64,000 nt of DNA, taken from Forficula auricularia (lineage: Eukaryota; Arthropoda; Insecta; Dermaptera; Forficulidae). Positions within the stretch are counted from its first letter, which is position 1. Each line of letters begins with the position of its first letter. The notes beneath the pieces were generated by a model. It made no database searches. It was given only the letters and a program-made list of their open reading frames with translations, and was not told the origin of the DNA. The stretch lies in NCBI GenBank assembly GCA_024734495.1, contig JALMQS010000061.1, positions 6,191,321-6,255,320 of the forward strand, written 5' to 3'. Positions 1 to 64,000 of this stretch are shown here, in pieces. A program made the translations under genes and the position numbers.

Positions 1-848
1 ATATCTTAATTAAATGTTTATGAGACAGTAAATGTTGGTCAAATTTCGTGAGTGCTCTGCATCAAAAACCAATAAGTATCGGAACAAAATTTTAATTTTA
101 ATTGTTTTATATTGAGATTAAAATCTGGTTAGATTTTGGTTGGAATCAATTATTCCTGATATTTTTCCAAAAATAATGAAAATCCCTTTAAAATAATCTG
201 CTTAACTATGTTTAGTATAAATAGTTTTTTATAGGCTTGCATTGATTATTGCTCTACTGTGATTTGAATTCATTTTTTTATCAAACTAGTTTTACTGGTT
301 TATGAGATATCGCGAATAAACTATCCAAAACATCAATCATTTTTGAAAAAAATGGTCAACTACCATAAACAACCCCTCATCCCTTTTCTGAATGAGAATT
401 TCTAAAAAGTTCAGGCCTATTTTGCAGGTACATTTTTCTCATTTTATTTTTACTGTTACTAATACTTAGTTTTCAAAACCTTGATTTTTTTTATACCTAT
501 TTTTTGAATTTGATAAAATTATAAAAAAGTGACAACTTTTCTCAAATTACTACACACTGTACTGCTATTTATAATTTAAAAATCGGGGGACTTTACACAT
601 AGGTACACAGATATACCACAAGGACATTTTAAAAAATTGCTTATTTGGACTTAAAGGAAACGTTTATATCTCAGAAAATCTCGATATTAATTTCAATTTC
701 AGGACTATATTATTTTAATTTTAATATATATTAATTGTGTAATGAAATTAAAACATTAAATACAAGAAAGAAATCAGGTGTAAGGTAATATCACAAGGTG
801 TCACGTCATGTTTTTCAATTAAAAAGACTAATGAAAATAAATATAATC
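1..848. other. 3' flank of the minus-strand gene; no gene seen
   Basis: AT-rich sequence beyond the stop codon of the minus-strand gene that ends at 849. I see no coding exon, RNA gene or clear transposon. A minus-strand AATAAA lies at 443-448, about 400 nt past the stop, and could be its polyadenylation signal, but such hexamers are common at this base composition. Confidence 0.4.
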
Positions 849-1022
849 TTATAAACCTGGCGGAGTTGCTGAAGAAAGTGGCGTCCCTCGATTTTTTCGA
901 TTGTTCCAATGACGAATTTGTTGTTGATTTTGTCGTCGAGTTCGGAACCGATTACGTTCTAGTTCCATACTACTACTGGATGCCGTTTCCGATGAGGAGA
1001 ATACTTCAGATGAGGCTATATC
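849..1022 (-). CDS. Unrecognised Ser/Pro-rich protein, terminal coding exon (12)
   Basis: Last coding exon of the long minus-strand gene. On the minus strand an acceptor TTTAAG precedes GATATAGCC, and 57 codons follow before TAA at 851-849. It begins in phase 0, matching the phase-0 end of the exon at 1082-1191. The peptide starts DIASSEVFSSSETASSSS, continues with a basic Arg/Gln stretch (FRTRRQNQQQIRHWNNRKNR) and ends PLSSATPPGL. The Ser-rich then basic tail suggests disorder. I recognise no domain. Confidence 0.85.
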   Translation of the reverse strand, partial: DIASSEVFSSSETASSSSMELERNRFRTRRQNQQQIRHWNNRKNRGTPLSSATPPGL

Positions 1023-1081
1023 CTTAAATAAAGAACATATATTATAAAGAGAATTAGATATAAAAAAACACGTTTACTTAC

Positions 1082-1191
1082 TCCTGAAGTTTCAAGCTTA
1101 GGTGAAATTTGATGGTGAACATGCCGAAGTTCTGGAAGTATTCGTTCATTAGAAGAGGGAATTTTTCCATATCTAGGTGAATCCTGAGAAG
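1082..1191 (-). CDS. Unrecognised Ser/Pro-rich protein, coding exon (11)
   Basis: Internal exon of the minus-strand gene: acceptor AAATTTAG, donor GTAAGT. Its 110 nt are two bases completing a split Ala codon (G|CT) plus 36 codons, including SQDSPRYGKIPSSNERILPE. Of the three frames this is the one that joins both neighbours without a stop. The downstream intron is only 59 nt. Confidence 0.85.
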
Positions 1192-1367
1192 CTAAATTTG
1201 GAAATTTTACGAAAAGAGAATTGAAATTTGAAAAAACAACAACATGTTGATAGAAAAAGAAAATTTAAACAATAATATCCTTCAGTTAAAGTATTATGTA
1301 TTATCATTTAATTATTTTATAGAATATAAATAAATAAATAAATAAATTATATTAATAATAGTCAAAC

Positions 1368-1552
1368 CTTTATCAGATTGTATCTGTTCGATTGAGCCTC
1401 CGCCTCCTCGTTCGCCAAGTAAATAAAAATTAATCCACCCTCGGGAAAGAGCAGCCAAATCCGCTCCATGATCTGTGCTTGTTTGCGCAAGAGCAGCTTT
1501 CCCTCCTCGGTAACGACCAGCAGCTCCTGGTCGTTTAGGAATCGTTTCAGTA
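1368..1552 (-). CDS. Unrecognised Ser/Pro-rich protein, coding exon (10)
   Basis: Internal exon of 185 nt: one base completing a Gly codon, 61 codons, one base left. Acceptor TTTATAG, donor GTTTGA. Two frames are open across the exon; splicing to both neighbours selects the one reading TETIPKRPGAAGRYRGGK, then ADLAALSRGWINFYLLGERG and GGGSIEQIQ. This is the most compact, globular-looking piece of the C-terminal part of the protein and is GC-richer than its surroundings, as expected for a constrained exon. Confidence 0.85.
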
Positions 1553-1840
1553 CTATAAATATGAAATTAAATAAATATTAATAAAGGGGAAAATTTGAGG
1601 TCATAATGAAAATATATAGTGGTCTTAAAAAATCCTTTCTCCTTTGTGGTATGTAAAATATTGCTTATAAACTAAATTTTTTAGGAAAACAAGTTATTAT
1701 AAATTATTTTATATTTAAATAAAAATATTTTGGCGTAGGTAAGAAATAAATTGAAATGAATATTTCATATTAAAGATCAGTTTTATTATCTCCATATCCG
1801 AGAATGAGATAGCGGATATACTTAATTCTGAATCATTTTT

Positions 1841-2056
1841 TTTTAATATTTTAAAATCGCAGAGAAGTGGACAAAAAATCAAACAACAGAGTTAGTTATT
1901 TAATTTACCAGACGTTTCGTCACTTTATTGAGACTTCATCAGTGGCTCATTTAATATAACTCTTTATCAAAAATCTCTCAACTATAAGACAGACAGTAAC
2001 GAACATTTTGTTGTTTGATTTTTTGACCAACTTCCGTACGATTTTAAAATATTTAA
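1841..2056. repeat. Fold-back element 1 (inverted arms ~48 bp)
   Basis: The left arm 1841-1888 (containing GGACAAAAAATCAAACAACA) is repeated in inverted orientation at about 2008-2056 with few mismatches. The loop carries a hammerhead-like core on the minus strand. No flanking direct repeat was evident. Confidence 0.75.
1908..1948 (-). ncRNA. Hammerhead ribozyme-like motif, in sense within an intron
   Basis: Minus strand reads GAGCCA-CTGATGA, a 17-nt stem II segment closed by GTC/GAC, GAAAC-GTC, then TGG. This is the full CUGANGA/GAAA/GUH core; CCA/UGG can form stem I. Stem III is only A-U and C-G with no loop, so a single copy could not fold in the classical way and a dimer would be needed. 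It lies in an intron of the minus-strand gene in the same orientation, so it would be present in the pre-mRNA. Motif seen; activity inferred. Confidence 0.55.
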
Positions 2057-2143
2057 TAAAATATGGACGCGAATGATAAATACTAAATATTTTTTTATAT
2101 TTAATTTAAATTAAATGCAGATTTGATAGATAGATAGCCTAAG

Positions 2144-2398
2144 GATAATGAAAAAGCAAATTCTAAATAAAATAATTAATTAGAAGGTACTATAATTTTC
2201 AAAAACTGATTTCTTCCTTCTTCAGAGTTTAAAAGGGCCTATCTCCTTCTTGACTCCTGTAACAATGCTGTTTATTTCGGTGACTCTTTTAAATCCTGAA
2301 GAAGGAAGAGAAATCTTCCGAAAGGTCCGTTTTTGAAAGATTGAAAATAACTTTCCAATAAATTATTTTATTTAGAATTATTTTTTTCATTATCATTA
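2144..2398. repeat. Fold-back element 2 (inverted arms ~65 bp)
   Basis: The left arm 2144-2206, containing TTCTAAATAAAATAATT, is inverted at about 2328-2398. The same outer sequence (TTCCAATAAATTATTTTAT) recurs in a decayed copy near 54250, so it is a dispersed family. A hammerhead-like core sits at the inner edge of the right arm. Confidence 0.7.
2294..2329 (+). ncRNA. Hammerhead ribozyme-like motif (CUGAAGA variant)
   Basis: CCTGAAGA is followed by GGAAG-AGAAAT-CTTCC, a perfect 5-bp stem II hairpin, then GAAA and GGTCC. CUGANGA allows any base at position 7, so CUGAAGA fits. The GAAAC of other copies is GAAAG here, which weakens stem III. Antisense to the host gene. Confidence 0.45.
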
Positions 2399-2531
2399 CA
2401 CTGCCTTTTCTTCAAATCTTTATTAAAATCTACAGCCAACTAAGTTATTCTTATACAAACATGAAAATTCAATTTTGGTCAGGTTTAGGCTAAAAAATAT
2501 CATACAAAAACATATTATTTTATTAACTTAC

Positions 2532-2714
2532 CCAGTATTAAGAATATTGACGTTTTCATCCCGTGCTTTATTTTCCGCCGCTCGTTTTGTTTCCGTGTTC
2601 ACTCTTTCTTTTTTGAGTTTTGATTCTGGAGGTGATTCCAACGAAACACTACTTCTTTCTTCTGGAATGGCATCAAACTGCTGCCGAAACCGTTGTAATT
2701 GACCTCCCCCGGGC
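2532..2714 (-). CDS. Unrecognised Ser/Pro-rich protein, coding exon (9)
   Basis: Internal exon of 183 nt: one base completing Arg, 60 codons, two bases left. Acceptor ATTTTACAG, donor GTAAGT. The peptide begins PGGGQLQRFRQQFDAIPEER and continues with charged Lys/Glu-rich sequence (ESKLKKERVNTETKRAAEN) that could be helical. The upstream intron is only 57 nt, so skipping it in a six-frame reading gives a false extension of the large exon. Confidence 0.85.
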
Positions 2715-2771
2715 CTGTAAAATGTCTACTTTCAAAATTCAGAAAATGAAAAAATGGACAACTGTACGTAC

Positions 2772-5033
2772 CTTCTTAAAGATGATTGCCGAACAGGTAA
2801 ACGAGAAGATTTAGATTCGGTAACTTTTTCACGAGACATTTTCAACGATGCTCCCGGTAAAAGCACAGGAATACCAGACCCACGAGGAGAAACAAGTTTT
2901 TTAGGACTTGGTAATTTAGAATCTTCTCTTTCTCCATAGAGTTTATTTAAAGGTAAGTGCATCTTTTTTTTCTTTGTCTCATATGTAGTTTTTTTTACAT
3001 CTGTTTTTATTTGAGATTTATTTTGTTGAATTTTTTTAATATTTTCTTGTTTTTTATCAGAATTGTCTTGTTCAATTTTAGAATATGAATTTTGAGGAGA
3101 ATCAACTAGAGCAGCAGACAAATTGTTTTGATTATTTTCTTGATTATTTTCTTGATCGGAGCTTTGAGGTGATTCTTTAACTTTAACGGTTGAATTTGCA
3201 TCTCTATTTTCACCTTCTGGTGATACCCTAATAATTTTGGTTTCATTAATTTGTTCCTCTTCATAATCAGTATTTTCTTGAGTAGTTGGATTATCTGAAG
3301 GTCGTTCAACATCAGAAATTTCTGGAGGTGTCTCTAAGCGAAGATCACGGACTGAATGATCTTTTGATTCTTTATCTCCGAAATCAGAAGCGATTGCACG
3401 CAGTAGAATCTCTTCATCCTTATTGCCAGGAGGAGGAGTTATTAATTTATACTGCCTGTGTTTGCTGTGTTTGGGAGAATTCGCTTTAGGAACTGGAGTT
3501 AAGCTAGCCCTGACACTGGCTAATAAAATTCGTTCAGCATGTTTTTCAGAATCAGTTGGAGACTCTAAATGAGCATGAACATCAATTATAACTGAATCTT
3601 GTCCAGAAGGAATTTCTACAAGATTCATGCGCCCAGGGTCGTGTCTGGGTCGAGCCCTTTCTGAATCTTTAGAAGCAACTTTAATAGCCACTCTTGGCTC
3701 AGGCTTTCTTTTATAATAGGCACTAGATGGGCGTTCATGATCTCGATGGTGTCGGTTTCGGGCCTCTTCTAAAAGATGTTCATGTCTTCTTGCAAGACGA
3801 GCACGTAATTTAGGGGGAAGCACAGAAGCAACATCACCAGGAGGAACTTGTCCTGTGTCATCAATAGGAACAAAAAATGAAGTATTCGCAGAAGGGGGCC
3901 GAGATGTCACAACAGGAGGAGGAGGAGGAGTTTTATGACGCTCAATCGGTATGTAAAATGATTCAGATTTAAGATTGCTACTAAGAGGACGAATAGGCTC
4001 GCTTTGAATTGAATGTATTGTACTCGAAGCCGTCGAACCATGTTCATCACCTTCTAGACTATCAAGAAGGCTGCAATCAGATTCGGTTGCTTCACTGGAG
4101 CCATCACCACTCGAAGTATTGACGAGCATCGACATAGACCGGGGAAGGGCAGAAAATCGAGGGACAATTAGAACTGAATCTTTTGGATTACTTTCATAAG
4201 TACTTCCTGTTACAATATTACTGAAATTTTCTCTTTGTGGCGTTGGAGGAAGATTATCTACATGAAGCCTTTTTTCAATTACATAACGTTGTCTTTGTTG
4301 TTTACGAATTACATATCTCTCTTCATCGCTACGTTGACTCCAGCGATATGTTTCTGGTGCGGGTTTTTGATTCCATTTCGGTTGACATTCTTGAGGAGGA
4401 ACAACAAACCGATGTGCAAAAGGAGGAGGAGGACTATCTGAATATGTTCCTTCATTTAAATCGTTTTTCATCCAAAGTGAACCCCCTGTTAAGCTTATTT
4501 TATCTTTATTGATATTTCCTTGGGGCTGCCAGCCTGAGGACCAAGAATGCTGTGACATTTTATCTGTTTCATCAGTATCTTCCTCTTCTCGTCGCCAAAT
4601 ATTTTGTGTGCCTTTAATTGTTGTATGATAAACACCTACCGGTTTATTCAATCCACTTGTAATATTATCATATTGTTCATTGTTTTTTTTATCAGAATTA
4701 AATTGCCTATTTAAAGGTTCTTCTTCTGGGACTGTTTGAAATATTGATGTAAAATTTCTACTTCTACTTTGATGATTATTAATTGGAGAATTTCGTGATA
4801 TTGGATTAGCTATAGGTGATGTTTGTTGCCTTGGTGACGAATGTTGAGATTCAATTTTGGACGGACTTATACTATTTGCAGATGAATGCAAACTGTGGCT
4901 TTTGGTTGCAAAATGAGAACTTGAAATTGGCGAATGGGTAGATGAACTGTGGTCTCGATCGTCACTGCGCGGTGTGTCATCTTGGGTTGTTGTGCTCATG
5001 GCGTTTTCCCGTGGTGTCCATTTTTCACTTCCA
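2772..5033 (-). CDS. Unrecognised Ser/Pro-rich protein, large exon (8)
   Basis: Largest exon of the minus-strand gene: 2,262 nt, 753 whole codons. The in-frame ATG at 4999 is not the start: 11 codons upstream (GSEKWTPRENA) run to an acceptor GTTCTAG at 5034, and the preceding exon ends in the matching phase. The reading stops being coding at the donor GTACGT (2771). Order: a Ser/His/Asn-rich N-terminal third; a Pro run (SPPPPF); basic RQRYVIEKRLHVDNLPPTPQ; SVLIVPRFSALPRSMSML; acidic TESDCSLLDSLEGDEHGS; HKTPPPPPVV; LPPKLRARLARRHEHLLEE, the best candidate helix; then SGQDSVIIDVHAHLESPTDS and a Lys/Asn/Gln-rich end. Mostly low-complexity, so probably a disordered scaffold. I recognise no catalytic or named domain. 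Confidence 0.88.
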
Positions 5034-6130
5034 CTAGAACAAAAATATTACAAATAACTATATAATAAATAAATATTAAACTATATTGAGCTGAGTGAAT
5101 TGAACATATATTATTAACAAGAGGGAGAAACGATTTTTTTCTAGATGGTAATCATACTATGAATTGCTTTTTTGTTTTTAGCTTAGATAAAATATGATGA
5201 ATTTACTAAAACAAAAAAAATGATAAATCTTGCCAAAATGCATACTCTAATATAAATTAGTCCCATCCTAAAAATGGGTTCCATAGTTAATAGAAACAAT
5301 GATCATTTCGTCAAACTAATTATTGTATAGCAACCAAAATACGTGTTGACAAAAGTATTTACTTCATGTTATTTGTATAAATTTTACTAGATGTTTAAAT
5401 CAACAGGTTGTAAAGTAAGTAAGTTCTAGGCGATTTCGTAGTGTCATAGCGCGGAATCATCAAAATAAAAATTATAACGAATTATGTTTAAATGGATTTT
5501 TAAGAACCTATTCAGCGGTACTCCAATTTTTTTTTTAAATTTGATAATAATTAGACTATCTATAGATCATTAAACACCAAACTAAATTGAAAATTTCAAA
5601 TATTTATTTAATTTTAATAGTTTACAAGTTGAGAAGGTGAGAGACAGACGGACTACGAAGTCTCAGTAGAGTTAGCTTTCCGTCTTATACCTATTTTAAT
5701 ATTACACCCAAAGAATAATCTTAAAATTTAAATAGTATTTCATTGAGATTATAGTTTGTTTGTTTTTTTTTTGTTTTTTTTTTTTTGATAAATAAATTAA
5801 AGATAAAAATATTGAAGACTCTGAAGATGGAATATTCGAAATAATATTTTTAAATCAATAAAAATATTTATTTTAAGTAGAAGATAAGACCAAATGTTTA
5901 AGTTTCAATTCAATAATAAGTAATTTTTTTGCTTACCGTCGAGCAAACTCAAAAATAGAAAATATATTCATAACTGTGTAGATAATAAAGTTTAATACAC
6001 ATTACCCATTCGATATCAACTGAACTTTTCCATCTACTTTTATTCTTTTTGAACGCATGAACTCTATACCCCTCCGATTAGATTACAATTATTTATCGCT
6101 TTATGAAAAAAAGTATAAATTTTGCCATAC
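5034..6130. other. Intron 7-8 of the minus-strand gene
   Basis: Intron of 1,097 nt with a T-rich tract near 5760-5790. A GACAGACGGAC patch near 5645 resembles GACAGACAGAC patches at about 9615 and 23760 and is probably repeat-derived. I see no other feature. Confidence 0.5.
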
Positions 6131-6360
6131 TCAAGGCTACTGGACGTTGGCAAAGGCTGCTGCTGCCATGGTGTGGCCGTTTCGCTTTTTTGTGCCACAT
6201 CATCCTCGCCATCCACTGGGGCGCTGCTTCTTGAGGTCGTTTTATCAGTTGTCGACGAAAGACAAAGTGTCATCGAGCCTGTGTCCTCCGCTGGCGAGGC
6301 CAGGAATGGAGACTCCACAGGGTTATTCACAGAATTATCATCTTCCTGGTTTTCTTCCGC
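6131..6360 (-). CDS. Unrecognised Ser/Pro-rich protein, coding exon (7)
   Basis: Internal exon of 230 nt, phase 0 in and two bases out. Acceptor AACTTTCCTTAG, donor GTATGG after CTTGA. The peptide runs AEENQEDDNSVNNPVESPFL, LASPAEDTGSMTLCLSSTTD, then a Gln/Pro-rich end (TPWQQQPLPTSSSL). Another GT five bases upstream of the chosen donor would break the frame into exon 8. Acidic and Ser/Thr-rich; no domain recognised. Confidence 0.85.
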
Positions 6361-7320
6361 CTAAGGAAAGTTTAAAAACAAATATCAACATCTAAAATCA
6401 ATATTCATTTTCATGTTCAAAATATTTGCTTTATTTGGCATCTTCGGGGGAGGAGGAGGGGGGGGGGGGGTGTTTGCCTTTGGGTCTGGATTCAGAAACA
6501 ATACTTAAGAAATTTAAAGAAAATTCGCCCTAGTACCAAAATATTTCAAAACATACTAGCTTCACAACATCTGATTAAAAAATGCAGAAATTCAGAAAAA
6601 TGTGTGAAGTTATCGAGCACTTGTAACAACACAAACATTTTAATTGATAAACTACAACTGTGTGTTAAGTTTCAACTTAATAGCTCAAATCGTTCAAAAC
6701 TTTTCACATTTTCTTCCATTTTAAAACAATTATATCTATAAATACTTTTGGATTACACTTTTTCTAATCGAATAGGTAATTGACAGATAAATTTTTAATT
6801 ATAATGTTTGAATTTACCTTAACACTAGATTATTTAATAATTTTATCGAAAAATCTTAGATAGTGTAGATAAATAAATAATTAATTGAATTTTCTTCTAA
6901 AGATATAGGAAATTCTAACTTTTTTTATTTTATCATGTATTTAAAATCAAACTTAAATTCTCTAAGTTAATTTCGTACTGAAATGGAAGTCTTAGTGTTT
7001 TGTTTTTTTAATTATTTAGATGCTAAAAGATTCAAGAAACGATAGAGTGTAGGGAGTGTAGATCCAGGTAGTAGCAGGTGCCAGGATTATCTTATGAGGA
7101 AGTTGTGAAAAAATTTTGAGAACGAAAAACTCAGAATTAAAAATCCTAGCCAAATTTTAAATTCCCATAAGAATTCGCTTTCTGAGCAATGCAACAAATC
7201 TATCGGTGCATAGAGAAAAGAAAAATATGTGGTTTAATTTCTGGTTTGTATATATTTTTTAGGCTTCGGGGAGGAGGAGATCCTCCCTCCTCTCCGTAAA
7301 CCCGGCTATGTAGCAGACTA

Positions 7321-7502
7321 GGGCCAGTTGTATGTCGGTTTGTAAAGTCTTTGTTAAAGCTAATCAGGGTAAAACCTTAGAATTCACCTTGATGAAGTGC
7401 GTGTCATCTGATTGGCCATCCTGCCGGGCACAAGGTGAATTCTAAGGTTTTGCTCCTTGTTAACTTTAACAAGGACTTTACAAGCCGACATACAACTGGC
7501 CC
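7321..7502. mobile_element. Hairpin MITE, family 1, copy 1
   Basis: Almost the whole 182 bp is one palindrome beginning GGGCCAGTTGTATGTCGG and ending with its inverse. TA flanks both ends (7319-7320 and 7503-7504). A second copy at 30332-30539 is flanked by TTA on both sides, a three-base duplication typical of PIF/Harbinger-type insertion. There is no coding capacity, so it depends on another element's transposase. The family assignment is inferred from the duplication only. Confidence 0.8.
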
Positions 7503-10500
7503 TAAGAGAGAGACAGTGAATGGTTCAATTTAAAGAGAGACCTTAGAAAAAATTCAAAATATAAAGCCCAGAAGATATAAGAAAAGAGATATTTTATACT
7601 TTGAAAGTATATAATTCAAAAGAGAATATATAAATGTAAAGCCCAAAAGATATAGGAAAAGTAATATATTGTACGTAGAAAGTATTTAATTCAAAAAGGT
7701 CCTAAAATGATTGATATTTTTTTAGTAGCAGAACTCAAGGATTTTCATATTTTTAATATCTAAAAACTGAAATTTCCTAGGCTGCTAGGTAAGTCCTAGA
7801 ATTTTTCGCGAAATTATTTCTAAAAATGGTAGTGATTTTTTTTTGAAAAATATAATCGCATAGCTCAGTAGATCTATGGAAGCTGAATCTCAAGTGTATT
7901 CTTAATGAAAATAGGACGTATGATTTATGTTTATTTGAAATGTTTTAAAAATAATGAAAATGAGAATCAACTTAAAATCACATCTGAGAGTATATCTAAC
8001 AAAAGGTGAAGAAAGACTTGGCAGGCATAAAACGTTCCCAATTAGAATTTGTTTTGTTTTTCAATCTTTTTTCCTACGAAAATGTCATTTTGGAAAAAAT
8101 AAATGCTGGCGGCCAAAAAATGAAAGACCGACCTGAGTCTCAAAAAACTAGCCCGCCATTGAGAGGCCTATAAGTCTAGAAAAACTCTTGTATTCGAGAA
8201 AACAATAGTATATTTAGGATTCGTGACTATTTATCAAAAAATTTCAAGATGTTGCGCCCAAAGAAAATGTCCCGAAGATTTTTATTATCGCTCCTAAATA
8301 TTAGGCAACATTTTGTCTTGTCTGCATTAAAAGTATAACTTCATTAGACGAACCTCATTTTTTGATAGAACTCTGGTCTAAACTGATCTTTTAGTACTCA
8401 AATCTAAACAAAAATCCATTAAACATGTATTTTTACCACGCATGGATTCGATCGAAGAAACCATTAAAATCATCTTCTTCATTCTAATTATAAACTGAAT
8501 CAGCTGATTGATGTGTAAAGAATTAGAGCAGACCACGGACCGATTAAGTGGCCCAGAGCCGATAAACTTGGATATATAAAATAATAAATATATACACGAG
8601 TATAAGCCAGGTTTTTAGATAAATTCCCTAAGGAATTCAAAGGAATACAAATTTAAAATATTTTTAATTAAGCATCTGGTTATATTTTCAACACATCATA
8701 TATCTTTTGTCAGGAAGCTTATAAATATCCAAATTTAGTTAGGATGTAATGAAATCACATTTCATCAAATGTTTCTCTAAATTAATTGTCTTTTAGTGTA
8801 TATCCGGTGGGAAAATCTTGGCAACTATTCAAATTTACTATATGTAGGTATACAATATATCTTTCAATTCATTATTATATATCACAAAAAGAAATAATAG
8901 ATTGAAGGTATTAGAAAAAAATCAATAACTATAATAAACTATTATATTAATAATTTAGATCAGTAGTTCTACCTTTGTATAAATAAATATCTGTTACCTC
9001 TATAGCGACCTTTTCATTTTGAATTTTAATTATTATTATTTTTAGCTTATAAAATACTTTTGAAAATCCAATTATTTAATCTAAAATGAAGGAATTCAAT
9101 TTGGAAAATTAGAAACAATTAAAAAAAATCAACTGAGAAAAGAAATTTTCAAAAAACGAACAAAAGTGAGGGAGAAAAAATAGTATTCAACGAACGATAA
9201 TAAATTATAGACGAAAAAAGCAGATAAGTGCGATTCAGACTCGCATTCCATCAAATTCATTATTTTTTGTCGATGATAAAGAAAAAATAAAGGTATTTAT
9301 ATAGATTTTATTAATTTTACGTTCATAGTGTGGAAATCCCGTTAGATACAAAACTCATGTGAAAATGATCCCCTTTTCATAATTGAATTAAATTTTATAA
9401 AATTCAGCTTAATTCTACTTAAAAAATCTTTTTTTTATAGAGATATCTCATACTGCATTATATTTTTTTTTATTTTCGACCCTGCGAAATTTAGATCATC
9501 CCCAAAAAATTGATTCAATTAAAATTTTAATATGATATTTGATTTCGGGGAAAATAAATATATGTTGTAAATTTCAAGTTTGTATCTTATTGGTATAATG
9601 GTATAATGCTTGACAAGACGACAGACAGACAGACAAAAAGATAATCTATCGACTTATAGAAACCTAAAAAAATCGTCAAATCAAGAATAAATGAAAAAAA
9701 ATTGAACATCGGAAAATTTTAAGTATATTTTGAAATGTCTCCTTTATTATTCACTCTAATATATATTTCATATGAAAAGTTTACCTATTGATTCTCTGAT
9801 GAAGTTTATTTTATTTCTTTGACAAGAATTCAAGAATTCTTAAAAATTTAATTCTGGCTGAATCGTTAATGTATTTTCAAGTGAAATATTTATATTAGAC
9901 TTAAGATGAAAGAATGCCTTTCGAAACTATAGCTTAAAAAAAGGCTTGATTTTTATCCATACGAAAATCCATGTACAAATATCAGAACAGCGATCTATTG
10001 CGTATCACCGGTTGGAGACTTCTGATATAAATATTTATTATTAAAATTAAAATATTAAAATAAGGTAAAAATCTAGTTAAAGCTTGAATTGTAGAAATAT
10101 TTCGCTCTTGGCTACCAATAGGCTAAATAAAAAATTAATTAACTACTGACGATTTAATCGCTCATGGTCATTAGAATATTGACATAAATATTAGTAGGTA
10201 AGGTATCGTATATAATATATTAGATATAGAGATAAAAATATGTTGAAAAAAGTATCAATTAGTCGATATAAATGAAAGATATATTTGAGGTTATTGATTT
10301 TTTTTACTTATAAATAATAATTAACTTTACACACGATCCAAATCAACAAGTACTTTTATTCTGAACAGAAAACAAAAGATATGTCTAGTATGGAAATTAT
10401 TTTAAGAAGATGAATTAAAATTCAATTTATGGTAATGAAAAATTCAATCAATCCTATGACAAACTTAGCAAAGAATCATCAAAGGGAATTAAGAAAGAAA

Positions 10501-10773
10501 TAAAGATAAATGGACATGTTTTCTTTACGAATGTCAGACAAGTGAATTAATTAATGTATTTAAAATTTATGACGCAATTTACTCCACTGATTAGTCATTA
10601 TACTTATACTAAGCTTTATATAAGTTTATATAAGTTTTATTTAAAGTTTAATTCTAATATGTTAGAAAAAATTGTAAATATTTGAAAGACTCGGTATGCT
10701 CTCCGAAAATTGTCCTCTGTTAGGGGCCAGAGTCCCATTAATACTAAATTTTAATATAATAAACTATTCAAAA

Positions 10774-11083
10774 TGTGAATTTTTATTTAAATCACACATA
10801 ATTAATTATAATTATTTATTGAACACGAACAAATAATACAATAAAACTACGACGTTTCGATCGAATTATTCTGCGATCGTTTTCAAGTATGAGCACCCAC
10901 TCCGATTATAGTTAACTGAGCCAATCACGTGTCGGTCAGGCTTATATAGGGGGTGGTCATATTTGAGAACGATAGCAGAATAAGTAGATCGAAACGTTGT
11001 AGTTATATTGTGTTATTTGTTCGTGTTTAATAAATAATTATAATTAATTTTGTGTGATTTAAATAAAAATTTAAATTTTATTC
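10774..11083. repeat. Fold-back element with ~95-bp arms
   Basis: The left arm 10774-10866 (TTATTTAAATCACACATAAT and onward) is inverted at 10985-11083. The inner ends carry a related catalytic-like half, GATCGAAACGTYGTAG, but the other half reads CTTGAAAAC instead of CUGANGA. It therefore looks like a diverged or dead relative of the hammerhead fold-backs. Confidence 0.75.
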
Positions 11084-11648
11084 AAATTAATCACAAGAAT
11101 AAAATTTTCAACAGCTTCATTACTAATAAATATTCAAAATGTATTGCTTGAAACACGTGAAATTCATCCCTGTTCCATTTTTCAACCGAAAATTCCGAAA
11201 CTAGAATGTTTGAAATCTAATCAGTTCTTTGTTTTGAAAATGCCCTAAGAATATCTATGCTCTTCCATTCTCGAGTTATCATTGGGTATTGGAATCAAGG
11301 CAGACTCACATTCATACAAAGATGCAAAATAGCTCTGATGAAAAGTATTTTTCTTTACGTTTCGGACAGTTCTAAATATGATTAAGAAAAAAAAATACAT
11401 TAAGAATTCAAAAGTCCAGACAACAGTTAGGCAAAGCGAACTGAATACCTAATTTTTAAATCAACTGGAAATACAATCAATATTAAAATAAATTGTCTGA
11501 AAAGCTCTAAATAATCACTTCTTTAACGATTTAGTTTAAATTGTTCTTTTTTGAGTAGACATACTTTATTTCTTAACTATCAGTTCAAAGGTTTTCCCAA
11601 AAATTGGAAACATAATACACACAGTATATCACTCGCATCCATAATAAG

Positions 11649-12194
11649 TATTAATTAAAACAGGAATAGCAGGAAATTGGACAATAAAAAAACAGAGTTT
11701 TTATTAAATGGGCCAGACGTTTCGTCGATTTATTTCGACTTCCTCACTGGCTAGAATGACAAAATAGGAAATCAGAAAAAATCTATAAATACATTGATTA
11801 CAAATAAATTTAAATGAAGATAGTTATAAATACCCCATTTTATCACTCTTTGTCAAAAAAGACAATTCCACTGAAAGGAGAAAAAATGTTCAAGATTGTT
11901 GAATAATTGAGGCCAATAATGTATTGTAGTTATAATAAAAATGATTAAAGATGTTTCGTCGCATAGTGGAATTGTCTTTTGACAAAGATTGATAAAATGA
12001 GGTATTTATAACTATCTCTATTTAAATTTATTTGTAATCAATGTAGTTATTTATAAATTTTTTCTGATTTCCTATTTTGTCATTCTAGCCACTGAGAAAG
12101 TCGAAATAAATCGACGAAACGTCTGGCCCATTTAATCCAAACTCTGTTTTTTTAATTTATTGTCCAATTCCTTGCTATTCCTGTTTTAATTAAT
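11649..12194. repeat. Large fold-back element (~225-bp arms)
   Basis: ATTAATTAAAACAGGAATAG opens the left arm and its inverse closes the right arm at about 12194. Arms 11649-11872 and 11963-12194 match closely. Each arm carries a hammerhead-like block (around 11731-11760 minus, 12088-12130 plus) with GACGAAACGTCTGGCC. The catalytic CTGAGGA is damaged differently in each: GTGAGGA in the left arm, CTGAGAA in the right. A dead pair that diverged after the arms formed. Confidence 0.85.
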
Positions 12195-12688
12195 AATACA
12201 CACACACACACACATTAAGACATTTTTTTTAATTCCCTTTTTTGAACCCACAAAATGTATAGATATAGATATCTAAACATCTAATTTTTTGCGAATACAA
12301 GTTGTTTTTTTACTTATTAAGAAACTTATTAACTTATGAAGTAATTAAGTTTTATTGGTTCTAATTAATTGAATAAATAGCAAGTGCGTGATAAATCTTA
12401 AATCTTCATTTTTAATTGAAGATCTGTAGTGGTTTTTTTCAAAAAACAAAAATTAATCAAAATTGAGCTTTACGTCAATCTATTTTAACTTTATCAGCAA
12501 TGTAGATTTATTTTATTGTTTTGAATGTCATCAATGAATCTATTTAATAAATTAAAATTTGTTATCATTAGAATAGAGGGAAACCATTATTACACATTTT
12601 TTTTTTATAATAATCTTTTTTTTTATTACTTTATTTTTCACTTGGACAAGATTAGTATTTCACTGAGCTAATTTTAATATTTACTTAC

Positions 12689-13280
12689 ATTAGTTTTGGC
12701 GAATGATACTCGTCGTTCGTCAACTGGATTTTCTTTTTCTGGTGTTGGGGGTGTAGGTGCTCGATAACAAGTGGAAGCATCGCGGGTAATACACGTCTCC
12801 GTTTGGATGTTCTTTGAGTCTGTCGAGGTGGTGCTCGAAATATCTGCCGGGGTAGCCACCCTTTCAATCGTCTTTTCATTGTCATAATTGCTTGTAATTA
12901 TGATAATTGAATTATTGCTCTCTGCGTCTTTAATATCAGGATTTACATCTACAACTTCCATTGTTTGAATAGTTAAATTCTCTTCTGTTTGAAGAATCTC
13001 TTCTTCTTTAGGGGTTAATATCTCATCCTTTGGAATTTTCTCAACATCATGAGAGGAAGATTTTTTCTCTAGATTTAATGGTGGTACGATGGAAGTCGTT
13101 TTGCGAGAAAGTTTTGGAGTGCCATAAGTGTTCAGTCGAATATTTGATCTAGATGGACTGTCTAAATGAGGTGGTCCACGAACTGGGCTCATTTTAGTTG
13201 GAAGAATAGGAACTGTATCGGCATTTCCAAGTCTTGAAAGTGAATATCGGCGCATCACAGCTTCAGGAACAGAGTAGCGT
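12689..13280 (-). CDS. Unrecognised Ser/Pro-rich protein, coding exon (6)
   Basis: Internal exon of 592 nt: one base completing Arg, then 197 codons, ending in phase 0 at donor GTAAGT. It starts RYSVPEAVMRRYSLSRLGN; with the previous exon this gives RRYSVP, which fits basophilic-kinase and 14-3-3 mode I patterns. It then runs through Ser/Pro/Thr-rich sequence (APTPPTPEKENP) to DERRVSFAKTN, whose RVSF matches the RVxF docking motif for protein phosphatase 1. These motifs are short and can arise by chance, so the phospho-regulation idea is inference. No enzymatic domain is visible. Confidence 0.87.
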
Positions 13281-13956
13281 CTAAAATATTAAAATTAAAA
13301 TTAAGATTTACATATATTTTAATTTCTAGCTTATCAATATTTATATGCACTCTAATTTAAAAATAAATAAATAAAAAAAAGATCTATTGCCGAGACAGGC
13401 TGATTTGTTTAATTTATAAGGAATTAAATTAAAAAGTGCCAGTAAAGTAGCCATATTCATTTCATTCAATTTACGCAAGAGCAAAGAAAAAATTACCATA
13501 CATCAGTAGAGCCAGAAAGTTGAAAAGTTGTGCTTATATTGAAATAATTTATTGATTGTTTTTTTTTTTTTTTTAATAAAATAAATACACATTATTTTAT
13601 AAAACAATTTCGAAACGTTTATTAGAAATTCCAAATCTTTCGGGAGAAATTTTACATTTATCAATTAAAATTTTGAAAATTTTTTTATTAAAATAGAAAT
13701 TTAAAGCTAGTCTTTAAGCTGCTTTATATTTATTTTTTAGGAAATTTTTTTCAAAATTTCCATTCTTCTTCTTTCTTCGGAAACTTTTTAAGATTGTTTT
13801 ATAAAAGAATAAGCTGTATTTATTTTATTAATATGAGATTATTTAGTTTCTTTTTACCATAATATTCAGTCTATTATAAATATTTCAAGTTTTTTTTAGT
13901 TAAAAATTTAATTGACTTCATAGTAGTACTACACGTGTTCTTCTTGTTCTTCTTAA

Positions 13957-14173
13957 AGTGCCATACTCGATTCCGAGCGTCGGTGATTACTATGGAGAGT
14001 ATCCTCTCGATTGTAATTTTCCTGGGAAAAATTTTAACAGGGGTGGTTTCCCATTGCCTTCCCCGGAAGGAATCAGATTATAGCCGGTCAAATATTTGCA
14101 GCCAGTCAGGCTTGAACCCACGCTAGCTTGAATAGAAGAAATGCTCTTTAACCATTCGGCCAACCTGACCCCT
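13957..14173 (-). mobile_element. tRNA-derived SINE
   Basis: On the minus strand a tRNA Leu/Ser-like head (GGTTGGCCGAATGGTTAA as A box, GGGTTCAAGCC as B box) is followed by a body with GACCGGCTATAATCTGATTC and AAGGCAATGGGAAACCACCC. GACCGGCTATAATCTGATTC also occurs in the SINE at 31468-31695, so the two share a body. A free tRNA gene is unlikely because the arms do not close and a SINE body follows. Confidence 0.75.
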
Positions 14174-15206
14174 AGTAGTAGTCTAGTGTTTGATTATTAA
14201 ATTAATGAACGTAATAAATTAAAATAAAAAAAACCTAATTGAAATATTTATAATAGTCTAAAGATTATGCTAAAACGTTAGTTTTACACAGACATAAAAT
14301 ATTTAGGTACATATGCCCTCTTTGATTTATTCCTTATAAAATAATAAAGCCACCAAGTTTGGTAGCCGGTTTATAATGATATTTTTATCGAGAGTGTCTG
14401 TGTTTTTTAAGTAGGGTTGGCTGAGATAGTAGCGATGCCGATTTTCACGGTGGGGGCTCGAGTTGAAGTTCCGCGCATTCTTTTTACAAAATTTACCAGT
14501 TCCAATACTTATTTCCACAAAAACACATCAGTATATTTGTACTGGAAAAGAATTCTGGATCAAAAAAGTTGAATTTTTTTTATTAATAAAAAATAAATTA
14601 AAGATTGAATTTTTTGTTTAATAAATATTTTCAAAAAATCAATACACTTATTTTATAAAAAACTATCAGTAAATTTTATAATTGTACATCAATCTTTTCA
14701 GCAGCAATATACAATTTGGCAATTCAAAAAAATTTCAAGATATTTCATAATATTTATATTTCTTATCCCTAACAATTGTCTCGTTGATAGATGAAGAAGA
14801 TTCTTAAAAAGGTTTTCTTGACGCGAATAGCAAAGCTGTTGATACTTAAGAGCACACCCTCAATGGTTTCCTTTTAAAAAAGATAAAAAGAGCATTGTTC
14901 TAAACTTTTAGAAACGTTTCATGTTACTATTTTCATTAAATCTTTCACTAATTGTTATGGTAAAAAAATTGTATATATTTCTTAATCAATCAAAAATAAT
15001 CTTTTTTGTAAATATTTTCATTTGTTTCGGAATACTTTTCTCCATATTCAGTCTAATATAAATATTTTTAATAAAAATTTTAAAAGAATTTTATTCAAAA
15101 TTGAATCAATTTCTTTCGTGAAGAATTGAAATAACTCGGTAGTATTCGTTTAAAAGGGAGTCAGCCTACTTCTATAACAAAACGAATTCATCTACTTCCA
15201 ATAGGC

Positions 15207-16098
15207 CACTGTTTCTCAACCTTTTATAGAGCTAGGAACCCTAGAGCACTTATATTTAATTCTGAGGAAGCCCCTAACACTAAAATATGAGATATTTAAT
15301 TTTTCGTCAAAATATCAACATCATGCTACTTTTATAGCTTCCAAATATAACATAGATGATGGTGTTGCCACATTTTAAAAATTTGCTAGATTTTGGAGTA
15401 ATTGGGCACAAAAAACGTGCATTTTAAATTACAATACCTAACATTTTTATTTTCATGAATAATACTATTATTAAATTATTTTGGTAATGTCATTGGGATA
15501 CCCATATGCCTCTTTCGGATCGGACAGGTTTTTAATAAATATTCGATGTATACTCATAATTAATATTCTCATCCTTTATTGTATTGTTTATGTACTATAT
15601 TTGTATTCCATTTTTTATGTTATCAATTCAATTTTAATTGTAAAAATCTGTATCTGATGGCTAAAAGGCCAGGGATGAATCAATAAAAAAAAAAAATATT
15701 CTCATCTATTTGAAAATCAATAATATTTCAAACGTCATTAATAACAAAATAAAAATAAATCAATTTAAATGATATTTTTATTTTATTACTAATGTAACGT
15801 AATCGTTGTATTATAAGAAAGTTAAGGAACTTTAGAGGAACAAAAATATTATCACTGAGACAATAATAGTGGTGTTCATTGCATTCTTAAGTATCAATAG
15901 TTTTATTTGACTATAAGGTAATACTTAGACTCTAAATTTAGTATTTTTTTCTTTAGATGACTAATTTTTAGAGGGCTGATACTACTAACTACTATTTTTG
16001 TTTTTCAATTTTTTTTTATTGACCTCTAGATGCGGGGAACCCCAAACCTCCCTTTGTGGAACCCTGGGGTTCCGCGCAACCCAGATTGAGAAACACTG
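15207..16098. mobile_element. Non-autonomous hAT-type element with 8-bp TSD
   Basis: The element starts CACTGTTTCTCAACC and ends GATTGAGAAACACTG, inverted termini of hAT type. It is flanked by a perfect 8-bp duplication CAATAGGC at 15199-15206 and 16099-16106. The interior (892 bp) has no transposase frame and contains a later retroinsertion (15574-15694). The ends are well defined, so it is probably a relatively recent insertion. Confidence 0.88.
15574..15694 (+). mobile_element. Retroposed fragment with poly(A) inside the hAT element
   Basis: Ends in TGAATCAATAAAAAA, an A tail, and is bracketed by the direct repeat AATATTCTCATC (15562-15573 and 15695-15706). The A tail plus a 12-bp duplication is the mark of LINE-mediated retroposition. 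The body ends GATGGCTAAAAGGCCAGGG, probably the 3' end of a LINE or SINE. Confidence 0.8.
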
Positions 16099-16149
16099 CA
16101 ATAGGCTATTTGAACACACGAGGACAACAGATAGAAATAAATTATATAT

Positions 16150-16412
16150 AGATAAATCTTTTAAAAAACAATCTTCAAACGTTTTTATAGGCCCCAAAAA
16201 TTTAGGGAGAATTTCTCCCTTTATCAATAGAATTTTAGATAATCAAAAAAGAGAAAAGAAAAAGTTACTTTTTCTAATGAATAGAAAAATTAGAAAAAGT
16301 ATAATTTTCTTTTTTGATTATCTAAAATTCCATTGATAAAGGGAGAAATACACCCGAAACGTTTGGGGTTTATTAAACGTTTAAAAATTGTTTTTTAAAA
16401 GATTTGTATTTA
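16150..16412. repeat. Near-continuous palindrome
   Basis: From about 16150 to 16412 the sequence folds on itself around 16281, with the arms meeting almost without a loop. The right arm includes TTGATAAAGGGAGAAATACACCC-GAAACGTTTGG, written here in two parts; it resembles the hammerhead layout but has TTGATAA in place of CUGANGA. Confidence 0.75.
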
Positions 16413-16650
16413 TTTTAACAATCAATAAAATTTGTCTTCAATATATATGGTATACATATATTTTTATTTGAATCAAGCAATGAACGCTCTTAACGATTTC
16501 TTCTTAATGAAATAACTTCAGTGAATTTCAATAAAATCATTTTAATTTAATTCAAAAAGACTGTCATTTTTTTTCTTAAATCATGATAAAAATATTAATA
16601 ATAATTCAGATCTTAAGTGAATAAAAGATAAGAAATCAAGGGGGAAATAC

Positions 16651-16815
16651 CTGTGAGGCAGCGCAGGGTGCCTTCGCCCTCTTGAGCCCCCTCGTTGTCC
16701 GCCTGTCCCCATTGCTTCGATGATATCCCAAGGGGTGGCTTCAGCCTCGAGTTCTTCAGACCTACACCACCAAGCAACAACTGCCTCAATAGGCCATCTC
16801 CACGTTTCATTCATG
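16651..16815 (-). CDS. Unrecognised Ser/Pro-rich protein, coding exon (5)
   Basis: Exon of 165 nt: one base completing Thr, 54 codons, two bases out to donor GTATTT. The peptide MNETWRWPIEAVVAWWCRSE is Trp-rich and followed by acidic EELEAEATPWDIIEAMG, then Gly/Arg-rich GGQRGGSRGRRHPALPHR. The ATG at 16814 could be a start, but the exon at 23984-24071 ends in exactly the phase needed to read into it via the weak acceptor TTTAAAAG. I therefore treat it as internal. An alternative promoter using this ATG is possible. Confidence 0.82.
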
Positions 16816-18418
16816 CTTTTAAAGAGTTTAGTAAAAAAAATATCTACGATTATTTGCTCTCCATGTACAAAAGGGAATGAACTTAATCAAGTGCTGTCGC
16901 AAAAGCGACAGCGAGGTCAATTGAAGGGAACATTATTAGTAGTTGAGTGGGAAAAGACACGCCCACATTAGTGTATCCTCTCGATTTTTTCAATACTTAT
17001 TTCATTCACTAGTTTAAATTAAGGTCCTTGTGTTATTTTGTTTAATTATAGGGCAATCTATTTATTTAACAAGCATTTAAAAGAAAATAATATGCATATT
17101 ACAAGCCAAATATTTTCACTTGGTCTAAATATAAAACCACTTTATAAATTGAATATTTATATAATTTGAATTTTTTAAATATGATTTTTTTAATGATATT
17201 GATGCAAGATTAAAAACTTCCATGGTGCAACGATTTTAAGTTTTAGAATTGATGGAAAAAATAGGAAGAAATACCTAGTGAAAATAATCATTAGTATGAA
17301 AATTCAAATTCAGGAATTAATATTTAATATATTGTGTGTGTTTATTATAAAAAAATAAAATTGAATTGAACTTTAATATATGTATAAGATGTTCTAAAAG
17401 TGGCATAGTATATGATGGCAAAAAATGAAAAGTTTTATCTGTAATTTTTCCTCCAATATACGACCGTATTGTATCTTATTTGTATATATTTATTGAAGGA
17501 ACTAATAAGTATATCCGAATTGTAATATACTTGGAATAGTTGCTGAACTTTACTGTGAGGCCAGAGTGTTGAATTCGTTGATTTTATTTTTAATTTCACA
17601 ATAACTCGAGAACGGAAACGCGTAAATTCGATCTAGTACCAAAATTTCCAAAGCAAAGAACTGATTAGATTTTTGGGCTTCAAGCTTCAGAACTTCAGAA
17701 TGAAAAATGCAGAGTAAAAAAATAAATATAAGGCTAATAGTGATTAGTCCTAACGAATGTTCTAATATTTAGCACAGAGTTTGAATGAATAAAATTAATA
17801 TTTGTTTTAAATTTCAGCTTTCTAGTTCAAACTATTCACTGAAAAAAATTTGTAGCGAAGCGGAGTCTCAAAAAAATTTGAAATGTTGTAATACAAAATA
17901 ATGTTAAAAATTCACTAACTCAGTAGAATTATGGTACAAACGAGGACGTTCTGAAAAAAATTAGGGAAAAGAGAGCTCTCTGGAAGAATCTGAAGAATAG
18001 AAGAGCTCAGATATGATAGCGCATGGGGGAAAGAAGAAGATCTTGATTGGGATATTTTCTCCACCTAATGAAGAATATGGAATATGGGACTTTTGGAGAA
18101 GTGAAAGAATTGGCATGAGAAAGAGTCGAGTGAATGCGCGTTGTTGTGACAAACCAGTCTTAGGATTGTATACTCTATGATAATATCTAATTAAACGTAC
18201 GTAATACACTAGAAGAAGAAATGGCAAAAAAGTTTTCATTGTAATGATTTTACATTATCCAGGGGCAAATTCCATTACAGAACCCATGGTCTCAACCAAA
18301 GACAAACTGTAGTACCTACTCATTCAAGTTGAATATTAGGAACTGACGATTTTGCTAAAAATTATGGGGAATTGATTTAAAATCAAAAATAGGGATCAAT
18401 TTTCATCTAATACTAGAG

Positions 18419-18817
18419 CTGTGTTTCTTAAACTTTTTTAAGTTGCGGCCCCCTTGGAAACCAAGTCAATATCTCACGGCCCCCCTATTTTTTTTAAAAT
18501 TCAGATTGGTTAAAAAACTATTTATAATTTACTAAGGTTAACGGTAAAAACGTGAAAAAAATACACAATACAAAATTTAAAATGCTTGTTTTAAAAATAA
18601 TTAACGCATGAAATCAATAGTCAATGTTATAAGCAGTTGCAAATATATTATCATTTCAACATTTCAATACATTATCGAAATTTTATAATTATAATCCAAG
18701 TATTTAAACTTATTTAACAATAATAATTTATTTGTTACATTTGCGACTCTTTGCGACCCCCCTGCGGGAAATCCATGGCCCCCTAGGGTCCGCGGCCCAC
18801 TACTTTAAGAAGCATTG
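18419..18817. mobile_element. hAT-type MITE
   Basis: Termini CTGTGTTTCTTAAAC and TTTAAGAAGCATTG are imperfect inverted repeats. Flanks TACTAGAG (18411-18418) and TAGTAGAG (18818-18825) match at 7 of 8 bases. The inner ends are rich in GGCCCCC/GCGGCCC as in other hAT MITEs. No coding frame. Confidence 0.75.
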
Positions 18818-19719
18818 TAGTAGAGGATCTACATAATTTCAGACGAAACTTCTTTTTTGATAAACAACCAACAACTCAACTACCAAAGCATCAAATCTGC
18901 AATAGTACTTTTTTTTATTACTATTGACTTCAATTAGCCAATGATATTTAATTAATAATAAAGGAATAAACATATTAATATTTGAAACGGCTATAGATAA
19001 AGTCTAACAACGATCCGTTGCAGTTTATTTATATTTATATCATTTAGCTTTCTTGATTATTTTTAATGTTTAAATTTTTAGTTTAGAATCCATTATAATT
19101 CTAAAGCGTTGCTTAGTCGACCTAGATTTTCAGTCTTGAAAATGAACACAACGATCGAAGAAGAAGGAAGTGAGTGAAGTCACTGACCGTCTGGGGTGCT
19201 AAATTCTCCTGCCCTGGTCGGTTATATCACGAAAGGCGATTTACAAGTCAGATTTATTAGGGTACACATTATTACCATAAGTAGGCGAGGAGTTCAAATA
19301 TAAATTAAATAAAATGCCCCACTATAGGTCACATGTATATATTGTATTATATCAATAAATTCAGCTGAATATTCTTTAAAAATAAAAAAATATAATAATT
19401 CCTGTGTTTAATATGTTTCACTATAAACCAAGACCGCCTTCCCTAAACGTTATTAAATATAATAATGATGGAAAATGTAGGAAACAGTGAAAAGTTTTTG
19501 AAGGCTCAGTACGCTTTTACTAAATTTTAGTGATTCTGAAATTCTCTCGTCAGATAATGGTTTAAGCTAAAAAGTTAATACTTGACCCAGGCGCAGATTA
19601 TAATAAAGGTTTGTATGCGATATTTCTGCTCATTATAGTTACAAAATTTCGATAACTACTCATATATCTAAATACATTTTCTTCTGATTATCTTCGATGT
19701 TCAATCGGAAGAACTATTA

Positions 19720-20540
19720 AGTTGATGCATAATTATCCGTCGTTTATATTGGTACGTTTTTCGTTAGTGATAATTGTTGTTGTTTTACTATATAAAAAAA
19801 TAATCTTCTATATTTCTTTAAGAAAATGAGTGTCGAAAATCATATTCATATTCGTCATATTATGCTGTACCAATACGAGACACCACATTGCCTTTTTACA
19901 TTGGACGCCTTTCGGTAATCCTTTGGGTGAAACTCAAATCTTCTTTCTTTTGATGTTTTTGAAGAGACGCCAGTGATGAGATTCTTCGGAAACGGAGTTT
20001 GCTCGTTTCTCTGCAGCAAATCGGTGTAAATTCAGACACATTCGGTTTTGTTGTTGTCAGAGAGTTAGTGGGGGACCCATAGAGCCAATTTCCATACTTT
20101 TCTGAGCTTTTTGAGACGACAAACGATGGTCGAATTGTCCACATTGAAGAGTCTTCAGTCAACATTCAGGTTGTCAAGATTTCGTCCTCTTCCACGGATG
20201 CCAAAAGTCTGGTCGTTGAAATTTGATGGTCGACCTCTTCCTTCTTCATCTTCGAGGTTTGTATCGGCCGATTTAAACTTCTTGAACCATTTTTCAACTT
20301 GGCTTTTGCTGATTGTTCATTCGCCAAAAATTTCATTGAGATCGTGAAATGACTGTGCTGCCTTCCTTTCTTTCTCGTAGTAGTACAGCATAATGATGAC
20401 GATTATGAATATGATTTTCGATACAAATGTTTTTAAAGAAATAGAGAAGATTATTTTTATTAAAAAAAATCATCAACAACAATAATTATCACTAACAAAA
20501 AACGTGCCACTATAAAAGGCGGATAATAATGCACCAACCT
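19720..20540 (-). mobile_element. Degenerate mariner-type element
   Basis: Inverted termini (A)GTTGATGCATAATTATCCG and AGGTTGGTGCATTATTATCC on the opposite strand pair well over more than 30 bp, with TA at both edges. The 820-bp interior carries the remains of a transposase on the minus strand. About half the length of a full mariner, so it is internally deleted. Confidence 0.85.
19900..20395 (-). pseudogene. Mariner transposase remnant
   Basis: The minus strand reads LYYYEKERKAAQSFHDLNEI, then FGE-stop-TISKSQVEKWFKKFKSAD and NLEDEEGRGRPSNFND. These are the N-terminal helix-turn-helix and the GRP(S/P) hook of mariner-family transposases. Further on KLRKVWKLALWVPH and a TDLLQRNEQTPF-like segment are recognisable. 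In-frame stops and frame changes break it, and the region around the catalytic acidic residues is missing or scrambled, so it cannot be active. Confidence 0.85.
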
Positions 20541-22069
20541 AATAGAAAGTTCACATTTTAATAACTTCTCCGTTGGTAATACGAAAATATTGATACTAGA
20601 ATAAAATTTCTACGACTTTCCGTTTTTTGTTCTTTCTGTTATCATAGCTGCCATAATACAGAAAACAGGCAAATACACAGAGAGATAAAAAAATATAAAA
20701 ATGATTTTTCTCTACATTTCAAACATTTCTAAAGATGATTTTAAATTTCAAATTTTTGAGTGAATTCATTACTCCACAGCTGGCTGGCTCATCAAGCATC
20801 CACCTCGTATGGGTCAGGGTAGAAAAAGTTATTTTGAAAAATTTATATTTATATACTTTAAAGTTCAATATGATAAATATAATTATTGTTGATAATGTGT
20901 ATCGCTTAATTTTTTTAACATTGTAAAATTAAAATTGTAAAGGGTAGAGGGTCGGTTAAACAAAAATGGCATGCTGGCGGCCGAGCACCCAGGCGTAGAT
21001 CCACATTTGAATTTACAAATAATTTTATAAAAAAAAATCTATTATTATTATTATTTATTTATTTATTTACATTGATAGAAATAAACCTTTCGAAGAGAGT
21101 TATTATCATTCGTGCCTACAATTAATATAAAAAATTATATTATATGTATAATGTCCAGACATTAAAATAATTATGCTTGGCTGATGAAGACAAATACTTG
21201 TCAAAACGTTCTTTTATATTAATATGAATAAATAAAAATAAAAGTAATAATAAAACTGCCCTATATTTTCGATAAGATTAACTGAAATATGTGATTTTTT
21301 TCGTGACGAGTTTAATTGAAGAGTATAACAAAGAATAAAGAAATGTGATTGGTGTCATTATTGTTCACTTTTATTCCTGTTTAATGGACAAATTTTGGTA
21401 AGTATTTCGGAATAAAAAATTAAGAATCTTATCAATAAAACGCTATAGAAAGCTAAACATTGATAGGAATCAAATTTTATATACAAAATATGATAGATTA
21501 TGAGCCGCGAACCCGAATACGAAGGAAAGTAAACGAATAGCAAAGTGACCTAATTTAGTTGGAAAACTAATAAATCAAAATAAACCCATTCATAATTGAG
21601 ATATGATTTTCTAAAAAAAATAAACTATTTGGCTTTAAAAATATTAAATAAGCCTTTTATTAAAAGTGATTTTAAATCTTAATATGTCGTTTTGTGTCTT
21701 CTGTTTAGCTGGCGACTTTTATTAGCAACTAATAAATAAATTCAAAGATCAAGAACCCTCCGTATCGTGTGTATTCTTATGCAAATTTATTAGAACACAT
21801 TCGTGCGATACGAATCGCCTCATCTCACAGGGGGCTTTAATAATAAGGAATAAAAATCCAGATTTGATTCGAAGATATAAGTTTTTTCAAATTATTGATT
21901 ATATTATAATGAAATATAGGTACGTACTTATAAGTTTAAAAAACTAATAAATGAGGTCTACAAAGCCAAAGAGAATCAAGACCAAAAATAATTATTTTGA
22001 GATAAATAAGGTTAGAGTTGATTATATAAGTTCGATTGTCAAAGTGGGCCTGACTACTACAACTTTAAT

Positions 22070-22275
22070 TTTATTTCAGAAAATATCAAGTTAATTTCAG
22101 AAAATTCCAAATGTATTTGAGGATTCTCAATTGAATAATATAAAATCACAATTGTATATCAAAAATCTCAATTCACTTTCAGAAATCTCTATAGAGAATT
22201 TCAGAATTCTCACTTGATTATTAGAAAATCTCCATTGTATGGTATTTCAGAAAATGTCAATTGTATTTCAGAAAA
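22070..22275. repeat. Degenerate tandem repeat, period ~25 bp
   Basis: A unit close to ATTTCAGAAAATCTCAATTG recurs seven to eight times with many substitutions. Confidence 0.55.
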
Positions 22276-23139
22276 TAAACATATAAGTATAAATAACTGC
22301 GTCGGTTGGTAACTTCTCAACCAGAGGATGCTGTCCAAAAATGTACTCTTCATTTTTTGAAATCTTATTTTAATCTTTGCTTTTTTTTTTCAAATTTCAT
22401 CAAATACGGCATCATTTTCGTTATTTTTCAAATTTAACATTAGATTTTTTTAATATATTTTGTGACCTTTGCCCCAAACGGATACTGCCTTTTGTGAGTG
22501 AGGGTAGGAGTCAGAAATTAAATCTTGTGACTTAAACTTCCCACCTCCCTGAGATGGAAATCGACCATCTTCCACAATGAATCAGTTTGTTCTATAAGAA
22601 AATCTTAAATTTCTCCTAATTCTATTGCTATAAGCAAGCTATGACTTGTCTATAGCTGTCTTAGTTATTTCCGATCTTATATATTTGGAGATCTTAGAAA
22701 TGGATTAGTCCAAAGATTCCCGAATCATCTTTATTTATTCTCTTTTTTGTATTATTTCTATTTTAATAGTTCCTCAGCGAGAATAATTTTTATTCAAGTA
22801 AAACTTGCCCGAACTGGTTTTGACATGCTTGAACTGGAGGATATACCGGGCAGGGAGTTCAAAGCTTAAATCTACACCCTTTTCGGAAAAATCATTCATT
22901 TTAATTGTCCCTTGAAACTATGCAACAATTTTATTTCATTTTGAGAACCAATATACTTTTAAAAACAAAAAAATGTTTTTTATAGAGATATTTTAATTAA
23001 AGGATAACAATTTGAAAATTTAAAGATCCTCCTGAAATTTTGAAGTCGATGTTTATGAAAATACTCTAAATGTTTGAAATTTTAGGAATGCGCCGCATCC
23101 ACAGCATCCATGGACCGCACACCACTGATAAATAACTAA

Positions 23140-23250
23140 ATAATTGACATTTTCTAAAATACAATTAATGTTTCTGTAATAAATGGAGATTTTTTAATAT
23201 TCAATTGAGAATTCTGAAATAGGTACAATTGGGGTTTTCCGAAATACACA
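23140..23250. repeat. Inverted copy of the degenerate tandem repeat
   Basis: The same unit as at 22070-22275 appears in reverse orientation (GACATTTTCTAAAATACAAT and variants). The two arrays may be the remains of one inverted structure about 1.2 kb long. Confidence 0.5.
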
Positions 23251-23983
23251 TGTAAAAGGTGTAGTTTTTGTTTACTATTACTTAAAATATATCTTAAAAA
23301 GAGAAACTTTATTCAAGACTCTGAATATTCCACAAAAATATTCTAAACTTGGCAATTATTTGTCAACTAGAAAGCTGAAACTTGGAACAAAATGGTGAGA
23401 CTAATTAATCAAATGCTTGTCGAATTTCAGCTTATTAGCTAATATAAAGATTGGATTTTTTTTTCATTTTTAATTCAAAAGTTCCTTAAGTAGAAAGCCC
23501 CATGGGAGAGAGGAGGCAAGAAGGAAGAGTACTATATGCCTGCTTCATTGACTCTTTTGAACTCTGAAGGAAGAGGGAAGATCAAAATAATATTATAAGA
23601 GGAAAACATTTCCAATAAATATTATTTTTTGGAAATAATCTCTTATTTATTTCTGGACTGCCTTCATCCAATCCTGAAGTAATTAGCTCTTATTATTGGA
23701 AATATAAACATTTGACCTAGGACGTTCTGTTTTTTAGTATGTTAGTTGACATCGGAATCCAGACAGACAGACAAAGAGACGAAAAATATCTTGCCTAAAA
23801 ATAATTTTTTCCACGATTCAGAAATTCCTGAATATGAATTGGTAAAAAATTGAAAATTTTCGAGTGAATTTCAACTGCCAAATGAGACCATTTTTTTTTA
23901 ATTAGGACTTGATCCTCTTAAACTGCAAGAGCCCCAAATATTACGTAAATATTAAATTTTATTTAAATAATATTATTTTTTAC

Positions 23984-24071
23984 GTATTTAATGATGGATT
24001 ATTTTCTGCAGGCCAGGCGGGTCGTAATTTTTTCAATAGCTGTTGAAGAGCTTCGCATGCAATCGGATGTC
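23984..24071 (-). CDS. Unrecognised Ser/Pro-rich protein, coding exon (4)
   Basis: Short exon of 88 nt in an otherwise AT-rich desert: acceptor TTTCCCTTTAG, donor GTAAAA. Two bases complete Gly, then 28 codons, HPIACEALQQLLKKLRPAWP and AENNPSLN, two bases out. The local rise in GC, the clean splice sites and frame agreement with both neighbouring exons support it. EALQQLLKKL is a likely amphipathic helix. Confidence 0.78.
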
Positions 24072-24478
24072 CTAAAGGGAAAGAAAATTATTATTTAAAA
24101 AAAAATACCTTGCTAAAAAATGAACACTAAAATAAAAGTATAAAACGTAAATCTAGCTTCTTAAAATAAAGAGGCCATAAGTCAAATAGGAATTAAATTT
24201 TTTTTTTAATAATACTTTTTCTTTTTTTCTTCGTTACTTTCTTAACTGAAGGAAATTACACTTAATAAACCTCAAGCAATTTTGAAACCAGGTCAAAGAT
24301 ATTATCAGAAGCAAAATTAAATAATATATATTGTACATGAAACTAGAATTGAAAAAAAGGTCAAATTTATGGCCGCCTAATTCTTCTTATAATTGTTATT
24401 AAAATTAAATAGTTACAAAAAATTTATTTTATTTTTTTTTAATTAAAAAAAAAGAAAATTTTTATTAATATTACCATA

Positions 24479-24865
24479 TATGTGATTGTGTCAGGGAAAA
24501 GCCCTTATCTTCACCTACCAGTTTTTTCAGGAATGGCAAAGATGTGAGTTATATGTGGGTATAATTTTTGATTACATATTTGAATTCAGCAGCAAATTTT
24601 AATTCGGAATAGAATAATAGCGAGGGTAAATGGAAGAAATTACCTATTGTTGAATGCTTAAAAATTGTCAAAATTTAAACGATTATAACTCAAAACCACG
24701 TTTTTTACTTCTAAATATTCAAAAATTCATAACTGAGTCAATTTTTGAAATTTTTGGGTGGGACAAAATGCGTTTTGTTCAGATGTTTCTCTAGAAACAG
24801 GAGATGCCATTACCTCGATTTTGACCAGGTGAAGTAAGGGCTCTTTTCTCTGACACCATCACATA
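24479..24865. mobile_element. MITE with ~40-bp terminal inverted repeats
   Basis: The left end TGTGATTGTGTCAGGGAAAA (continuing AGCCCTTATCTTCACC) matches the inverted right end TGTGATGGTGTCAGAGAAAA (continuing GAGCCCTTACTTCACC). The element is about 385 bp with no coding frame. Only TA or ATA is shared at the flanks, so the superfamily is uncertain. Confidence 0.72.
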
Positions 24866-25587
24866 ATATTGATATATTAAGTCAGTTAAAAAATTATTTT
24901 ATTTTATCTCCCCTGAAATATGAATATTATTTCAAGAGATTCACAAGAATAAAAAGGCTTATAAGCTCTACTCTATCCTTGAGGCAGGGTTTCTCAAAGT
25001 ATGAATCACAGGCGGAGTTTTGGTAAGTCGAAAGAAAATGTTAAAAATATTATATCTAAAGAAATGCGAAATACGGAATTTCTCTATGGGAAGTTGGATT
25101 TTTCTCCTTGATAGTGAATAATAAAAAAAATATAGAAATAAACTGCATTCACTATTTCATTGCGTTTGAACATTGAGCACGACATCAATAAAATTAGAAA
25201 ACAAGAGTACACTTATTAAATCTTTGTGCCCGAGCCGTACCTTCATCTGGTTGTTAAATTATGTTTTTACGCGATTTATACTAGCTTCACCTGTATGTAT
25301 GTATGTATTTATTTATTTATCTATGAATGTATCAATGTGACTTTAGTTCTGTTAAATTCCGCAAACATTTCTCTATAAAAATAATTGTTTACCTACTCAA
25401 TTTAAATGAAATTATATAAAAATAATAAAAATAAATACTTAGATATGGTACTATAATGTTTTAAAATTATAAATTGTGGTGTTTTTTGAGGCTCTTGAAA
25501 ACCTTGAAAACAGATGTAATGTCTTCGTTAGGAAAAAGGAAATAAAATTTCTTTATATTCTAACAAATTTATTTTCATGAAAAACTT

Positions 25588-25630
25588 ATGAGACGTTTCG
25601 GCGGATATTCTCACACCATCATCAGTCTGC
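25588..25630 (-). ncRNA. Hammerhead ribozyme-like motif, left arm
   Basis: Minus strand: GACTGATGA, then a stem II segment opening TGGTG and closing CGCC, GAAAC, GTC, TCATAAG. The whole CUGANGA/GAAA/GUC core is intact. It sits in an intron of the minus-strand gene in sense orientation. Stem I is weak (GA/UC). Confidence 0.55.
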
Positions 25631-25737
25631 AAGGGAAACATAATCTTAATTACAGTAAATTACTAATTACATGTCATTCTCAAGATAAAAGAAGAAAAGA
25701 ACTCACCCAAGCTTTTCATAATATAGTAAGAGAGATG

Positions 25738-25780
25738 CAGACTGATGATGGTGTGAGAATATCCGCCGAAACGTCTCATA
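25738..25780 (+). ncRNA. Hammerhead ribozyme-like motif, right arm
   Basis: Same sequence as the left-arm copy, on the plus strand: CTGATGA TGGTG...CGCC GAAAC GTC TCAT. Two intact copies facing each other could pair with one another or act as a dimer. Antisense to the host gene. Confidence 0.55.
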
Positions 25781-25996
25781 AGTTTTTCATGAAAATAAAT
25801 TTGTTAGAATATAAAGAAATTTTATTTCCTTTTTCCTAACGAAGACATTACATCTGTTTTCAAGGTTTTCAAGAGCCTCAAAAAACACCACAATTTATAA
25901 AAATAAATACATTTCATTCTGGGAAATTACACAAACTTCTCTCTATAAAAATAATGAAGACTAAAAAGTAGAAAAATAAATTATATTTAAAAAAAC

Positions 25997-26155
25997 AAAC
26001 TAAAAAACACGCTTCTAAAAAGTACAAAATAATGTAATACTTAATCAAAAAGAGTGGGGCACTTTGTCGAAATTAATTAAAAGTACATGTTTCTGCGCCC
26101 CACACTTTTTGATTACATTATTTTGTACTTTTTAGAAGCGTGTTTTTTTAGTTTT
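25997..26155. repeat. Short palindrome (~50-bp arms)
   Basis: AACACGCTTCTAAAAAGTAC at about 26005 is inverted at about 26130, and AGTGTGGGGC-type sequence closes the inner ends. No hammerhead core and no coding. Confidence 0.75.
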
Positions 26156-27780
26156 TTTTTTTTTTAATATAATTTTTTAAAAAAAAACTTCAATCTAATT
26201 TTAAACTTACATTAATATTTATTAAATAAAAATCTGAAAAAAATAAAGCCACATTTTTATTTACTTTTCTGTCCCCTCGTTACTAGTCAGGTCGGTCGGG
26301 AAAGGTTTATATTTTTAAATGTAGGTCTCGACCCACGAAAGTTAAAGGGGTTAGAAATTGCATGTCTAGTGATGATAGGTTTGCATAATTTCTGGACCGC
26401 CCTTAATCAATTCAATTGAAATGCAAGCAATACGTCTGGTAGGGAGAGACAGCTGGAAATATGTTACTAGCGCAAAGTGTCCTAAATGGTTAGTCATTTA
26501 AGAACCAATCAAACTATAAATTGGTTATTTTCGATGATCATGAGGTGCTTTCAACATTCCAAGACCCTTATTCTAATTATACTTGACTAAGGAATTAAAT
26601 ATAGTGGTCTAGTAATCGTTTGAAAATATTTAGAGAATTTTCTTGGAAAATATTTCCTATGAGTCAAGAAGATTAATATCGCCGGTCTCAACTTTAACAT
26701 GAGGAGTTTTCTATTTTAGATGAATTAGGAAAAACAAAAAATATTATAGTAAAATATATAGTTTTGTCAACTAAGTACAACAAATTGAAAAATATATAGT
26801 AGGGTACTTAATATGTATTTATGTCAAGCGGTTTTTTAAAGCTTTTATCCAAAAATAATACTCCTACTTAATAGAAAACAAAGATACCTAACAGAAGGTA
26901 GTGGGGTAAGGGCTAGAAAAATATTTATATTTTATGTACCCAATAATTAAAATGTGATTTCCTAGAGAGAAGAATTTTTAATTCATAAGAATTAAATTAA
27001 AAATTGTTTCTTCAGCTTAATGTAAATATTTGTGTTTGTTTTGAATCTATATATAGTTTCAAAGACCTTCACTCGTCTTTAGTCAAAAAATAAATATATT
27101 TCACGTAAATATTACAAAATACACATCTTAAAATCCTTGATCGAAAAAGTAGGTATTTTCAGATCTATTTTTTTTTTAATTTATTTAAATATTATAAAAG
27201 AAATATTATTGAAATAAATATTAAGTCTCGATTGATTCCGAATTGAGATTATATATTGAAAAATCTTAAATATTTTTATACCCCGAAAATTTCGCATATA
27301 TTTCAATATATAGGTATATTCGTATATAGATATACATATATTTCTAAATTTATTTTAAAAATTAAATAAAAATTGGCTATACCATTAGATATAAAGTATT
27401 TTTTATTGATTCAAAAAGCAAATAAAAAACACTAATCTGTTTATTCATTGGTATATTTCGACATATGATTTTCCCAATCATGCCAAAGATTTCAAGGTAA
27501 ATTGATCACGTTAGAAATTTAGCTTAGGATTTCTTATAAAAATTGTTAGCTCGTATTGTTGAGCTATGTAATTCATTTAACTTTTAACAAGTTGTAACTT
27601 AGAAATGTATTTTTTGTAGAATGTTACCATTCTGTCATAAAACCTTGTGTTAAATTACTTCAATTAAAAATTTGTTATTTAAAAATGCTGCAGCCAAACT
27701 TGTTGAAGTGATACAATAGAGCCTATATTTTTTCAAAACCCTACTAAGTGCCATAAATTCATAATAAATATTTTCATTAA
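26156..27780. other. Intron stretch, nothing recognised
   Basis: AT-rich intron sequence of the minus-strand gene. I see no exon, repeat boundary or RNA gene that I can support. Confidence 0.4.
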
Positions 27781-28054
27781 ATTGAAAGTTTTTTTGCCGA
27801 GAGTAGCAGAATTTTTATATATTGAAGGAGACAATAAAAGAGTGTGTCTTCTACTGGAATTATAAATTTTATTTATTTATAACGAGACTATAGTTTCGAG
27901 GGCTTTGTTATTCATAAATTAATTCCTGTGAATCCATTGTAATAGACTGATGAAGAGGGCAAAGCCCCTCGAAACTATAGTCTCGTTATAAATAAATAAA
28001 ATTTAAAATTCCAGCAGAAGACACACTCTTTTTATTGTCTCCTTCAATATAAAT
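27781..28054. repeat. Fold-back family A, copy 1
   Basis: Left arm 27812-27902 and right arm 27969-28054 are inverted copies (GGAGACAATAAAAGAGTGTG and onward). The same element occurs at 43561-43853 with the same outer prefix TTGAAAGTTTTTTTGCCGAG. Relative to that copy, this one has lost about 30 bp that held the left-arm CTGATGA, leaving a single complete hammerhead. Confidence 0.88.
27942..27988 (+). ncRNA. Hammerhead ribozyme-like motif, family A copy 1
   Basis: CTGATGA, stem II GAGGGC-AAA-GCCCCTC, GAAAC-TATA-GTC. Here stem III has a real 4-nt loop (UAUA) closed by C-G and A-U, so a single molecule could fold. Stem I is weak (GA/UC then mismatches). Antisense to the host gene. Confidence 0.6.
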
Positions 28055-28115
28055 ATTTTCATTTTTTTACTCATTTTCGAAAAAAATATTTGACTATAAT
28101 GTCAATATATATATA

Positions 28116-28269
28116 CGAGGGGTGAACCGCGATGGAATTGGGTGTACACGTCTTTGGAATTATGTGGAATTTTGGAATTTGTTAGATAATGCCCCTTCAT
28201 CTATTTTCTTCTACTTGGAAATGAAAGTGGAAGTAGGTGTACACGATATTAGTCGCGGTTCACCCCTAG
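28116..28269. mobile_element. hAT-type MITE, family 2, copy 1
   Basis: Termini CGAGGGGTGAACCGCGA and its inverse TCGCGGTTCACCCCTAG, flanked by TATATATA on both sides (28108-28115 and 28270-28277). Because the flanks are AT dinucleotide repeats the duplication is weak evidence alone, but copy 2 at 39481-39646 has a perfect, non-repetitive 8-bp duplication. Confidence 0.78.
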
Positions 28270-29480
28270 TATATATATATTGACTAGGTATTTATGTATT
28301 TTAATAGTTTTAATCTGTATTAGATTATTTTAAGAAAGTAGTTTAAATATGCCTGTTTCGTTATCCAGAACGAAAATAGATGTTTCATATAACATACGCA
28401 ACTGAATTAAATCAAAAAAGAAAGAGATTGATTGAAAATAAAAGGAACATTTTAATGAAATTTGAGTTGAGAGAGTGACTCACAGTAATTTCGAGAAAGG
28501 TGCAAATGTGATGTTTTCGGAGGATGAAGCCACCCAGGGCACAAAGCGCAAGACCTCTGACTCTGCTCTCTTCTGATTGCTGGAGTCGCAACTTTGGGAC
28601 TATTTATACTCGGAATGTCTTCCCGCCACCCCCGCATCGATCCTAGCCCAGGTTGCTAGCGAAAACAAACCCAAATCCGATCGAAGGGTTTCAAAGACAA
28701 AAATCAGGTAAGACGCGTCTTACCTACTTATTCTCAAGACAACAGCGGAAACAAGATCATAACTACCGTGTACATAAAGAAAAGGGTTGCGCCTAAAAAG
28801 AAACGAATTTTCACTAAAAAAAACATTTAGCATTTTATTATATTTTATTTGAAATAATAATCTCGAAAAATATTTTGAATTGGTTTTTGGGATATGTAAT
28901 TAATAGTTCGGAAAACCCATTTTTATACCATTTATCATAAGTAGCTTTTACGTAGACTTTGTAGTTCACCCAAATTTATCTAATAGTTAAATATGTTTTC
29001 GAGAAATTTTGAATAAACTAATAAAAATTTGAATGAACTCTACTAAAAGAATTAATTTGAATATTGGTTGACGCCGCTCTTAATCTAAGTTAAAACTTTC
29101 ATTTTGTGATAATTATAATTAATGTATGGACGATTTACTTATAAATTTACTAACATACACATACACACAAACATTAAAGAAAAAAATGTTTGTATGGACT
29201 CGTAAAAATTTCCTAAAATCTAGAATATAAATTTTTACGCGCAAAAAATATTATATTAATTACATATCTACATAAAAAATTCCGTTTCTCTTTGTTTGAT
29301 ATATAGAAATGGAAATTAAAATTACTGGATTTTCTAAATGTATAATATTCTTCATGATTTTAAAAAAGTATTTAATTAAGCACCGGTAATTACTTAGAGC
29401 GATTAAATTAGATGCGGAAGTAAATTTTATTTATTTAATATGAAAATTTGAGTGTCTTATCTTTTTGAATAAGTGGATGG
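28270..29480. other. Intron stretch with a GC-rich promoter-like patch
   Basis: Mostly AT-rich and featureless, except about 28480-28700, described separately. Confidence 0.4.
28480..28700 (-). promoter_or_regulatory. Candidate TATA promoter or solo-LTR-like patch
   Basis: A GC-richer island in an AT desert. On the minus strand it reads GAGTATAAATAGTCCC, a near-consensus TATA box, with an Arg/Ser-codon-free GC-rich segment downstream and no open frame of note. It could be an internal promoter of the minus-strand gene or a solo LTR. I found no TG...CA ends with a direct duplication, so this stays tentative. Confidence 0.3.
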
Positions 29481-29861
29481 AATTGAATGTAATGGAAGGC
29501 AGCCCATGGGTAGTGAGGAAAGAAAAAATTAACACATATCAAATAAAGTGTAATTTATTGGAATCCTTCCTCCTTTCTTTTCAAACTAATTAAGAAAAGG
29601 AGGGAAAAAAAATTTGTCTTTCTATGCCTTTGTTAAAAAAGAAGAAAGTTTTGAACACTGCTGTGGAGAGAAGAAGGAAACATTTCATTTCATTTGTTTC
29701 ATTCATTGATCCTTTGAAACCCTGAAGAAGGAGGGGAAAATTCTCCGAAACGTCGGTTTGAAAGGAAAGAAGGAAGGATTCCAATAAATTACACCTTATT
29801 TGATATGTGTTATTTTTTTCTTTCCTCACTACGCCTGGGCTGCCTTCCATTACATTCAATT
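29481..29861. repeat. Fold-back element with ~105-bp arms
   Basis: The left arm 29481-29580 (AATTGAATGTAATGGAAGGC and onward) is inverted at 29751-29861. The hammerhead core sits at the inner edge of the right arm. The left counterpart has been lost or heavily changed. Confidence 0.85.
29716..29760 (+). ncRNA. Hammerhead ribozyme-like motif, best stem I in the window
   Basis: AAACC-CTGAAGA, stem II GGAG-GGGAAAATT-CTCC, GAAAC-GTC-GGTTT. Stem I is a perfect 5-bp AAACC/GGUUU helix, stem II has 4 bp or more, and the core is complete with a GUC cleavage triplet. Stem III is C-G plus A-U without a loop, as in minimal dimeric hammerheads. Of all copies here this is the strongest candidate for activity. 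Confidence 0.65.
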
Positions 29862-30075
29862 AAGATTCTACCAGTCCGTCTCTCTCCAGAGAAAATTTCG
29901 TTGCAAAAAAAGTGGATGGAATATTTTTTTCAAAAAAGAACAACTTCTGGGTTTCATACCTGTATTTTAATTATATGAGAATTTATATAAGGGCATCTAC
30001 TAAGATCTTTGATAAAATTGTCCTTATATAAATTCTCATATAATTTATTTATTTATTTTGATTAGTTACGATGCA

Positions 30076-30310
30076 TCGATTAAATTATTAAAGTTGTTAT
30101 AGGGAAATAAGGACTATATCTTAGATTGATGTTTATGACTTGCCTTGATATGTTTACTAAGAAAGAATAATTATAAAAATGGCAAATATGCGGCGAAGTT
30201 AACTATTTGAGCCCTGAAGTAGTCAACAAAGTTGACGAAACGTTGGCAATAAAATATAAATTAGCTGAATAAAAGATATAGTCCTTATTTCCCTATAACA
30301 ACTTTAATCA
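30076..30310. repeat. Fold-back element with ~50-bp arms
   Basis: TTGTTATAGGGAAATAAGGA at about 30094 is inverted at about 30280-30300. The same inner motif block (GACGAAACGTTGGC) occurs at 58036-58158, so these two are one family. Confidence 0.75.
30209..30250 (+). ncRNA. Hammerhead ribozyme-like motif, one core base changed
   Basis: GAGCC-CTGAAGT, stem II GTCAAC-AAA-GTTGAC (6 bp, perfect), GAAAC-GTT-GGC. Stem I GCC/GGC pairs. The last core A of CUGANGA is T here, which should abolish activity. A GUU triplet is used. Confidence 0.45.
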
Positions 30311-30331
30311 TTTATTTATTGAGTTTGTTTA

Positions 30332-30539
30332 GGGCCAGTTGTATGTCGGTTTGTAAAGTCTTTCTTAAAGTTAACAAAGGGTAAAACCTTAGAATTCACA
30401 TTGTGCCCGGCGGGATGGCCAATCAGATGAAAGTGCGTGTGATCTGATTTGGCCATCTGGCCGGGTACATGTTGAATTCTAGGGTTTTTACCCTTGCTAG
30501 CTTTAAGAAAGGCTTTACAAACTTACATACAACTGGCCC
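30332..30539. mobile_element. Hairpin MITE, family 1, copy 2
   Basis: Same palindrome as at 7321-7502 (GGGCCAGTTGTATGTCGG ends), here 208 bp and flanked by TTA on both sides (30329-30331 and 30540-30542). Confidence 0.82.
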
Positions 30540-31053
30540 TTAATTTGTTTATTCTAAATTATTTTATTACTTAGAGAAGTAGCATATTTTATTTGTAAAT
30601 TATTTCAAATGATTGATGAATTATAATTCGTTTTTTATATGTGAAGAAATCTGAAATACTATTGGGCTTGCTGAAATACATACGATTGGAAAATGTGTAG
30701 ATGTATCATAAAAAATGTATGTATATATGTAGAAAGACCCGGCATATCGAGTTGAAGCTAGGCAAGGAAAAAAAATCCAAAATAAATCTTCTCATTTTTC
30801 TTTTTTTTCCGAACATCCTCTAGAAAATATTTCTCTTTAATCCGCATGTGCCTGAAGGACCGCTCTATTTTCTTTTCTTTTACAGTTTTTTTCCCTAATC
30901 CTAGTGAAAACTTTCTCTGTTATTTATTATTCAAATGATGTTATTCTCAGGGGGAGGAACAAATTTGAGCCCAATCATCCCTAAGTACTGAACAAGTAGA
31001 GTATTGAACAATTATTCTAATTTTAATTTATGTTAAAAATGACAAATTCTCAC

Positions 31054-31154
31054 CGTTGGAATTGTTGATTTGATGTACAAGTAGGAAGCTGGCCAATTGG
31101 GGTGAGCTGGATGTTTGAGATGGTTCATCTGTTCGGGGTCCGTTACCACTATTC
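31054..31154 (-). CDS. Unrecognised Ser/Pro-rich protein, coding exon (3)
   Basis: Exon of 101 nt: acceptor GATGTTTCACAG, donor GTGAGA. One base completes Glu, then 33 codons (NSGNGPRTDEPSQTSSSPQL, then ASFLLVHQINNSN), one base out. Another frame (IVVTDPEQMNHLK) is also open but would hit a stop in the next exon, so splicing selects this one. Confidence 0.75.
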
Positions 31155-31467
31155 CTGTGAAACATCAAAAATCGCTCCTTGTATATAGTTGAAAGCAACA
31201 TAAATTAGGGATGAACAGAAATAAACCAATTAGGGAAAAGTTTATATTTTCTTCTTTTTTTGAAAAAAAAATCTATAAGCTTATGATGTGAAAAAATTAT
31301 AGACTATTTTTATCTACTGAATCAGTTTTAAAAAATTTAAAATCCTAGTTTCATTATACAAAAAAATATATATTTCAAATCAAAAAGAAAAGAACAATCA
31401 GAGATATTTTTAATTAGAGAAAATCCTGTTTGAGCGAATCTCTCATAAAGAGAGATAAGGGGCCTAG

Positions 31468-31695
31468 AGAATCAGGATTAGCTGAGAGCTTAAGACACTA
31501 GCCTTCTAAGCAGGAGTCCCGGGTTCGAGTCCGAGTCCTTGCATTGATATTTCGACCGGCTATAATCTGATTCCTAGTCACCAATCCGTCTGGCAAGCGT
31601 GTGTGACTTAATGCCAACCCCCTTCCATTTGATGGAAGAGGCCTATATTCAGGAGTTGGATTGTCGCTATCGACAGGCTGATGATGAAGGGGCCT
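31468..31695 (+). mobile_element. tRNA-derived SINE
   Basis: The head resembles a tRNA: A-box-like TTAGCTGAGAGCTTAAG, an anticodon-loop-like CCTTCTAAG and B box CGGGTTCGAGTCC. A body with GACCGGCTATAATCTGATTC follows, shared with the SINE at 13957-14173, and the 3' part ends CGACAGGCTGATGATGAAGG. The acceptor stem does not close, so this is not a working tRNA gene. Confidence 0.75.
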
Positions 31696-31835
31696 AGGAA
31701 TTGTGTAAGGCCTTACAACTTAACACTACATATTTAAAATATGAAGTGTTGGTAAATTTATAATAAATTAAAATTTAGGATCTCCCTTCATTATCAGCCT
31801 GTTTATTTTGAAAATTATAAATTCTTTCTTATATA

Positions 31836-32075
31836 CAGGAGTGCCCACAAGGGGGGAGGGGGTTTAAGACGCAGAGTGCATCATTGAAATTTCTGGGGGA
31901 GGGGATTGAAAATTGTTAGATTTTAACATTATATGCTAAAAATAAAAGCGGTCAGGTCTTATAGCTTCACAAAAGATAATAAAAAGCTCATCTAATTCTT
32001 TAGAACTGAATAAAATGGGGGGGGGGTTACTTTTCATGAAAATGCGGGAGTCATGAAGCTAGGGGGACACCCCTG
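31836..32075. mobile_element. hAT-like MITE with G-rich ends
   Basis: Ends CAGGAGTGCCCACAAGGGGG and GGGGGACACCCCTG are imperfect inverted repeats. The flanks CTTATATA and TTATATAT overlap by seven bases with a one-base shift, so the duplication is imperfect. Internal poly-G runs; no coding. Confidence 0.55.
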
Positions 32076-32197
32076 TTATATATTACAATTATTCTTTATA
32101 TTAGGGAAGTTCGATACCCAAATTGTAATAATAAATATGTAATTTTAAATTTGCTAAATAAACGAATTTTGTTCAAGAACAAATAGGGAAGTTCTAC

Positions 32198-32272
32198 CTG
32201 CGGCTTTCTCATCGCTCACTTTGATTCGCCTTCTGCACCTAGCTCGATTAATACCTTCCTTTTTTTGGTCAC
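32198..32272 (-). other. Exon-like patch, possible poison or lost exon
   Basis: 75 nt with good splice sites on the minus strand (CTCCAG, donor GTAGAA) and raised GC. One frame is open (DQKKEGINRARCRRRIKVSD and on). Joined after exon 2, however, it gives an immediate TGA, while exons 2 and 3 join perfectly without it. It may be a regulated poison exon or chance. Not counted in the coding model. Confidence 0.2.
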
Positions 32273-32433
32273 CTGGAGATAATCTATCATGTTATAAAAT
32301 CATTTTAAGGGTCAAAATTAAAAAGAAAAAAAACATAGCAGATTGCATTATAAAAGACAAATGCCGATATTAGTAGAGTTAAGATTTTCTATAGAAAATG
32401 AAGAGAGGTGGTCAACTATCCTTCAATTCCGTT

Positions 32434-32774
32434 AGGGGTGTATATGTTGCAGTAAAAACCCTATTCTAGTAAGAACGGGTTTTTACTAGTTAAAACGTGT
32501 TTCACTGAATACCTTTGTGGCATCTAGAATTTACTGATGTTGGTTGAGTTTGGGCCAAAGGTCTAGTATCTTCATTTTTGACCTTCCGTCTCATTTTTTA
32601 AATGAAAATGTCAAAAGTTACATTCTCATTAGAAGCAAAGTTGTAGAGGATGTAATTTTTGAAATTTTCGTTTAAAATTTTTTGAAAATAAACACCCAAA
32701 ATGAGGCGGAAGGTCAAAAATGAAGATTCTAGAACTTACTAAAAAAACGGGGTATTACTGCAACATATACCCCT
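32434..32774. mobile_element. TIR MITE
   Basis: AGGGGTGTATATGTTGCAGT at the left end and ACTGCAACATATACCCCT at the right end are inverted repeats. Inside, CATTTTTGACCTTCCG is also inverted. Length 341 bp, no coding. A related internal phrase (GGTCAAAAATGAA-ATTCTAG) recurs in the tandem array at 56170-56720. Confidence 0.75.
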
Positions 32775-33303
32775 GACAAAATAAAAATTATCCACAATAC
32801 ATAGGATTTAGAAGATGACCAGCTCTCTTGATTTTCTATATTAATTTTCTACTTATTCTTTTTATGAAATAGTGAGTTGACTGATCCACGAATACATATG
32901 AAATTATTTTTAAAAAACATTTATGCAAATTTTTACTTCCCTATTTTTTAAAAGTAAAAAATAAAATTAATAGGAATAAAAAAAAACTAGAAAGAATAAA
33001 TGCACCAGATAGCGTTGAACATTCTCTATAAGAACAAAAAATCATATTTTGAGATGTATGTATTTAAATATTAAAAAATCGATTATTTTTGAGAATTTTT
33101 AAAATTTGCTATTTATGACATTTCTAAAATCAGGTATTATGCAATTAGAGAAATCAATTACCTTTTAAAGTTGCTTTATTTAGAAGAACGCACATACTGC
33201 AAGATCACTTTGTCGGAGATACCGATTTTCCTATTTCAACGATTTAAGAATAATCAAAACAAATACGAATACAGAAATTACAAAAATAGAAGAATAAATT
33301 TTT

Positions 33304-33965
33304 AAAACTATATTCAAACGCCTCCCAATCGATCACAAACCCAAAGGTCGAAAATAATTTTTCCTTTACCCCGGGGCGCAATCACAACGAGGCCCCTTCG
33401 AAAAACAATTATAAATTAAATTAGGGAATGAAGAAAAGATTTTTTTATTATAAACAAAAGGATCAGCCGGGATTCGAACCCGGGATCTTCGCATGTGCGC
33501 TGCAGATGCCTTCATAAGAGCCTTAGCTCCTATATTCTCTTGGTCACTGATAACCGCACCCAAGCTAATACCTAATGCTCCATATGGAATTATGGAATTT
33601 CTTTAATCTCTTCCTCTTTCATTTTTTCTTTGTGATTGCGCCCCGGGGTAAAGAAAAAATTATTTTCGACCTTTGGTTTTGTGATCGATTGGGATGCGTT
33701 TGAATATAGTTTAAAAAATAGTCAGGCCACTACAGAGCTGATAAAAATGAACGAGCAAGAGATTAAAGCAATTCCATAATTCATATAGACATTAGGTATT
33801 AGCTTGGGTTCGGGGATCAGTGGCCAAAAGGATAAGAACTAAGGCTCTTATGAAGGCATCACAGAGCATATGCGAAGATCCCGGGTTAGAATCCAGGCTG
33901 ATCGTTTTGTCTATAATAAAAAATCTTTTCTTCGTTCCCTAATTTAATTAAATTTTTTGTTATTC
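33304..33965. repeat. Interleaved inverted repeats (A-B-A'-B')
   Basis: A (33304-33395, TCAAACGCCTCCCAATCGAT) is inverted at A' (33640-33716). B (33404-33604, holding a tRNA-like segment) is inverted at B' (33757-33965). B lies between A and A', while B' lies outside. A simple hairpin or nested insertion does not produce this order. The same topology occurs at 38356-39008. Confidence 0.8.
33466..33550 (-). mobile_element. tRNA-like SINE head
   Basis: On the minus strand GGTTATCAGTGACCAAGAG, then AAGGCTCTTATGAAGGCA and GATCCCGGGTTCGAATCCCG, with a perfect B box. A degenerate inverted copy is at about 33795-33900. Its place inside an inverted repeat and the poor cloverleaf argue against a functional tRNA. 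Confidence 0.6.
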
Positions 33966-34518
33966 ATGACCCTTGAATCGTTAAAATATCAGAAATCGGT
34001 CTCTTCATTAAAAAGATTACGCATCTTGCGCACAATGTTTTGTAATTGTTATAAATAATGAAACAAAAGGTGACGATAATAATAGCAAAAATACATTTTT
34101 TGATCTTGTAGTAAAAGCTAAAAGAAACGTGGTGTACTTACTTATTCTTTGTAGTTTTTAATTCCGCTTAATTCATGTATCTTGATCTTTAGCTCTAAAA
34201 AATGAATAACTAAGAATTTGCATAAACGTTGTTTTACATGTTAATTTCCTATGTATCTGTGGATCATTTAACACCCAGGATATAAAATTAGATTGGGGAA
34301 TGGCATCCTCAATATGAAAAAATTTCTAGACACCCACCTGTATTCAGTTTTCCTATCTTAATAATATCTATTTTCTTCCGTGATTATTTCTATAATAATA
34401 GTTTTCTGTTATTGACAAAATATAGTAGGTATTCATTTATTAATAGAATTTTCTAAGTGAAAAATATAACTATTTTGATTGAAATCGATTAACTAAATAT
34501 AAATTTTCCATTACTTAC

Positions 34519-34646
34519 TCATTAGAAGTTTGCGTGTGTTCATCAGAAGAAGGTAAATGAGTGAAGCTTCCATAGCTTGAGGAAAGTAAAGGATCACGCA
34601 ATTGATAAAAAATACACAGAGGTTTTAAAAGATTGCATAAGGAATC
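34519..34646 (-). CDS. Unrecognised Ser/Pro-rich protein, coding exon (2)
   Basis: Exon of 128 nt: acceptor TTTTTATTTTTCAG (strong), donor GTAAGT (strong). It enters in phase 0, reads DSLCNLLKPLCIFYQLRDPL, then LSSSYGSFTHLPSSDEHTQT, and leaves two bases that join exon 3 in frame. The Leu/Cys-rich first half looks like a buried helix. This is the most 5' exon I can support well. The start codon must be further upstream, possibly via the weaker candidates at 36086-36131 and 40212-40316. Confidence 0.78.
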
Positions 34647-35218
34647 CTGAAAAATAAAAATTCACTTAATAATTTAAAATTTTTAAAAGTTTCTTTTTAT
34701 ATATTTTGATTTTGATTTTTTTTTTAATTACTTAATTTAACTTTTTAGATTTATTTAATTTTCTAAGTTAAAAAAAAAAAATAATAATTTTTTTAAGTAT
34801 TAAATGAAAGGCTTATTTTTCATTAGTTTTTTAATTTTAAACAGTGTTTTTTTTTTTGTTTTTTTATTATCAATTTATCCAAATATTTCCGAAATTTTGT
34901 ACAATATTCCTTCTTCAATGAACTCCTAAAATCACTGTACTTGTTCAGTCTTCACAAAAAATTAGAACACAGGGCCACAGAGACATTTCAATTTGTTATT
35001 CTTCATTCTGCCCTCAAAATAATAACAATTTTGTTCATATATATAAATTTATTTTTCATGCTTTAAAGCAGTGTTTCTCAACCTGTGTGCCCTGAGAGAT
35101 TGTCAAATGGGCCGCAAGGGTTTTTGACAAATAATTAAAATTACATGGGTTTTGTAATTTTGAAATAGTATTTGTAATTAGCTCAACAGTTACTAAAAAA
35201 TTATTTTAAAATTAATTT

Positions 35219-35549
35219 CTTAGATCTTAGAAAATTGGAAAAATAATTTATTGAATTCAGTGTTTTAAATTGAATAAGTTTCGTCACTATATTTGCGACT
35301 TCTTCAGCCACTTATTCTTCAACTCACTTTTCTGATATTATTAAATGAATAATTCTATCTTTTTTAATTGATCTTATTCTTAAATATATTAATTTTTCAT
35401 CACAGTTAAAATAAAGAATCACAGAAAGTACAATTGTGTTGAAGAATAAGTCGCTCATAAAGTCGCAAATATAGTGACGAAACGTCCGTCTTATTCAATA
35501 TAAAACTCTGAATTCAATTTATTTATCCAATTTCCTAAGATCTTATAAA
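35219..35549. repeat. Inner fold-back within the hAT element
   Basis: TTAGATCTTAGAAAATTGG at the left and its inverse at the right bound arms of about 95-110 bp, both with GTCGCAAATATAGTGACGAA on one strand. Third level of nesting at this locus. Confidence 0.82.
35273..35313 (-). ncRNA. Hammerhead ribozyme-like motif, damaged
   Basis: Minus strand: AGTGG-CTGAAGA, stem II GTCGC...GTGAC, GAAAC, then TTA instead of GTC. The core sequences are kept but the cleavage triplet is altered. The right-arm partner keeps GAAACGTC but has CTCATAA for CUGANGA. Confidence 0.4.
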
Positions 35550-35972
35550 TTAATTAAATTATGGACACGATTCACCAAAAAATATTTTTAAATTAAATTT
35601 GTGTGCCGCAAATAATTCCAGATATTTTTAGTGTGCCGTCAACCAAAAAAGGTTGAGAAGGTTGAAAGGTTGTTTGCTTTAAAGAACAAGTCAGTCAATA
35701 CATTGTTGTTCTTTAAAGCATCAAAAAGAAATCTATATAAATAAAAAAATTGTTATTATTTTTAGGGCAGAATTAAGAATAACAAATTGAAATTTCTCTG
35801 TGGCCCTGTGTTCTCATTTTTGTGAAGATTGAACAAGTACGGTGATTTTTTGGGTCCACTGAAGAAGGAATATTGTACAAAATTTCCGAAATATTTGGAT
35901 AAATTAATTTAAAAAAAAAACACCATTTAAAATTAAAAAACTGCTGAAAAATAAGCCTTTCATTACTTATAA

Positions 35973-37430
35973 GAATCCTCAGCACCACCGGGAATCGAGA
36001 TAATTTTTTTTATTTAATGCCAATTAAAAGTATAAAGAAGATTTGATTTACTTTCGTGCCACAATTATTATACATGATAATCTACAGGTAGTTGTTGGTG
36101 CCAGCCTGAGACTTCCGCGGTGACCTGCTTCCTTAGTTTATCAACTTAGAACAATCAATAAAAGATTTTTATGTTACACCTCCTAATGAAATTATTATCA
36201 TTGTGAATTTATTGTTCACTTCCCCTGAATAAATATTTACTTCACTATGAATTTTAAGCAATATTATTTCAAGTTTAATATTTATATAAATATATATTTT
36301 TTTTAGTTTCCAAATATTCAAAGTATTTAAAAAAAAATTAGTAAATAATTTATTTAGTATTTTAACACTTTAAAGAAATATCCAATGATTAGCAATAACA
36401 CATTTATTTGAACACTTTTCCAAAGGTGCGTCTAAACAGTTTGCCGTTCGAAAGGCAACTGACTATTTAGAGACCGACATCGATTCATTGTGGAGACATC
36501 ACGTCCTATCATTGGAATTGTTCTATTTGGCAACTAACTTTTTTAATAAATTAATATTACAAATGTAATCACAAATCAATAATTTATTTTTTAAGAATTA
36601 ATCATTTAATAGATTTTTTTTAATTATGTACAAGCTTCTGTGTCGAGTTATTACGGAATTCTTCATTTTATTTATTTCCTGGTCAATCAATTGTTCAAAT
36701 TTGCTCATATTTCATATTTTTATGTCAAAATATATTATCCATTAAGTCAGTTAAGCACAAAGTATATAGATACTAATTGCATTTTTGCAATTTAAAAAAA
36801 GTTTGTCTTGTACTCCTACAAAGGGCTTGCCTGATTTTCTAATATAAAAAACTTTTTATAAGAAGATATGGATAAAAAAAATGAAAATTCCTCTCTCAAC
36901 CAAAAAATAACATTTGTCAAAGTTAATAACAAGACTCTTGACCATAAAATGCTTAACATATCAAAATCGTCTAAGCAAGGACCAAATTGGAATTTTTTTT
37001 ACAATTTTAATTCTTTGAAATATTACACACTCTTGATATAAAAATATTTTTAATTTTTGACCCTCCTATCATCTGAAAATTCTAATTTCCAGATGCAGTG
37101 GTTTTCAACCATTTTATTTATGTGTTCCAATACGACCAAAACCAAACTCATAAATCTAAGAAAACATTCACTCAAAAAAATAAACATTATCCAAGTCACT
37201 TTTTTTTATTTTAAAAATATAATTACATTATCTGAAAATAAAAAAATAAAAATTCTCGATCAACAAGAACAAAAAATCAAAAAAATGAAGAAAAAGAAAA
37301 AAATGAGAAGAGAATAAAAAATTTCAAAAACCGCAAAAAATTGAAGATTTTTTTTCTTCTAAAATATGAAAACAATTTTGAAGAGCATCCTTTAATTTTC
37401 ATTCTAATATAAAGAATATATTTTTTTGCC
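35973..37430. other. Upstream intron or intergenic stretch
   Basis: AT-rich; apart from the candidate micro-exon at 36086-36131 I see nothing I can support. A short open frame near 37057-37317 is Lys-rich low-complexity and not credible as a gene. Confidence 0.4.
36086..36131 (-). CDS. Candidate 5' micro-exon (1) of the minus-strand gene
   Basis: A GC-rich 46-nt patch: acceptor CTAAG, donor GTAGAT. Frame KQVTAEVSGWHQQLP exits in phase 0, which would join exon 2 directly (…HQQLP/DSLCNLL…). Enters needing one base. The donor and frame fit, but the acceptor is mediocre and the exon is tiny, so this is tentative. Confidence 0.35.
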
Positions 37431-37508
37431 TTTCGGCCCTTCTAGCCATCAGCCAATTTACGATACTATTATTTAATTATGACTTCTATGTATGGATCAG
37501 ATTTTTAG

Positions 37509-37577
37509 CTGGTTGACTCGAGTCGGATTCGAACCCGGGTCCACTTGATTAGCAGGCTTGTACGCTAACCCGACCCC
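37509..37577 (-). mobile_element. tRNA-like SINE head
   Basis: Minus strand: GGGTTAGCGTACAAGCCTGC, TAATCAAGTGG, then CCCGGGTTCGAATCCGACTC with a perfect B box. The surrounding arms do not pair into a full cloverleaf and a SINE-like body follows, so I call it a retroposon. Confidence 0.6.
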
Positions 37578-37864
37578 CATAAAGAATATTTTACTGAATA
37601 TTTAATTAATATTACATTATTAATTTAAATTTTGAATATTAAAGTGAAAATTAAAATTATCACGAAAAACGAATAAAATTAAAAAATTCGAATAAGCAAG
37701 AAACAAAATTGAAAAAATATGAAAAAAAAAGAAAATTTCATTTTATTTTCTTCGATCTTTAAAAGATATGAAAAAAATTTCGAAAGGCCTACTTTTATCT
37801 TCTTCCGTACAATATAAATATTTATCAGAAATTAATGAAGCTTTACTAAAAATTGAATATGTTG

Positions 37865-37909
37865 GTAAACTGAAGATAAAGGCAAATCTTTAGAAACTCT
37901 AGTCTCAAA
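37865..37909 (+). ncRNA. Solitary hammerhead ribozyme-like motif
   Basis: CTGAAGA, stem II TAAAG-GCAAAT-CTTTA (5 bp, perfect), GAAAC-TCTA-GTC-TCA. The full core is present with a looped stem III (UCUA). Unlike most copies here it has no inverted partner nearby. Stem I is weak. Confidence 0.55.
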
Positions 37910-38355
37910 TCATAAATGACCCGACTTTTATCAATGTCTGTATTACCAGATATCTCTTGAGTATCACTATAGTGTTGAGAACTGCTGCCCTTAATTAATC
38001 ATCCAATTAAAATTTTATTATTGTATAATATTTTGATTTCGGCTAAAATCATTACATATTGTAAATTTCTTTGAATCTTGTTTAGCCTAGGAGCTACAAT
38101 ATCGTGACAAACATACATCATAGTGCGACTAATAAAATTCCATTTTACATTTGTACAAAATCCAAAAATTCGTACATATCTAAAGACCATTAATAATGAT
38201 TGACTTTTTTGACGTAAGTTGGTGAAATATTATTATATTTTCAAACGAATAGCATTGAATGAATGCATTTCCAAATTTCTTGCGACTGATAATTCAACAC
38301 AAGGAATAAAGGTAGATAGGTAGGTGTATTAAAGTGAATTCTTTGAAGAATTTAA

Positions 38356-39008
38356 TTAATTTAAGAAGTGAATTTAATTTTATTTAGAAACAAATCTAAT
38401 ATTTTAGTAGAAATATTTTTACATTGCATATCAGAGGGTTTCGTCCCCTTGGAAATCGAACCCAAACGCTAACTAGTTTTCCGGGCCGTTAGCCAAACCC
38501 TTAAGACAAATCTCTCTCCGATATGCAACATATACAATACATATAAGAAATAAAGCAGCAAATTTTTCACTCCCTTCAACTCAAAGGGAATAGCAAAAAA
38601 TCAGGCTAAACTGAAAAAAGTTTTCAGTATCGGGTCCTTTATTTAAATAATTAGTGTAAAGATTTAAGCATCTTTTTTGAGTTTCTTTTTTTGAAAAAAG
38701 ATGGAATTTTGAAAAAAAAATTTTGCTGCTTTATTTCTTATATATGTTGCATATCGGAGAGAGATTTGTCTTAATATAAGGGTTTGGCTAACGGCCCGGA
38801 AAGCTAGTTAGAGCTTGGGTTCGATTCCCAAGGGGACGAAACCCTCTGACAAGCAATGCAAAAATATTTCTACCAAAACCCCAGATTTGTTTCCTAAATA
38901 AAATTAAATTCACTTCTTAATATTATATAATTGGGTTGATTTTTGAAAAAATTTCATATTTTTTCAAAAAAAGAAACTCAAAAAAGATGCATAAATCTTT
39001 ACACTAAT
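38356..39008. repeat. Interleaved inverted repeats (A-C-A'-C')
   Basis: A (about 38356-38560, AAGAAGTGAATTTAATTTTA) is inverted at about 38720-38925. C (about 38645-38705, TTAGTGTAAAGATTTAAGCA) lies between them and is inverted at about 38955-39008, outside A'. The order matches that at 33304-33965. A and A' contain a tRNA-like segment. Confidence 0.82.
38786..38845 (+). mobile_element. tRNA-like SINE head
   Basis: GGCTAACGGCCCGGAAAGC, TAGTTAGAGC, TTGGGTTCGATTCCCAAG: A-box-like and B-box sequences. An inverted copy is at about 38440-38510. Not a plausible tRNA gene because the acceptor ends do not pair. Confidence 0.55.
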
Positions 39009-39480
39009 TAATTAATTTATTTATACCACTTTTATTAGATTATCATAGAAAACATAAACACAAAGTTTATATATAACAACGTCTTAACGTTTCCAATTCC
39101 AATTTCCAATCCTTATATTAGTTTAATAAATTTATTAATTCCTTAAACTACGAAAATAAAATAAATGATGAGTGAATTAAAAATAAGAATATTTAAATAA
39201 TTAATGATATTCATAATAATATCTGTTATTTACCCTAGTGAATAAATAAAACAAATCTTTTTAAATAAGAAATCAAACCTTCCGTTAAACAGGAAATGCA
39301 TTTGTTTCTTATTTTAGAAACTAACGGCCATGATGAGTTTATTACGACGAACATAAAACACTCTTGGAATTATAAATAAGTTTTTTTTCGCAATCTAAAA
39401 ATTAGAATTTGATGATTATAAAATATTTAAGAATATATCTTTAAAGTTGATTTTTAGTTAAAACAACGTTTCGGTCTACT

Positions 39481-39646
39481 CGAGGGGTGGACAGCGACCT
39501 AATATCGTGTACACCTAGTTCCACATCCACTTTCATTTCCAAGTAGAAGACAATAGATAAAGAGACATTATCTAATTAATTCCAAAATAATTCCACATAA
39601 TCCCAAAGACGGTGTACACATAATTCCAATCGCGGTTCACCCCTCG
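39481..39646. mobile_element. hAT-type MITE, family 2, copy 2
   Basis: CGAGGGGTGGACAGCGAC start and ATCGCGGTTCACCCCTCG end, flanked by a perfect 8-bp duplication GGTCTACT (39473-39480 and 39647-39654). The reverse-orientation partner of 28116-28269. The target itself reads AACGTTTCGGTCTAC, the GAAAC half of a decayed hammerhead unit, so it landed in one. Confidence 0.87.
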
Positions 39647-40211
39647 GGTCTACTATACTTACAGTTTAAGTGAATTCAATATTTGAAAAAAGTAAGACTT
39701 GTTTCACTTTTTTAGTGGAGAGAGGAATTTACTGATTTATTAAAGAACTAAAGTACTTCTTTATAACAAAATAAATAAATAAATAAAATGTACAAAAAAT
39801 AAATAAAAAAGCTAGTAGGATTCCATAGAGTGGTGGGAGGCTTTTTCTTGGCAAATAGCGCTAAATAATAATTGTACATTCTAAAATGTTTAATAAAATT
39901 TTAAAAAAACTTTTCAACAGTACAGTAATTGATAGAGTAAGCGAAAACTTTTCATTAGTTTCTTTATAGTCCAGCCAAATTACGATTTTAACAGGAAATA
40001 ATTCTCGGTAAGGATTTTATTTATTTATATTATAAAAATTTTAACCTTTTCCCACGATATAGACTTGTGCGGAAATTTATAATAAATTAAAAAATATTAA
40101 AAAGTTCTAGACGTCTTTATAATTATAAACTTGGTAAAATTTTACACTAATTGCATATATTATTTGTAAATTTACGGGAATTAATTTTGAATTAAGCGGC
40201 GGCGGCTTTAC
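39647..40211. other. Upstream stretch, nothing recognised
   Basis: AT-rich sequence; no exon or repeat boundary that I can support. Confidence 0.4.
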
Positions 40212-40316
40212 GCTATCAAAATTGAAAATGTGCGTGGAGCGCTCTCTGCTCAGCGGTGGCTGCTTGGCTTTGATTAACGCAAAAATAATTTCAGATTCAA
40301 GATTCTCGGTTGGCAT
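40212..40316 (-). CDS. Candidate first coding exon, minus strand
   Basis: ATG at 40316 opens 35 codons (MPTENLESEIIFALIKAKQP, PLSRERSTHIFNFDS) to a donor-like GTAAAG, exiting in phase 0. The region is GC-richer and lies just downstream of a TATA-like box. It could be the start of the long minus-strand gene, but the phase does not fit the candidate micro-exon at 36086-36131 (it does fit exon 2 directly). An upstream ATG at about 40327 opens a short overlapping uORF. Low confidence. Confidence 0.27.
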
Positions 40317-40460
40317 CGGTTACGCATGTGCAGAAACCAATTTCAATTAACTCTGTGTAAAAGGCTTTCTTAAAAGATTGATATTTTCAGAGGTTTTTAT
40401 ATCTCGGTTGGCTTCGGTTCGGTTGGCTTCGGTTACGCATGCGCACAAACCTATTTTCTA
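40310..40460 (-). promoter_or_regulatory. Candidate promoter with NRF1-like sites and TATA box
   Basis: On the minus strand GCGCATGCGT (NRF1-like palindrome) at about 40440, tandem AACCGAAGCC/AACCGA repeats, GATATAAAAACC at about 40395-40405 (TATA-like), then a second copy, GCACATGCGTAACCGA, at about 40320-40335. It lies in the gap between the minus-strand gene and the plus-strand CCDC28 gene, where a divergent promoter is expected. Confidence 0.4.
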
Positions 40461-41054
40461 GCTGAATGGAAAAGAGGGAAAGCAATTTTCCCCTCAACTT
40501 CCACTAATGAATAAGAACTCGCTCGCTTGCATTCGCACTAGATAAATAAATAAAACGTTGACAACTTCAATATAAGCAAATATTGATGCAGGGGCCGTGG
40601 AGCTCTTTGTAAACGCCAAAGAGAGCACAAAATATATAGAATATAATAATAATAGGCCAATAATTTATTTTCATTTAAAACTATAATTTAAATGGATTCT
40701 TATTCCAACCCGAATTGTGAAAATATAAACAAAGTATTTTTTATTTTAATTTTGTGAGTATAAATTGTAAATTTCAATGTACGTATGTTCATAAAAAGAG
40801 AAACAAAGAGGTTGTCCTCTGCTTGATGCAAATAAACATACACACATATATATATCAAATATATATATAGGTATATGTATATATATTATTTATTTGTTTG
40901 AGACTATAGTTTCGAAGGCTTGGCCCTAATCAAAAGTCTTTTTTAATTATAAATATTATTTTTCATGGGGTCAGTATAGCGTAGATATGGAAAAAAATTT
41001 CCTCCTTTTTTAGATAAAATGTTCTAATATTTTTATTTACTTTTAGTATAATAC

Positions 41055-41640
41055 TAGCTGCAAGGCCCGCCTTCGGCGGCCCTCTTGCTAGCCGGGAGGC
41101 TCGCCCCTAGACCCCCGCACTTCAAACCCCACTCCCCCCCCTGAAACCCACCCACACCACCACCCCAATGTAGCAGACAAAACCTTAATTTTATATATAG
41201 AGAAAATTTAATTTAAATTGGTAACCATGACGACTGTTTTTGTTGGGGGACAGACATAGATACATACAGAGGCAGGCACAAATGCCTTTTAGTAGTATGT
41301 GATATAGGTACAGATACAGAGAGGATTGCCCTTTAGTACCCTGGACCCCCACATCCCTGACTCCCCACCCCCTGGACCCCAACCCCCACTCCCTGGGGGC
41401 CGGACAAACATAGCTATATATACAGGCACAAATGCCCTTTAGTAGCCCCCTGGATATAGGCACAGACACAGAAAGAAATACCCTTTAATACCTGTCAACC
41501 CCCACTCCCTGGACCCCACCTCCCTAAGGGGGGGGGCATAGGTACATAGGTAGGTACAGAAGCAGGCACAAATGCGCTTTAGTAGTATAGGATACTAATT
41601 AATTAAATGTTTTTTCTAGGAGACGGACTGATAGTCAATT
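41055..41640. repeat. GC-rich repeat with degenerate internal duplications
   Basis: Begins ACTAGCTGCAAGGCCCGCC, a phrase like the 5' ends of some insect non-LTR elements, then C-rich sequence. A unit with ATAGGTACATA / CAGGCACAAATGC / CCTTTAGTAG recurs four times. No coding. Confidence 0.5.
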
Positions 41641-41942
41641 TAAAACTGTAAAAAGAAAAATTTTAAATTAAATATTTTATTGCGAATCATCTTTTTATTT
41701 ATCCTTGGACTGTCTTCAATCTGTTTTAATTTTTTTTTTACCTATAGGGTCCGGGCGAAGTGCCGGGTATTTCATTTAGTTTAAATTAGCAGTTTTAAGA
41801 AAATAAATTATAACAAAGGAAATAGTTAGCCCAAAAATATGATAGAAAGACGAAGTGAACCATTTGTTTAAATAATTAAAGAAAAAGAGAGATCATATCT
41901 ATACTATTATTTAAATTTGCCCCTAATAAATCAGCTGCTAGT

Positions 41943-41948
41943 CACGTG
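41943..41948 (+). promoter_or_regulatory. CACGTG E-box upstream of CCDC28
   Basis: A palindromic E-box 80 bp upstream of the CCDC28 ATG; it may lie in the promoter or 5' UTR. A single hexamer is weak evidence. Confidence 0.25.
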
Positions 41949-42027
41949 CTTGTTTAAGAAAAGCCTCCCGATATGTCAACACAACAAATACACACCAACG
42001 TTAATTAACAAATAAAACGTAATAACC

Positions 42028-42165
42028 ATGAACGAACCAAGTGGAGAATTGCAGCATTTAGTTCCTCAAGAGCAAGATGAGCTACCTGTGACTCCGCCGC
42101 CTCTGAGCACAGCCCATGGGATCTCAACGGGCAACCCTCTATCCCCAACCTCGCCCAGCACCAAG
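42028..42165 (+). CDS. CCDC28: CCDC28 family protein, exon 1
   Basis: ATG in a good context (TAACCATGA) opens 46 codons, MNEPSGELQHLVPQEQDELP, then Pro/Ser-rich VTPPPLSTAHG and LSPTSPSTK, to donor GTATAT in phase 0. The whole gene encodes about 268 residues over five exons. CCDC28 proteins (A and B in vertebrates) have a variable low-complexity N-terminus and a conserved C-terminal coiled coil. CCDC28B modifies Bardet-Biedl syndrome, acts in ciliogenesis and binds the mTORC2 subunit SIN1. This exon is the variable part; the assignment comes from exons 4-5. Confidence 0.85.
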
Positions 42166-42367
42166 GTATATAATTAATCACCCCACTTAATGAGGAAAAA
42201 CAAACATCTACGTATTATAAAATCATTTAAAAATTTAGAAATAGAAACAGTCTAATTCAGGAGTCCCCAAACTACGACCCGGCTCTTGAAATTTGTCCAC
42301 CGGTCCGCGGCTACTACAGAATTAATTCAAAAATATTCACTATATTAAATATTAATGCCATATAATA

Positions 42368-42650
42368 GCCTAGTGCCTGGAGCACCGAGCGATGCTCGGT
42401 AACTTTTGACCTCTAAATAGCTTAAGTTTCAAATTTCAAGGCTCTGCGACTTCCGAAGACGAGATATGAACGATTAAAATATTTATTTTGCGACATGACT
42501 AATCTACACCCCCTTCCTTTATTTCAATCGGATTAAAATTTATACACGACTAATAACTCATGAGACTTGATAAGTTCACCAATTTTTAGCGAAATCGTTA
42601 GAGCCGTTTTCGAGAAACCGATTATATATATATACAAGAATTGGTCGTTT
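42368..42650 (+). mobile_element. Short non-LTR/SINE-like element with terminal hairpin
   Basis: Opens with GCACCGAGCGATGCTCGGTA, a 7-bp hairpin, and ends GTTAGAGCCGTTTTCGAGAA, an AT repeat, then ACAAGAATTG. The same start and end recur at 42676-42722 (start only), 53905-53945 (start) and 55378-55474 (end). The 3' phrase resembles the conserved tail of RTE-type LINEs and their SINEs. About 285 bp with no frame. Confidence 0.65.
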
Positions 42651-42675
42651 AAAATAACAAGATTAATATAATTTC

Positions 42676-42722
42676 CAGTACCTGGGCACCGACCGATGCT
42701 CGGTAACTTTTTGCTTCAGTTA
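42676..42722 (+). repeat. Truncated second copy of the hairpin-start element
   Basis: TACCTGGGCACCGACCGATGCTCGGTAACT repeats the start of the preceding element (given here only as the shared GATGCTCGGTAACTTTT phrase). A C-rich/CAC microsatellite follows at about 42725-42790. Confidence 0.6.
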
Positions 42723-43660
42723 AAAACTATAGATTAATCCCTGGACCCCCCCCCCACCACCACCACCACCACATCTCCCCCACCATCGCTCCCGCCCCTC
42801 ACCCAGTTTTTCCATTTCAAGCCTTGTAGTGGCCTACAGATTATGTGTATATTTGTATAGGTATATAAATAAATACCGTATAATAATTTTTTTAAATTAA
42901 ATAATTTTTTAATTCATCAATTAAATTGCCAAATTCTAATATAGAAAAAATACGTTTATGGGATTTAAAACTCGATTTTTAATTAAATAAATTGTCTAAC
43001 TTTTAAAATATATAATATATATATAATAATACTACGATATAGGAGTATTTTATCTAGATGTAACTCCAAAATTGTAATAGCTAAAAATCTGAAAATTCTG
43101 AAGGATAACTACTATTATAAGGATAAAGTCTATAGAGTTTCAAATTTTTTGAAACATTACTTTGGCCGGAATAAGAAATTGATCGTTCCATGCCAAAAAC
43201 CCCATGTTATTTAGATGAGAGACTTAATCGCTGTGTAGCACTAGGTTAAAATTTAGATAGAGACTTGAAATTTGGGGGATAATTTTTTTTTTATTTATTT
43301 CTAACCATATGAGGCCCTGTCAGCGTAAATATTCGAAAATATCCAAAATAAGGAGCACCCTAATACATACCGTATAATATAATATACCGAATATAAATAT
43401 CTCTCATTTGCTGCAACACCGACATAACTCAAAAAACTGTGATTTTCCTGGAGGATCTTTATACACTTTTGACGTGTAATAACTTGATATAATATTATTC
43501 AATCGAAAATAATTTATCAGCATGTTTTATTGAAAGTATACAATATAAAAGAAGAAAATTGAAAGTTTTTTTGCCGAGAGAAGCAGAATTTTTATATATT
43601 GAAGGAGACAATAAAAGAGTGTGTCTTCTGCTGGAATTATAAATTTTATTTATTTATAAC

Positions 43661-43703
43661 GAGACTAGAGTTTCGAGGGCTTTGTCCTCTTCATCAGTCT
43701 ATT
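43661..43703 (-). ncRNA. Hammerhead ribozyme-like motif, family A left arm
   Basis: Minus strand: GACTGATGA, stem II GAGG-ACAAAG-CCCTC, GAAAC-TCTA-GTC-TCG. Complete core with a 4-nt stem III loop. Antisense to CCDC28. Confidence 0.58.
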
Positions 43704-43741
43704 ACAATAATTATATAAATTAATTCCTGTGAATCCATTGT

Positions 43742-43789
43742 AATAGACTGATGAAGAGAGCAAAGCCCTCGAAACTCTAGTCTCGTTAT
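43742..43789 (+). ncRNA. Hammerhead ribozyme-like motif in sense in CCDC28 intron 1
   Basis: GACTGATGA, stem II GAG-AGCAAAGCC-CTC, GAAAC-TCTA-GTC-TCG. Complete core with a looped stem III. It lies in intron 1 of CCDC28 on the transcribed strand, so it would be made with every pre-mRNA. Confidence 0.6.
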
Positions 43790-44069
43790 AAATAAATAAA
43801 ATTTATAATTCCAGCGGAAGACACACTCTTTTATTGTCTCCTTCAATAAAAGAAGAAGTTATTTTCCAATGAATATATCAAGTTATTTCAGTTTCCTGAA
43901 AAATCACAGTTTTTGAGTTATTGAGTTGTTGCAACAAATGTATATATACACATACGCCTCTACACCCTTTCGATTGATCAATTTTCCCTTTTCTTCGGTA
44001 ATGCAAGGTTCTTTCGAGATCCATAGGGGCTGCATCTTCCTTCTTGCATTCAATTTCAGTAAAAAAAAA

Positions 44070-44325
44070 AAAATATTTGTTTGAAACTATTGTTTCGTAG
44101 GTTGACCTTCATCATCAGAGTCTTTTAATTAGAAATGTTTCATCTGTTGATTATCATGGATTCGTTTATTATGTTGCTAGCTTGTTATAACAAAACGAAT
44201 TTTTCTATATCCAATCGAATAATTGAACTCATGAGAGATAACATATAAAATATTTTCTAATTAAAAGACTGATGATGTTCAAAGCTTCGAAATTATACCT
44301 ATTTAGTTTCAAACAAATAAATTTT
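44070..44325. repeat. Fold-back element, related to family A
   Basis: AAATATTTGTTTGAAACTAT at the left and AGTTTCAAACAAATAAATTT at the right bound arms of about 75 bp. The left arm carries, on the minus strand, CTGATGATGAAGG...CTACGAAACAATAGTT, a hammerhead with GUU as triplet. The right arm keeps CTGATGATG but GAAAC has become GAAAT. Confidence 0.75.
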
Positions 44326-45653
44326 ATATATATATTTGATATGTTTATTTGCATCAAAAAGCATGGAACAACCTCAGTGAATTCTCTTTAGAAATAGTCT
44401 ATAAGTTGTTTTCATTTATATTATCTATTACATAATTCGCTTAAATGTTTAGTTAGATACTAATCAAAACTATCAACAAGATCAATTAAAAAAACCATCG
44501 TTCAAGGTTTAACTTGATATTATTCAATTTACTTATAAACAGGCCGTATTTAATCATGTGCAACATGTGCAGCTGCATGTCGGTAAATTGTAGGGGTAGC
44601 AAAATATAGCTACTATAACTTTTAAGGAGTTAGGTGTTGGTTCTAGGTGAAACATTTTAATATAATAATAAAACTTGAGCAAGATGCGAGGTAGGTTGTC
44701 ACGTACTTTCCCATTCTTTATTATTATAATAGTACAATAGTAGGTAGAGCTTCCCTTCAGCTGGTTCAAAACTCAATTTTTTAATTTGTCGAAAATATTA
44801 ATTCTTAGAACAACTTCCCTTCTTACCCCTACTTTCCCCTCACCACATACATTTCAAAAATTATTATAAAAAAATTGTTATTTTTAAAATTATTTTTCTA
44901 TTGTATAATCAGTTTACTTTGACCCCCGAAATATATCGAATTCAAAACTCAATTTTGTTTTATTTCTTTTTTGTGAAACCTACCTCGCATCTTGCTCAAG
45001 TTTTATTAAAATATATCTACTACTAAAATGATGTTAATATTTTTATTAATAAGGGGAAATCAATGAGGTTATTCTCTGCTTGGTGCAAATAAAAAGCCTA
45101 ATGATTGAATTCGCTCAAAAAATGTTTTCTTATTGTGTTAAAATAAAAGAAGATAGAGAAAAATCATTTTCAAGCATGATTTTTTTCCTCTCTGTGTCTG
45201 GATTAAGATGCCCTTCTTCTTCTGGTGTCGTGTTCGTATTCTTACTTAGATGACCATCCTGTGAGCTGCTAGTACCCTTCTATATTGGAGGCGATTCTGA
45301 AGAGTTCTTACAAAAAATGTCTGGTTCTAAAATGTTTATATTTTCATAAAGAAGAACTGATAAGATTTTGCGCTTTCCATATTTAGAAATTCCGGGTAAA
45401 AAATATGGAGAATTGGAAATAAATCGACTTGTTATATTGTGAACTATCGAACGTTTGTAACTAATGAACTGAAATATTGCACACTGGTTTCTAATTTTAA
45501 TAAAATGCTTTGTGCCAAATTTCGCGCGTTTTATTTCTCCTTTATAATTCTAGGATCTCTAACGAATAAAATGAGTGTTAATTTTTTAGACATTTATTAT
45601 CAGACATAATCACATAAACAATTTTTTTCTTCCCAAGACCATTTGAAGAGTAT

Positions 45654-46112
45654 GTATCGTCGCCTTACAGAGTGAACCTGCTAACTCACAACAAGGAAAT
45701 TTTACAGGGCAGAGAAAACAAACAAAATTTAATATTGTTGTTATGGAAAAAACTATATTATTTTTCACAATTTTTTTCTACAACTCACGATCGTAATTTT
45801 AAGTAGCAGTTTTACTTCGACGATGCTGCATCTCTTTTTTTTCGAACGGTATATAATGTCATATCGTCGGCTTAGGGTGTAAACCTGCTAACTCCATTTT
45901 TTTATCATATATGACATATTAATACCGTTCGAAAGAAAAAGAGATCCTCCACGTATAACTGCTACTTAAAATTGCGATCGTGAGTTGTAGTAAAAAAATG
46001 TTAAAAAAAGTTTTTTTCATAATAACAATATTAAATTTTGTTTCTTTTTTCTCTGCCCTGTAAAATTTTCTTGTTGTGACATAGCAGGTTTACTCTCTAA
46101 GGCGACGATATA
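45654..46112. mobile_element. MITE pair forming a palindrome, family 3
   Basis: Arms 45654-45850 and 45922-46112 are inverted copies with ends TCGTCGCCTTA and TAAGGCGACGA. Each unit ends in GTAAACCTGCTAACTC. A single unit of the same family is at 50618-50872. The palindrome therefore looks like two copies inserted head to head or one folded duplication. Confidence 0.8.
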
Positions 46113-46638
46113 TGATAAAAAAAAAAATGAATTTAGCAGGTTTACACTCTAAGGCAACCATATTATGTTTTTTAATATACTGAATTTATTGAGATTAACA
46201 CTTTTTTAGACTATTTTGTCCTTTTTTTTATGTAAACTTAACGTTTATATCTCCAAATAATAAGAATAAAAGGATCTTCGGGATAAATATGTAAAGTTAA
46301 ATTTATTTCATTCCTAGCTGCCATATCAATTCATTCCTCATCTATTAGTAAACAAATCTATAAAGAGAAAATTAATGTGATTGTCAGAGCCTATATATAG
46401 AATCACAGGATCTCAGTCAGCCAAAGAAAGAAGAGTACAGGATCTCCAGAAGTTGCCTCTTCGATTTATATTCAAAAGTCCTGAGGAAGATTTGTTCTTT
46501 ATCGAGCTGTCTTAACCCTGTGATTCTATTTTAAATTTGATTTTTAATATCAATGTGACTTCATTATTCTGTCTCTAATTTTATCCAAATCGAACAGCAC
46601 CTAATGTATAATTTACTAATAATTGTTTTGTTTAAAAG

Positions 46639-46759
46639 GTATCATCTGGCTCAGGAAGTATTCAAGGAAAATCAGGAAATAATCATAATAGTACAAAGAA
46701 TAAGACTTCTCTCACCTTAGGAGGAACAAGTTTACTCACAACACCACACACTGGTGGAG
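46639..46759 (+). CDS. CCDC28: CCDC28 family protein, exon 2
   Basis: 121 nt, acceptor TTTAAAAG, donor GTATTT. 40 codons, VSSGSGSIQGKSGNNHNSTK and KTSLTLGGTSLLTTPHTGG in part, one base out. Ser/Gly/Asn-rich linker typical of the variable N-terminal part. The acceptor lacks a strong pyrimidine tract, but the frame links exons 1 and 3 cleanly. Confidence 0.82.
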
Positions 46760-46830
46760 GTATTTTTTGCATTTTTTTAATACGCTCCTGAAAAATAGTT
46801 GAGTGTGATTTTATATCTACTTTTTAACAG

Positions 46831-46971
46831 GTGGCCATCCAACAAGATTACTTTATGTCAATGAAAAATTATCAAGGGGTCCGTCTCTTTTATCTGAACA
46901 CAGTATACGTCATACACCAAAACCGTCCACATCTAATACATCCTCAGCATCAGCCAGAATTCTTAAAAAAG
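46831..46971 (+). CDS. CCDC28: CCDC28 family protein, exon 3
   Basis: 141 nt, acceptor TTTTTAACAG, donor GTTTCT. Two bases complete Gly, then 46 codons, HPTRLLYVNEKLSRGPSLLS and SIRHTPKPSTSNTSSASARI, one base out. The intron before it is only 71 nt. Still the low-complexity region; a basic RILKK end leads into the conserved part. Confidence 0.84.
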
Positions 46972-48617
<1,646 letters not shown>

Positions 48618-49037
48618 CTGTGATACATTCAAAGACCCATATTTCAAATATATATTTCATTTCAATATTGTTATACAATTATCACTTTTAAAAAGCATTC
48701 AACTAAATTATGTATGTATAAATACATTTGCATATATAAAAATAATGAATATATTATCTTCTTTTAATTTAATCTGAGAAATAAGGCCGCCATAATATAT
48801 TATAGCAAAATATTTTATTTTTTCATTTATATACAATTAATTAACTTGCCACTGAAAAAAAAGAAAAAATAATCATTAATAGAAGGTCCATTCTTATAAA
48901 TATTATATATATAGATATATAAATAATTGTTTCAAGCAATTGAGACCATTAAATGTGGGCTATTGACTATTGTTTTATTAAATTAAAATATATTTTTATA
49001 TTGTATGTTTATATATATTATCGAGCTTGAAAGTCTT

Positions 49038-49043
49038 AATAAA
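49038..49043 (+). terminator. AATAAA polyadenylation signal of CCDC28
   Basis: AATAAA 420 nt downstream of the CCDC28 stop, after an AT-rich 3' UTR. Confidence 0.4.
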
Positions 49044-49738
49044 AAGAAAAAAATCGTCACCAAGTTGACCAAATACACTTAAAGAGTATATCCGTTGCGT
49101 TCCTAGCAAAAATGGTGGATCGCAAAAGCCAATATCGTTTTTCAAGGCTTCATTTCTATTGATCTGGATGGCTGTAAATATGCCAACATCACAGAGTGCC
49201 GTATACTAGTCATCCATCTCAGAAAAACGCCGCCACGTGTTTCTTAACTTGAAGGGGTAGCCGATGCTTTAAACATGCAAAGTCCGTTGGCTAATTGACG
49301 CCCACACAGTTTCCCGGTAGGCCGTTCGGAACGGGGCTGGTATGAATAATTTTTCGGGGACTAGTTGATTTTCAGCCGAAAAAATAAATTCATTGGAACC
49401 GGTCCATTAAATTCGTCAGCCCGCTAGTGCGCTCACACTTATTCAAATGATCTTAATTAATTGAAACAATTGAATTATTATTATACTATACAACTCCCAT
49501 TTCGTTGGCTAAAAAGTTAGACCAATTTCTTGGTATATTTGACATGCTGATTCCAAAAATAGCACTAGTTTTTTATCAATCTCCTAAAAAGGGGATTTTG
49601 CCAATTTTTGAGACGTATTGATTCAGAATAACAATATTTGAAATCAAAATATTTAGTTTTATTAATTGAAAAAAGCTTCATCTATTATTTACCGTGTTTG
49701 TAGCTCAAAAATGAAGCATTATTATTTTTTATTATATA
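49044..49738. other. Intergenic, GC-richer patch of unknown origin
   Basis: Between the convergent CCDC28 and SVIP genes. From about 49080 to 49440 the base composition rises and a CACGTG occurs in CGCCGCCACGTGTTTC. No frame longer than about 40 codons, no TIRs found. Possibly an old transposon. Confidence 0.35.
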
Positions 49739-49746
49739 CTATAATA

Positions 49747-50152
49747 CAGTGTTTCACAACCTGTGGGTCGCGACCCACTAGAGCGTAATAAATCAATAAT
49801 TTTTTACTGTTTTATGTGTTTTTTACTATATGGTTAAAAAAAATGAAAAATTGTACACAAAGTCTCAAGCCCGTGGGCCTGGCAGGCCCGGCTCGTGACT
49901 TTGTGTAGGTTTATTGGTTTATAATGAATTTTTTAATAATTTTTTTTTTATTAATTTATATCAGGATTTATAAAAATAAATCAATACTTTTTTACTGTTT
50001 TTATGTGGTTTTTACAATAAAAAAAAAATGAAAAATTGTACACAAAGTCACGATCCGACCCTCTCAAACAGAGGTAGGGGGGGGGGGGGGGGGTAGGGGG
50101 TCGCGAATTTTTTTTTCATACTAAGGATCATGAAAAAGGTTGAAAAACACTG
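49747..50152. mobile_element. hAT-type MITE with perfect 8-bp TSD
   Basis: Starts CAGTGTTTCACAACCTGTGG and ends GGTTGAAAAACACTG, flanked by CTATAATA at 49739-49746 and 50153-50160. The inner ends carry GGGTCGCGACCC and GGGTCGCGAA as in other hAT MITEs. An internal segment with GAAAAATTGTACACAAAGTC is duplicated. A run of 18 G at about 50078-50095. Confidence 0.88.
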
Positions 50153-50617
50153 CTATAATATATCGAATTCTCGTTGAGCTAAAAATAAACGATAAATTGG
50201 AAATAAAATTAGAGCTGTTGCAGTCTATTCAATGCAATTTTCAGAATCAGAACCTAATAGCCGCCCCAGGAATAGGCCTGGAAAAACAATCATCAAAAAA
50301 TCAAGAAAAATCTGGGTTTTTTTGTTTGTTTGTTTTTTTGGGTCGGGGTTGTGTTATTAACCATCACAAATTATCTAATAAGAAATTTGTAGAACTCAGA
50401 AGTCTTTTTTATTGAGGGTGTATTGTATCCTTTACCTATGGGTCCAACTTCAGAAATTATTTGTTAATATTAGTAATATATTATATTATAGAAAATTTAT
50501 TGAAATATAATTTCAAAGACAGTGAACTAAGTGAATATGTTTGACCATTCCCTTGGGAGTCGAACTTAAGTGTCAAACTTGAAATCCGGGTACTTGTCAG
50601 ATCCCTTTAGATTTTAT

Positions 50618-50872
50618 ATATCGTCGGCTTAGAGTGTAAAACTGCTAACTCCATTTTTTATCATAAATGACATATTAATACTGTTCGAAAGAAAAAGAGA
50701 TGCAGCATCGTCCAAGTAAAACTGCTACTTAAAATTACGATCGTAAGTTGTGAAAAATGTGAAAAATATTTTTTTCCATAACACCAATATTAAATTTTGT
50801 TTGTTTTTTCTCTGCCCTGTAAAATTTCCATGTTGTGAGTTAGCAGGTTTACTCTCTAAGGCGACAATATGT
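50618..50872. mobile_element. MITE, family 3, single unit
   Basis: TIRs TATCGTCGGCTTAGAGTG (continuing TAAAACTGCTAACTC) and the inverse of GTTAGCAGGTTTACTCTC. Same family as 45654-46112, here as one clean unit with about 35-bp ends. Confidence 0.8.
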
Positions 50873-51507
50873 CACAATATTTCAAGAGCTCACCCTACTC
50901 CCTGATTGCAAGTATGGCACTTGGGTTCGCCTCTCGAGAGGATGGATCAAACAAACACATGCACTAACTTACTTAATATGGCCTTTAAATTATTTTTTCA
51001 TTTAATATTTATGGCTAATCAAGAAAAGTGTTGTATTTTAGAAAAATACTATTGGCAAAAATCAGGGGCACTAATTAACGGGGAAGTAAATATAATGTTC
51101 TTATGGAAGAATAGAAATTGTTGCCTCGATAGCTTTCTGTCCTTGATGTTACGACGGGAGAATTTGCTATTCCATTACATGTAATTATTAATTCTATTCT
51201 ATACTGGGTGATTCACGGTCGATGGCACGTTAGACGTTTATGGAAAACGGAACGCGGGATTTTTCTGAAAATTTAGCACCTTACATTTTCTTACCTGTTC
51301 TATCGATCTAAAATATTTTCAGCATTGCGACGTTTCTGCTTCCATCGAAAAGTCGTAGCAACTTTATTTTTTTAAATGGAACACCCCGTATATTAACATG
51401 TTTATAGAACCACCCTTTTATTAAAATACTTTTTTGTTAATATTGTCCTATATCTATTCAAACGAAGTTCTTATGAAATTATTTATTTTGTACTATAAGA
51501 ACTTCGT

Positions 51508-52320
51508 TTGAATAATCAATATTTGCGATCATTTTGTGAGATTTTTTTGAACATCGTCAATAAACTGTTTAAATGGATGGATCAAATTGAAGGATGGTGT
51601 AGATCCAATTCAATGGAACTAAACCATTCCAAGTCAAATTTGGTTAGATTTAGTACTAGAAATTTGGTTAGTCCTCAAAATTATTACATTGGTGGAAATA
51701 TTATCAATGAATCTAAATTTTATAAATATTTAGGCATACATATTCAGGCAAATTTAAAGTGGGATATGCATATTAGTTATATAGTCAATAAGGCTTATAG
51801 GAAATTGGGGATGTTTGGTAGAATTTTGAAGGGTACATCTAGAGAAGTTAAGTCAAAAGTTTATTTAACTTATGTAAGACCTAATTTAGAGTATTGTTCT
51901 GTGGTTTGGGACAAACACCCACAACGATTAGAGAGAAAAATTGATATGGTACAAAGGAGGGCGGCTAGATTTGTTTTTGGTAAATTTGATAGGTTTAGTA
52001 GTGTCACTTCAATGATTAATGAATTAGGATGGTCTAGCTTATTGGAGAGAAGGGAATGGGCTAAATTGAAAGTGATTTTCAAAGCCTATAAGGGTTTTAG
52101 GAGTTGGGAGGAAATAACGAATAGATTTCAGGAACCAAATTATTTAGGTAGAGCTGATCATAGAAAAAAGATTCGTAAGCCAAGATTCTTGAAAAATATC
52201 GGTTTACATTCATTTGTAGGATCTGGCATTGATTTGTGGAACAGTCTGTCTGTTACTACTTGGGATTATAGTCCTCTGCCCCCTATGATTAAATCAATTA
52301 TAAATTTTGTCAAGTCCTAA
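51508..52320 (+). pseudogene. Reverse transcriptase C-terminal fragment (CR1-like)
   Basis: A 270-codon frame without stops. After about 20 unrelated residues it reads QIEGWCRSNSMELNHSKSNL, KFYKYLGIHIQANLKWDMHI, YVRPNLEYCSVVWDKHPQ and VQRRAARFVFGKFDRFSSVT, then SMINELGWSSLLERREWAKL. These are the thumb and post-palm blocks of CR1/Jockey-type LINE ORF2. The YxDD catalytic motif and endonuclease are missing, so it cannot transpose. The intact frame suggests recent insertion. Confidence 0.87.
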
Positions 52321-52745
52321 TGTCCTAGAGTTGTGCAAAATTTTATTTAGTTCTCGCAAGCAGAGATTAGGTGAGGCAGAGAGAGGTCATACCATCCTTG
52401 TTAAGGTTTTGACCAGGTTTCCTTAACAACTTATGGCAAATGCCGGGATGGCTAATGCGTCGCTTGCTCCTGGTATCGGGTTTTTGCGCGGAATTTTTAA
52501 ATTACTTTTTGTCTTTTGATGGAAATATATGGTCATGTTATTTGTTAATGAGCATACATTTCTAATTTTTTTTTTTCTTTTCTTTTTTTTTACTTGTTTA
52601 TTATTTGTTAAATTGTTGTAATTAATTTGTATTGATGTTTATTAATGTATTGTTGTAGCTAGATTGTATTGATGTTTGGAGGACCTAGCCACCGAGGACT
52701 TGTGCCTCTAAGCAGGTCGAGAAATAAAGATTTATTTATTTATTA
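51520..52745 (+). mobile_element. 5'-truncated CR1-like LINE
   Basis: Contains the C-terminal part of a reverse transcriptase ORF (51508-52320), a 3' UTR ending GCAGGTCGAGAAATAAAG and a TTTA microsatellite tail. A solo copy of the same 3' end is at 58869-58983. CR1-clade elements end in short tandem repeats instead of poly(A), in agreement. Confidence 0.85.
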
Positions 52746-53594
52746 TTTATTTATGTTTATAAGTTACTTATAAATAGTCAACAAACTGTCATAAGCTTGA
52801 TATTTCCATGGTTAGTTAAAATTAAATTCATTAAAATGTAATTTTTCATGAAAAAGCGCCTTTATTAAGAAAACTTGATGTTTTAGGTATAGGAACATGA
52901 TATATCGTCTTAAAGCATTTTTCTTTGTCTTTCAATTCACTGAGTAATATACGGGGGTCTCATTTGAAAAAACGAACTTTTGACCCCCTTTATGAATAAC
53001 GGAAATAATAGTAATCTTAGCACGCCCTGTATAATATGGAGTCGATTTTTCAGCCTAAATTAAATACTTCGGATCTGTTTAAACTACCACCAAAATATCA
53101 ACTTTTCATGAATTGAGAGCTCTAATTTATTTAAATTTAATTAGGACCATATTTAACACAAATTATTTTTTATCTCGAAAACCAATCGAGATAGGTATAG
53201 GACAATATTAACAAAAAAGTATTTTAATAAAAGGGCGGTTCTAAAAACGTGTTAATATACGTTCCATTAAAAAAAATAAAGTTGCTACGACTTTTCGATG
53301 GAAGCCGAAACGTCGCAATGCTGAAAATTGAAAAATCCTCCGTTCCGTTTTCCATAAACGTGCCATCGACAGTGAATCACCCTGTATAACAGGATGATGC
53401 CACACCTACCGTGATTTTGGCTAATATTTTTTCATGTTTCAAGAAATTCACTTGTTTTTTATTAAAAAATGTATGTATATGAATATGATAGGAGTAAATG
53501 GTTAAAAATAAATCTTATATTTAATCGATGATTTTATTTGATCGTTTACTGATATTAAACTAGATGGGATGGGTGAGGTGATAATTATCGTAAA

Positions 53595-53600
53595 TTTATT
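53595..53600 (-). terminator. AATAAA polyadenylation signal of SVIP
   Basis: Minus-strand AATAAA about 10 nt past the SVIP stop codon; very short 3' UTR if used. Confidence 0.4.
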
Positions 53601-53607
53601 GTAAAAA

Positions 53608-53778
53608 TTAATTTACTTTAAGGCCTCCTCCTTGAGCATTCGAATGGTTTTCTTGCTCCGCTAATTGTCTAGCTCTTTGCTGTTGACGTTTTACTTTTTC
53701 AACATCTTTAATACCTCTACTCTCATTTTCTCTAAGTCGACGTTCTGCAGCTTCAACAAGGTGTTGCCTACGAGTGTC
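53608..53778 (-). CDS. SVIP: SVIP (small VCP/p97-interacting protein), exon 2
   Basis: Acceptor TATTTTTAG, then DTRRQHLVEAAERRLRENES, RGIKDVEKVKRQQQRARQLA, EQENHSNAQGGGLKVN and TAA. R-QHLVE-AA-ER-R fits the VCP-interacting motif R-x5-AA-x2-R of SVIP, and the rest is a charged helix ending GGL-x-V as in the vertebrate protein. SVIP binds the N-domain of p97/VCP, inhibits gp78-linked ERAD and, in flies and human cells, recruits VCP to lysosomes. The exon starts in phase 0, matching exon 1. Total 74 aa against 77 in human. Confidence 0.93.
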   Translation of the reverse strand, partial: DTRRQHLVEAAERRLRENESRGIKDVEKVKRQQQRARQLAEQENHSNAQGGGLKVN

Positions 53779-53904
53779 CTAAAAATAAATAAATTAAAAT
53801 TAATTTAATCCCTATTTAAAATTATAATAAAGAACCTGAAAGTTAAAATAAATAAAGTGATGAGGCTATCCACACACCATACTCCTGCCTCTTCTCTTAT
53901 ATTA

Positions 53905-53945
53905 AATAGTACCTGGAACACCGAGCGATACTCGGTAATTTTTTG
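53905..53945 (+). repeat. 5' hairpin start of the RTE/SINE-like family
   Basis: ACACCGAGCGATACTCGGTA, the same start as at 42368. The matching 3' end is at 55378-55474, so one copy may have been split by the Tigger insertion and other sequence. Confidence 0.55.
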
Positions 53946-54405
53946 ATTAAGTTAAGAGCGATATAATATTATTTTTAATTTTAAATTCAGATAAAAAGGT
54001 CAATTTTAATTCCCATTCAAGATAAAATAAAATTTCATTTATTTTTTTGCCAATGTTTACACCCGCTATAGCCATCATCAAGACATATTATCACTGGGCA
54101 CAAAGTTTTGAATGTAATTGTAATTAAAAATAATATTAATTAATATAATATACCGACACGAAAGATTCTTTCGTTGACCCTTTTAAATCCTGAAGAAGGA
54201 GGGACGATCCTTCGAATTGTAAGATATTTTAAAAGAATGAAACTGATATTCTCTAATAAATTATTTTATAGAAAATAGAAAAATACCTTTAATTAATTAA
54301 ATTGAATAATTTAAATATATAATAATATTTGTAATGATCTTTATATGGAATTTAAAATTGAAAAACCAATTAATTATTAAAAGGAAATTGAATAAAAATA
54401 TAATA

Positions 54406-55252
54406 CAGTGAACGCTCTATATAAGCAACTCATTTGAACCAATTTCAATAAAAAAGTTTCTTATTGGGAAAAGTTGCTTATAGGGAAAAAAGGAGTATAA
54501 AAATACTTACCGTCTGGAAAATCCGTATACCATGGCGTTTTTTAAATTTCGTTAACCATCCATCACATGCTACAAATGTTTCATGTCCATTATTTAATCT
54601 ATTTACTTCGAGTGCTTTTAATTTTATCATTTCATTTGGAACTAAATCGTTTAATTTTCGCCGCTCCAAGAACCAAGATAACACTATATCGTCGATTCCA
54701 CTATATTTTATTGTCTTCATTCGCTTAATCTTACTCCGATTCACATACGTTTTGGGTGCATATTCTTCTAAATTTTCTTTATTTTCTTTTACTCTACTTA
54801 TTGTAGATTTAGCAACTTTATATTCGTTACAAATGTCCTTTGTTTTCTTACCATTTTCAATGTCCTTTAAAATGGATAGTTTATCTTTTAACGAAATTGA
54901 ACGTCTTTTTTCTTCTGATTCATATTTTATGGTTGAATTTAAAGCACAAAAATATTAATTAATTAATTTATTAATTAACAGAAACTAACAGAATTCAAGT
55001 AACTATTCTATTTAACAGAAATTCACTTCAATACTGGCAGCACAAAACACAAACATATTCCAATAACAGAATTTTTTACAATTTGAGGTTATGTTGTTGT
55101 TTACAGTTGATTTCACTTCTGAATTGGCCTAAACTTAACTCAAATATTTAGCTTTAAAAAAATAAGTTGCTTATACAGAATAGTTGAACTAAAAAAAGTT
55201 GCTTGTATAGCGGTTGCTTATAAAGAATGTTGCTTATATAGAGCGTTTACTG
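54406..55252 (-). mobile_element. pogo/Tigger-type deletion derivative
   Basis: Terminal inverted repeats of about 24 bp with one mismatch (CAGTGAACGCTCTATATAAG and CAGTAAACGCTCTATATAAG), flanked by TA duplications (54404-54405, 55253-55254). 847 bp. It keeps the N-terminal DNA-binding part of the transposase on the minus strand but not the DDE catalytic domain. Confidence 0.9.
54478..54950 (-). pseudogene. Tigger transposase N-terminus (CENP-B-type HTH)
   Basis: Minus strand: SISLKDKLSILKDIENGKKT, KDICNEYKVAKSTISRVKEN (first CENP-B/pogo HTH), then DDIVLSWFLERRKLNDLVPN and GWLTKFKKRHGIR (second, Tc5-type HTH). No in-frame ATG lies ahead of the first HTH, and the frame ends soon after KKRHGIR at what looks like a splice donor (ACG-GTAAGT). 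A truncated exon, probably inactive, but the DNA-binding fold is intact over about 130 residues. Confidence 0.85.
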
Positions 55253-55377
55253 TAATACATTTTTATCGATACAACGAGCTGTAAATAATTATTTCAATTA
55301 ACAAAAAATCCCATCAAAAACAACTTAGCCGAAGATGAGACCGTGACAGATCGAAATGTCAACCCGAAAACCCCCTA

Positions 55378-55474
55378 ACCAATGAATTTCATCCAAATCG
55401 TTAGAGCCGTTTTCGAGAAACCGATTCTATATATATATATATACAAGAATTGCTCGTTTAATAAGATAAGATTT
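55378..55474 (+). repeat. 3' end of the RTE/SINE-like family
   Basis: ATCGTTAGAGCCGTTTTCGA, a TA repeat, then ACAAGAATTGCTCGTTTAAT; same as the end of 42368-42650. Confidence 0.6.
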
Positions 55475-56169
55475 AATAAAATAATGTATAATCAATAACG
55501 AAAGAACCCCTCTTCTCTTAATTTTGGGGCCATTAGAAATTAATTATCTCCTTTTAAATATTGAAATCTTCTAAGGTAAATAGCTTTTTAATATTTTTTT
55601 TTGAAAATTTTATTATTTTATATTAATTTATGACCCCCTCCCCCTCCTTTGGATGCTTATCACTTTGACATCATCATCATTGAGACAATGGAAAAGACTG
55701 TTCTCTGCGGTATCTTTTTAAGTTCCATACAACCAAATTTATAAAGATCCCGGCAAAGGAAAATGGTGGATTTAAAGGTAAAAAGTTGATCATAGAAATC
55801 AACCTGCTCCGAAGGTGAGTATATTTTGCTAGAAAGAAAAGACACGTTTAATGGTGTTTAGCAAGGATAAAGAAGCGTTTCTGAACATATGTTTAAATAT
55901 AAATTTTTTTAATAATAATAATACTTTTGGAATTAAATAATTTTTTTTTCTTTGTTTTGACCCATATGTTATAAACACCACCTGAATTACCTATTCGCAT
56001 TAAAGATATACCCTGTATACATGAATCAAAAAATCTAATTTTGGCACTCACTCACTCACTGACAAGTCATCAAAACCTATAGGGTACTTCCAATCATTCC
56101 AGTATCATGAAATTTCGCCTGCTAGTATAGTTTGAGACACAAACAAAGGAAAAATTCCAAAAATCCAAA

Positions 56170-56720
56170 CTTTCTATCTTTCAACCCCTCCAAAATGGGG
56201 GGAGGGTGGTCAAAAATGAAAATTCTAGCCCGTTGGACCAAACTCAACCAAATTTTGTATACATATTCTGCTGGACCACTGAAGGCTTTTAAGTGGGAGA
56301 TAAATTTAGCCTAATTTATCGAACGGAGAATTTACCACTGCTCGAAGCCCCTAAAAACTTAGTAAATTGGATATTGGATTGTATCTAACTTTCTGAGATT
56401 TGGCTCATGATCCCGGCTTCTTTCCTTCTACTCTGTTCTTTTCACGATTGAGGGGCCATCTCATACAGGCCTTTAGGGGATGCACCTTCTGGTGTATCTC
56501 CTTCTCACATCAATATCATTAAAAAAAAATGCAAAAACTAACCACTCAAAATGGGGGGAGGGGGGTCAATATTGAAAATTCTAGCCCGTTGAACCAAACT
56601 CAACCAAATTTTGTATATATATTCTGTGGCCCCCCCAGAAGGCTAGAAATGCAAAAACTAACCACCCAAAAAGAAGGGGGGGGGGTCAAAATAAAAATTC
56701 TAGCCGCTTGGACCAATCCT
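56170..56720. repeat. Dispersed direct repeats around a LINE 3' end
   Basis: A unit with ATGGGGGGAGGG, GGTCA..AATGAAAATTCTAG, CCCGTTGGACCAAACTCAAC and TTTTGTATACATATTCTG occurs at about 56190-56275, 56548-56632 and (shortened) 56652-56720. Copies 1 and 2 are separated by the LINE 3' end at 56405-56530. Confidence 0.65.
56405..56530 (+). mobile_element. LINE 3' end with A tail
   Basis: TTTTCACGATTGAGGGGCCA, CTTCTGGTGTATCTCCTTCT, then ATCATTAAAAAAAAA. The same 3' end closes the LINE fragment at 63300-63838. Confidence 0.65.
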
Positions 56721-56739
56721 CATAGGTTACAAAAAGAAG

Positions 56740-56952
56740 AGAAATCTCAACCAAAACATTCTGTTCAAAAAACGGCAAGTTCGAAAAAGTAGTAAAATCT
56801 ATAGTGTGTAACCAAATTAAATTCGTCAAGAATAATTAAGTTGAGAGATCTACTATTTTCTCAACTTAATTATTCTTGGCTTCACTTTATAGATTTCACT
56901 ACTTTTTCGAACTTGGCCTGTTTTTTCACACAATGTTTTGGTTGAGATTTGC
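56740..56952. repeat. Palindrome with ~100-bp arms
   Basis: AGAAATCTCAACCAAAACAT at the left, inverted at the right end; the centre is CAAGAATAATTAAGTTGAGA facing its inverse across about 12 nt. No hammerhead core. Confidence 0.8.
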
Positions 56953-57610
56953 CATTACAGAATATTTTCACAGAACCTAAACCCAGAATTAGGGTAAACG
57001 GACCCGACAGCATTTAAATAAATAACAAAATTATTTAGAATTTATAAACTAAATTTTTGATTAGTTCTTTAATTGAAAGTATTGTTAGATTCAGTTCGGC
57101 TCGTTTTTTCGGTTAGAATATGTTTGAGCCAATATGAGTTTTAGTGAACCCTTTTTTTATCTAACCAAATTTTATTTAAGAAAAATCGAAAAAGACTTTG
57201 CGAATAAGCCGACTGGAAGAATTCTCTAGGTGAGCTTTATCGGGCCATTCCAACAGATGTCACGCATTTTACGGACTCAAGTGATTTGACAGTTACTGTC
57301 AAGACATTAACTATCAAGAACATTCTTATAAAAAAAAAAGAAAAAGCTGGTAACGTTTCTTCCATGGGCTAAGATTTAAAAATTACATTTTAATCAATTT
57401 AAAAACGATTCGAATTATAAAAATGACAAAGATCACAGGTTGAACATTTTTATTCTACGAAAAAAAATTGCCTTTGCATTAAATTTTGTTATACCTATAT
57501 ACCTAAATTGTAAATAAAGATAAAGAAAATAATTTTTAAATTAATATATGAATTAATTAATTAGATACCTAATAAGCAAATCTAATTATCGAATATCGAT
57601 AAACATTTAC

Positions 57611-57664
57611 CTCATCAGGTGTAAAATCAGATGAATCTTTCACACAACAGCAGCAGAGGCCCAT
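57611..57664 (-). CDS. SVIP: SVIP (small VCP/p97-interacting protein), exon 1
   Basis: ATG at 57664 opens MGLCCCCVKDSSDFTPDE, 18 codons to donor GTAAAT in phase 0. Met-Gly plus four Cys fits the N-myristoylation and palmitoylation signal of SVIP (human starts MGLCFPCP), which anchors it to ER and lysosomal membranes. Too short to stand out as an open frame; recognised by joining to exon 2. The ATG is preceded by TTAAAA. Confidence 0.92.
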
Positions 57665-58035
57665 TTTTAATAAAAGATAAAGACATAGATTATTAAGAAA
57701 AATGAATATCCTTGAATATATATGTATTTCAAATTAATATTTAATCCTATTTCCAACTATAATAGGCATGTTTCTTAAAATTTTTGACATAAAAGTGAAG
57801 TTATCAATTAATTTACAATTTTATTTTTAAATTTTGTTAATTTATTATTATTTATATATCTAAATGTTATATTAATTATTTATGATAGGAAATTATACAT
57901 TCAATAAATATATAATTATTTTAATGAGGTTCAAAGTAAATTATTATTATCATTTCCGTCGATAATTTGTATTAATTTGAAAGTTTATAATAGAAAAATA
58001 AGGACAGGTTTTTATGTGTGACTTTTTTATTTATC

Positions 58036-58076
58036 AGCCAACGTTTCGTCGACTTTAAAAGACTTCTTCAGGGCTT
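58036..58076 (-). ncRNA. Hammerhead ribozyme-like motif, left arm
   Basis: Minus strand: AGCC-CTGAAGA, stem II AGTC...GAC, GAAAC-GTT-GGCT. Stem I AGCC/GGCU is a 4-bp Watson-Crick helix, core complete, cleavage after GUU. Confidence 0.58.
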
Positions 58077-58115
58077 CAAATAGTCATACCACACATTCGT
58101 CTAAATTTTCTATAG

Positions 58116-58158
58116 TAAGTCCTGAAGAAGTCGGCAAAGTAGACGAAACGTTGGCTGA
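58116..58158 (+). ncRNA. Hammerhead ribozyme-like motif, right arm
   Basis: AGTC-CTGAAGA, stem II GTC-GGCAAAGTA-GAC, GAAAC-GTT-GGCT. Stem I keeps pairing through a U-G wobble (AGUC/GGCU) although one base differs from the left arm. Confidence 0.58.
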
Positions 58159-58868
58159 TAAATAAAAAAGTCACACATAAAAACTTGTCCTTATTTTCCT
58201 ATTATAAACTTTCAAATTAGTTCAAAGTAAATTCAAAAATTACTGCAAAAATATTATGACGAAAATTATTCAAATCCAAAAGAGTAAGATTGGGAAAGGA
58301 GTTATGTTAAAAGTCAAATCTCTTTAATTTCGACCAAATTTTCTACAGTTACTCGCCTTTAGGACACGGCGAAAATATTATGGCAAAAATCAACTCCGTA
58401 AATAGATAGAGCGTGAGAGAAAGGAAATTGAAGTCCTAATTCCGATCCTGGATAAAAGGGCTAAGTAGCTATTTTTTCAGAGATCAGAGGCCTTAACTGG
58501 TACATATGGGCTTCCAAATTAATTCTCTTTAAATTGTTTACATTATGTTTGTATGTGTTGTATGTAAATTATTATATTTCAAATGTCAGAATTAAGTGAA
58601 GATTACTATCTTAGAACTTTAGTAAGAAAAGAAAGCCTTTATTTACAATAGTTGTTGAATGAAAATAAAATTAATTTTATATCATGAATCGTATTTTTGT
58701 TTTCTATCTCATGTATCTTTTTTATCTATGTTCTATCCTTTTGGAATTGCCATACCATTTCCAATGAAATATTTTTTTTAATTGTCTCTGCATAATTTAG
58801 CAAAAAATATATTATATAATATTAATTATTATATATTAAATATTTTATAATATTATTAATTATTAATT

Positions 58869-58983
58869 GATGTTTTATTAATTTCTGTAGTTAATTTATA
58901 TTCATGTTTTGTTGACCTAGCCACCGAGGACTTTTGTGCCTCTAAGCAGGTCGAGAAATAAAGATTTATTTATTTATTTATAT
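58869..58983 (+). mobile_element. Solo 3' end of the CR1-like LINE
   Basis: GACCTAGCCACCGAGGACTT, then GCCTCTAAGCAGGTCGAG and ATAAAGATTTATTTATTTA, the same tail as the LINE at 51520-52745. A severely 5'-truncated insertion. Confidence 0.82.
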
Positions 58984-59721
58984 TATACCTACTAAAAATA
59001 AATAAAAATATTAGAATATTTTATTTAAAAAAGGAGGAAAAAGTCAAAACTTTCAAGACTCGGTATGCTCTCTGCAGTTTTAATAAATTATAGTTTTTTT
59101 TTATTATTATTAAAATTGACTTCAGTTTATAATTATAAAGAAGTCAACTTTTTAATATTTTTTTAATTTATTACAAATTTCCGCACAAGTCTATATTTTG
59201 ATGATCTAATTAAAATATGGAGTTTTTTATGAGATTATCTCATTAATAATTCCTTATCTAGATGGCTTCAGTCTTAATTTCTATTTTTATCTTTAATTAT
59301 TTAGTGAAGAAAAAATAATTTTAAATTTCCTGCCTCCATTTTAATGTGCGTGTGTGTGAGTGCCATGTGTCAAACTAGCGCCATTGGTGTTGATGGTTGC
59401 AAACTTTGAATTGCCTGTCAGATCGTGTGAGTTGACTATCTATATCTATAGTATCTTTTATCTATGACCCGAACCACAATAAAAAATACAAATATTTGCT
59501 TGACAATCTATTTAAAATTAAATTTTTTATCAAATTGTTTTTTTGTGAACCTTCCAATTACAGTCTGTGCTTTAACATTATACTCTCTGCTTTAACATAA
59601 CCATTGTACTCCAATACCAGTTGTATTAAAAAGATTTAGTGCTTATTAAATATCCTCCTTTTTCTTATCAACTACAAACGCGTGGACGCAAAGTATTTCT
59701 TTACTTTTTCAATTAATTTAT

Positions 59722-59804
59722 ATGCAAATGGATTCTCCTACCAATTCTTTAAAAGATTCTTTGTTGGAACCTCCAATGGAATCTTCTATGGATTCTACAC
59801 CCAG
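59722..59804 (+). CDS. First coding exon of an unidentified plus-strand gene
   Basis: ATG at 59722 (or 59728 in the same frame) opens MQMDSPTNSLKDSLLEPPME, SSMDSTP, two bases out at donor AG-GTAATT. The region upstream (59340-59480) is GC-richer, with GCGCCATTGG and TG-rich sequence, as for a promoter. Divergent from SVIP. The next exon is probably beyond the window. A phase-compatible segment exists at 62205-62393 but sits inside a repeat and has no proper acceptor. Confidence 0.55.
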
Positions 59805-60000
59805 GTAATTAAATATAAATTTTAATTGAAGGAATCGTAGGAAGTTGGACAAGACTTTAAATTAAATTAAATACAAGTTTTGATTAAATATGCCATACGT
59901 TACCGTTGCTGTTTTGCAACTTCTTCAGTGGCTCGTTATTTAACTTATTTGTCGGATTTTTTACTACGAGAAAAACATTTCAAACAATATTCTTTTTTCT

Positions 60001-60397
60001 TTTTAGGTTAAAAAGAGAATAAAATGAGAGTCTCGTTTTTGAGCTAAAATAATTTTTAATTATTTCTAGAGACTATAGTTTTCGAAGGCATTGCCTTCAT
60101 CATCAGTCTATCACAAATATTTCAAATTGGTTACAAAATTAAGAATATATATTCTAATCTCCCAAGAGGAAACATGAAAAAAAGACATTATATATTTTTC
60201 AAAATTTTCACTGTATAATTTTAATTTAATACTAATTTGAAATATTTGTGATAGATCGATGATGAAGGCAATGCCTTCGAAACTATAGTCTCTAGAAATA
60301 ATTAAAAATTATTTTATTTAAAAACAGAAGACTCTCATTTTATTTTATTTAACCTAAAATAAAAACAATTCTGTTACCATCGACAGTGAAATCATTT
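60001..60397. mobile_element. Fold-back inserted with a 12-bp target duplication
   Basis: The 397-bp unit is itself an inverted repeat (arms 60003-60135 and 60233-60360) and is bracketed by ATTCTTTTTTCT at 59989-60000 and 60398-60409. Removing it restores the pairing of the outer fold-back. This is direct evidence that these fold-backs move as units and make a target duplication. Confidence 0.85.
60066..60110 (-). ncRNA. Hammerhead ribozyme-like motif in the inserted fold-back
   Basis: Minus strand: TAGA-CTGATGA, stem II GAAGGC-AAT-GCCTTC (6 bp, perfect), GAAAA-C-TATA-GTC-TCTA. Stem I TAGA/TCTA pairs fully and stem III has the UAUA loop. There is one extra A in GAAAC. The right arm copy has GAAAC intact but TCGATGA for CUGANGA. 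Confidence 0.52.
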
Positions 60398-61121
60398 ATT
60401 CTTTTTTCTATCACAATTCATTCAGTTCATCAATAACGTAAAATATAAACATCTTTTAAATAAGTGATTGCTTATCATAAAAACTAAAGAATCACATTGA
60501 ACAAAGAAATTTTTTATGTACATAATAATCTTCTTCAATGACAAATATAAAATAAAAAAAATTTCTTTGTTCAATGTGATTCTTTAGTTTTTTGACAAAA
60601 ACAATTAATTTGTTTAAAAAGTTTATATTTTATGTTAGTTGATGAATTGAATGAATTGTGATGAAAAAAGAATATTGTTTGAAATGTTTTTTCTCGTATG
60701 AAAAAATCCTGACAAATAAGTTTAATAAACTCAGCCACTGAAGAAGTTGCAAAACAGCAACGCAACGTATGGTATATTTAATCAAAACTTGTATTTAATT
60801 TAATTCTAAAGTCTTTCCAACTCCCTACGATTCCTTTAATTATTAATCATGGACACGAATAATGAAATATAAATTTTAATTTTACTTTAAAAAAACAAAA
60901 TTAAATTTTAGTATCAAAAATCTTATTAGAAATGTAGAAAGGCGCCATGTAAAATAATGATGACAAGCCACATGATTTTTAATAAAACATTTTTTATAAT
61001 TAGATGCTGTCTTGAGGTATTTAAGCCCTTTAAACCAGATGCGGTGTTCAGATGAAGACATGGAATTTTATTCAGGTTGAATAATGAAATGTATTGTCTT
61101 GTTTAGATTTTTTATTTTCAA

Positions 61122-61166
61122 ATCACGAGACCGTTTCGGCAGAGACTCTCCACCATCATCAGTTTT
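61122..61166 (-). ncRNA. Hammerhead ribozyme-like motif
   Basis: Minus strand: AAAA-CTGATGA, stem II GGTGGAGAG...CTCTGCC, GAAAC-GGTC-TCGTG. Complete core; stem II opens GG and closes CC, with an inner GAGA/UCUC-like pairing. Antisense to the plus-strand gene in whose presumed intron it lies. Confidence 0.52.
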
Positions 61167-61703
61167 TGATTTTTTCTAAAAAGTACCACTTTTAAAATTT
61201 TCAAAAAAATTCTCTAAATAGATAGTAGTTTCATAAACTACTATGTAAGGTATAATGATGGGATGGTAATGGGGTCTATGTTTAAAAAAATTATTACTGA
61301 CTCTTGTTTTTCATAAATACCCAGTTTTGACCAAATAATAATGATTTTAATGTAGTGAAACGACATTTTATGAAAAATCACTTTGTGTATATTAAACTAT
61401 GGTTATGAAATAAACACTCTGTGCTAATTAAATAACTGTTTAATAGTAGAGATTAATAATAGTCCTATAAATGCTTTCATGAAAAATATGAATGCATTGT
61501 ACTTTAAATTAGTCTTATAAAAATATTAGTAAAAACTAAGACAAATAAAACACCAACATTTTAAATAAAATTAAATCAATTTATGCTATGTCATGAAAAG
61601 TTAGTTAATTTACAATAAATATTGTTGTAGGCTAAATAGTTTAATAAGCAAATGTTATCTGAAATAGAAATTTCCCTTGCATTCACTTGATCCAGTCTCT
61701 GCA

Positions 61704-61910
61704 GTTTTTTTTTTTTTTTTTTTTTATCAGTGGGGAAATGCTTTTACGCACGCACTTGGCGAGAGGACTACCCGATAAAACCCCAGACTTTCAACCTTCT
61801 CCCCCCCGGAAACCGCCAAAAAGCATTACCACTGCAGGTCTAGTAAGTTAGAACCTGTCTGTGGTTAGTGAGCAAGTTAAAACAAATACCAGTGTGCCAA
61901 AAGCCAGGCT
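61704..61910 (-). mobile_element. Retroposed fragment with poly(A), target duplication
   Basis: Reads with a T20-type run at its left end (a poly(A) tail on the minus strand) and is bracketed by GTCTCTGCA at 61695-61703 and 61911-61919. Body includes CACTTGGCGAGAGGACTACC. LINE-mediated retroposition of an unidentified RNA. Confidence 0.8.
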
Positions 61911-62137
61911 GTCTCTGCAAGCATTCATTCAGTGACTGAGAGTCCTTGCTGACAAAGTAGTGTTTTAAATGTTAGCAATGTCTAAGTTATCAATTCCATA
62001 ATGTAAAATAGTTGTTATACCTTACATAAAACAATTGATTCTTTAAACTTCTGTTTTTTTGTGTGTTTTAATAGCTAATTTAATCTATGATTAAAACTTG
62101 TAATTAAAAGGCAAAGTTTAAGACATTTTTAGAAAAT

Positions 62138-62393
62138 ATGGAAACTATTGAAAAATGCAGTACTGTGGTAAGAGTTCAGTGTTGTAATCCATTGAAGAAA
62201 ACAAATCATCCTGTTAGAGATAGAAAAACTGAGAAATGTCACACCTTGGGTGACAGGTTCATTTCCACTTGATGGCCCGGATGATTTGCGATCAGTTAGA
62301 AAACCTAACCAAAGTTACCAAAGCATAGTGCTGAAAAGTGATAAAAATTCTGAAAATGAAGAGTTCTTCCGGTTTGAAGTGTATACCAAGTGA
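62138..62393 (+). pseudogene. Broken coding segment in the loop of an inverted repeat
   Basis: ATG at 62138 reads METIEKCSTVVRVQCCNPLK, KTNHPVRDRKTEK; one frame over, the reading continues LRNVTPWVTGSFPLDGPDDL, RSVRKPNQSYQSIVLKSDKN, SENEEFFRFEVYTK, stop. Codon use and the smooth hand-over suggest one protein with a single frameshift near 62235. I do not recognise it. It may be a captured host gene fragment or a transposon ORF. Confidence 0.4.
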
Positions 62394-63299
62394 TTTTTTC
62401 ACAAAGTGTCGTGTTCTCACATTAAAATCATTATTATTTGGTCAAAACTGGGTATTTATGAAAACAAGAGTCAGTAATATTTTTTAAACATAGACCCCAT
62501 TACCATCACATCATTATACTTTGCATAGTGGTTTGTGAAAGTACTATCTATTTACAGAATTTTTTTGAAAATTTTAAAAGTGGTACTTTTTATAAAAAAT
62601 CAAAAATTGATTTACATTTTGAAAAAAAAATTATTACAACCTATGTCATGTCTTGTATGAAAAGAGCATTAAAAAAGATGCAAAATGACACCTGTCCCAC
62701 TCTCTCTAACTCAATTAAGACAACTTTTAGAGCAGTTTCAAAATTGTTTGTTCGTGGTTTTTTTTGCGATTTTTTGAAAACTTCACAAGGCCGTATAAAA
62801 AAAAACTATTCAAGATAAAAATTTGAAATTTTGTATTTTCATTCATATTAGCACAATATATCAGTGTATCAAATTTCAACAAAATCTAAAGTGGTGAGGT
62901 AAAATTTTTATTTAAAGTGTGTTGATTTGGCACGGGATGACTCATAAATAAAGTGAGCGCTTACCAGTGTTTGAATTACATAGTGCTCAATATAAGTTCA
63001 TAGTATACAGTAAGAAAAACATTTGATATGTTTCAATTACATTTTTGTAATGCTATAAAATATATATAATATAAATATCAACATTTCACTCAGTGAAAGG
63101 TTCAGATCAATTAATATGGATATGTACATAATTGTGTTATGTCCTTCATACTAATATATGTAAAAAATGTACAGTGAAACATATGAGACATTGACATTAG
63201 TGATGTTATATTCAAAAAAAGGAAAGAGGTCTCCCATTTAGGTCCACTTATGCTATCTTACTCCACGGTCAACTACTTACACTCACATAAGGCACAAGT

Positions 63300-63838
63300 T
63301 CAAGTGTGAACTAATGATCTAATACGGAGGACCCATACATTCTCTTGCCACACTGGATGCGATTCAGAAGCGAGCAATTAAACTAATAGGAGGCCCAGAC
63401 CAACCAACTCACTACGATTCCTGGCTCAAACCCTGGCAACCGAACCATTTCTTGCCCTTTACCTGTACTACAGATGCCATCTGTGGTGTCCTGTTCAGTA
63501 GAGCTGAAATCAATTATCCCCCTAAAGCCCTCTTTACGAGAAACACGCGGTTGTCAGACACTCGGCACCTTCTGCTGCCAAAATGGATGAAAATCGAATA
63601 AGCGCTTTCGCCAAACTTCTTTATCCCTATGACCTCCAGAGATTGGAACTCACTCCCAGCCACTAGTCTTCCCCGACTTGACTAATCTTCAGCTGTTTTA
63701 TCCACAGATACCTTCGACCCCTACCCAGCCCATAAAATCCCCTCTTCTTCTTCTTTTCACGATGGAGGGGCCAACCCAGGCCTTTTGAAGATCACCTATT
63801 TGGTATAACTCCTTCTCTCATCATTTTCATTAAAAAAA
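63300..63838 (+). mobile_element. LINE 3' fragment (Jockey/RTE-like) with A tail
   Basis: Broken frames read TLDAIQKRAIKLIGGPDQPT, then FTRNTRLSDTRHLLLPKWMK and FIPMTSRDWNSLPA, the C-terminal blocks of LINE ORF2 (xRTxxxxNSLPA near the end). It finishes TCATTTTCATTAAAAAAAAA. Several frameshifts; inactive. The same 3' end is at 56405-56530. Confidence 0.75.
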
Positions 63839-63936
63839 AATTGACGTCTATATTCCACGAATGTATTAAATATTGCAGTGGGTTGAAGGGGTTAATCAGC
63901 CAAAGTAGGATGCACCGGGTAGAATAAAACTCCCAC

Positions 63937-64000
63937 AGTAAAACGTTTCGGCCTAAATTTTATTGGGAATTATACACATATTACAATACACACATGTGAT
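63937..64000 (-). repeat. Window-edge fragment of a hammerhead-like fold-back
   Basis: CAGTAAAACGTTTCGGCCTA is, on the minus strand, TAGGCC-GAAACG-TT, the GAAAC half of a hammerhead block. The CUGANGA half would lie within the last bases or beyond the window end. Confidence 0.4.

Follow-up and report, generated by a model that had tools for sequence, protein, structure and literature searches.

The window—the whole stretch of 64,000 nt of DNA from the AT-rich genome of Forficula auricularia analysed here—harbors 16 inverted repeats (fold-backs) with outward-pointing hammerhead ribozyme (HHR) motifs. As the ends of these fold-backs match those of Penelope-like element (PLE) insertions, they probably represent reduced, non-coding traces of such retrotransposons. 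We consider it likely, at a probability of roughly 0.7, that Penelope-type retrotransposition machinery inserted them in trans. The enzyme is tentatively assigned to the PLEs from structure, the search for a reverse transcriptase (RT) having covered the window.

Hammerhead cores and their layout

Cores of the form CTGANGA..GAAAC occur 13 times in the window as against 0.63 expected, a count reached by none of 100 shuffles. When a stem II of ≥3 bp was required, 17 cores were observed compared with 0-2 in 20 Markov simulations. In the refuting comparison that the first-pass annotation had proposed, shuffled and mirrored halves of 38 fold-backs yielded no core in 40 replicates, versus 18 in the actual sequence (a figure in which cores of nested fold-backs are counted twice).

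To assess base pairing, 22 cores were set by hand, comprising 20 of 25 sites plus two partner arms. Stem II positions 1-3 are paired in 22, 21 and 22 of these cores and stem I positions 1-4 in 20, 19, 13 and 15 (shuffle means: 12.8, 10.2, 7.2 and 10.3), counts biased toward pairing because five decayed sites (9900, 15051, 21181, 35307 and 54190) were excluded. Stem II was part of the site-finding criterion, stem I was not, and the cleavage triplet was set by eye. Taking one arm per element—the better preserved one—left stem I paired in 14, 13, 9 and 11 of 16, with less support at positions 3 and 4 (shuffling p 0.02 and 0.05). In a 13-row alignment, 87.8% of cells were paired, as opposed to 28.7-42.6% after a slide of 1-3 columns. 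Covariation in stems I and II amounted to 0.72 versus 0.23 when shuffled, a value reached in 0 of 500 shuffles; paired cells also exceeded all 500, while two further measures were weaker (40/500 and 21/500).

The sites possess the CUGANGA and GAAA core, the stem II and the closing stem I of a type I hammerhead, from which they depart—as they do from the minimal hammerhead—in that 21 of the 22 cores contain a single extra base between A9 and stem II. The same extra base occurs in a viroid hammerhead. Helix III is absent or tiny, consists of GAAAC-GUH or a 4-nt loop, and is mostly self-complementary and thus dimer-capable: 11 of 20 segments are exact palindromes by script and three more (F, GL and uR) by eye, the others not. 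Judged by its sequence, the core is a minimal, dimer-type hammerhead as described for PLEs, and it is likewise dispersed in non-coding DNA. A review places HHR motifs in all available PLE sequences, usually in the minimal form without helix III (PMC6155905; also PMC7761336). Minimum-energy folds of single copies lacked the complete hammerhead pairing in three of six cases. The Rfam hammerhead families, a check put forward by the first-pass annotation, gave no match at gathering threshold in the window or, with the cut-off relaxed to E ≤ 10, in either the window or three short stretches; what was obtained there were sub-threshold, palindrome-driven matches. Together with the silence of Rfam, the additional base leaves room for a non-cleaving hammerhead relative. 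We presume that the hammerhead cleaves. In element n, homology of the left arm begins 1 nt beyond the point where the cut is predicted (29754/29755), a weak hint of cleavage after GUH.

Models of the motif returned 31 matches at E ≤ 0.01, 20 of which are training sequences. Twenty-five matches lie within the 16 fold-backs—themselves selected for containing a core—and six outside. The hammerheads point outward in all 16 inverted repeats, one case (1902-1952, ending 3 nt past the midpoint) being called inward by the script and read as outward by eye. Partner scores of 1942 and 16333 barely exceed the best background and that of 44118 falls below it, so that these three pairs rest on the inverted-repeat listing. 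Several fold-backs have a single recognisable core. One of the six outside matches, 13828-13879, partly coincides with the decayed fold-back 13852-14275, and site 13869 has its highest-scoring outward partner at 16136-16184 rather than in that fold-back; for the other five, a partner search returned no inverted partner above background score. The match at 61120-61172 was counted with its fold-back though it lies just beyond the arm, and a site at 21171-21219 (E=0.013) falls just short of the cut-off. Several diverged hammerhead families are present within the 64 kb.

The first-pass annotation had described a fold-back family with hammerhead cores, mostly in head-to-head pairs and with the core kept where arm sequences differ; the excess of cores, their arrangement and the covariation of stems I and II all bear this out. 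Its placement of the cores at the inner arm ends applies to j, but not to 11649-12195, where the core lies ~175 nt from the centre, nor to 61158-62611, where it occupies the outer end of one arm.

Table 1. Hammerhead-bearing fold-backs and solitary hammerheads in the window (TSD, target-site duplication; + and - after a position, HHR strand).
Element	Positions	Strand	Features	TSD	TSD positions
l	27779-28048		left arm with 39-nt tail, truncated left HHR, spacer, HHR 27947+, right arm	ATAAATATTTTCATT	27764-27778 and 28049-28063
y	43557-43845		HHR 43697- and 43748+; 40-nt tail on left arm	ATAAAAGAAGAA	43545-43556 and 43846-43857
E	57943-58219		HHR 58071- and 58122+; 20-nt left tail; TSD overlaps last 10 aligned bases of right arm	GTTCAAAGTAAATT	57929-57942 and 58220-58233
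e	11624-12192		HHR 11747- and 12092+, each with core change; 25-nt left tail	ATAATACACACA	11612-11623 and 12193-12204
n	29483-29909		HHR 29722+ only; 48-nt right tail	AAGTGGATGGAA	29471-29482 and 29910-29921
F	59828-60859		HHR 59928- and 60738+; right tail 17-22 nt; spacer contains two more fold-backs, 59983-60375 and 60397-60674	22 bp with 1 mismatch; 17 bp exact in stricter test	59806-59827 and 60860-60881
j	25455-25913		HHR 25625- and 25742+ at inner ends	no clean TSD	
G, nested in F	59983-60375		HHR 60106- and 60255+		
b	2111-2427		HHR 2296+; decayed HHR 2225-		
a	1837-2061		HHR 1942-; right arm without HHR		
u	34787-35976		HHR 34918- (weak) and 35859+; spacer contains v		
v	35210-35555		HHR 35307- (7-nt deletion) and 35454+ (decayed core, stem I intact)		
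p	30081-30314		HHR 30214+; short left arm	candidate, low-complexity: ATTTATTTATT (16.6 bits, under the cut-off applied)	
z	44068-44325		decayed, 65% palindrome; HHR 44118- and weak 44259-44317+		
h	16146-16413		stems I and II kept, CUGANGA decayed; model match 16323-16372+		
I	61158-62611		arms upstream of HHR 61162-; right arm stops at core		
solitary HHR	37860-37913	+	no inverted partner; sole core without extra base before stem II		
solitary HHR	40893-40946	-	no inverted partner		
solitary HHR	9890-9942	+	no inverted partner; decayed core		
solitary HHR	54180-54230	+	no inverted partner; family of b and n		

Target-site duplications, tails and arm ends

Exact TSDs of 12-17 bp (at least 20 bits) enclose the entire unit in six of the 16 HHR fold-backs and in none of 22 others, the latter including 13852-14275 (decayed core, weak partner match), 43405-43940, which encloses y, and 10770-11079, with a possible weak core (E=0.26). 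The corresponding null was 0.39% of 1282 mismatched flank pairs. These figures stem from the stricter of two tests, the first of which covered 38 fold-backs and allowed one mismatch; ten HHR fold-backs had no TSD at the cut-off.

All six TSD-bounded units bear a tail of 20-48 nt, on one arm only. In five of them, the ends map to 90-94 and 116-134 nt past the start of stem II. In the longer element n, the tailed end falls at 180 and the short end, by coordinate arithmetic, at ~130. The arms of e reach at least 111 nt upstream of the hammerhead. A tail motif common to F and v is located past the right arm of v.

These features mirror published PLE insertions. Inverted pseudo-LTRs (pLTRs) are typical of PLE copies, head-to-head being the commonest arrangement; TSDs measure 8-10 bp, a 31-bp tail is optional on one inverted pLTR, and unrelated sequence can be trapped between solo pLTRs with TSDs (PMC3846280). 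In vitro, reverse transcription by a PLE starts 111-118 nt into the ORF beginning at stem II, and both target strands are cut and extended (PMC11167929). The fold-backs agree with the Penelope/Poseidon group in their head-to-head terminal units with a TSD around the whole insert, the tail on a single arm, the minimal HHR at the unit, the AT-rich targets and an end near 111-118 nt. Unlike PLEs, they have no ORF and no pLTR-ORF-pLTR body, the likeness being one of structure; their TSDs are 12-17 rather than 8-10 bp long, their tails 20-48 rather than 30-40 nt, and several diverged families share 64 kb. Terminons carry PLE-type HHRs as well, but are giant and telomere-attached (PMC6431247). Since inverted pLTRs, one-arm tail and TSD constitute a signature already in print (PMC3846280), the head-to-head layout, which the first-pass annotation had singled out as unusual, is not new.

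Under Penelope-type insertion, each ORF-less unit would comprise two 5'-truncated pLTR copies joined head to head. Reverse transcription would start internally, ~90 nt past stem II in the short arm and ~115-135 nt past it in the tailed arm, and either copy would extend from there to the minimal type I hammerhead or upstream of it. A GIY-YIG/RT protein would cut both strands of an AT-rich target, and cDNA synthesis would be primed from both sides of one break, as we infer for both arms. The cDNA ends copied from the RNA 5' side would then meet and be joined in the middle, with fill-in of the staggered cut giving rise to the 12-17 bp duplication.

Neither the ORF lists of the window nor a Pfam search of 18 ORFs revealed a PLE RT or GIY-YIG ORF (a frame-shifted remnant could escape both), in line with the earlier remark that no driving RT was seen. 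The sole RT in the window is a LINE-like fragment, and ten ORFs checked inside fold-backs gave nothing credible as coding remnants. As non-autonomous copies would lack an RT, the missing ORF bars only the label 'autonomous PLE'.

Origin of the paired arms

With element I left out, the other 15 elements provide 30 arms, of which 25 match their sibling best, so that the pairs were apparently made anew, not inherited. Siblings are 85-98% alike, as compared to 77-86% for the best matches of at least 70 nt to other elements, l and y (96-97%) excepted. Another element is matched best by both arms of l, both arms of z and the left one of a. The comparison could be obscured by gene conversion between arms.

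Twin arms might also stem from self-priming, that is, from a single cDNA folding back and priming its own second strand, so that one RNA gives rise to the pair. This route was proposed for Penelope on an antisense template and is favored for rotifer copies by the authors of PMC3846280 because of palindromes at the junction. The near-identity of arms in j (98%), F and y (both 96-97%) and the spacers of only 28-104 nt in y, l, E and j would suit it. However, self-priming alone does not account for outer ends that differ, with a tail on one of them, in six of six units, and the two HHRs of E differ in their stem II loops (arms 91% alike), which fits two templates, though later mutation fits too. 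On balance, we regard self-priming as a possible but rather doubtful origin.

Less probable, and in our view unlikely, is that the fold-back itself constitutes a non-autonomous mobile unit that is copied whole. The asymmetric tail would in this case be inherited, accounting for one tail per unit. Elements l and y can indeed be aligned across the entire unit, spacer and left tail included (88% over 298 nt), have different TSDs, and share tail side and right-arm extent. Informative sites between these two elements are evenly divided (1:1) between new formation and copying of the whole unit, two extra columns grouping by element being end-trimming artefacts. For most arms, the closer match of the sibling argues against copying as a unit.

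We deem it very improbable that these are metazoan retrozymes, circRNA-based HHR elements here inverted instead of arrayed in tandem. Retrozymes share the type I HHR in short non-coding units and have reported TSDs of >4 bp, but are described as multi-copy direct tandem repeats of 150-450 bp that form circRNAs (PMC7229834), whereas the window contains head-to-head pairs with a tail, and a tandem HHR array looked for in it was not seen. Least credible are ordinary MITEs or fold-back DNA transposons with the motif by chance in their terminal inverted repeats (TIRs): the window does list 49 inverted-repeat rows (some being pieces of one repeat, many without a core) and a Tc5/CENP-B-type transposase remnant (54478-54954; Pfam), but the exact duplications are confined to HHR fold-backs, and all six units so bounded are tailed at one end, unlike symmetric TIRs flush with the TSD on both sides.

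Possible roles of the hammerhead

How PLEs finish insertion and what their hammerhead does are named as open questions in PMC11167929 and PMC7761336. The 16 small ORF-less units represent measurable reaction products, six of them with both ends, TSD and tail; given two recurring start positions, a genome-wide count could separate twin priming, self-priming and unit copying. The first-pass annotation had suggested that the ribozyme fold was under selection during spread; this is possible for source RNAs only, since resident copies decay (for example 2225-, 35307-, 35454+ and 60255+).

A further idea, which we consider quite improbable, is that the conserved job of the hammerhead is RNA pairing, not cutting, with helix III (ACGU, ACUAUAGU) dimerising two template RNAs. 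A dimeric PLE protein would hold the RNA dimer, the two strands of a single cut would each prime one RNA, at the near and at the far start respectively, and the two cDNAs would be sealed head to head. If true, this would account for the invariable asymmetry of one tail per unit, the outward orientation and the spread of ORF-less pairs, as well as the persistence of the motif even though PLE hammerhead cleavage mutants still insert in vitro (PMC11167929).

The open-licence titles and abstracts listed by literature searches contained no description of ORF-less hammerhead fold-backs as a family, which is no proof of absence. Three bacterial loci matching an HHR pattern among genome contigs were taken as chance (GC 0.56-0.63; long open frame in L001 and L003). 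Three exact HHR patterns had no records among viral contigs (0, 0 and 0); a fourth occurred in 13 IMG/VR contigs, where the matches are structured.

A family of hammerhead-bearing fold-backs

Comparing the 64 kb with themselves gave 49 rows of close inverted repeats, with some rows being fragments of the same repeat. The first-pass annotation had described at least a dozen inverted repeats in head-to-head arrangement, their arms differing from locus to locus, with a common hammerhead ribozyme (HHR) core close to the inner ends, and the presence of such a family was borne out: 16 fold-backs carry HHRs, pointing outward in all 16 (one orientation judged by eye). Two covariance models of the window's HHRs gave 31 merged matches at E ≤ 0.01, 20 of which are training sequences; 25 lie inside the 16 fold-backs; of the other six, five lack an inverted partner scoring above background and the sixth overlaps a fold-back that has decayed. 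The pattern CTGANGA..GAAAC was counted 13 times where 0.63 were expected, a count reached by 0 of 100 shuffles, and 17 sites had a stem II of 3 bp or more, versus 0–2 per simulated window (20 simulations). Shuffled mirrored halves of 38 fold-backs from the window yielded 0 cores in 40 replicates. The hammerhead-bearing fold-backs are a real, well-supported family.

Positions 13564–13829 and 16136–16430 are related in inverted orientation, the former being a decayed relative of fold-back h ~2.5 kb away. Two further fold-back-like repeat families without clear hammerheads (7319–7503 with 30330–30540, and 45861–46111 with 50618–50870) are probably MITEs.

Features of the window, ends of HHR fold-backs (in bases from stem II) and example motif sites in IMG/VR contigs
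Feature	Position	Strand	Near end	Far end
HHR fold-back a	1837–2061
HHR fold-back e	11624–12192		93	116
HHR fold-back h	16146–16413
HHR fold-back j	25455–25913
HHR fold-back l	27779–28048		94	134
HHR fold-back n (longer unit)	29483–29909			180
HHR fold-back v	35210–35555
HHR fold-back y	43557–43845		90	133
HHR fold-back z	44068–44325
HHR fold-back E	57943–58219		90	121
HHR fold-back F	59828–60859		93	119 (114 if longer TSD reading taken)
HHR fold-back I	61158–62611
771-aa ORF, no Pfam domain above cut-off	2732–5047	-
Exon-like ORF with CCDC28 domain, probably host gene	48078–48617	+
Tc5/CENP-B-type transposase remnant	54478–54954	-
Motif in contig L004	4418–4452
Motif in contig L012	6730–6763
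Motif in contig L016	3208–3242

Stem pairing and type of hammerhead

Stem pairing was counted over 22 cores, five decayed sites being excluded. With the cleavage triplet placed by eye, the four stem I positions adjoining the core pair in 20, 19, 13 and 15 of the 22 cores, more often than in shuffles and with several pair types; when each of the 16 elements contributes a single core, the signal at positions 3 and 4 weakens. As the sites were found by means of stem II, its counts are biased; stem I played no part in finding them. Conservation of both stems held in a 13-row alignment, with a covariation score of 0.72 versus 0.23 when shuffled, and pairing fell from 87.8% in register to 28.7–42.6% with partners slid by 1–3 columns. 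Among six copies folded singly, 29708–29768 and 12078–12136 form both hammerhead stems at minimum energy, as does 35436–35510 with one extra pair inside the core; the minimum-energy folds at 43734, 25728 and 58027 (minus strand) are partly or wholly unlike a hammerhead.

Helix III is either lacking (GAAAC-GUC/GUU) or reduced to a 4-base loop (GAAAC-TATA-GTC); its segments are exactly palindromic in 11 of 20 cases by script, and apparently in three more by eye, which the script had misparsed. A single extra base (15 A, 6 T) separates A9 from stem II in 21 of 22 cores. Rfam hammerhead models scored on none of the window stretches tested, short ones included, a genuine negative that we read as an effect of the absent helix III and the extra base. 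Minimal type I motifs, mostly without helix III, have been reported in their thousands from animal genomes and from pseudo-LTRs (pLTRs) of Penelope-like elements (PLEs), and may function as dimers (PMC7761336, PMC6155905).

The left arm of fold-back n starts 1 base beyond the predicted cleavage point, a hint that a cleaved RNA may have been copied; this may be chance, since other truncated arms start elsewhere. The proposed selection on the ribozyme during spread would be confined to source RNAs, if it acts at all, because the cores of resident copies are visibly decayed.

Insertion footprints and likeness to Penelope-like elements

Exact direct repeats were sought in the 60 bases beyond each arm end. 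With 20 bits as the minimum score, repeats taken as target-site duplications (TSDs) flank 6 of 16 HHR fold-backs (F, E, n, l, e and y; 12–17 exact bases) and none of the 22 other fold-backs, and 0.39% of 1282 mismatched left/right flank pairs score as high; by our arithmetic, all six would fall among the 16 of 38 at random with a probability of ~0.003. Each HHR fold-back is probably one insertion, demonstrably so in these six cases. In all six, one copy of the duplication is flush with its arm or runs a little into it, and the other lies 20–48 bases outward, so that exactly one arm bears a tail. ATGGACACGA stands beyond the arms of both F (60849–60858) and v (35561–35570), whose arms are otherwise diverged, and a variant, ATGGATGCGA, in the tail of e (11633–11642, minus strand); the motif is perhaps part of a reverse-transcription start signal.

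A hammerhead-less inverted repeat at 44590–45040 has a one-sided tail and a candidate 15-bp TSD (1 mismatch; 12 bits in the stricter test), and was possibly made by the same mechanism. Fold-back j is surrounded by a 39-bp direct repeat of 85% identity (25347–25385 and 25917–25955), one copy ~70 nt outside the left arm; we rejected it as a TSD, as it is too diverged beside arms 98% identical.

The only reverse transcriptase fragment of the window (51499–52320, plus strand; 61 homologues, 17 with RVT_1) is, from its motifs, presumably LINE-type. It sits between inverted arms (51200–51457 and 53191–53388) of a repeat without a hammerhead. None of PLE type was found in the window, in keeping with the earlier remark that no driving enzyme was visible.

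A typical Penelope of Adineta consists of pLTR-ORF-pLTR plus an inverted pLTR, most commonly head-to-head, bounded by a 9-bp TSD and with an optional 31-bp tail on one of the inverted pLTRs; in a few cases, solo pLTRs with TSDs enclose unrelated sequence (PMC3846280). The purified Anolis PLE enzyme cuts and extends both strands, reverse transcription beginning 111–118 bases into an ORF that starts at hammerhead stem II; the tail corresponds to the sequence from one start site to the other, and mutating the hammerhead does not abolish insertion (PMC11167929). Save for the absent ORF, the window's fold-backs agree with PLEs at each point readable from DNA but one: their constant near-end/far-end asymmetry is not predicted by PMC11167929, which saw no difference in start site from one strand to the other. 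Most likely, the hammerhead fold-backs are ORF-less PLE insertions, a further member of a known element type, a membership that would rest on structure rather than sequence identity.

The head-to-head pair could arise by two-sided priming, which accounts for two unlike outer ends and which we prefer because of the near/far asymmetry. Self-priming, the published proposal, which we rank lower, would also produce such a pair and accounts for the near-identical arms of j, F and y. Inheritance of an old fold-back is disfavoured relative to pairs made anew at insertion, judging from arm similarity: the best match in the window was the sibling arm for 25 of 30 arms (15 elements, I left out), the exceptions being the left arm of a and both arms of l and z. 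Fold-backs l and y, the one close pair of elements, both have the tail on the same side and point either way: one internal site groups their arms by element, one junction site by side. The asymmetry is the part worth following, in units small enough to be read whole.

Similar motifs in virus-collection contigs

Four HHR patterns were scanned in viral contigs, and the one that matched, CTGATGAT-stem II-GAAACGTC, had the extra T and the absent helix III built in; it occurs in 13 IMG/VR contigs, L004 to L016. No Rfam family matched in these loci, and model R1, built from the window's HHRs, gave 15 matches at E ≤ 1 in 16 loci fetched from public collections (best 29 bits). On this evidence, the form with an extra base and no helix III would appear to be a natural fold there too, and the 13 motifs are possibly hammerhead-type RNAs of that form, both features having been preselected by the pattern; they have no bearing on the PLE question. 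Twelve of the 13 form a covarying stem II of 5–7 bp (GGCTGG/CCAGCC, GGCTCG/CGAGCC, GGCCGG/CCGGCC, GGCCGA/TCGGCC, GGCCCGG/CCGGGCC), whose first two pairs the pattern itself dictates; in the thirteenth, L007, it is interrupted by one base. Several of the 13 carry a CCCG/CGGG flank.
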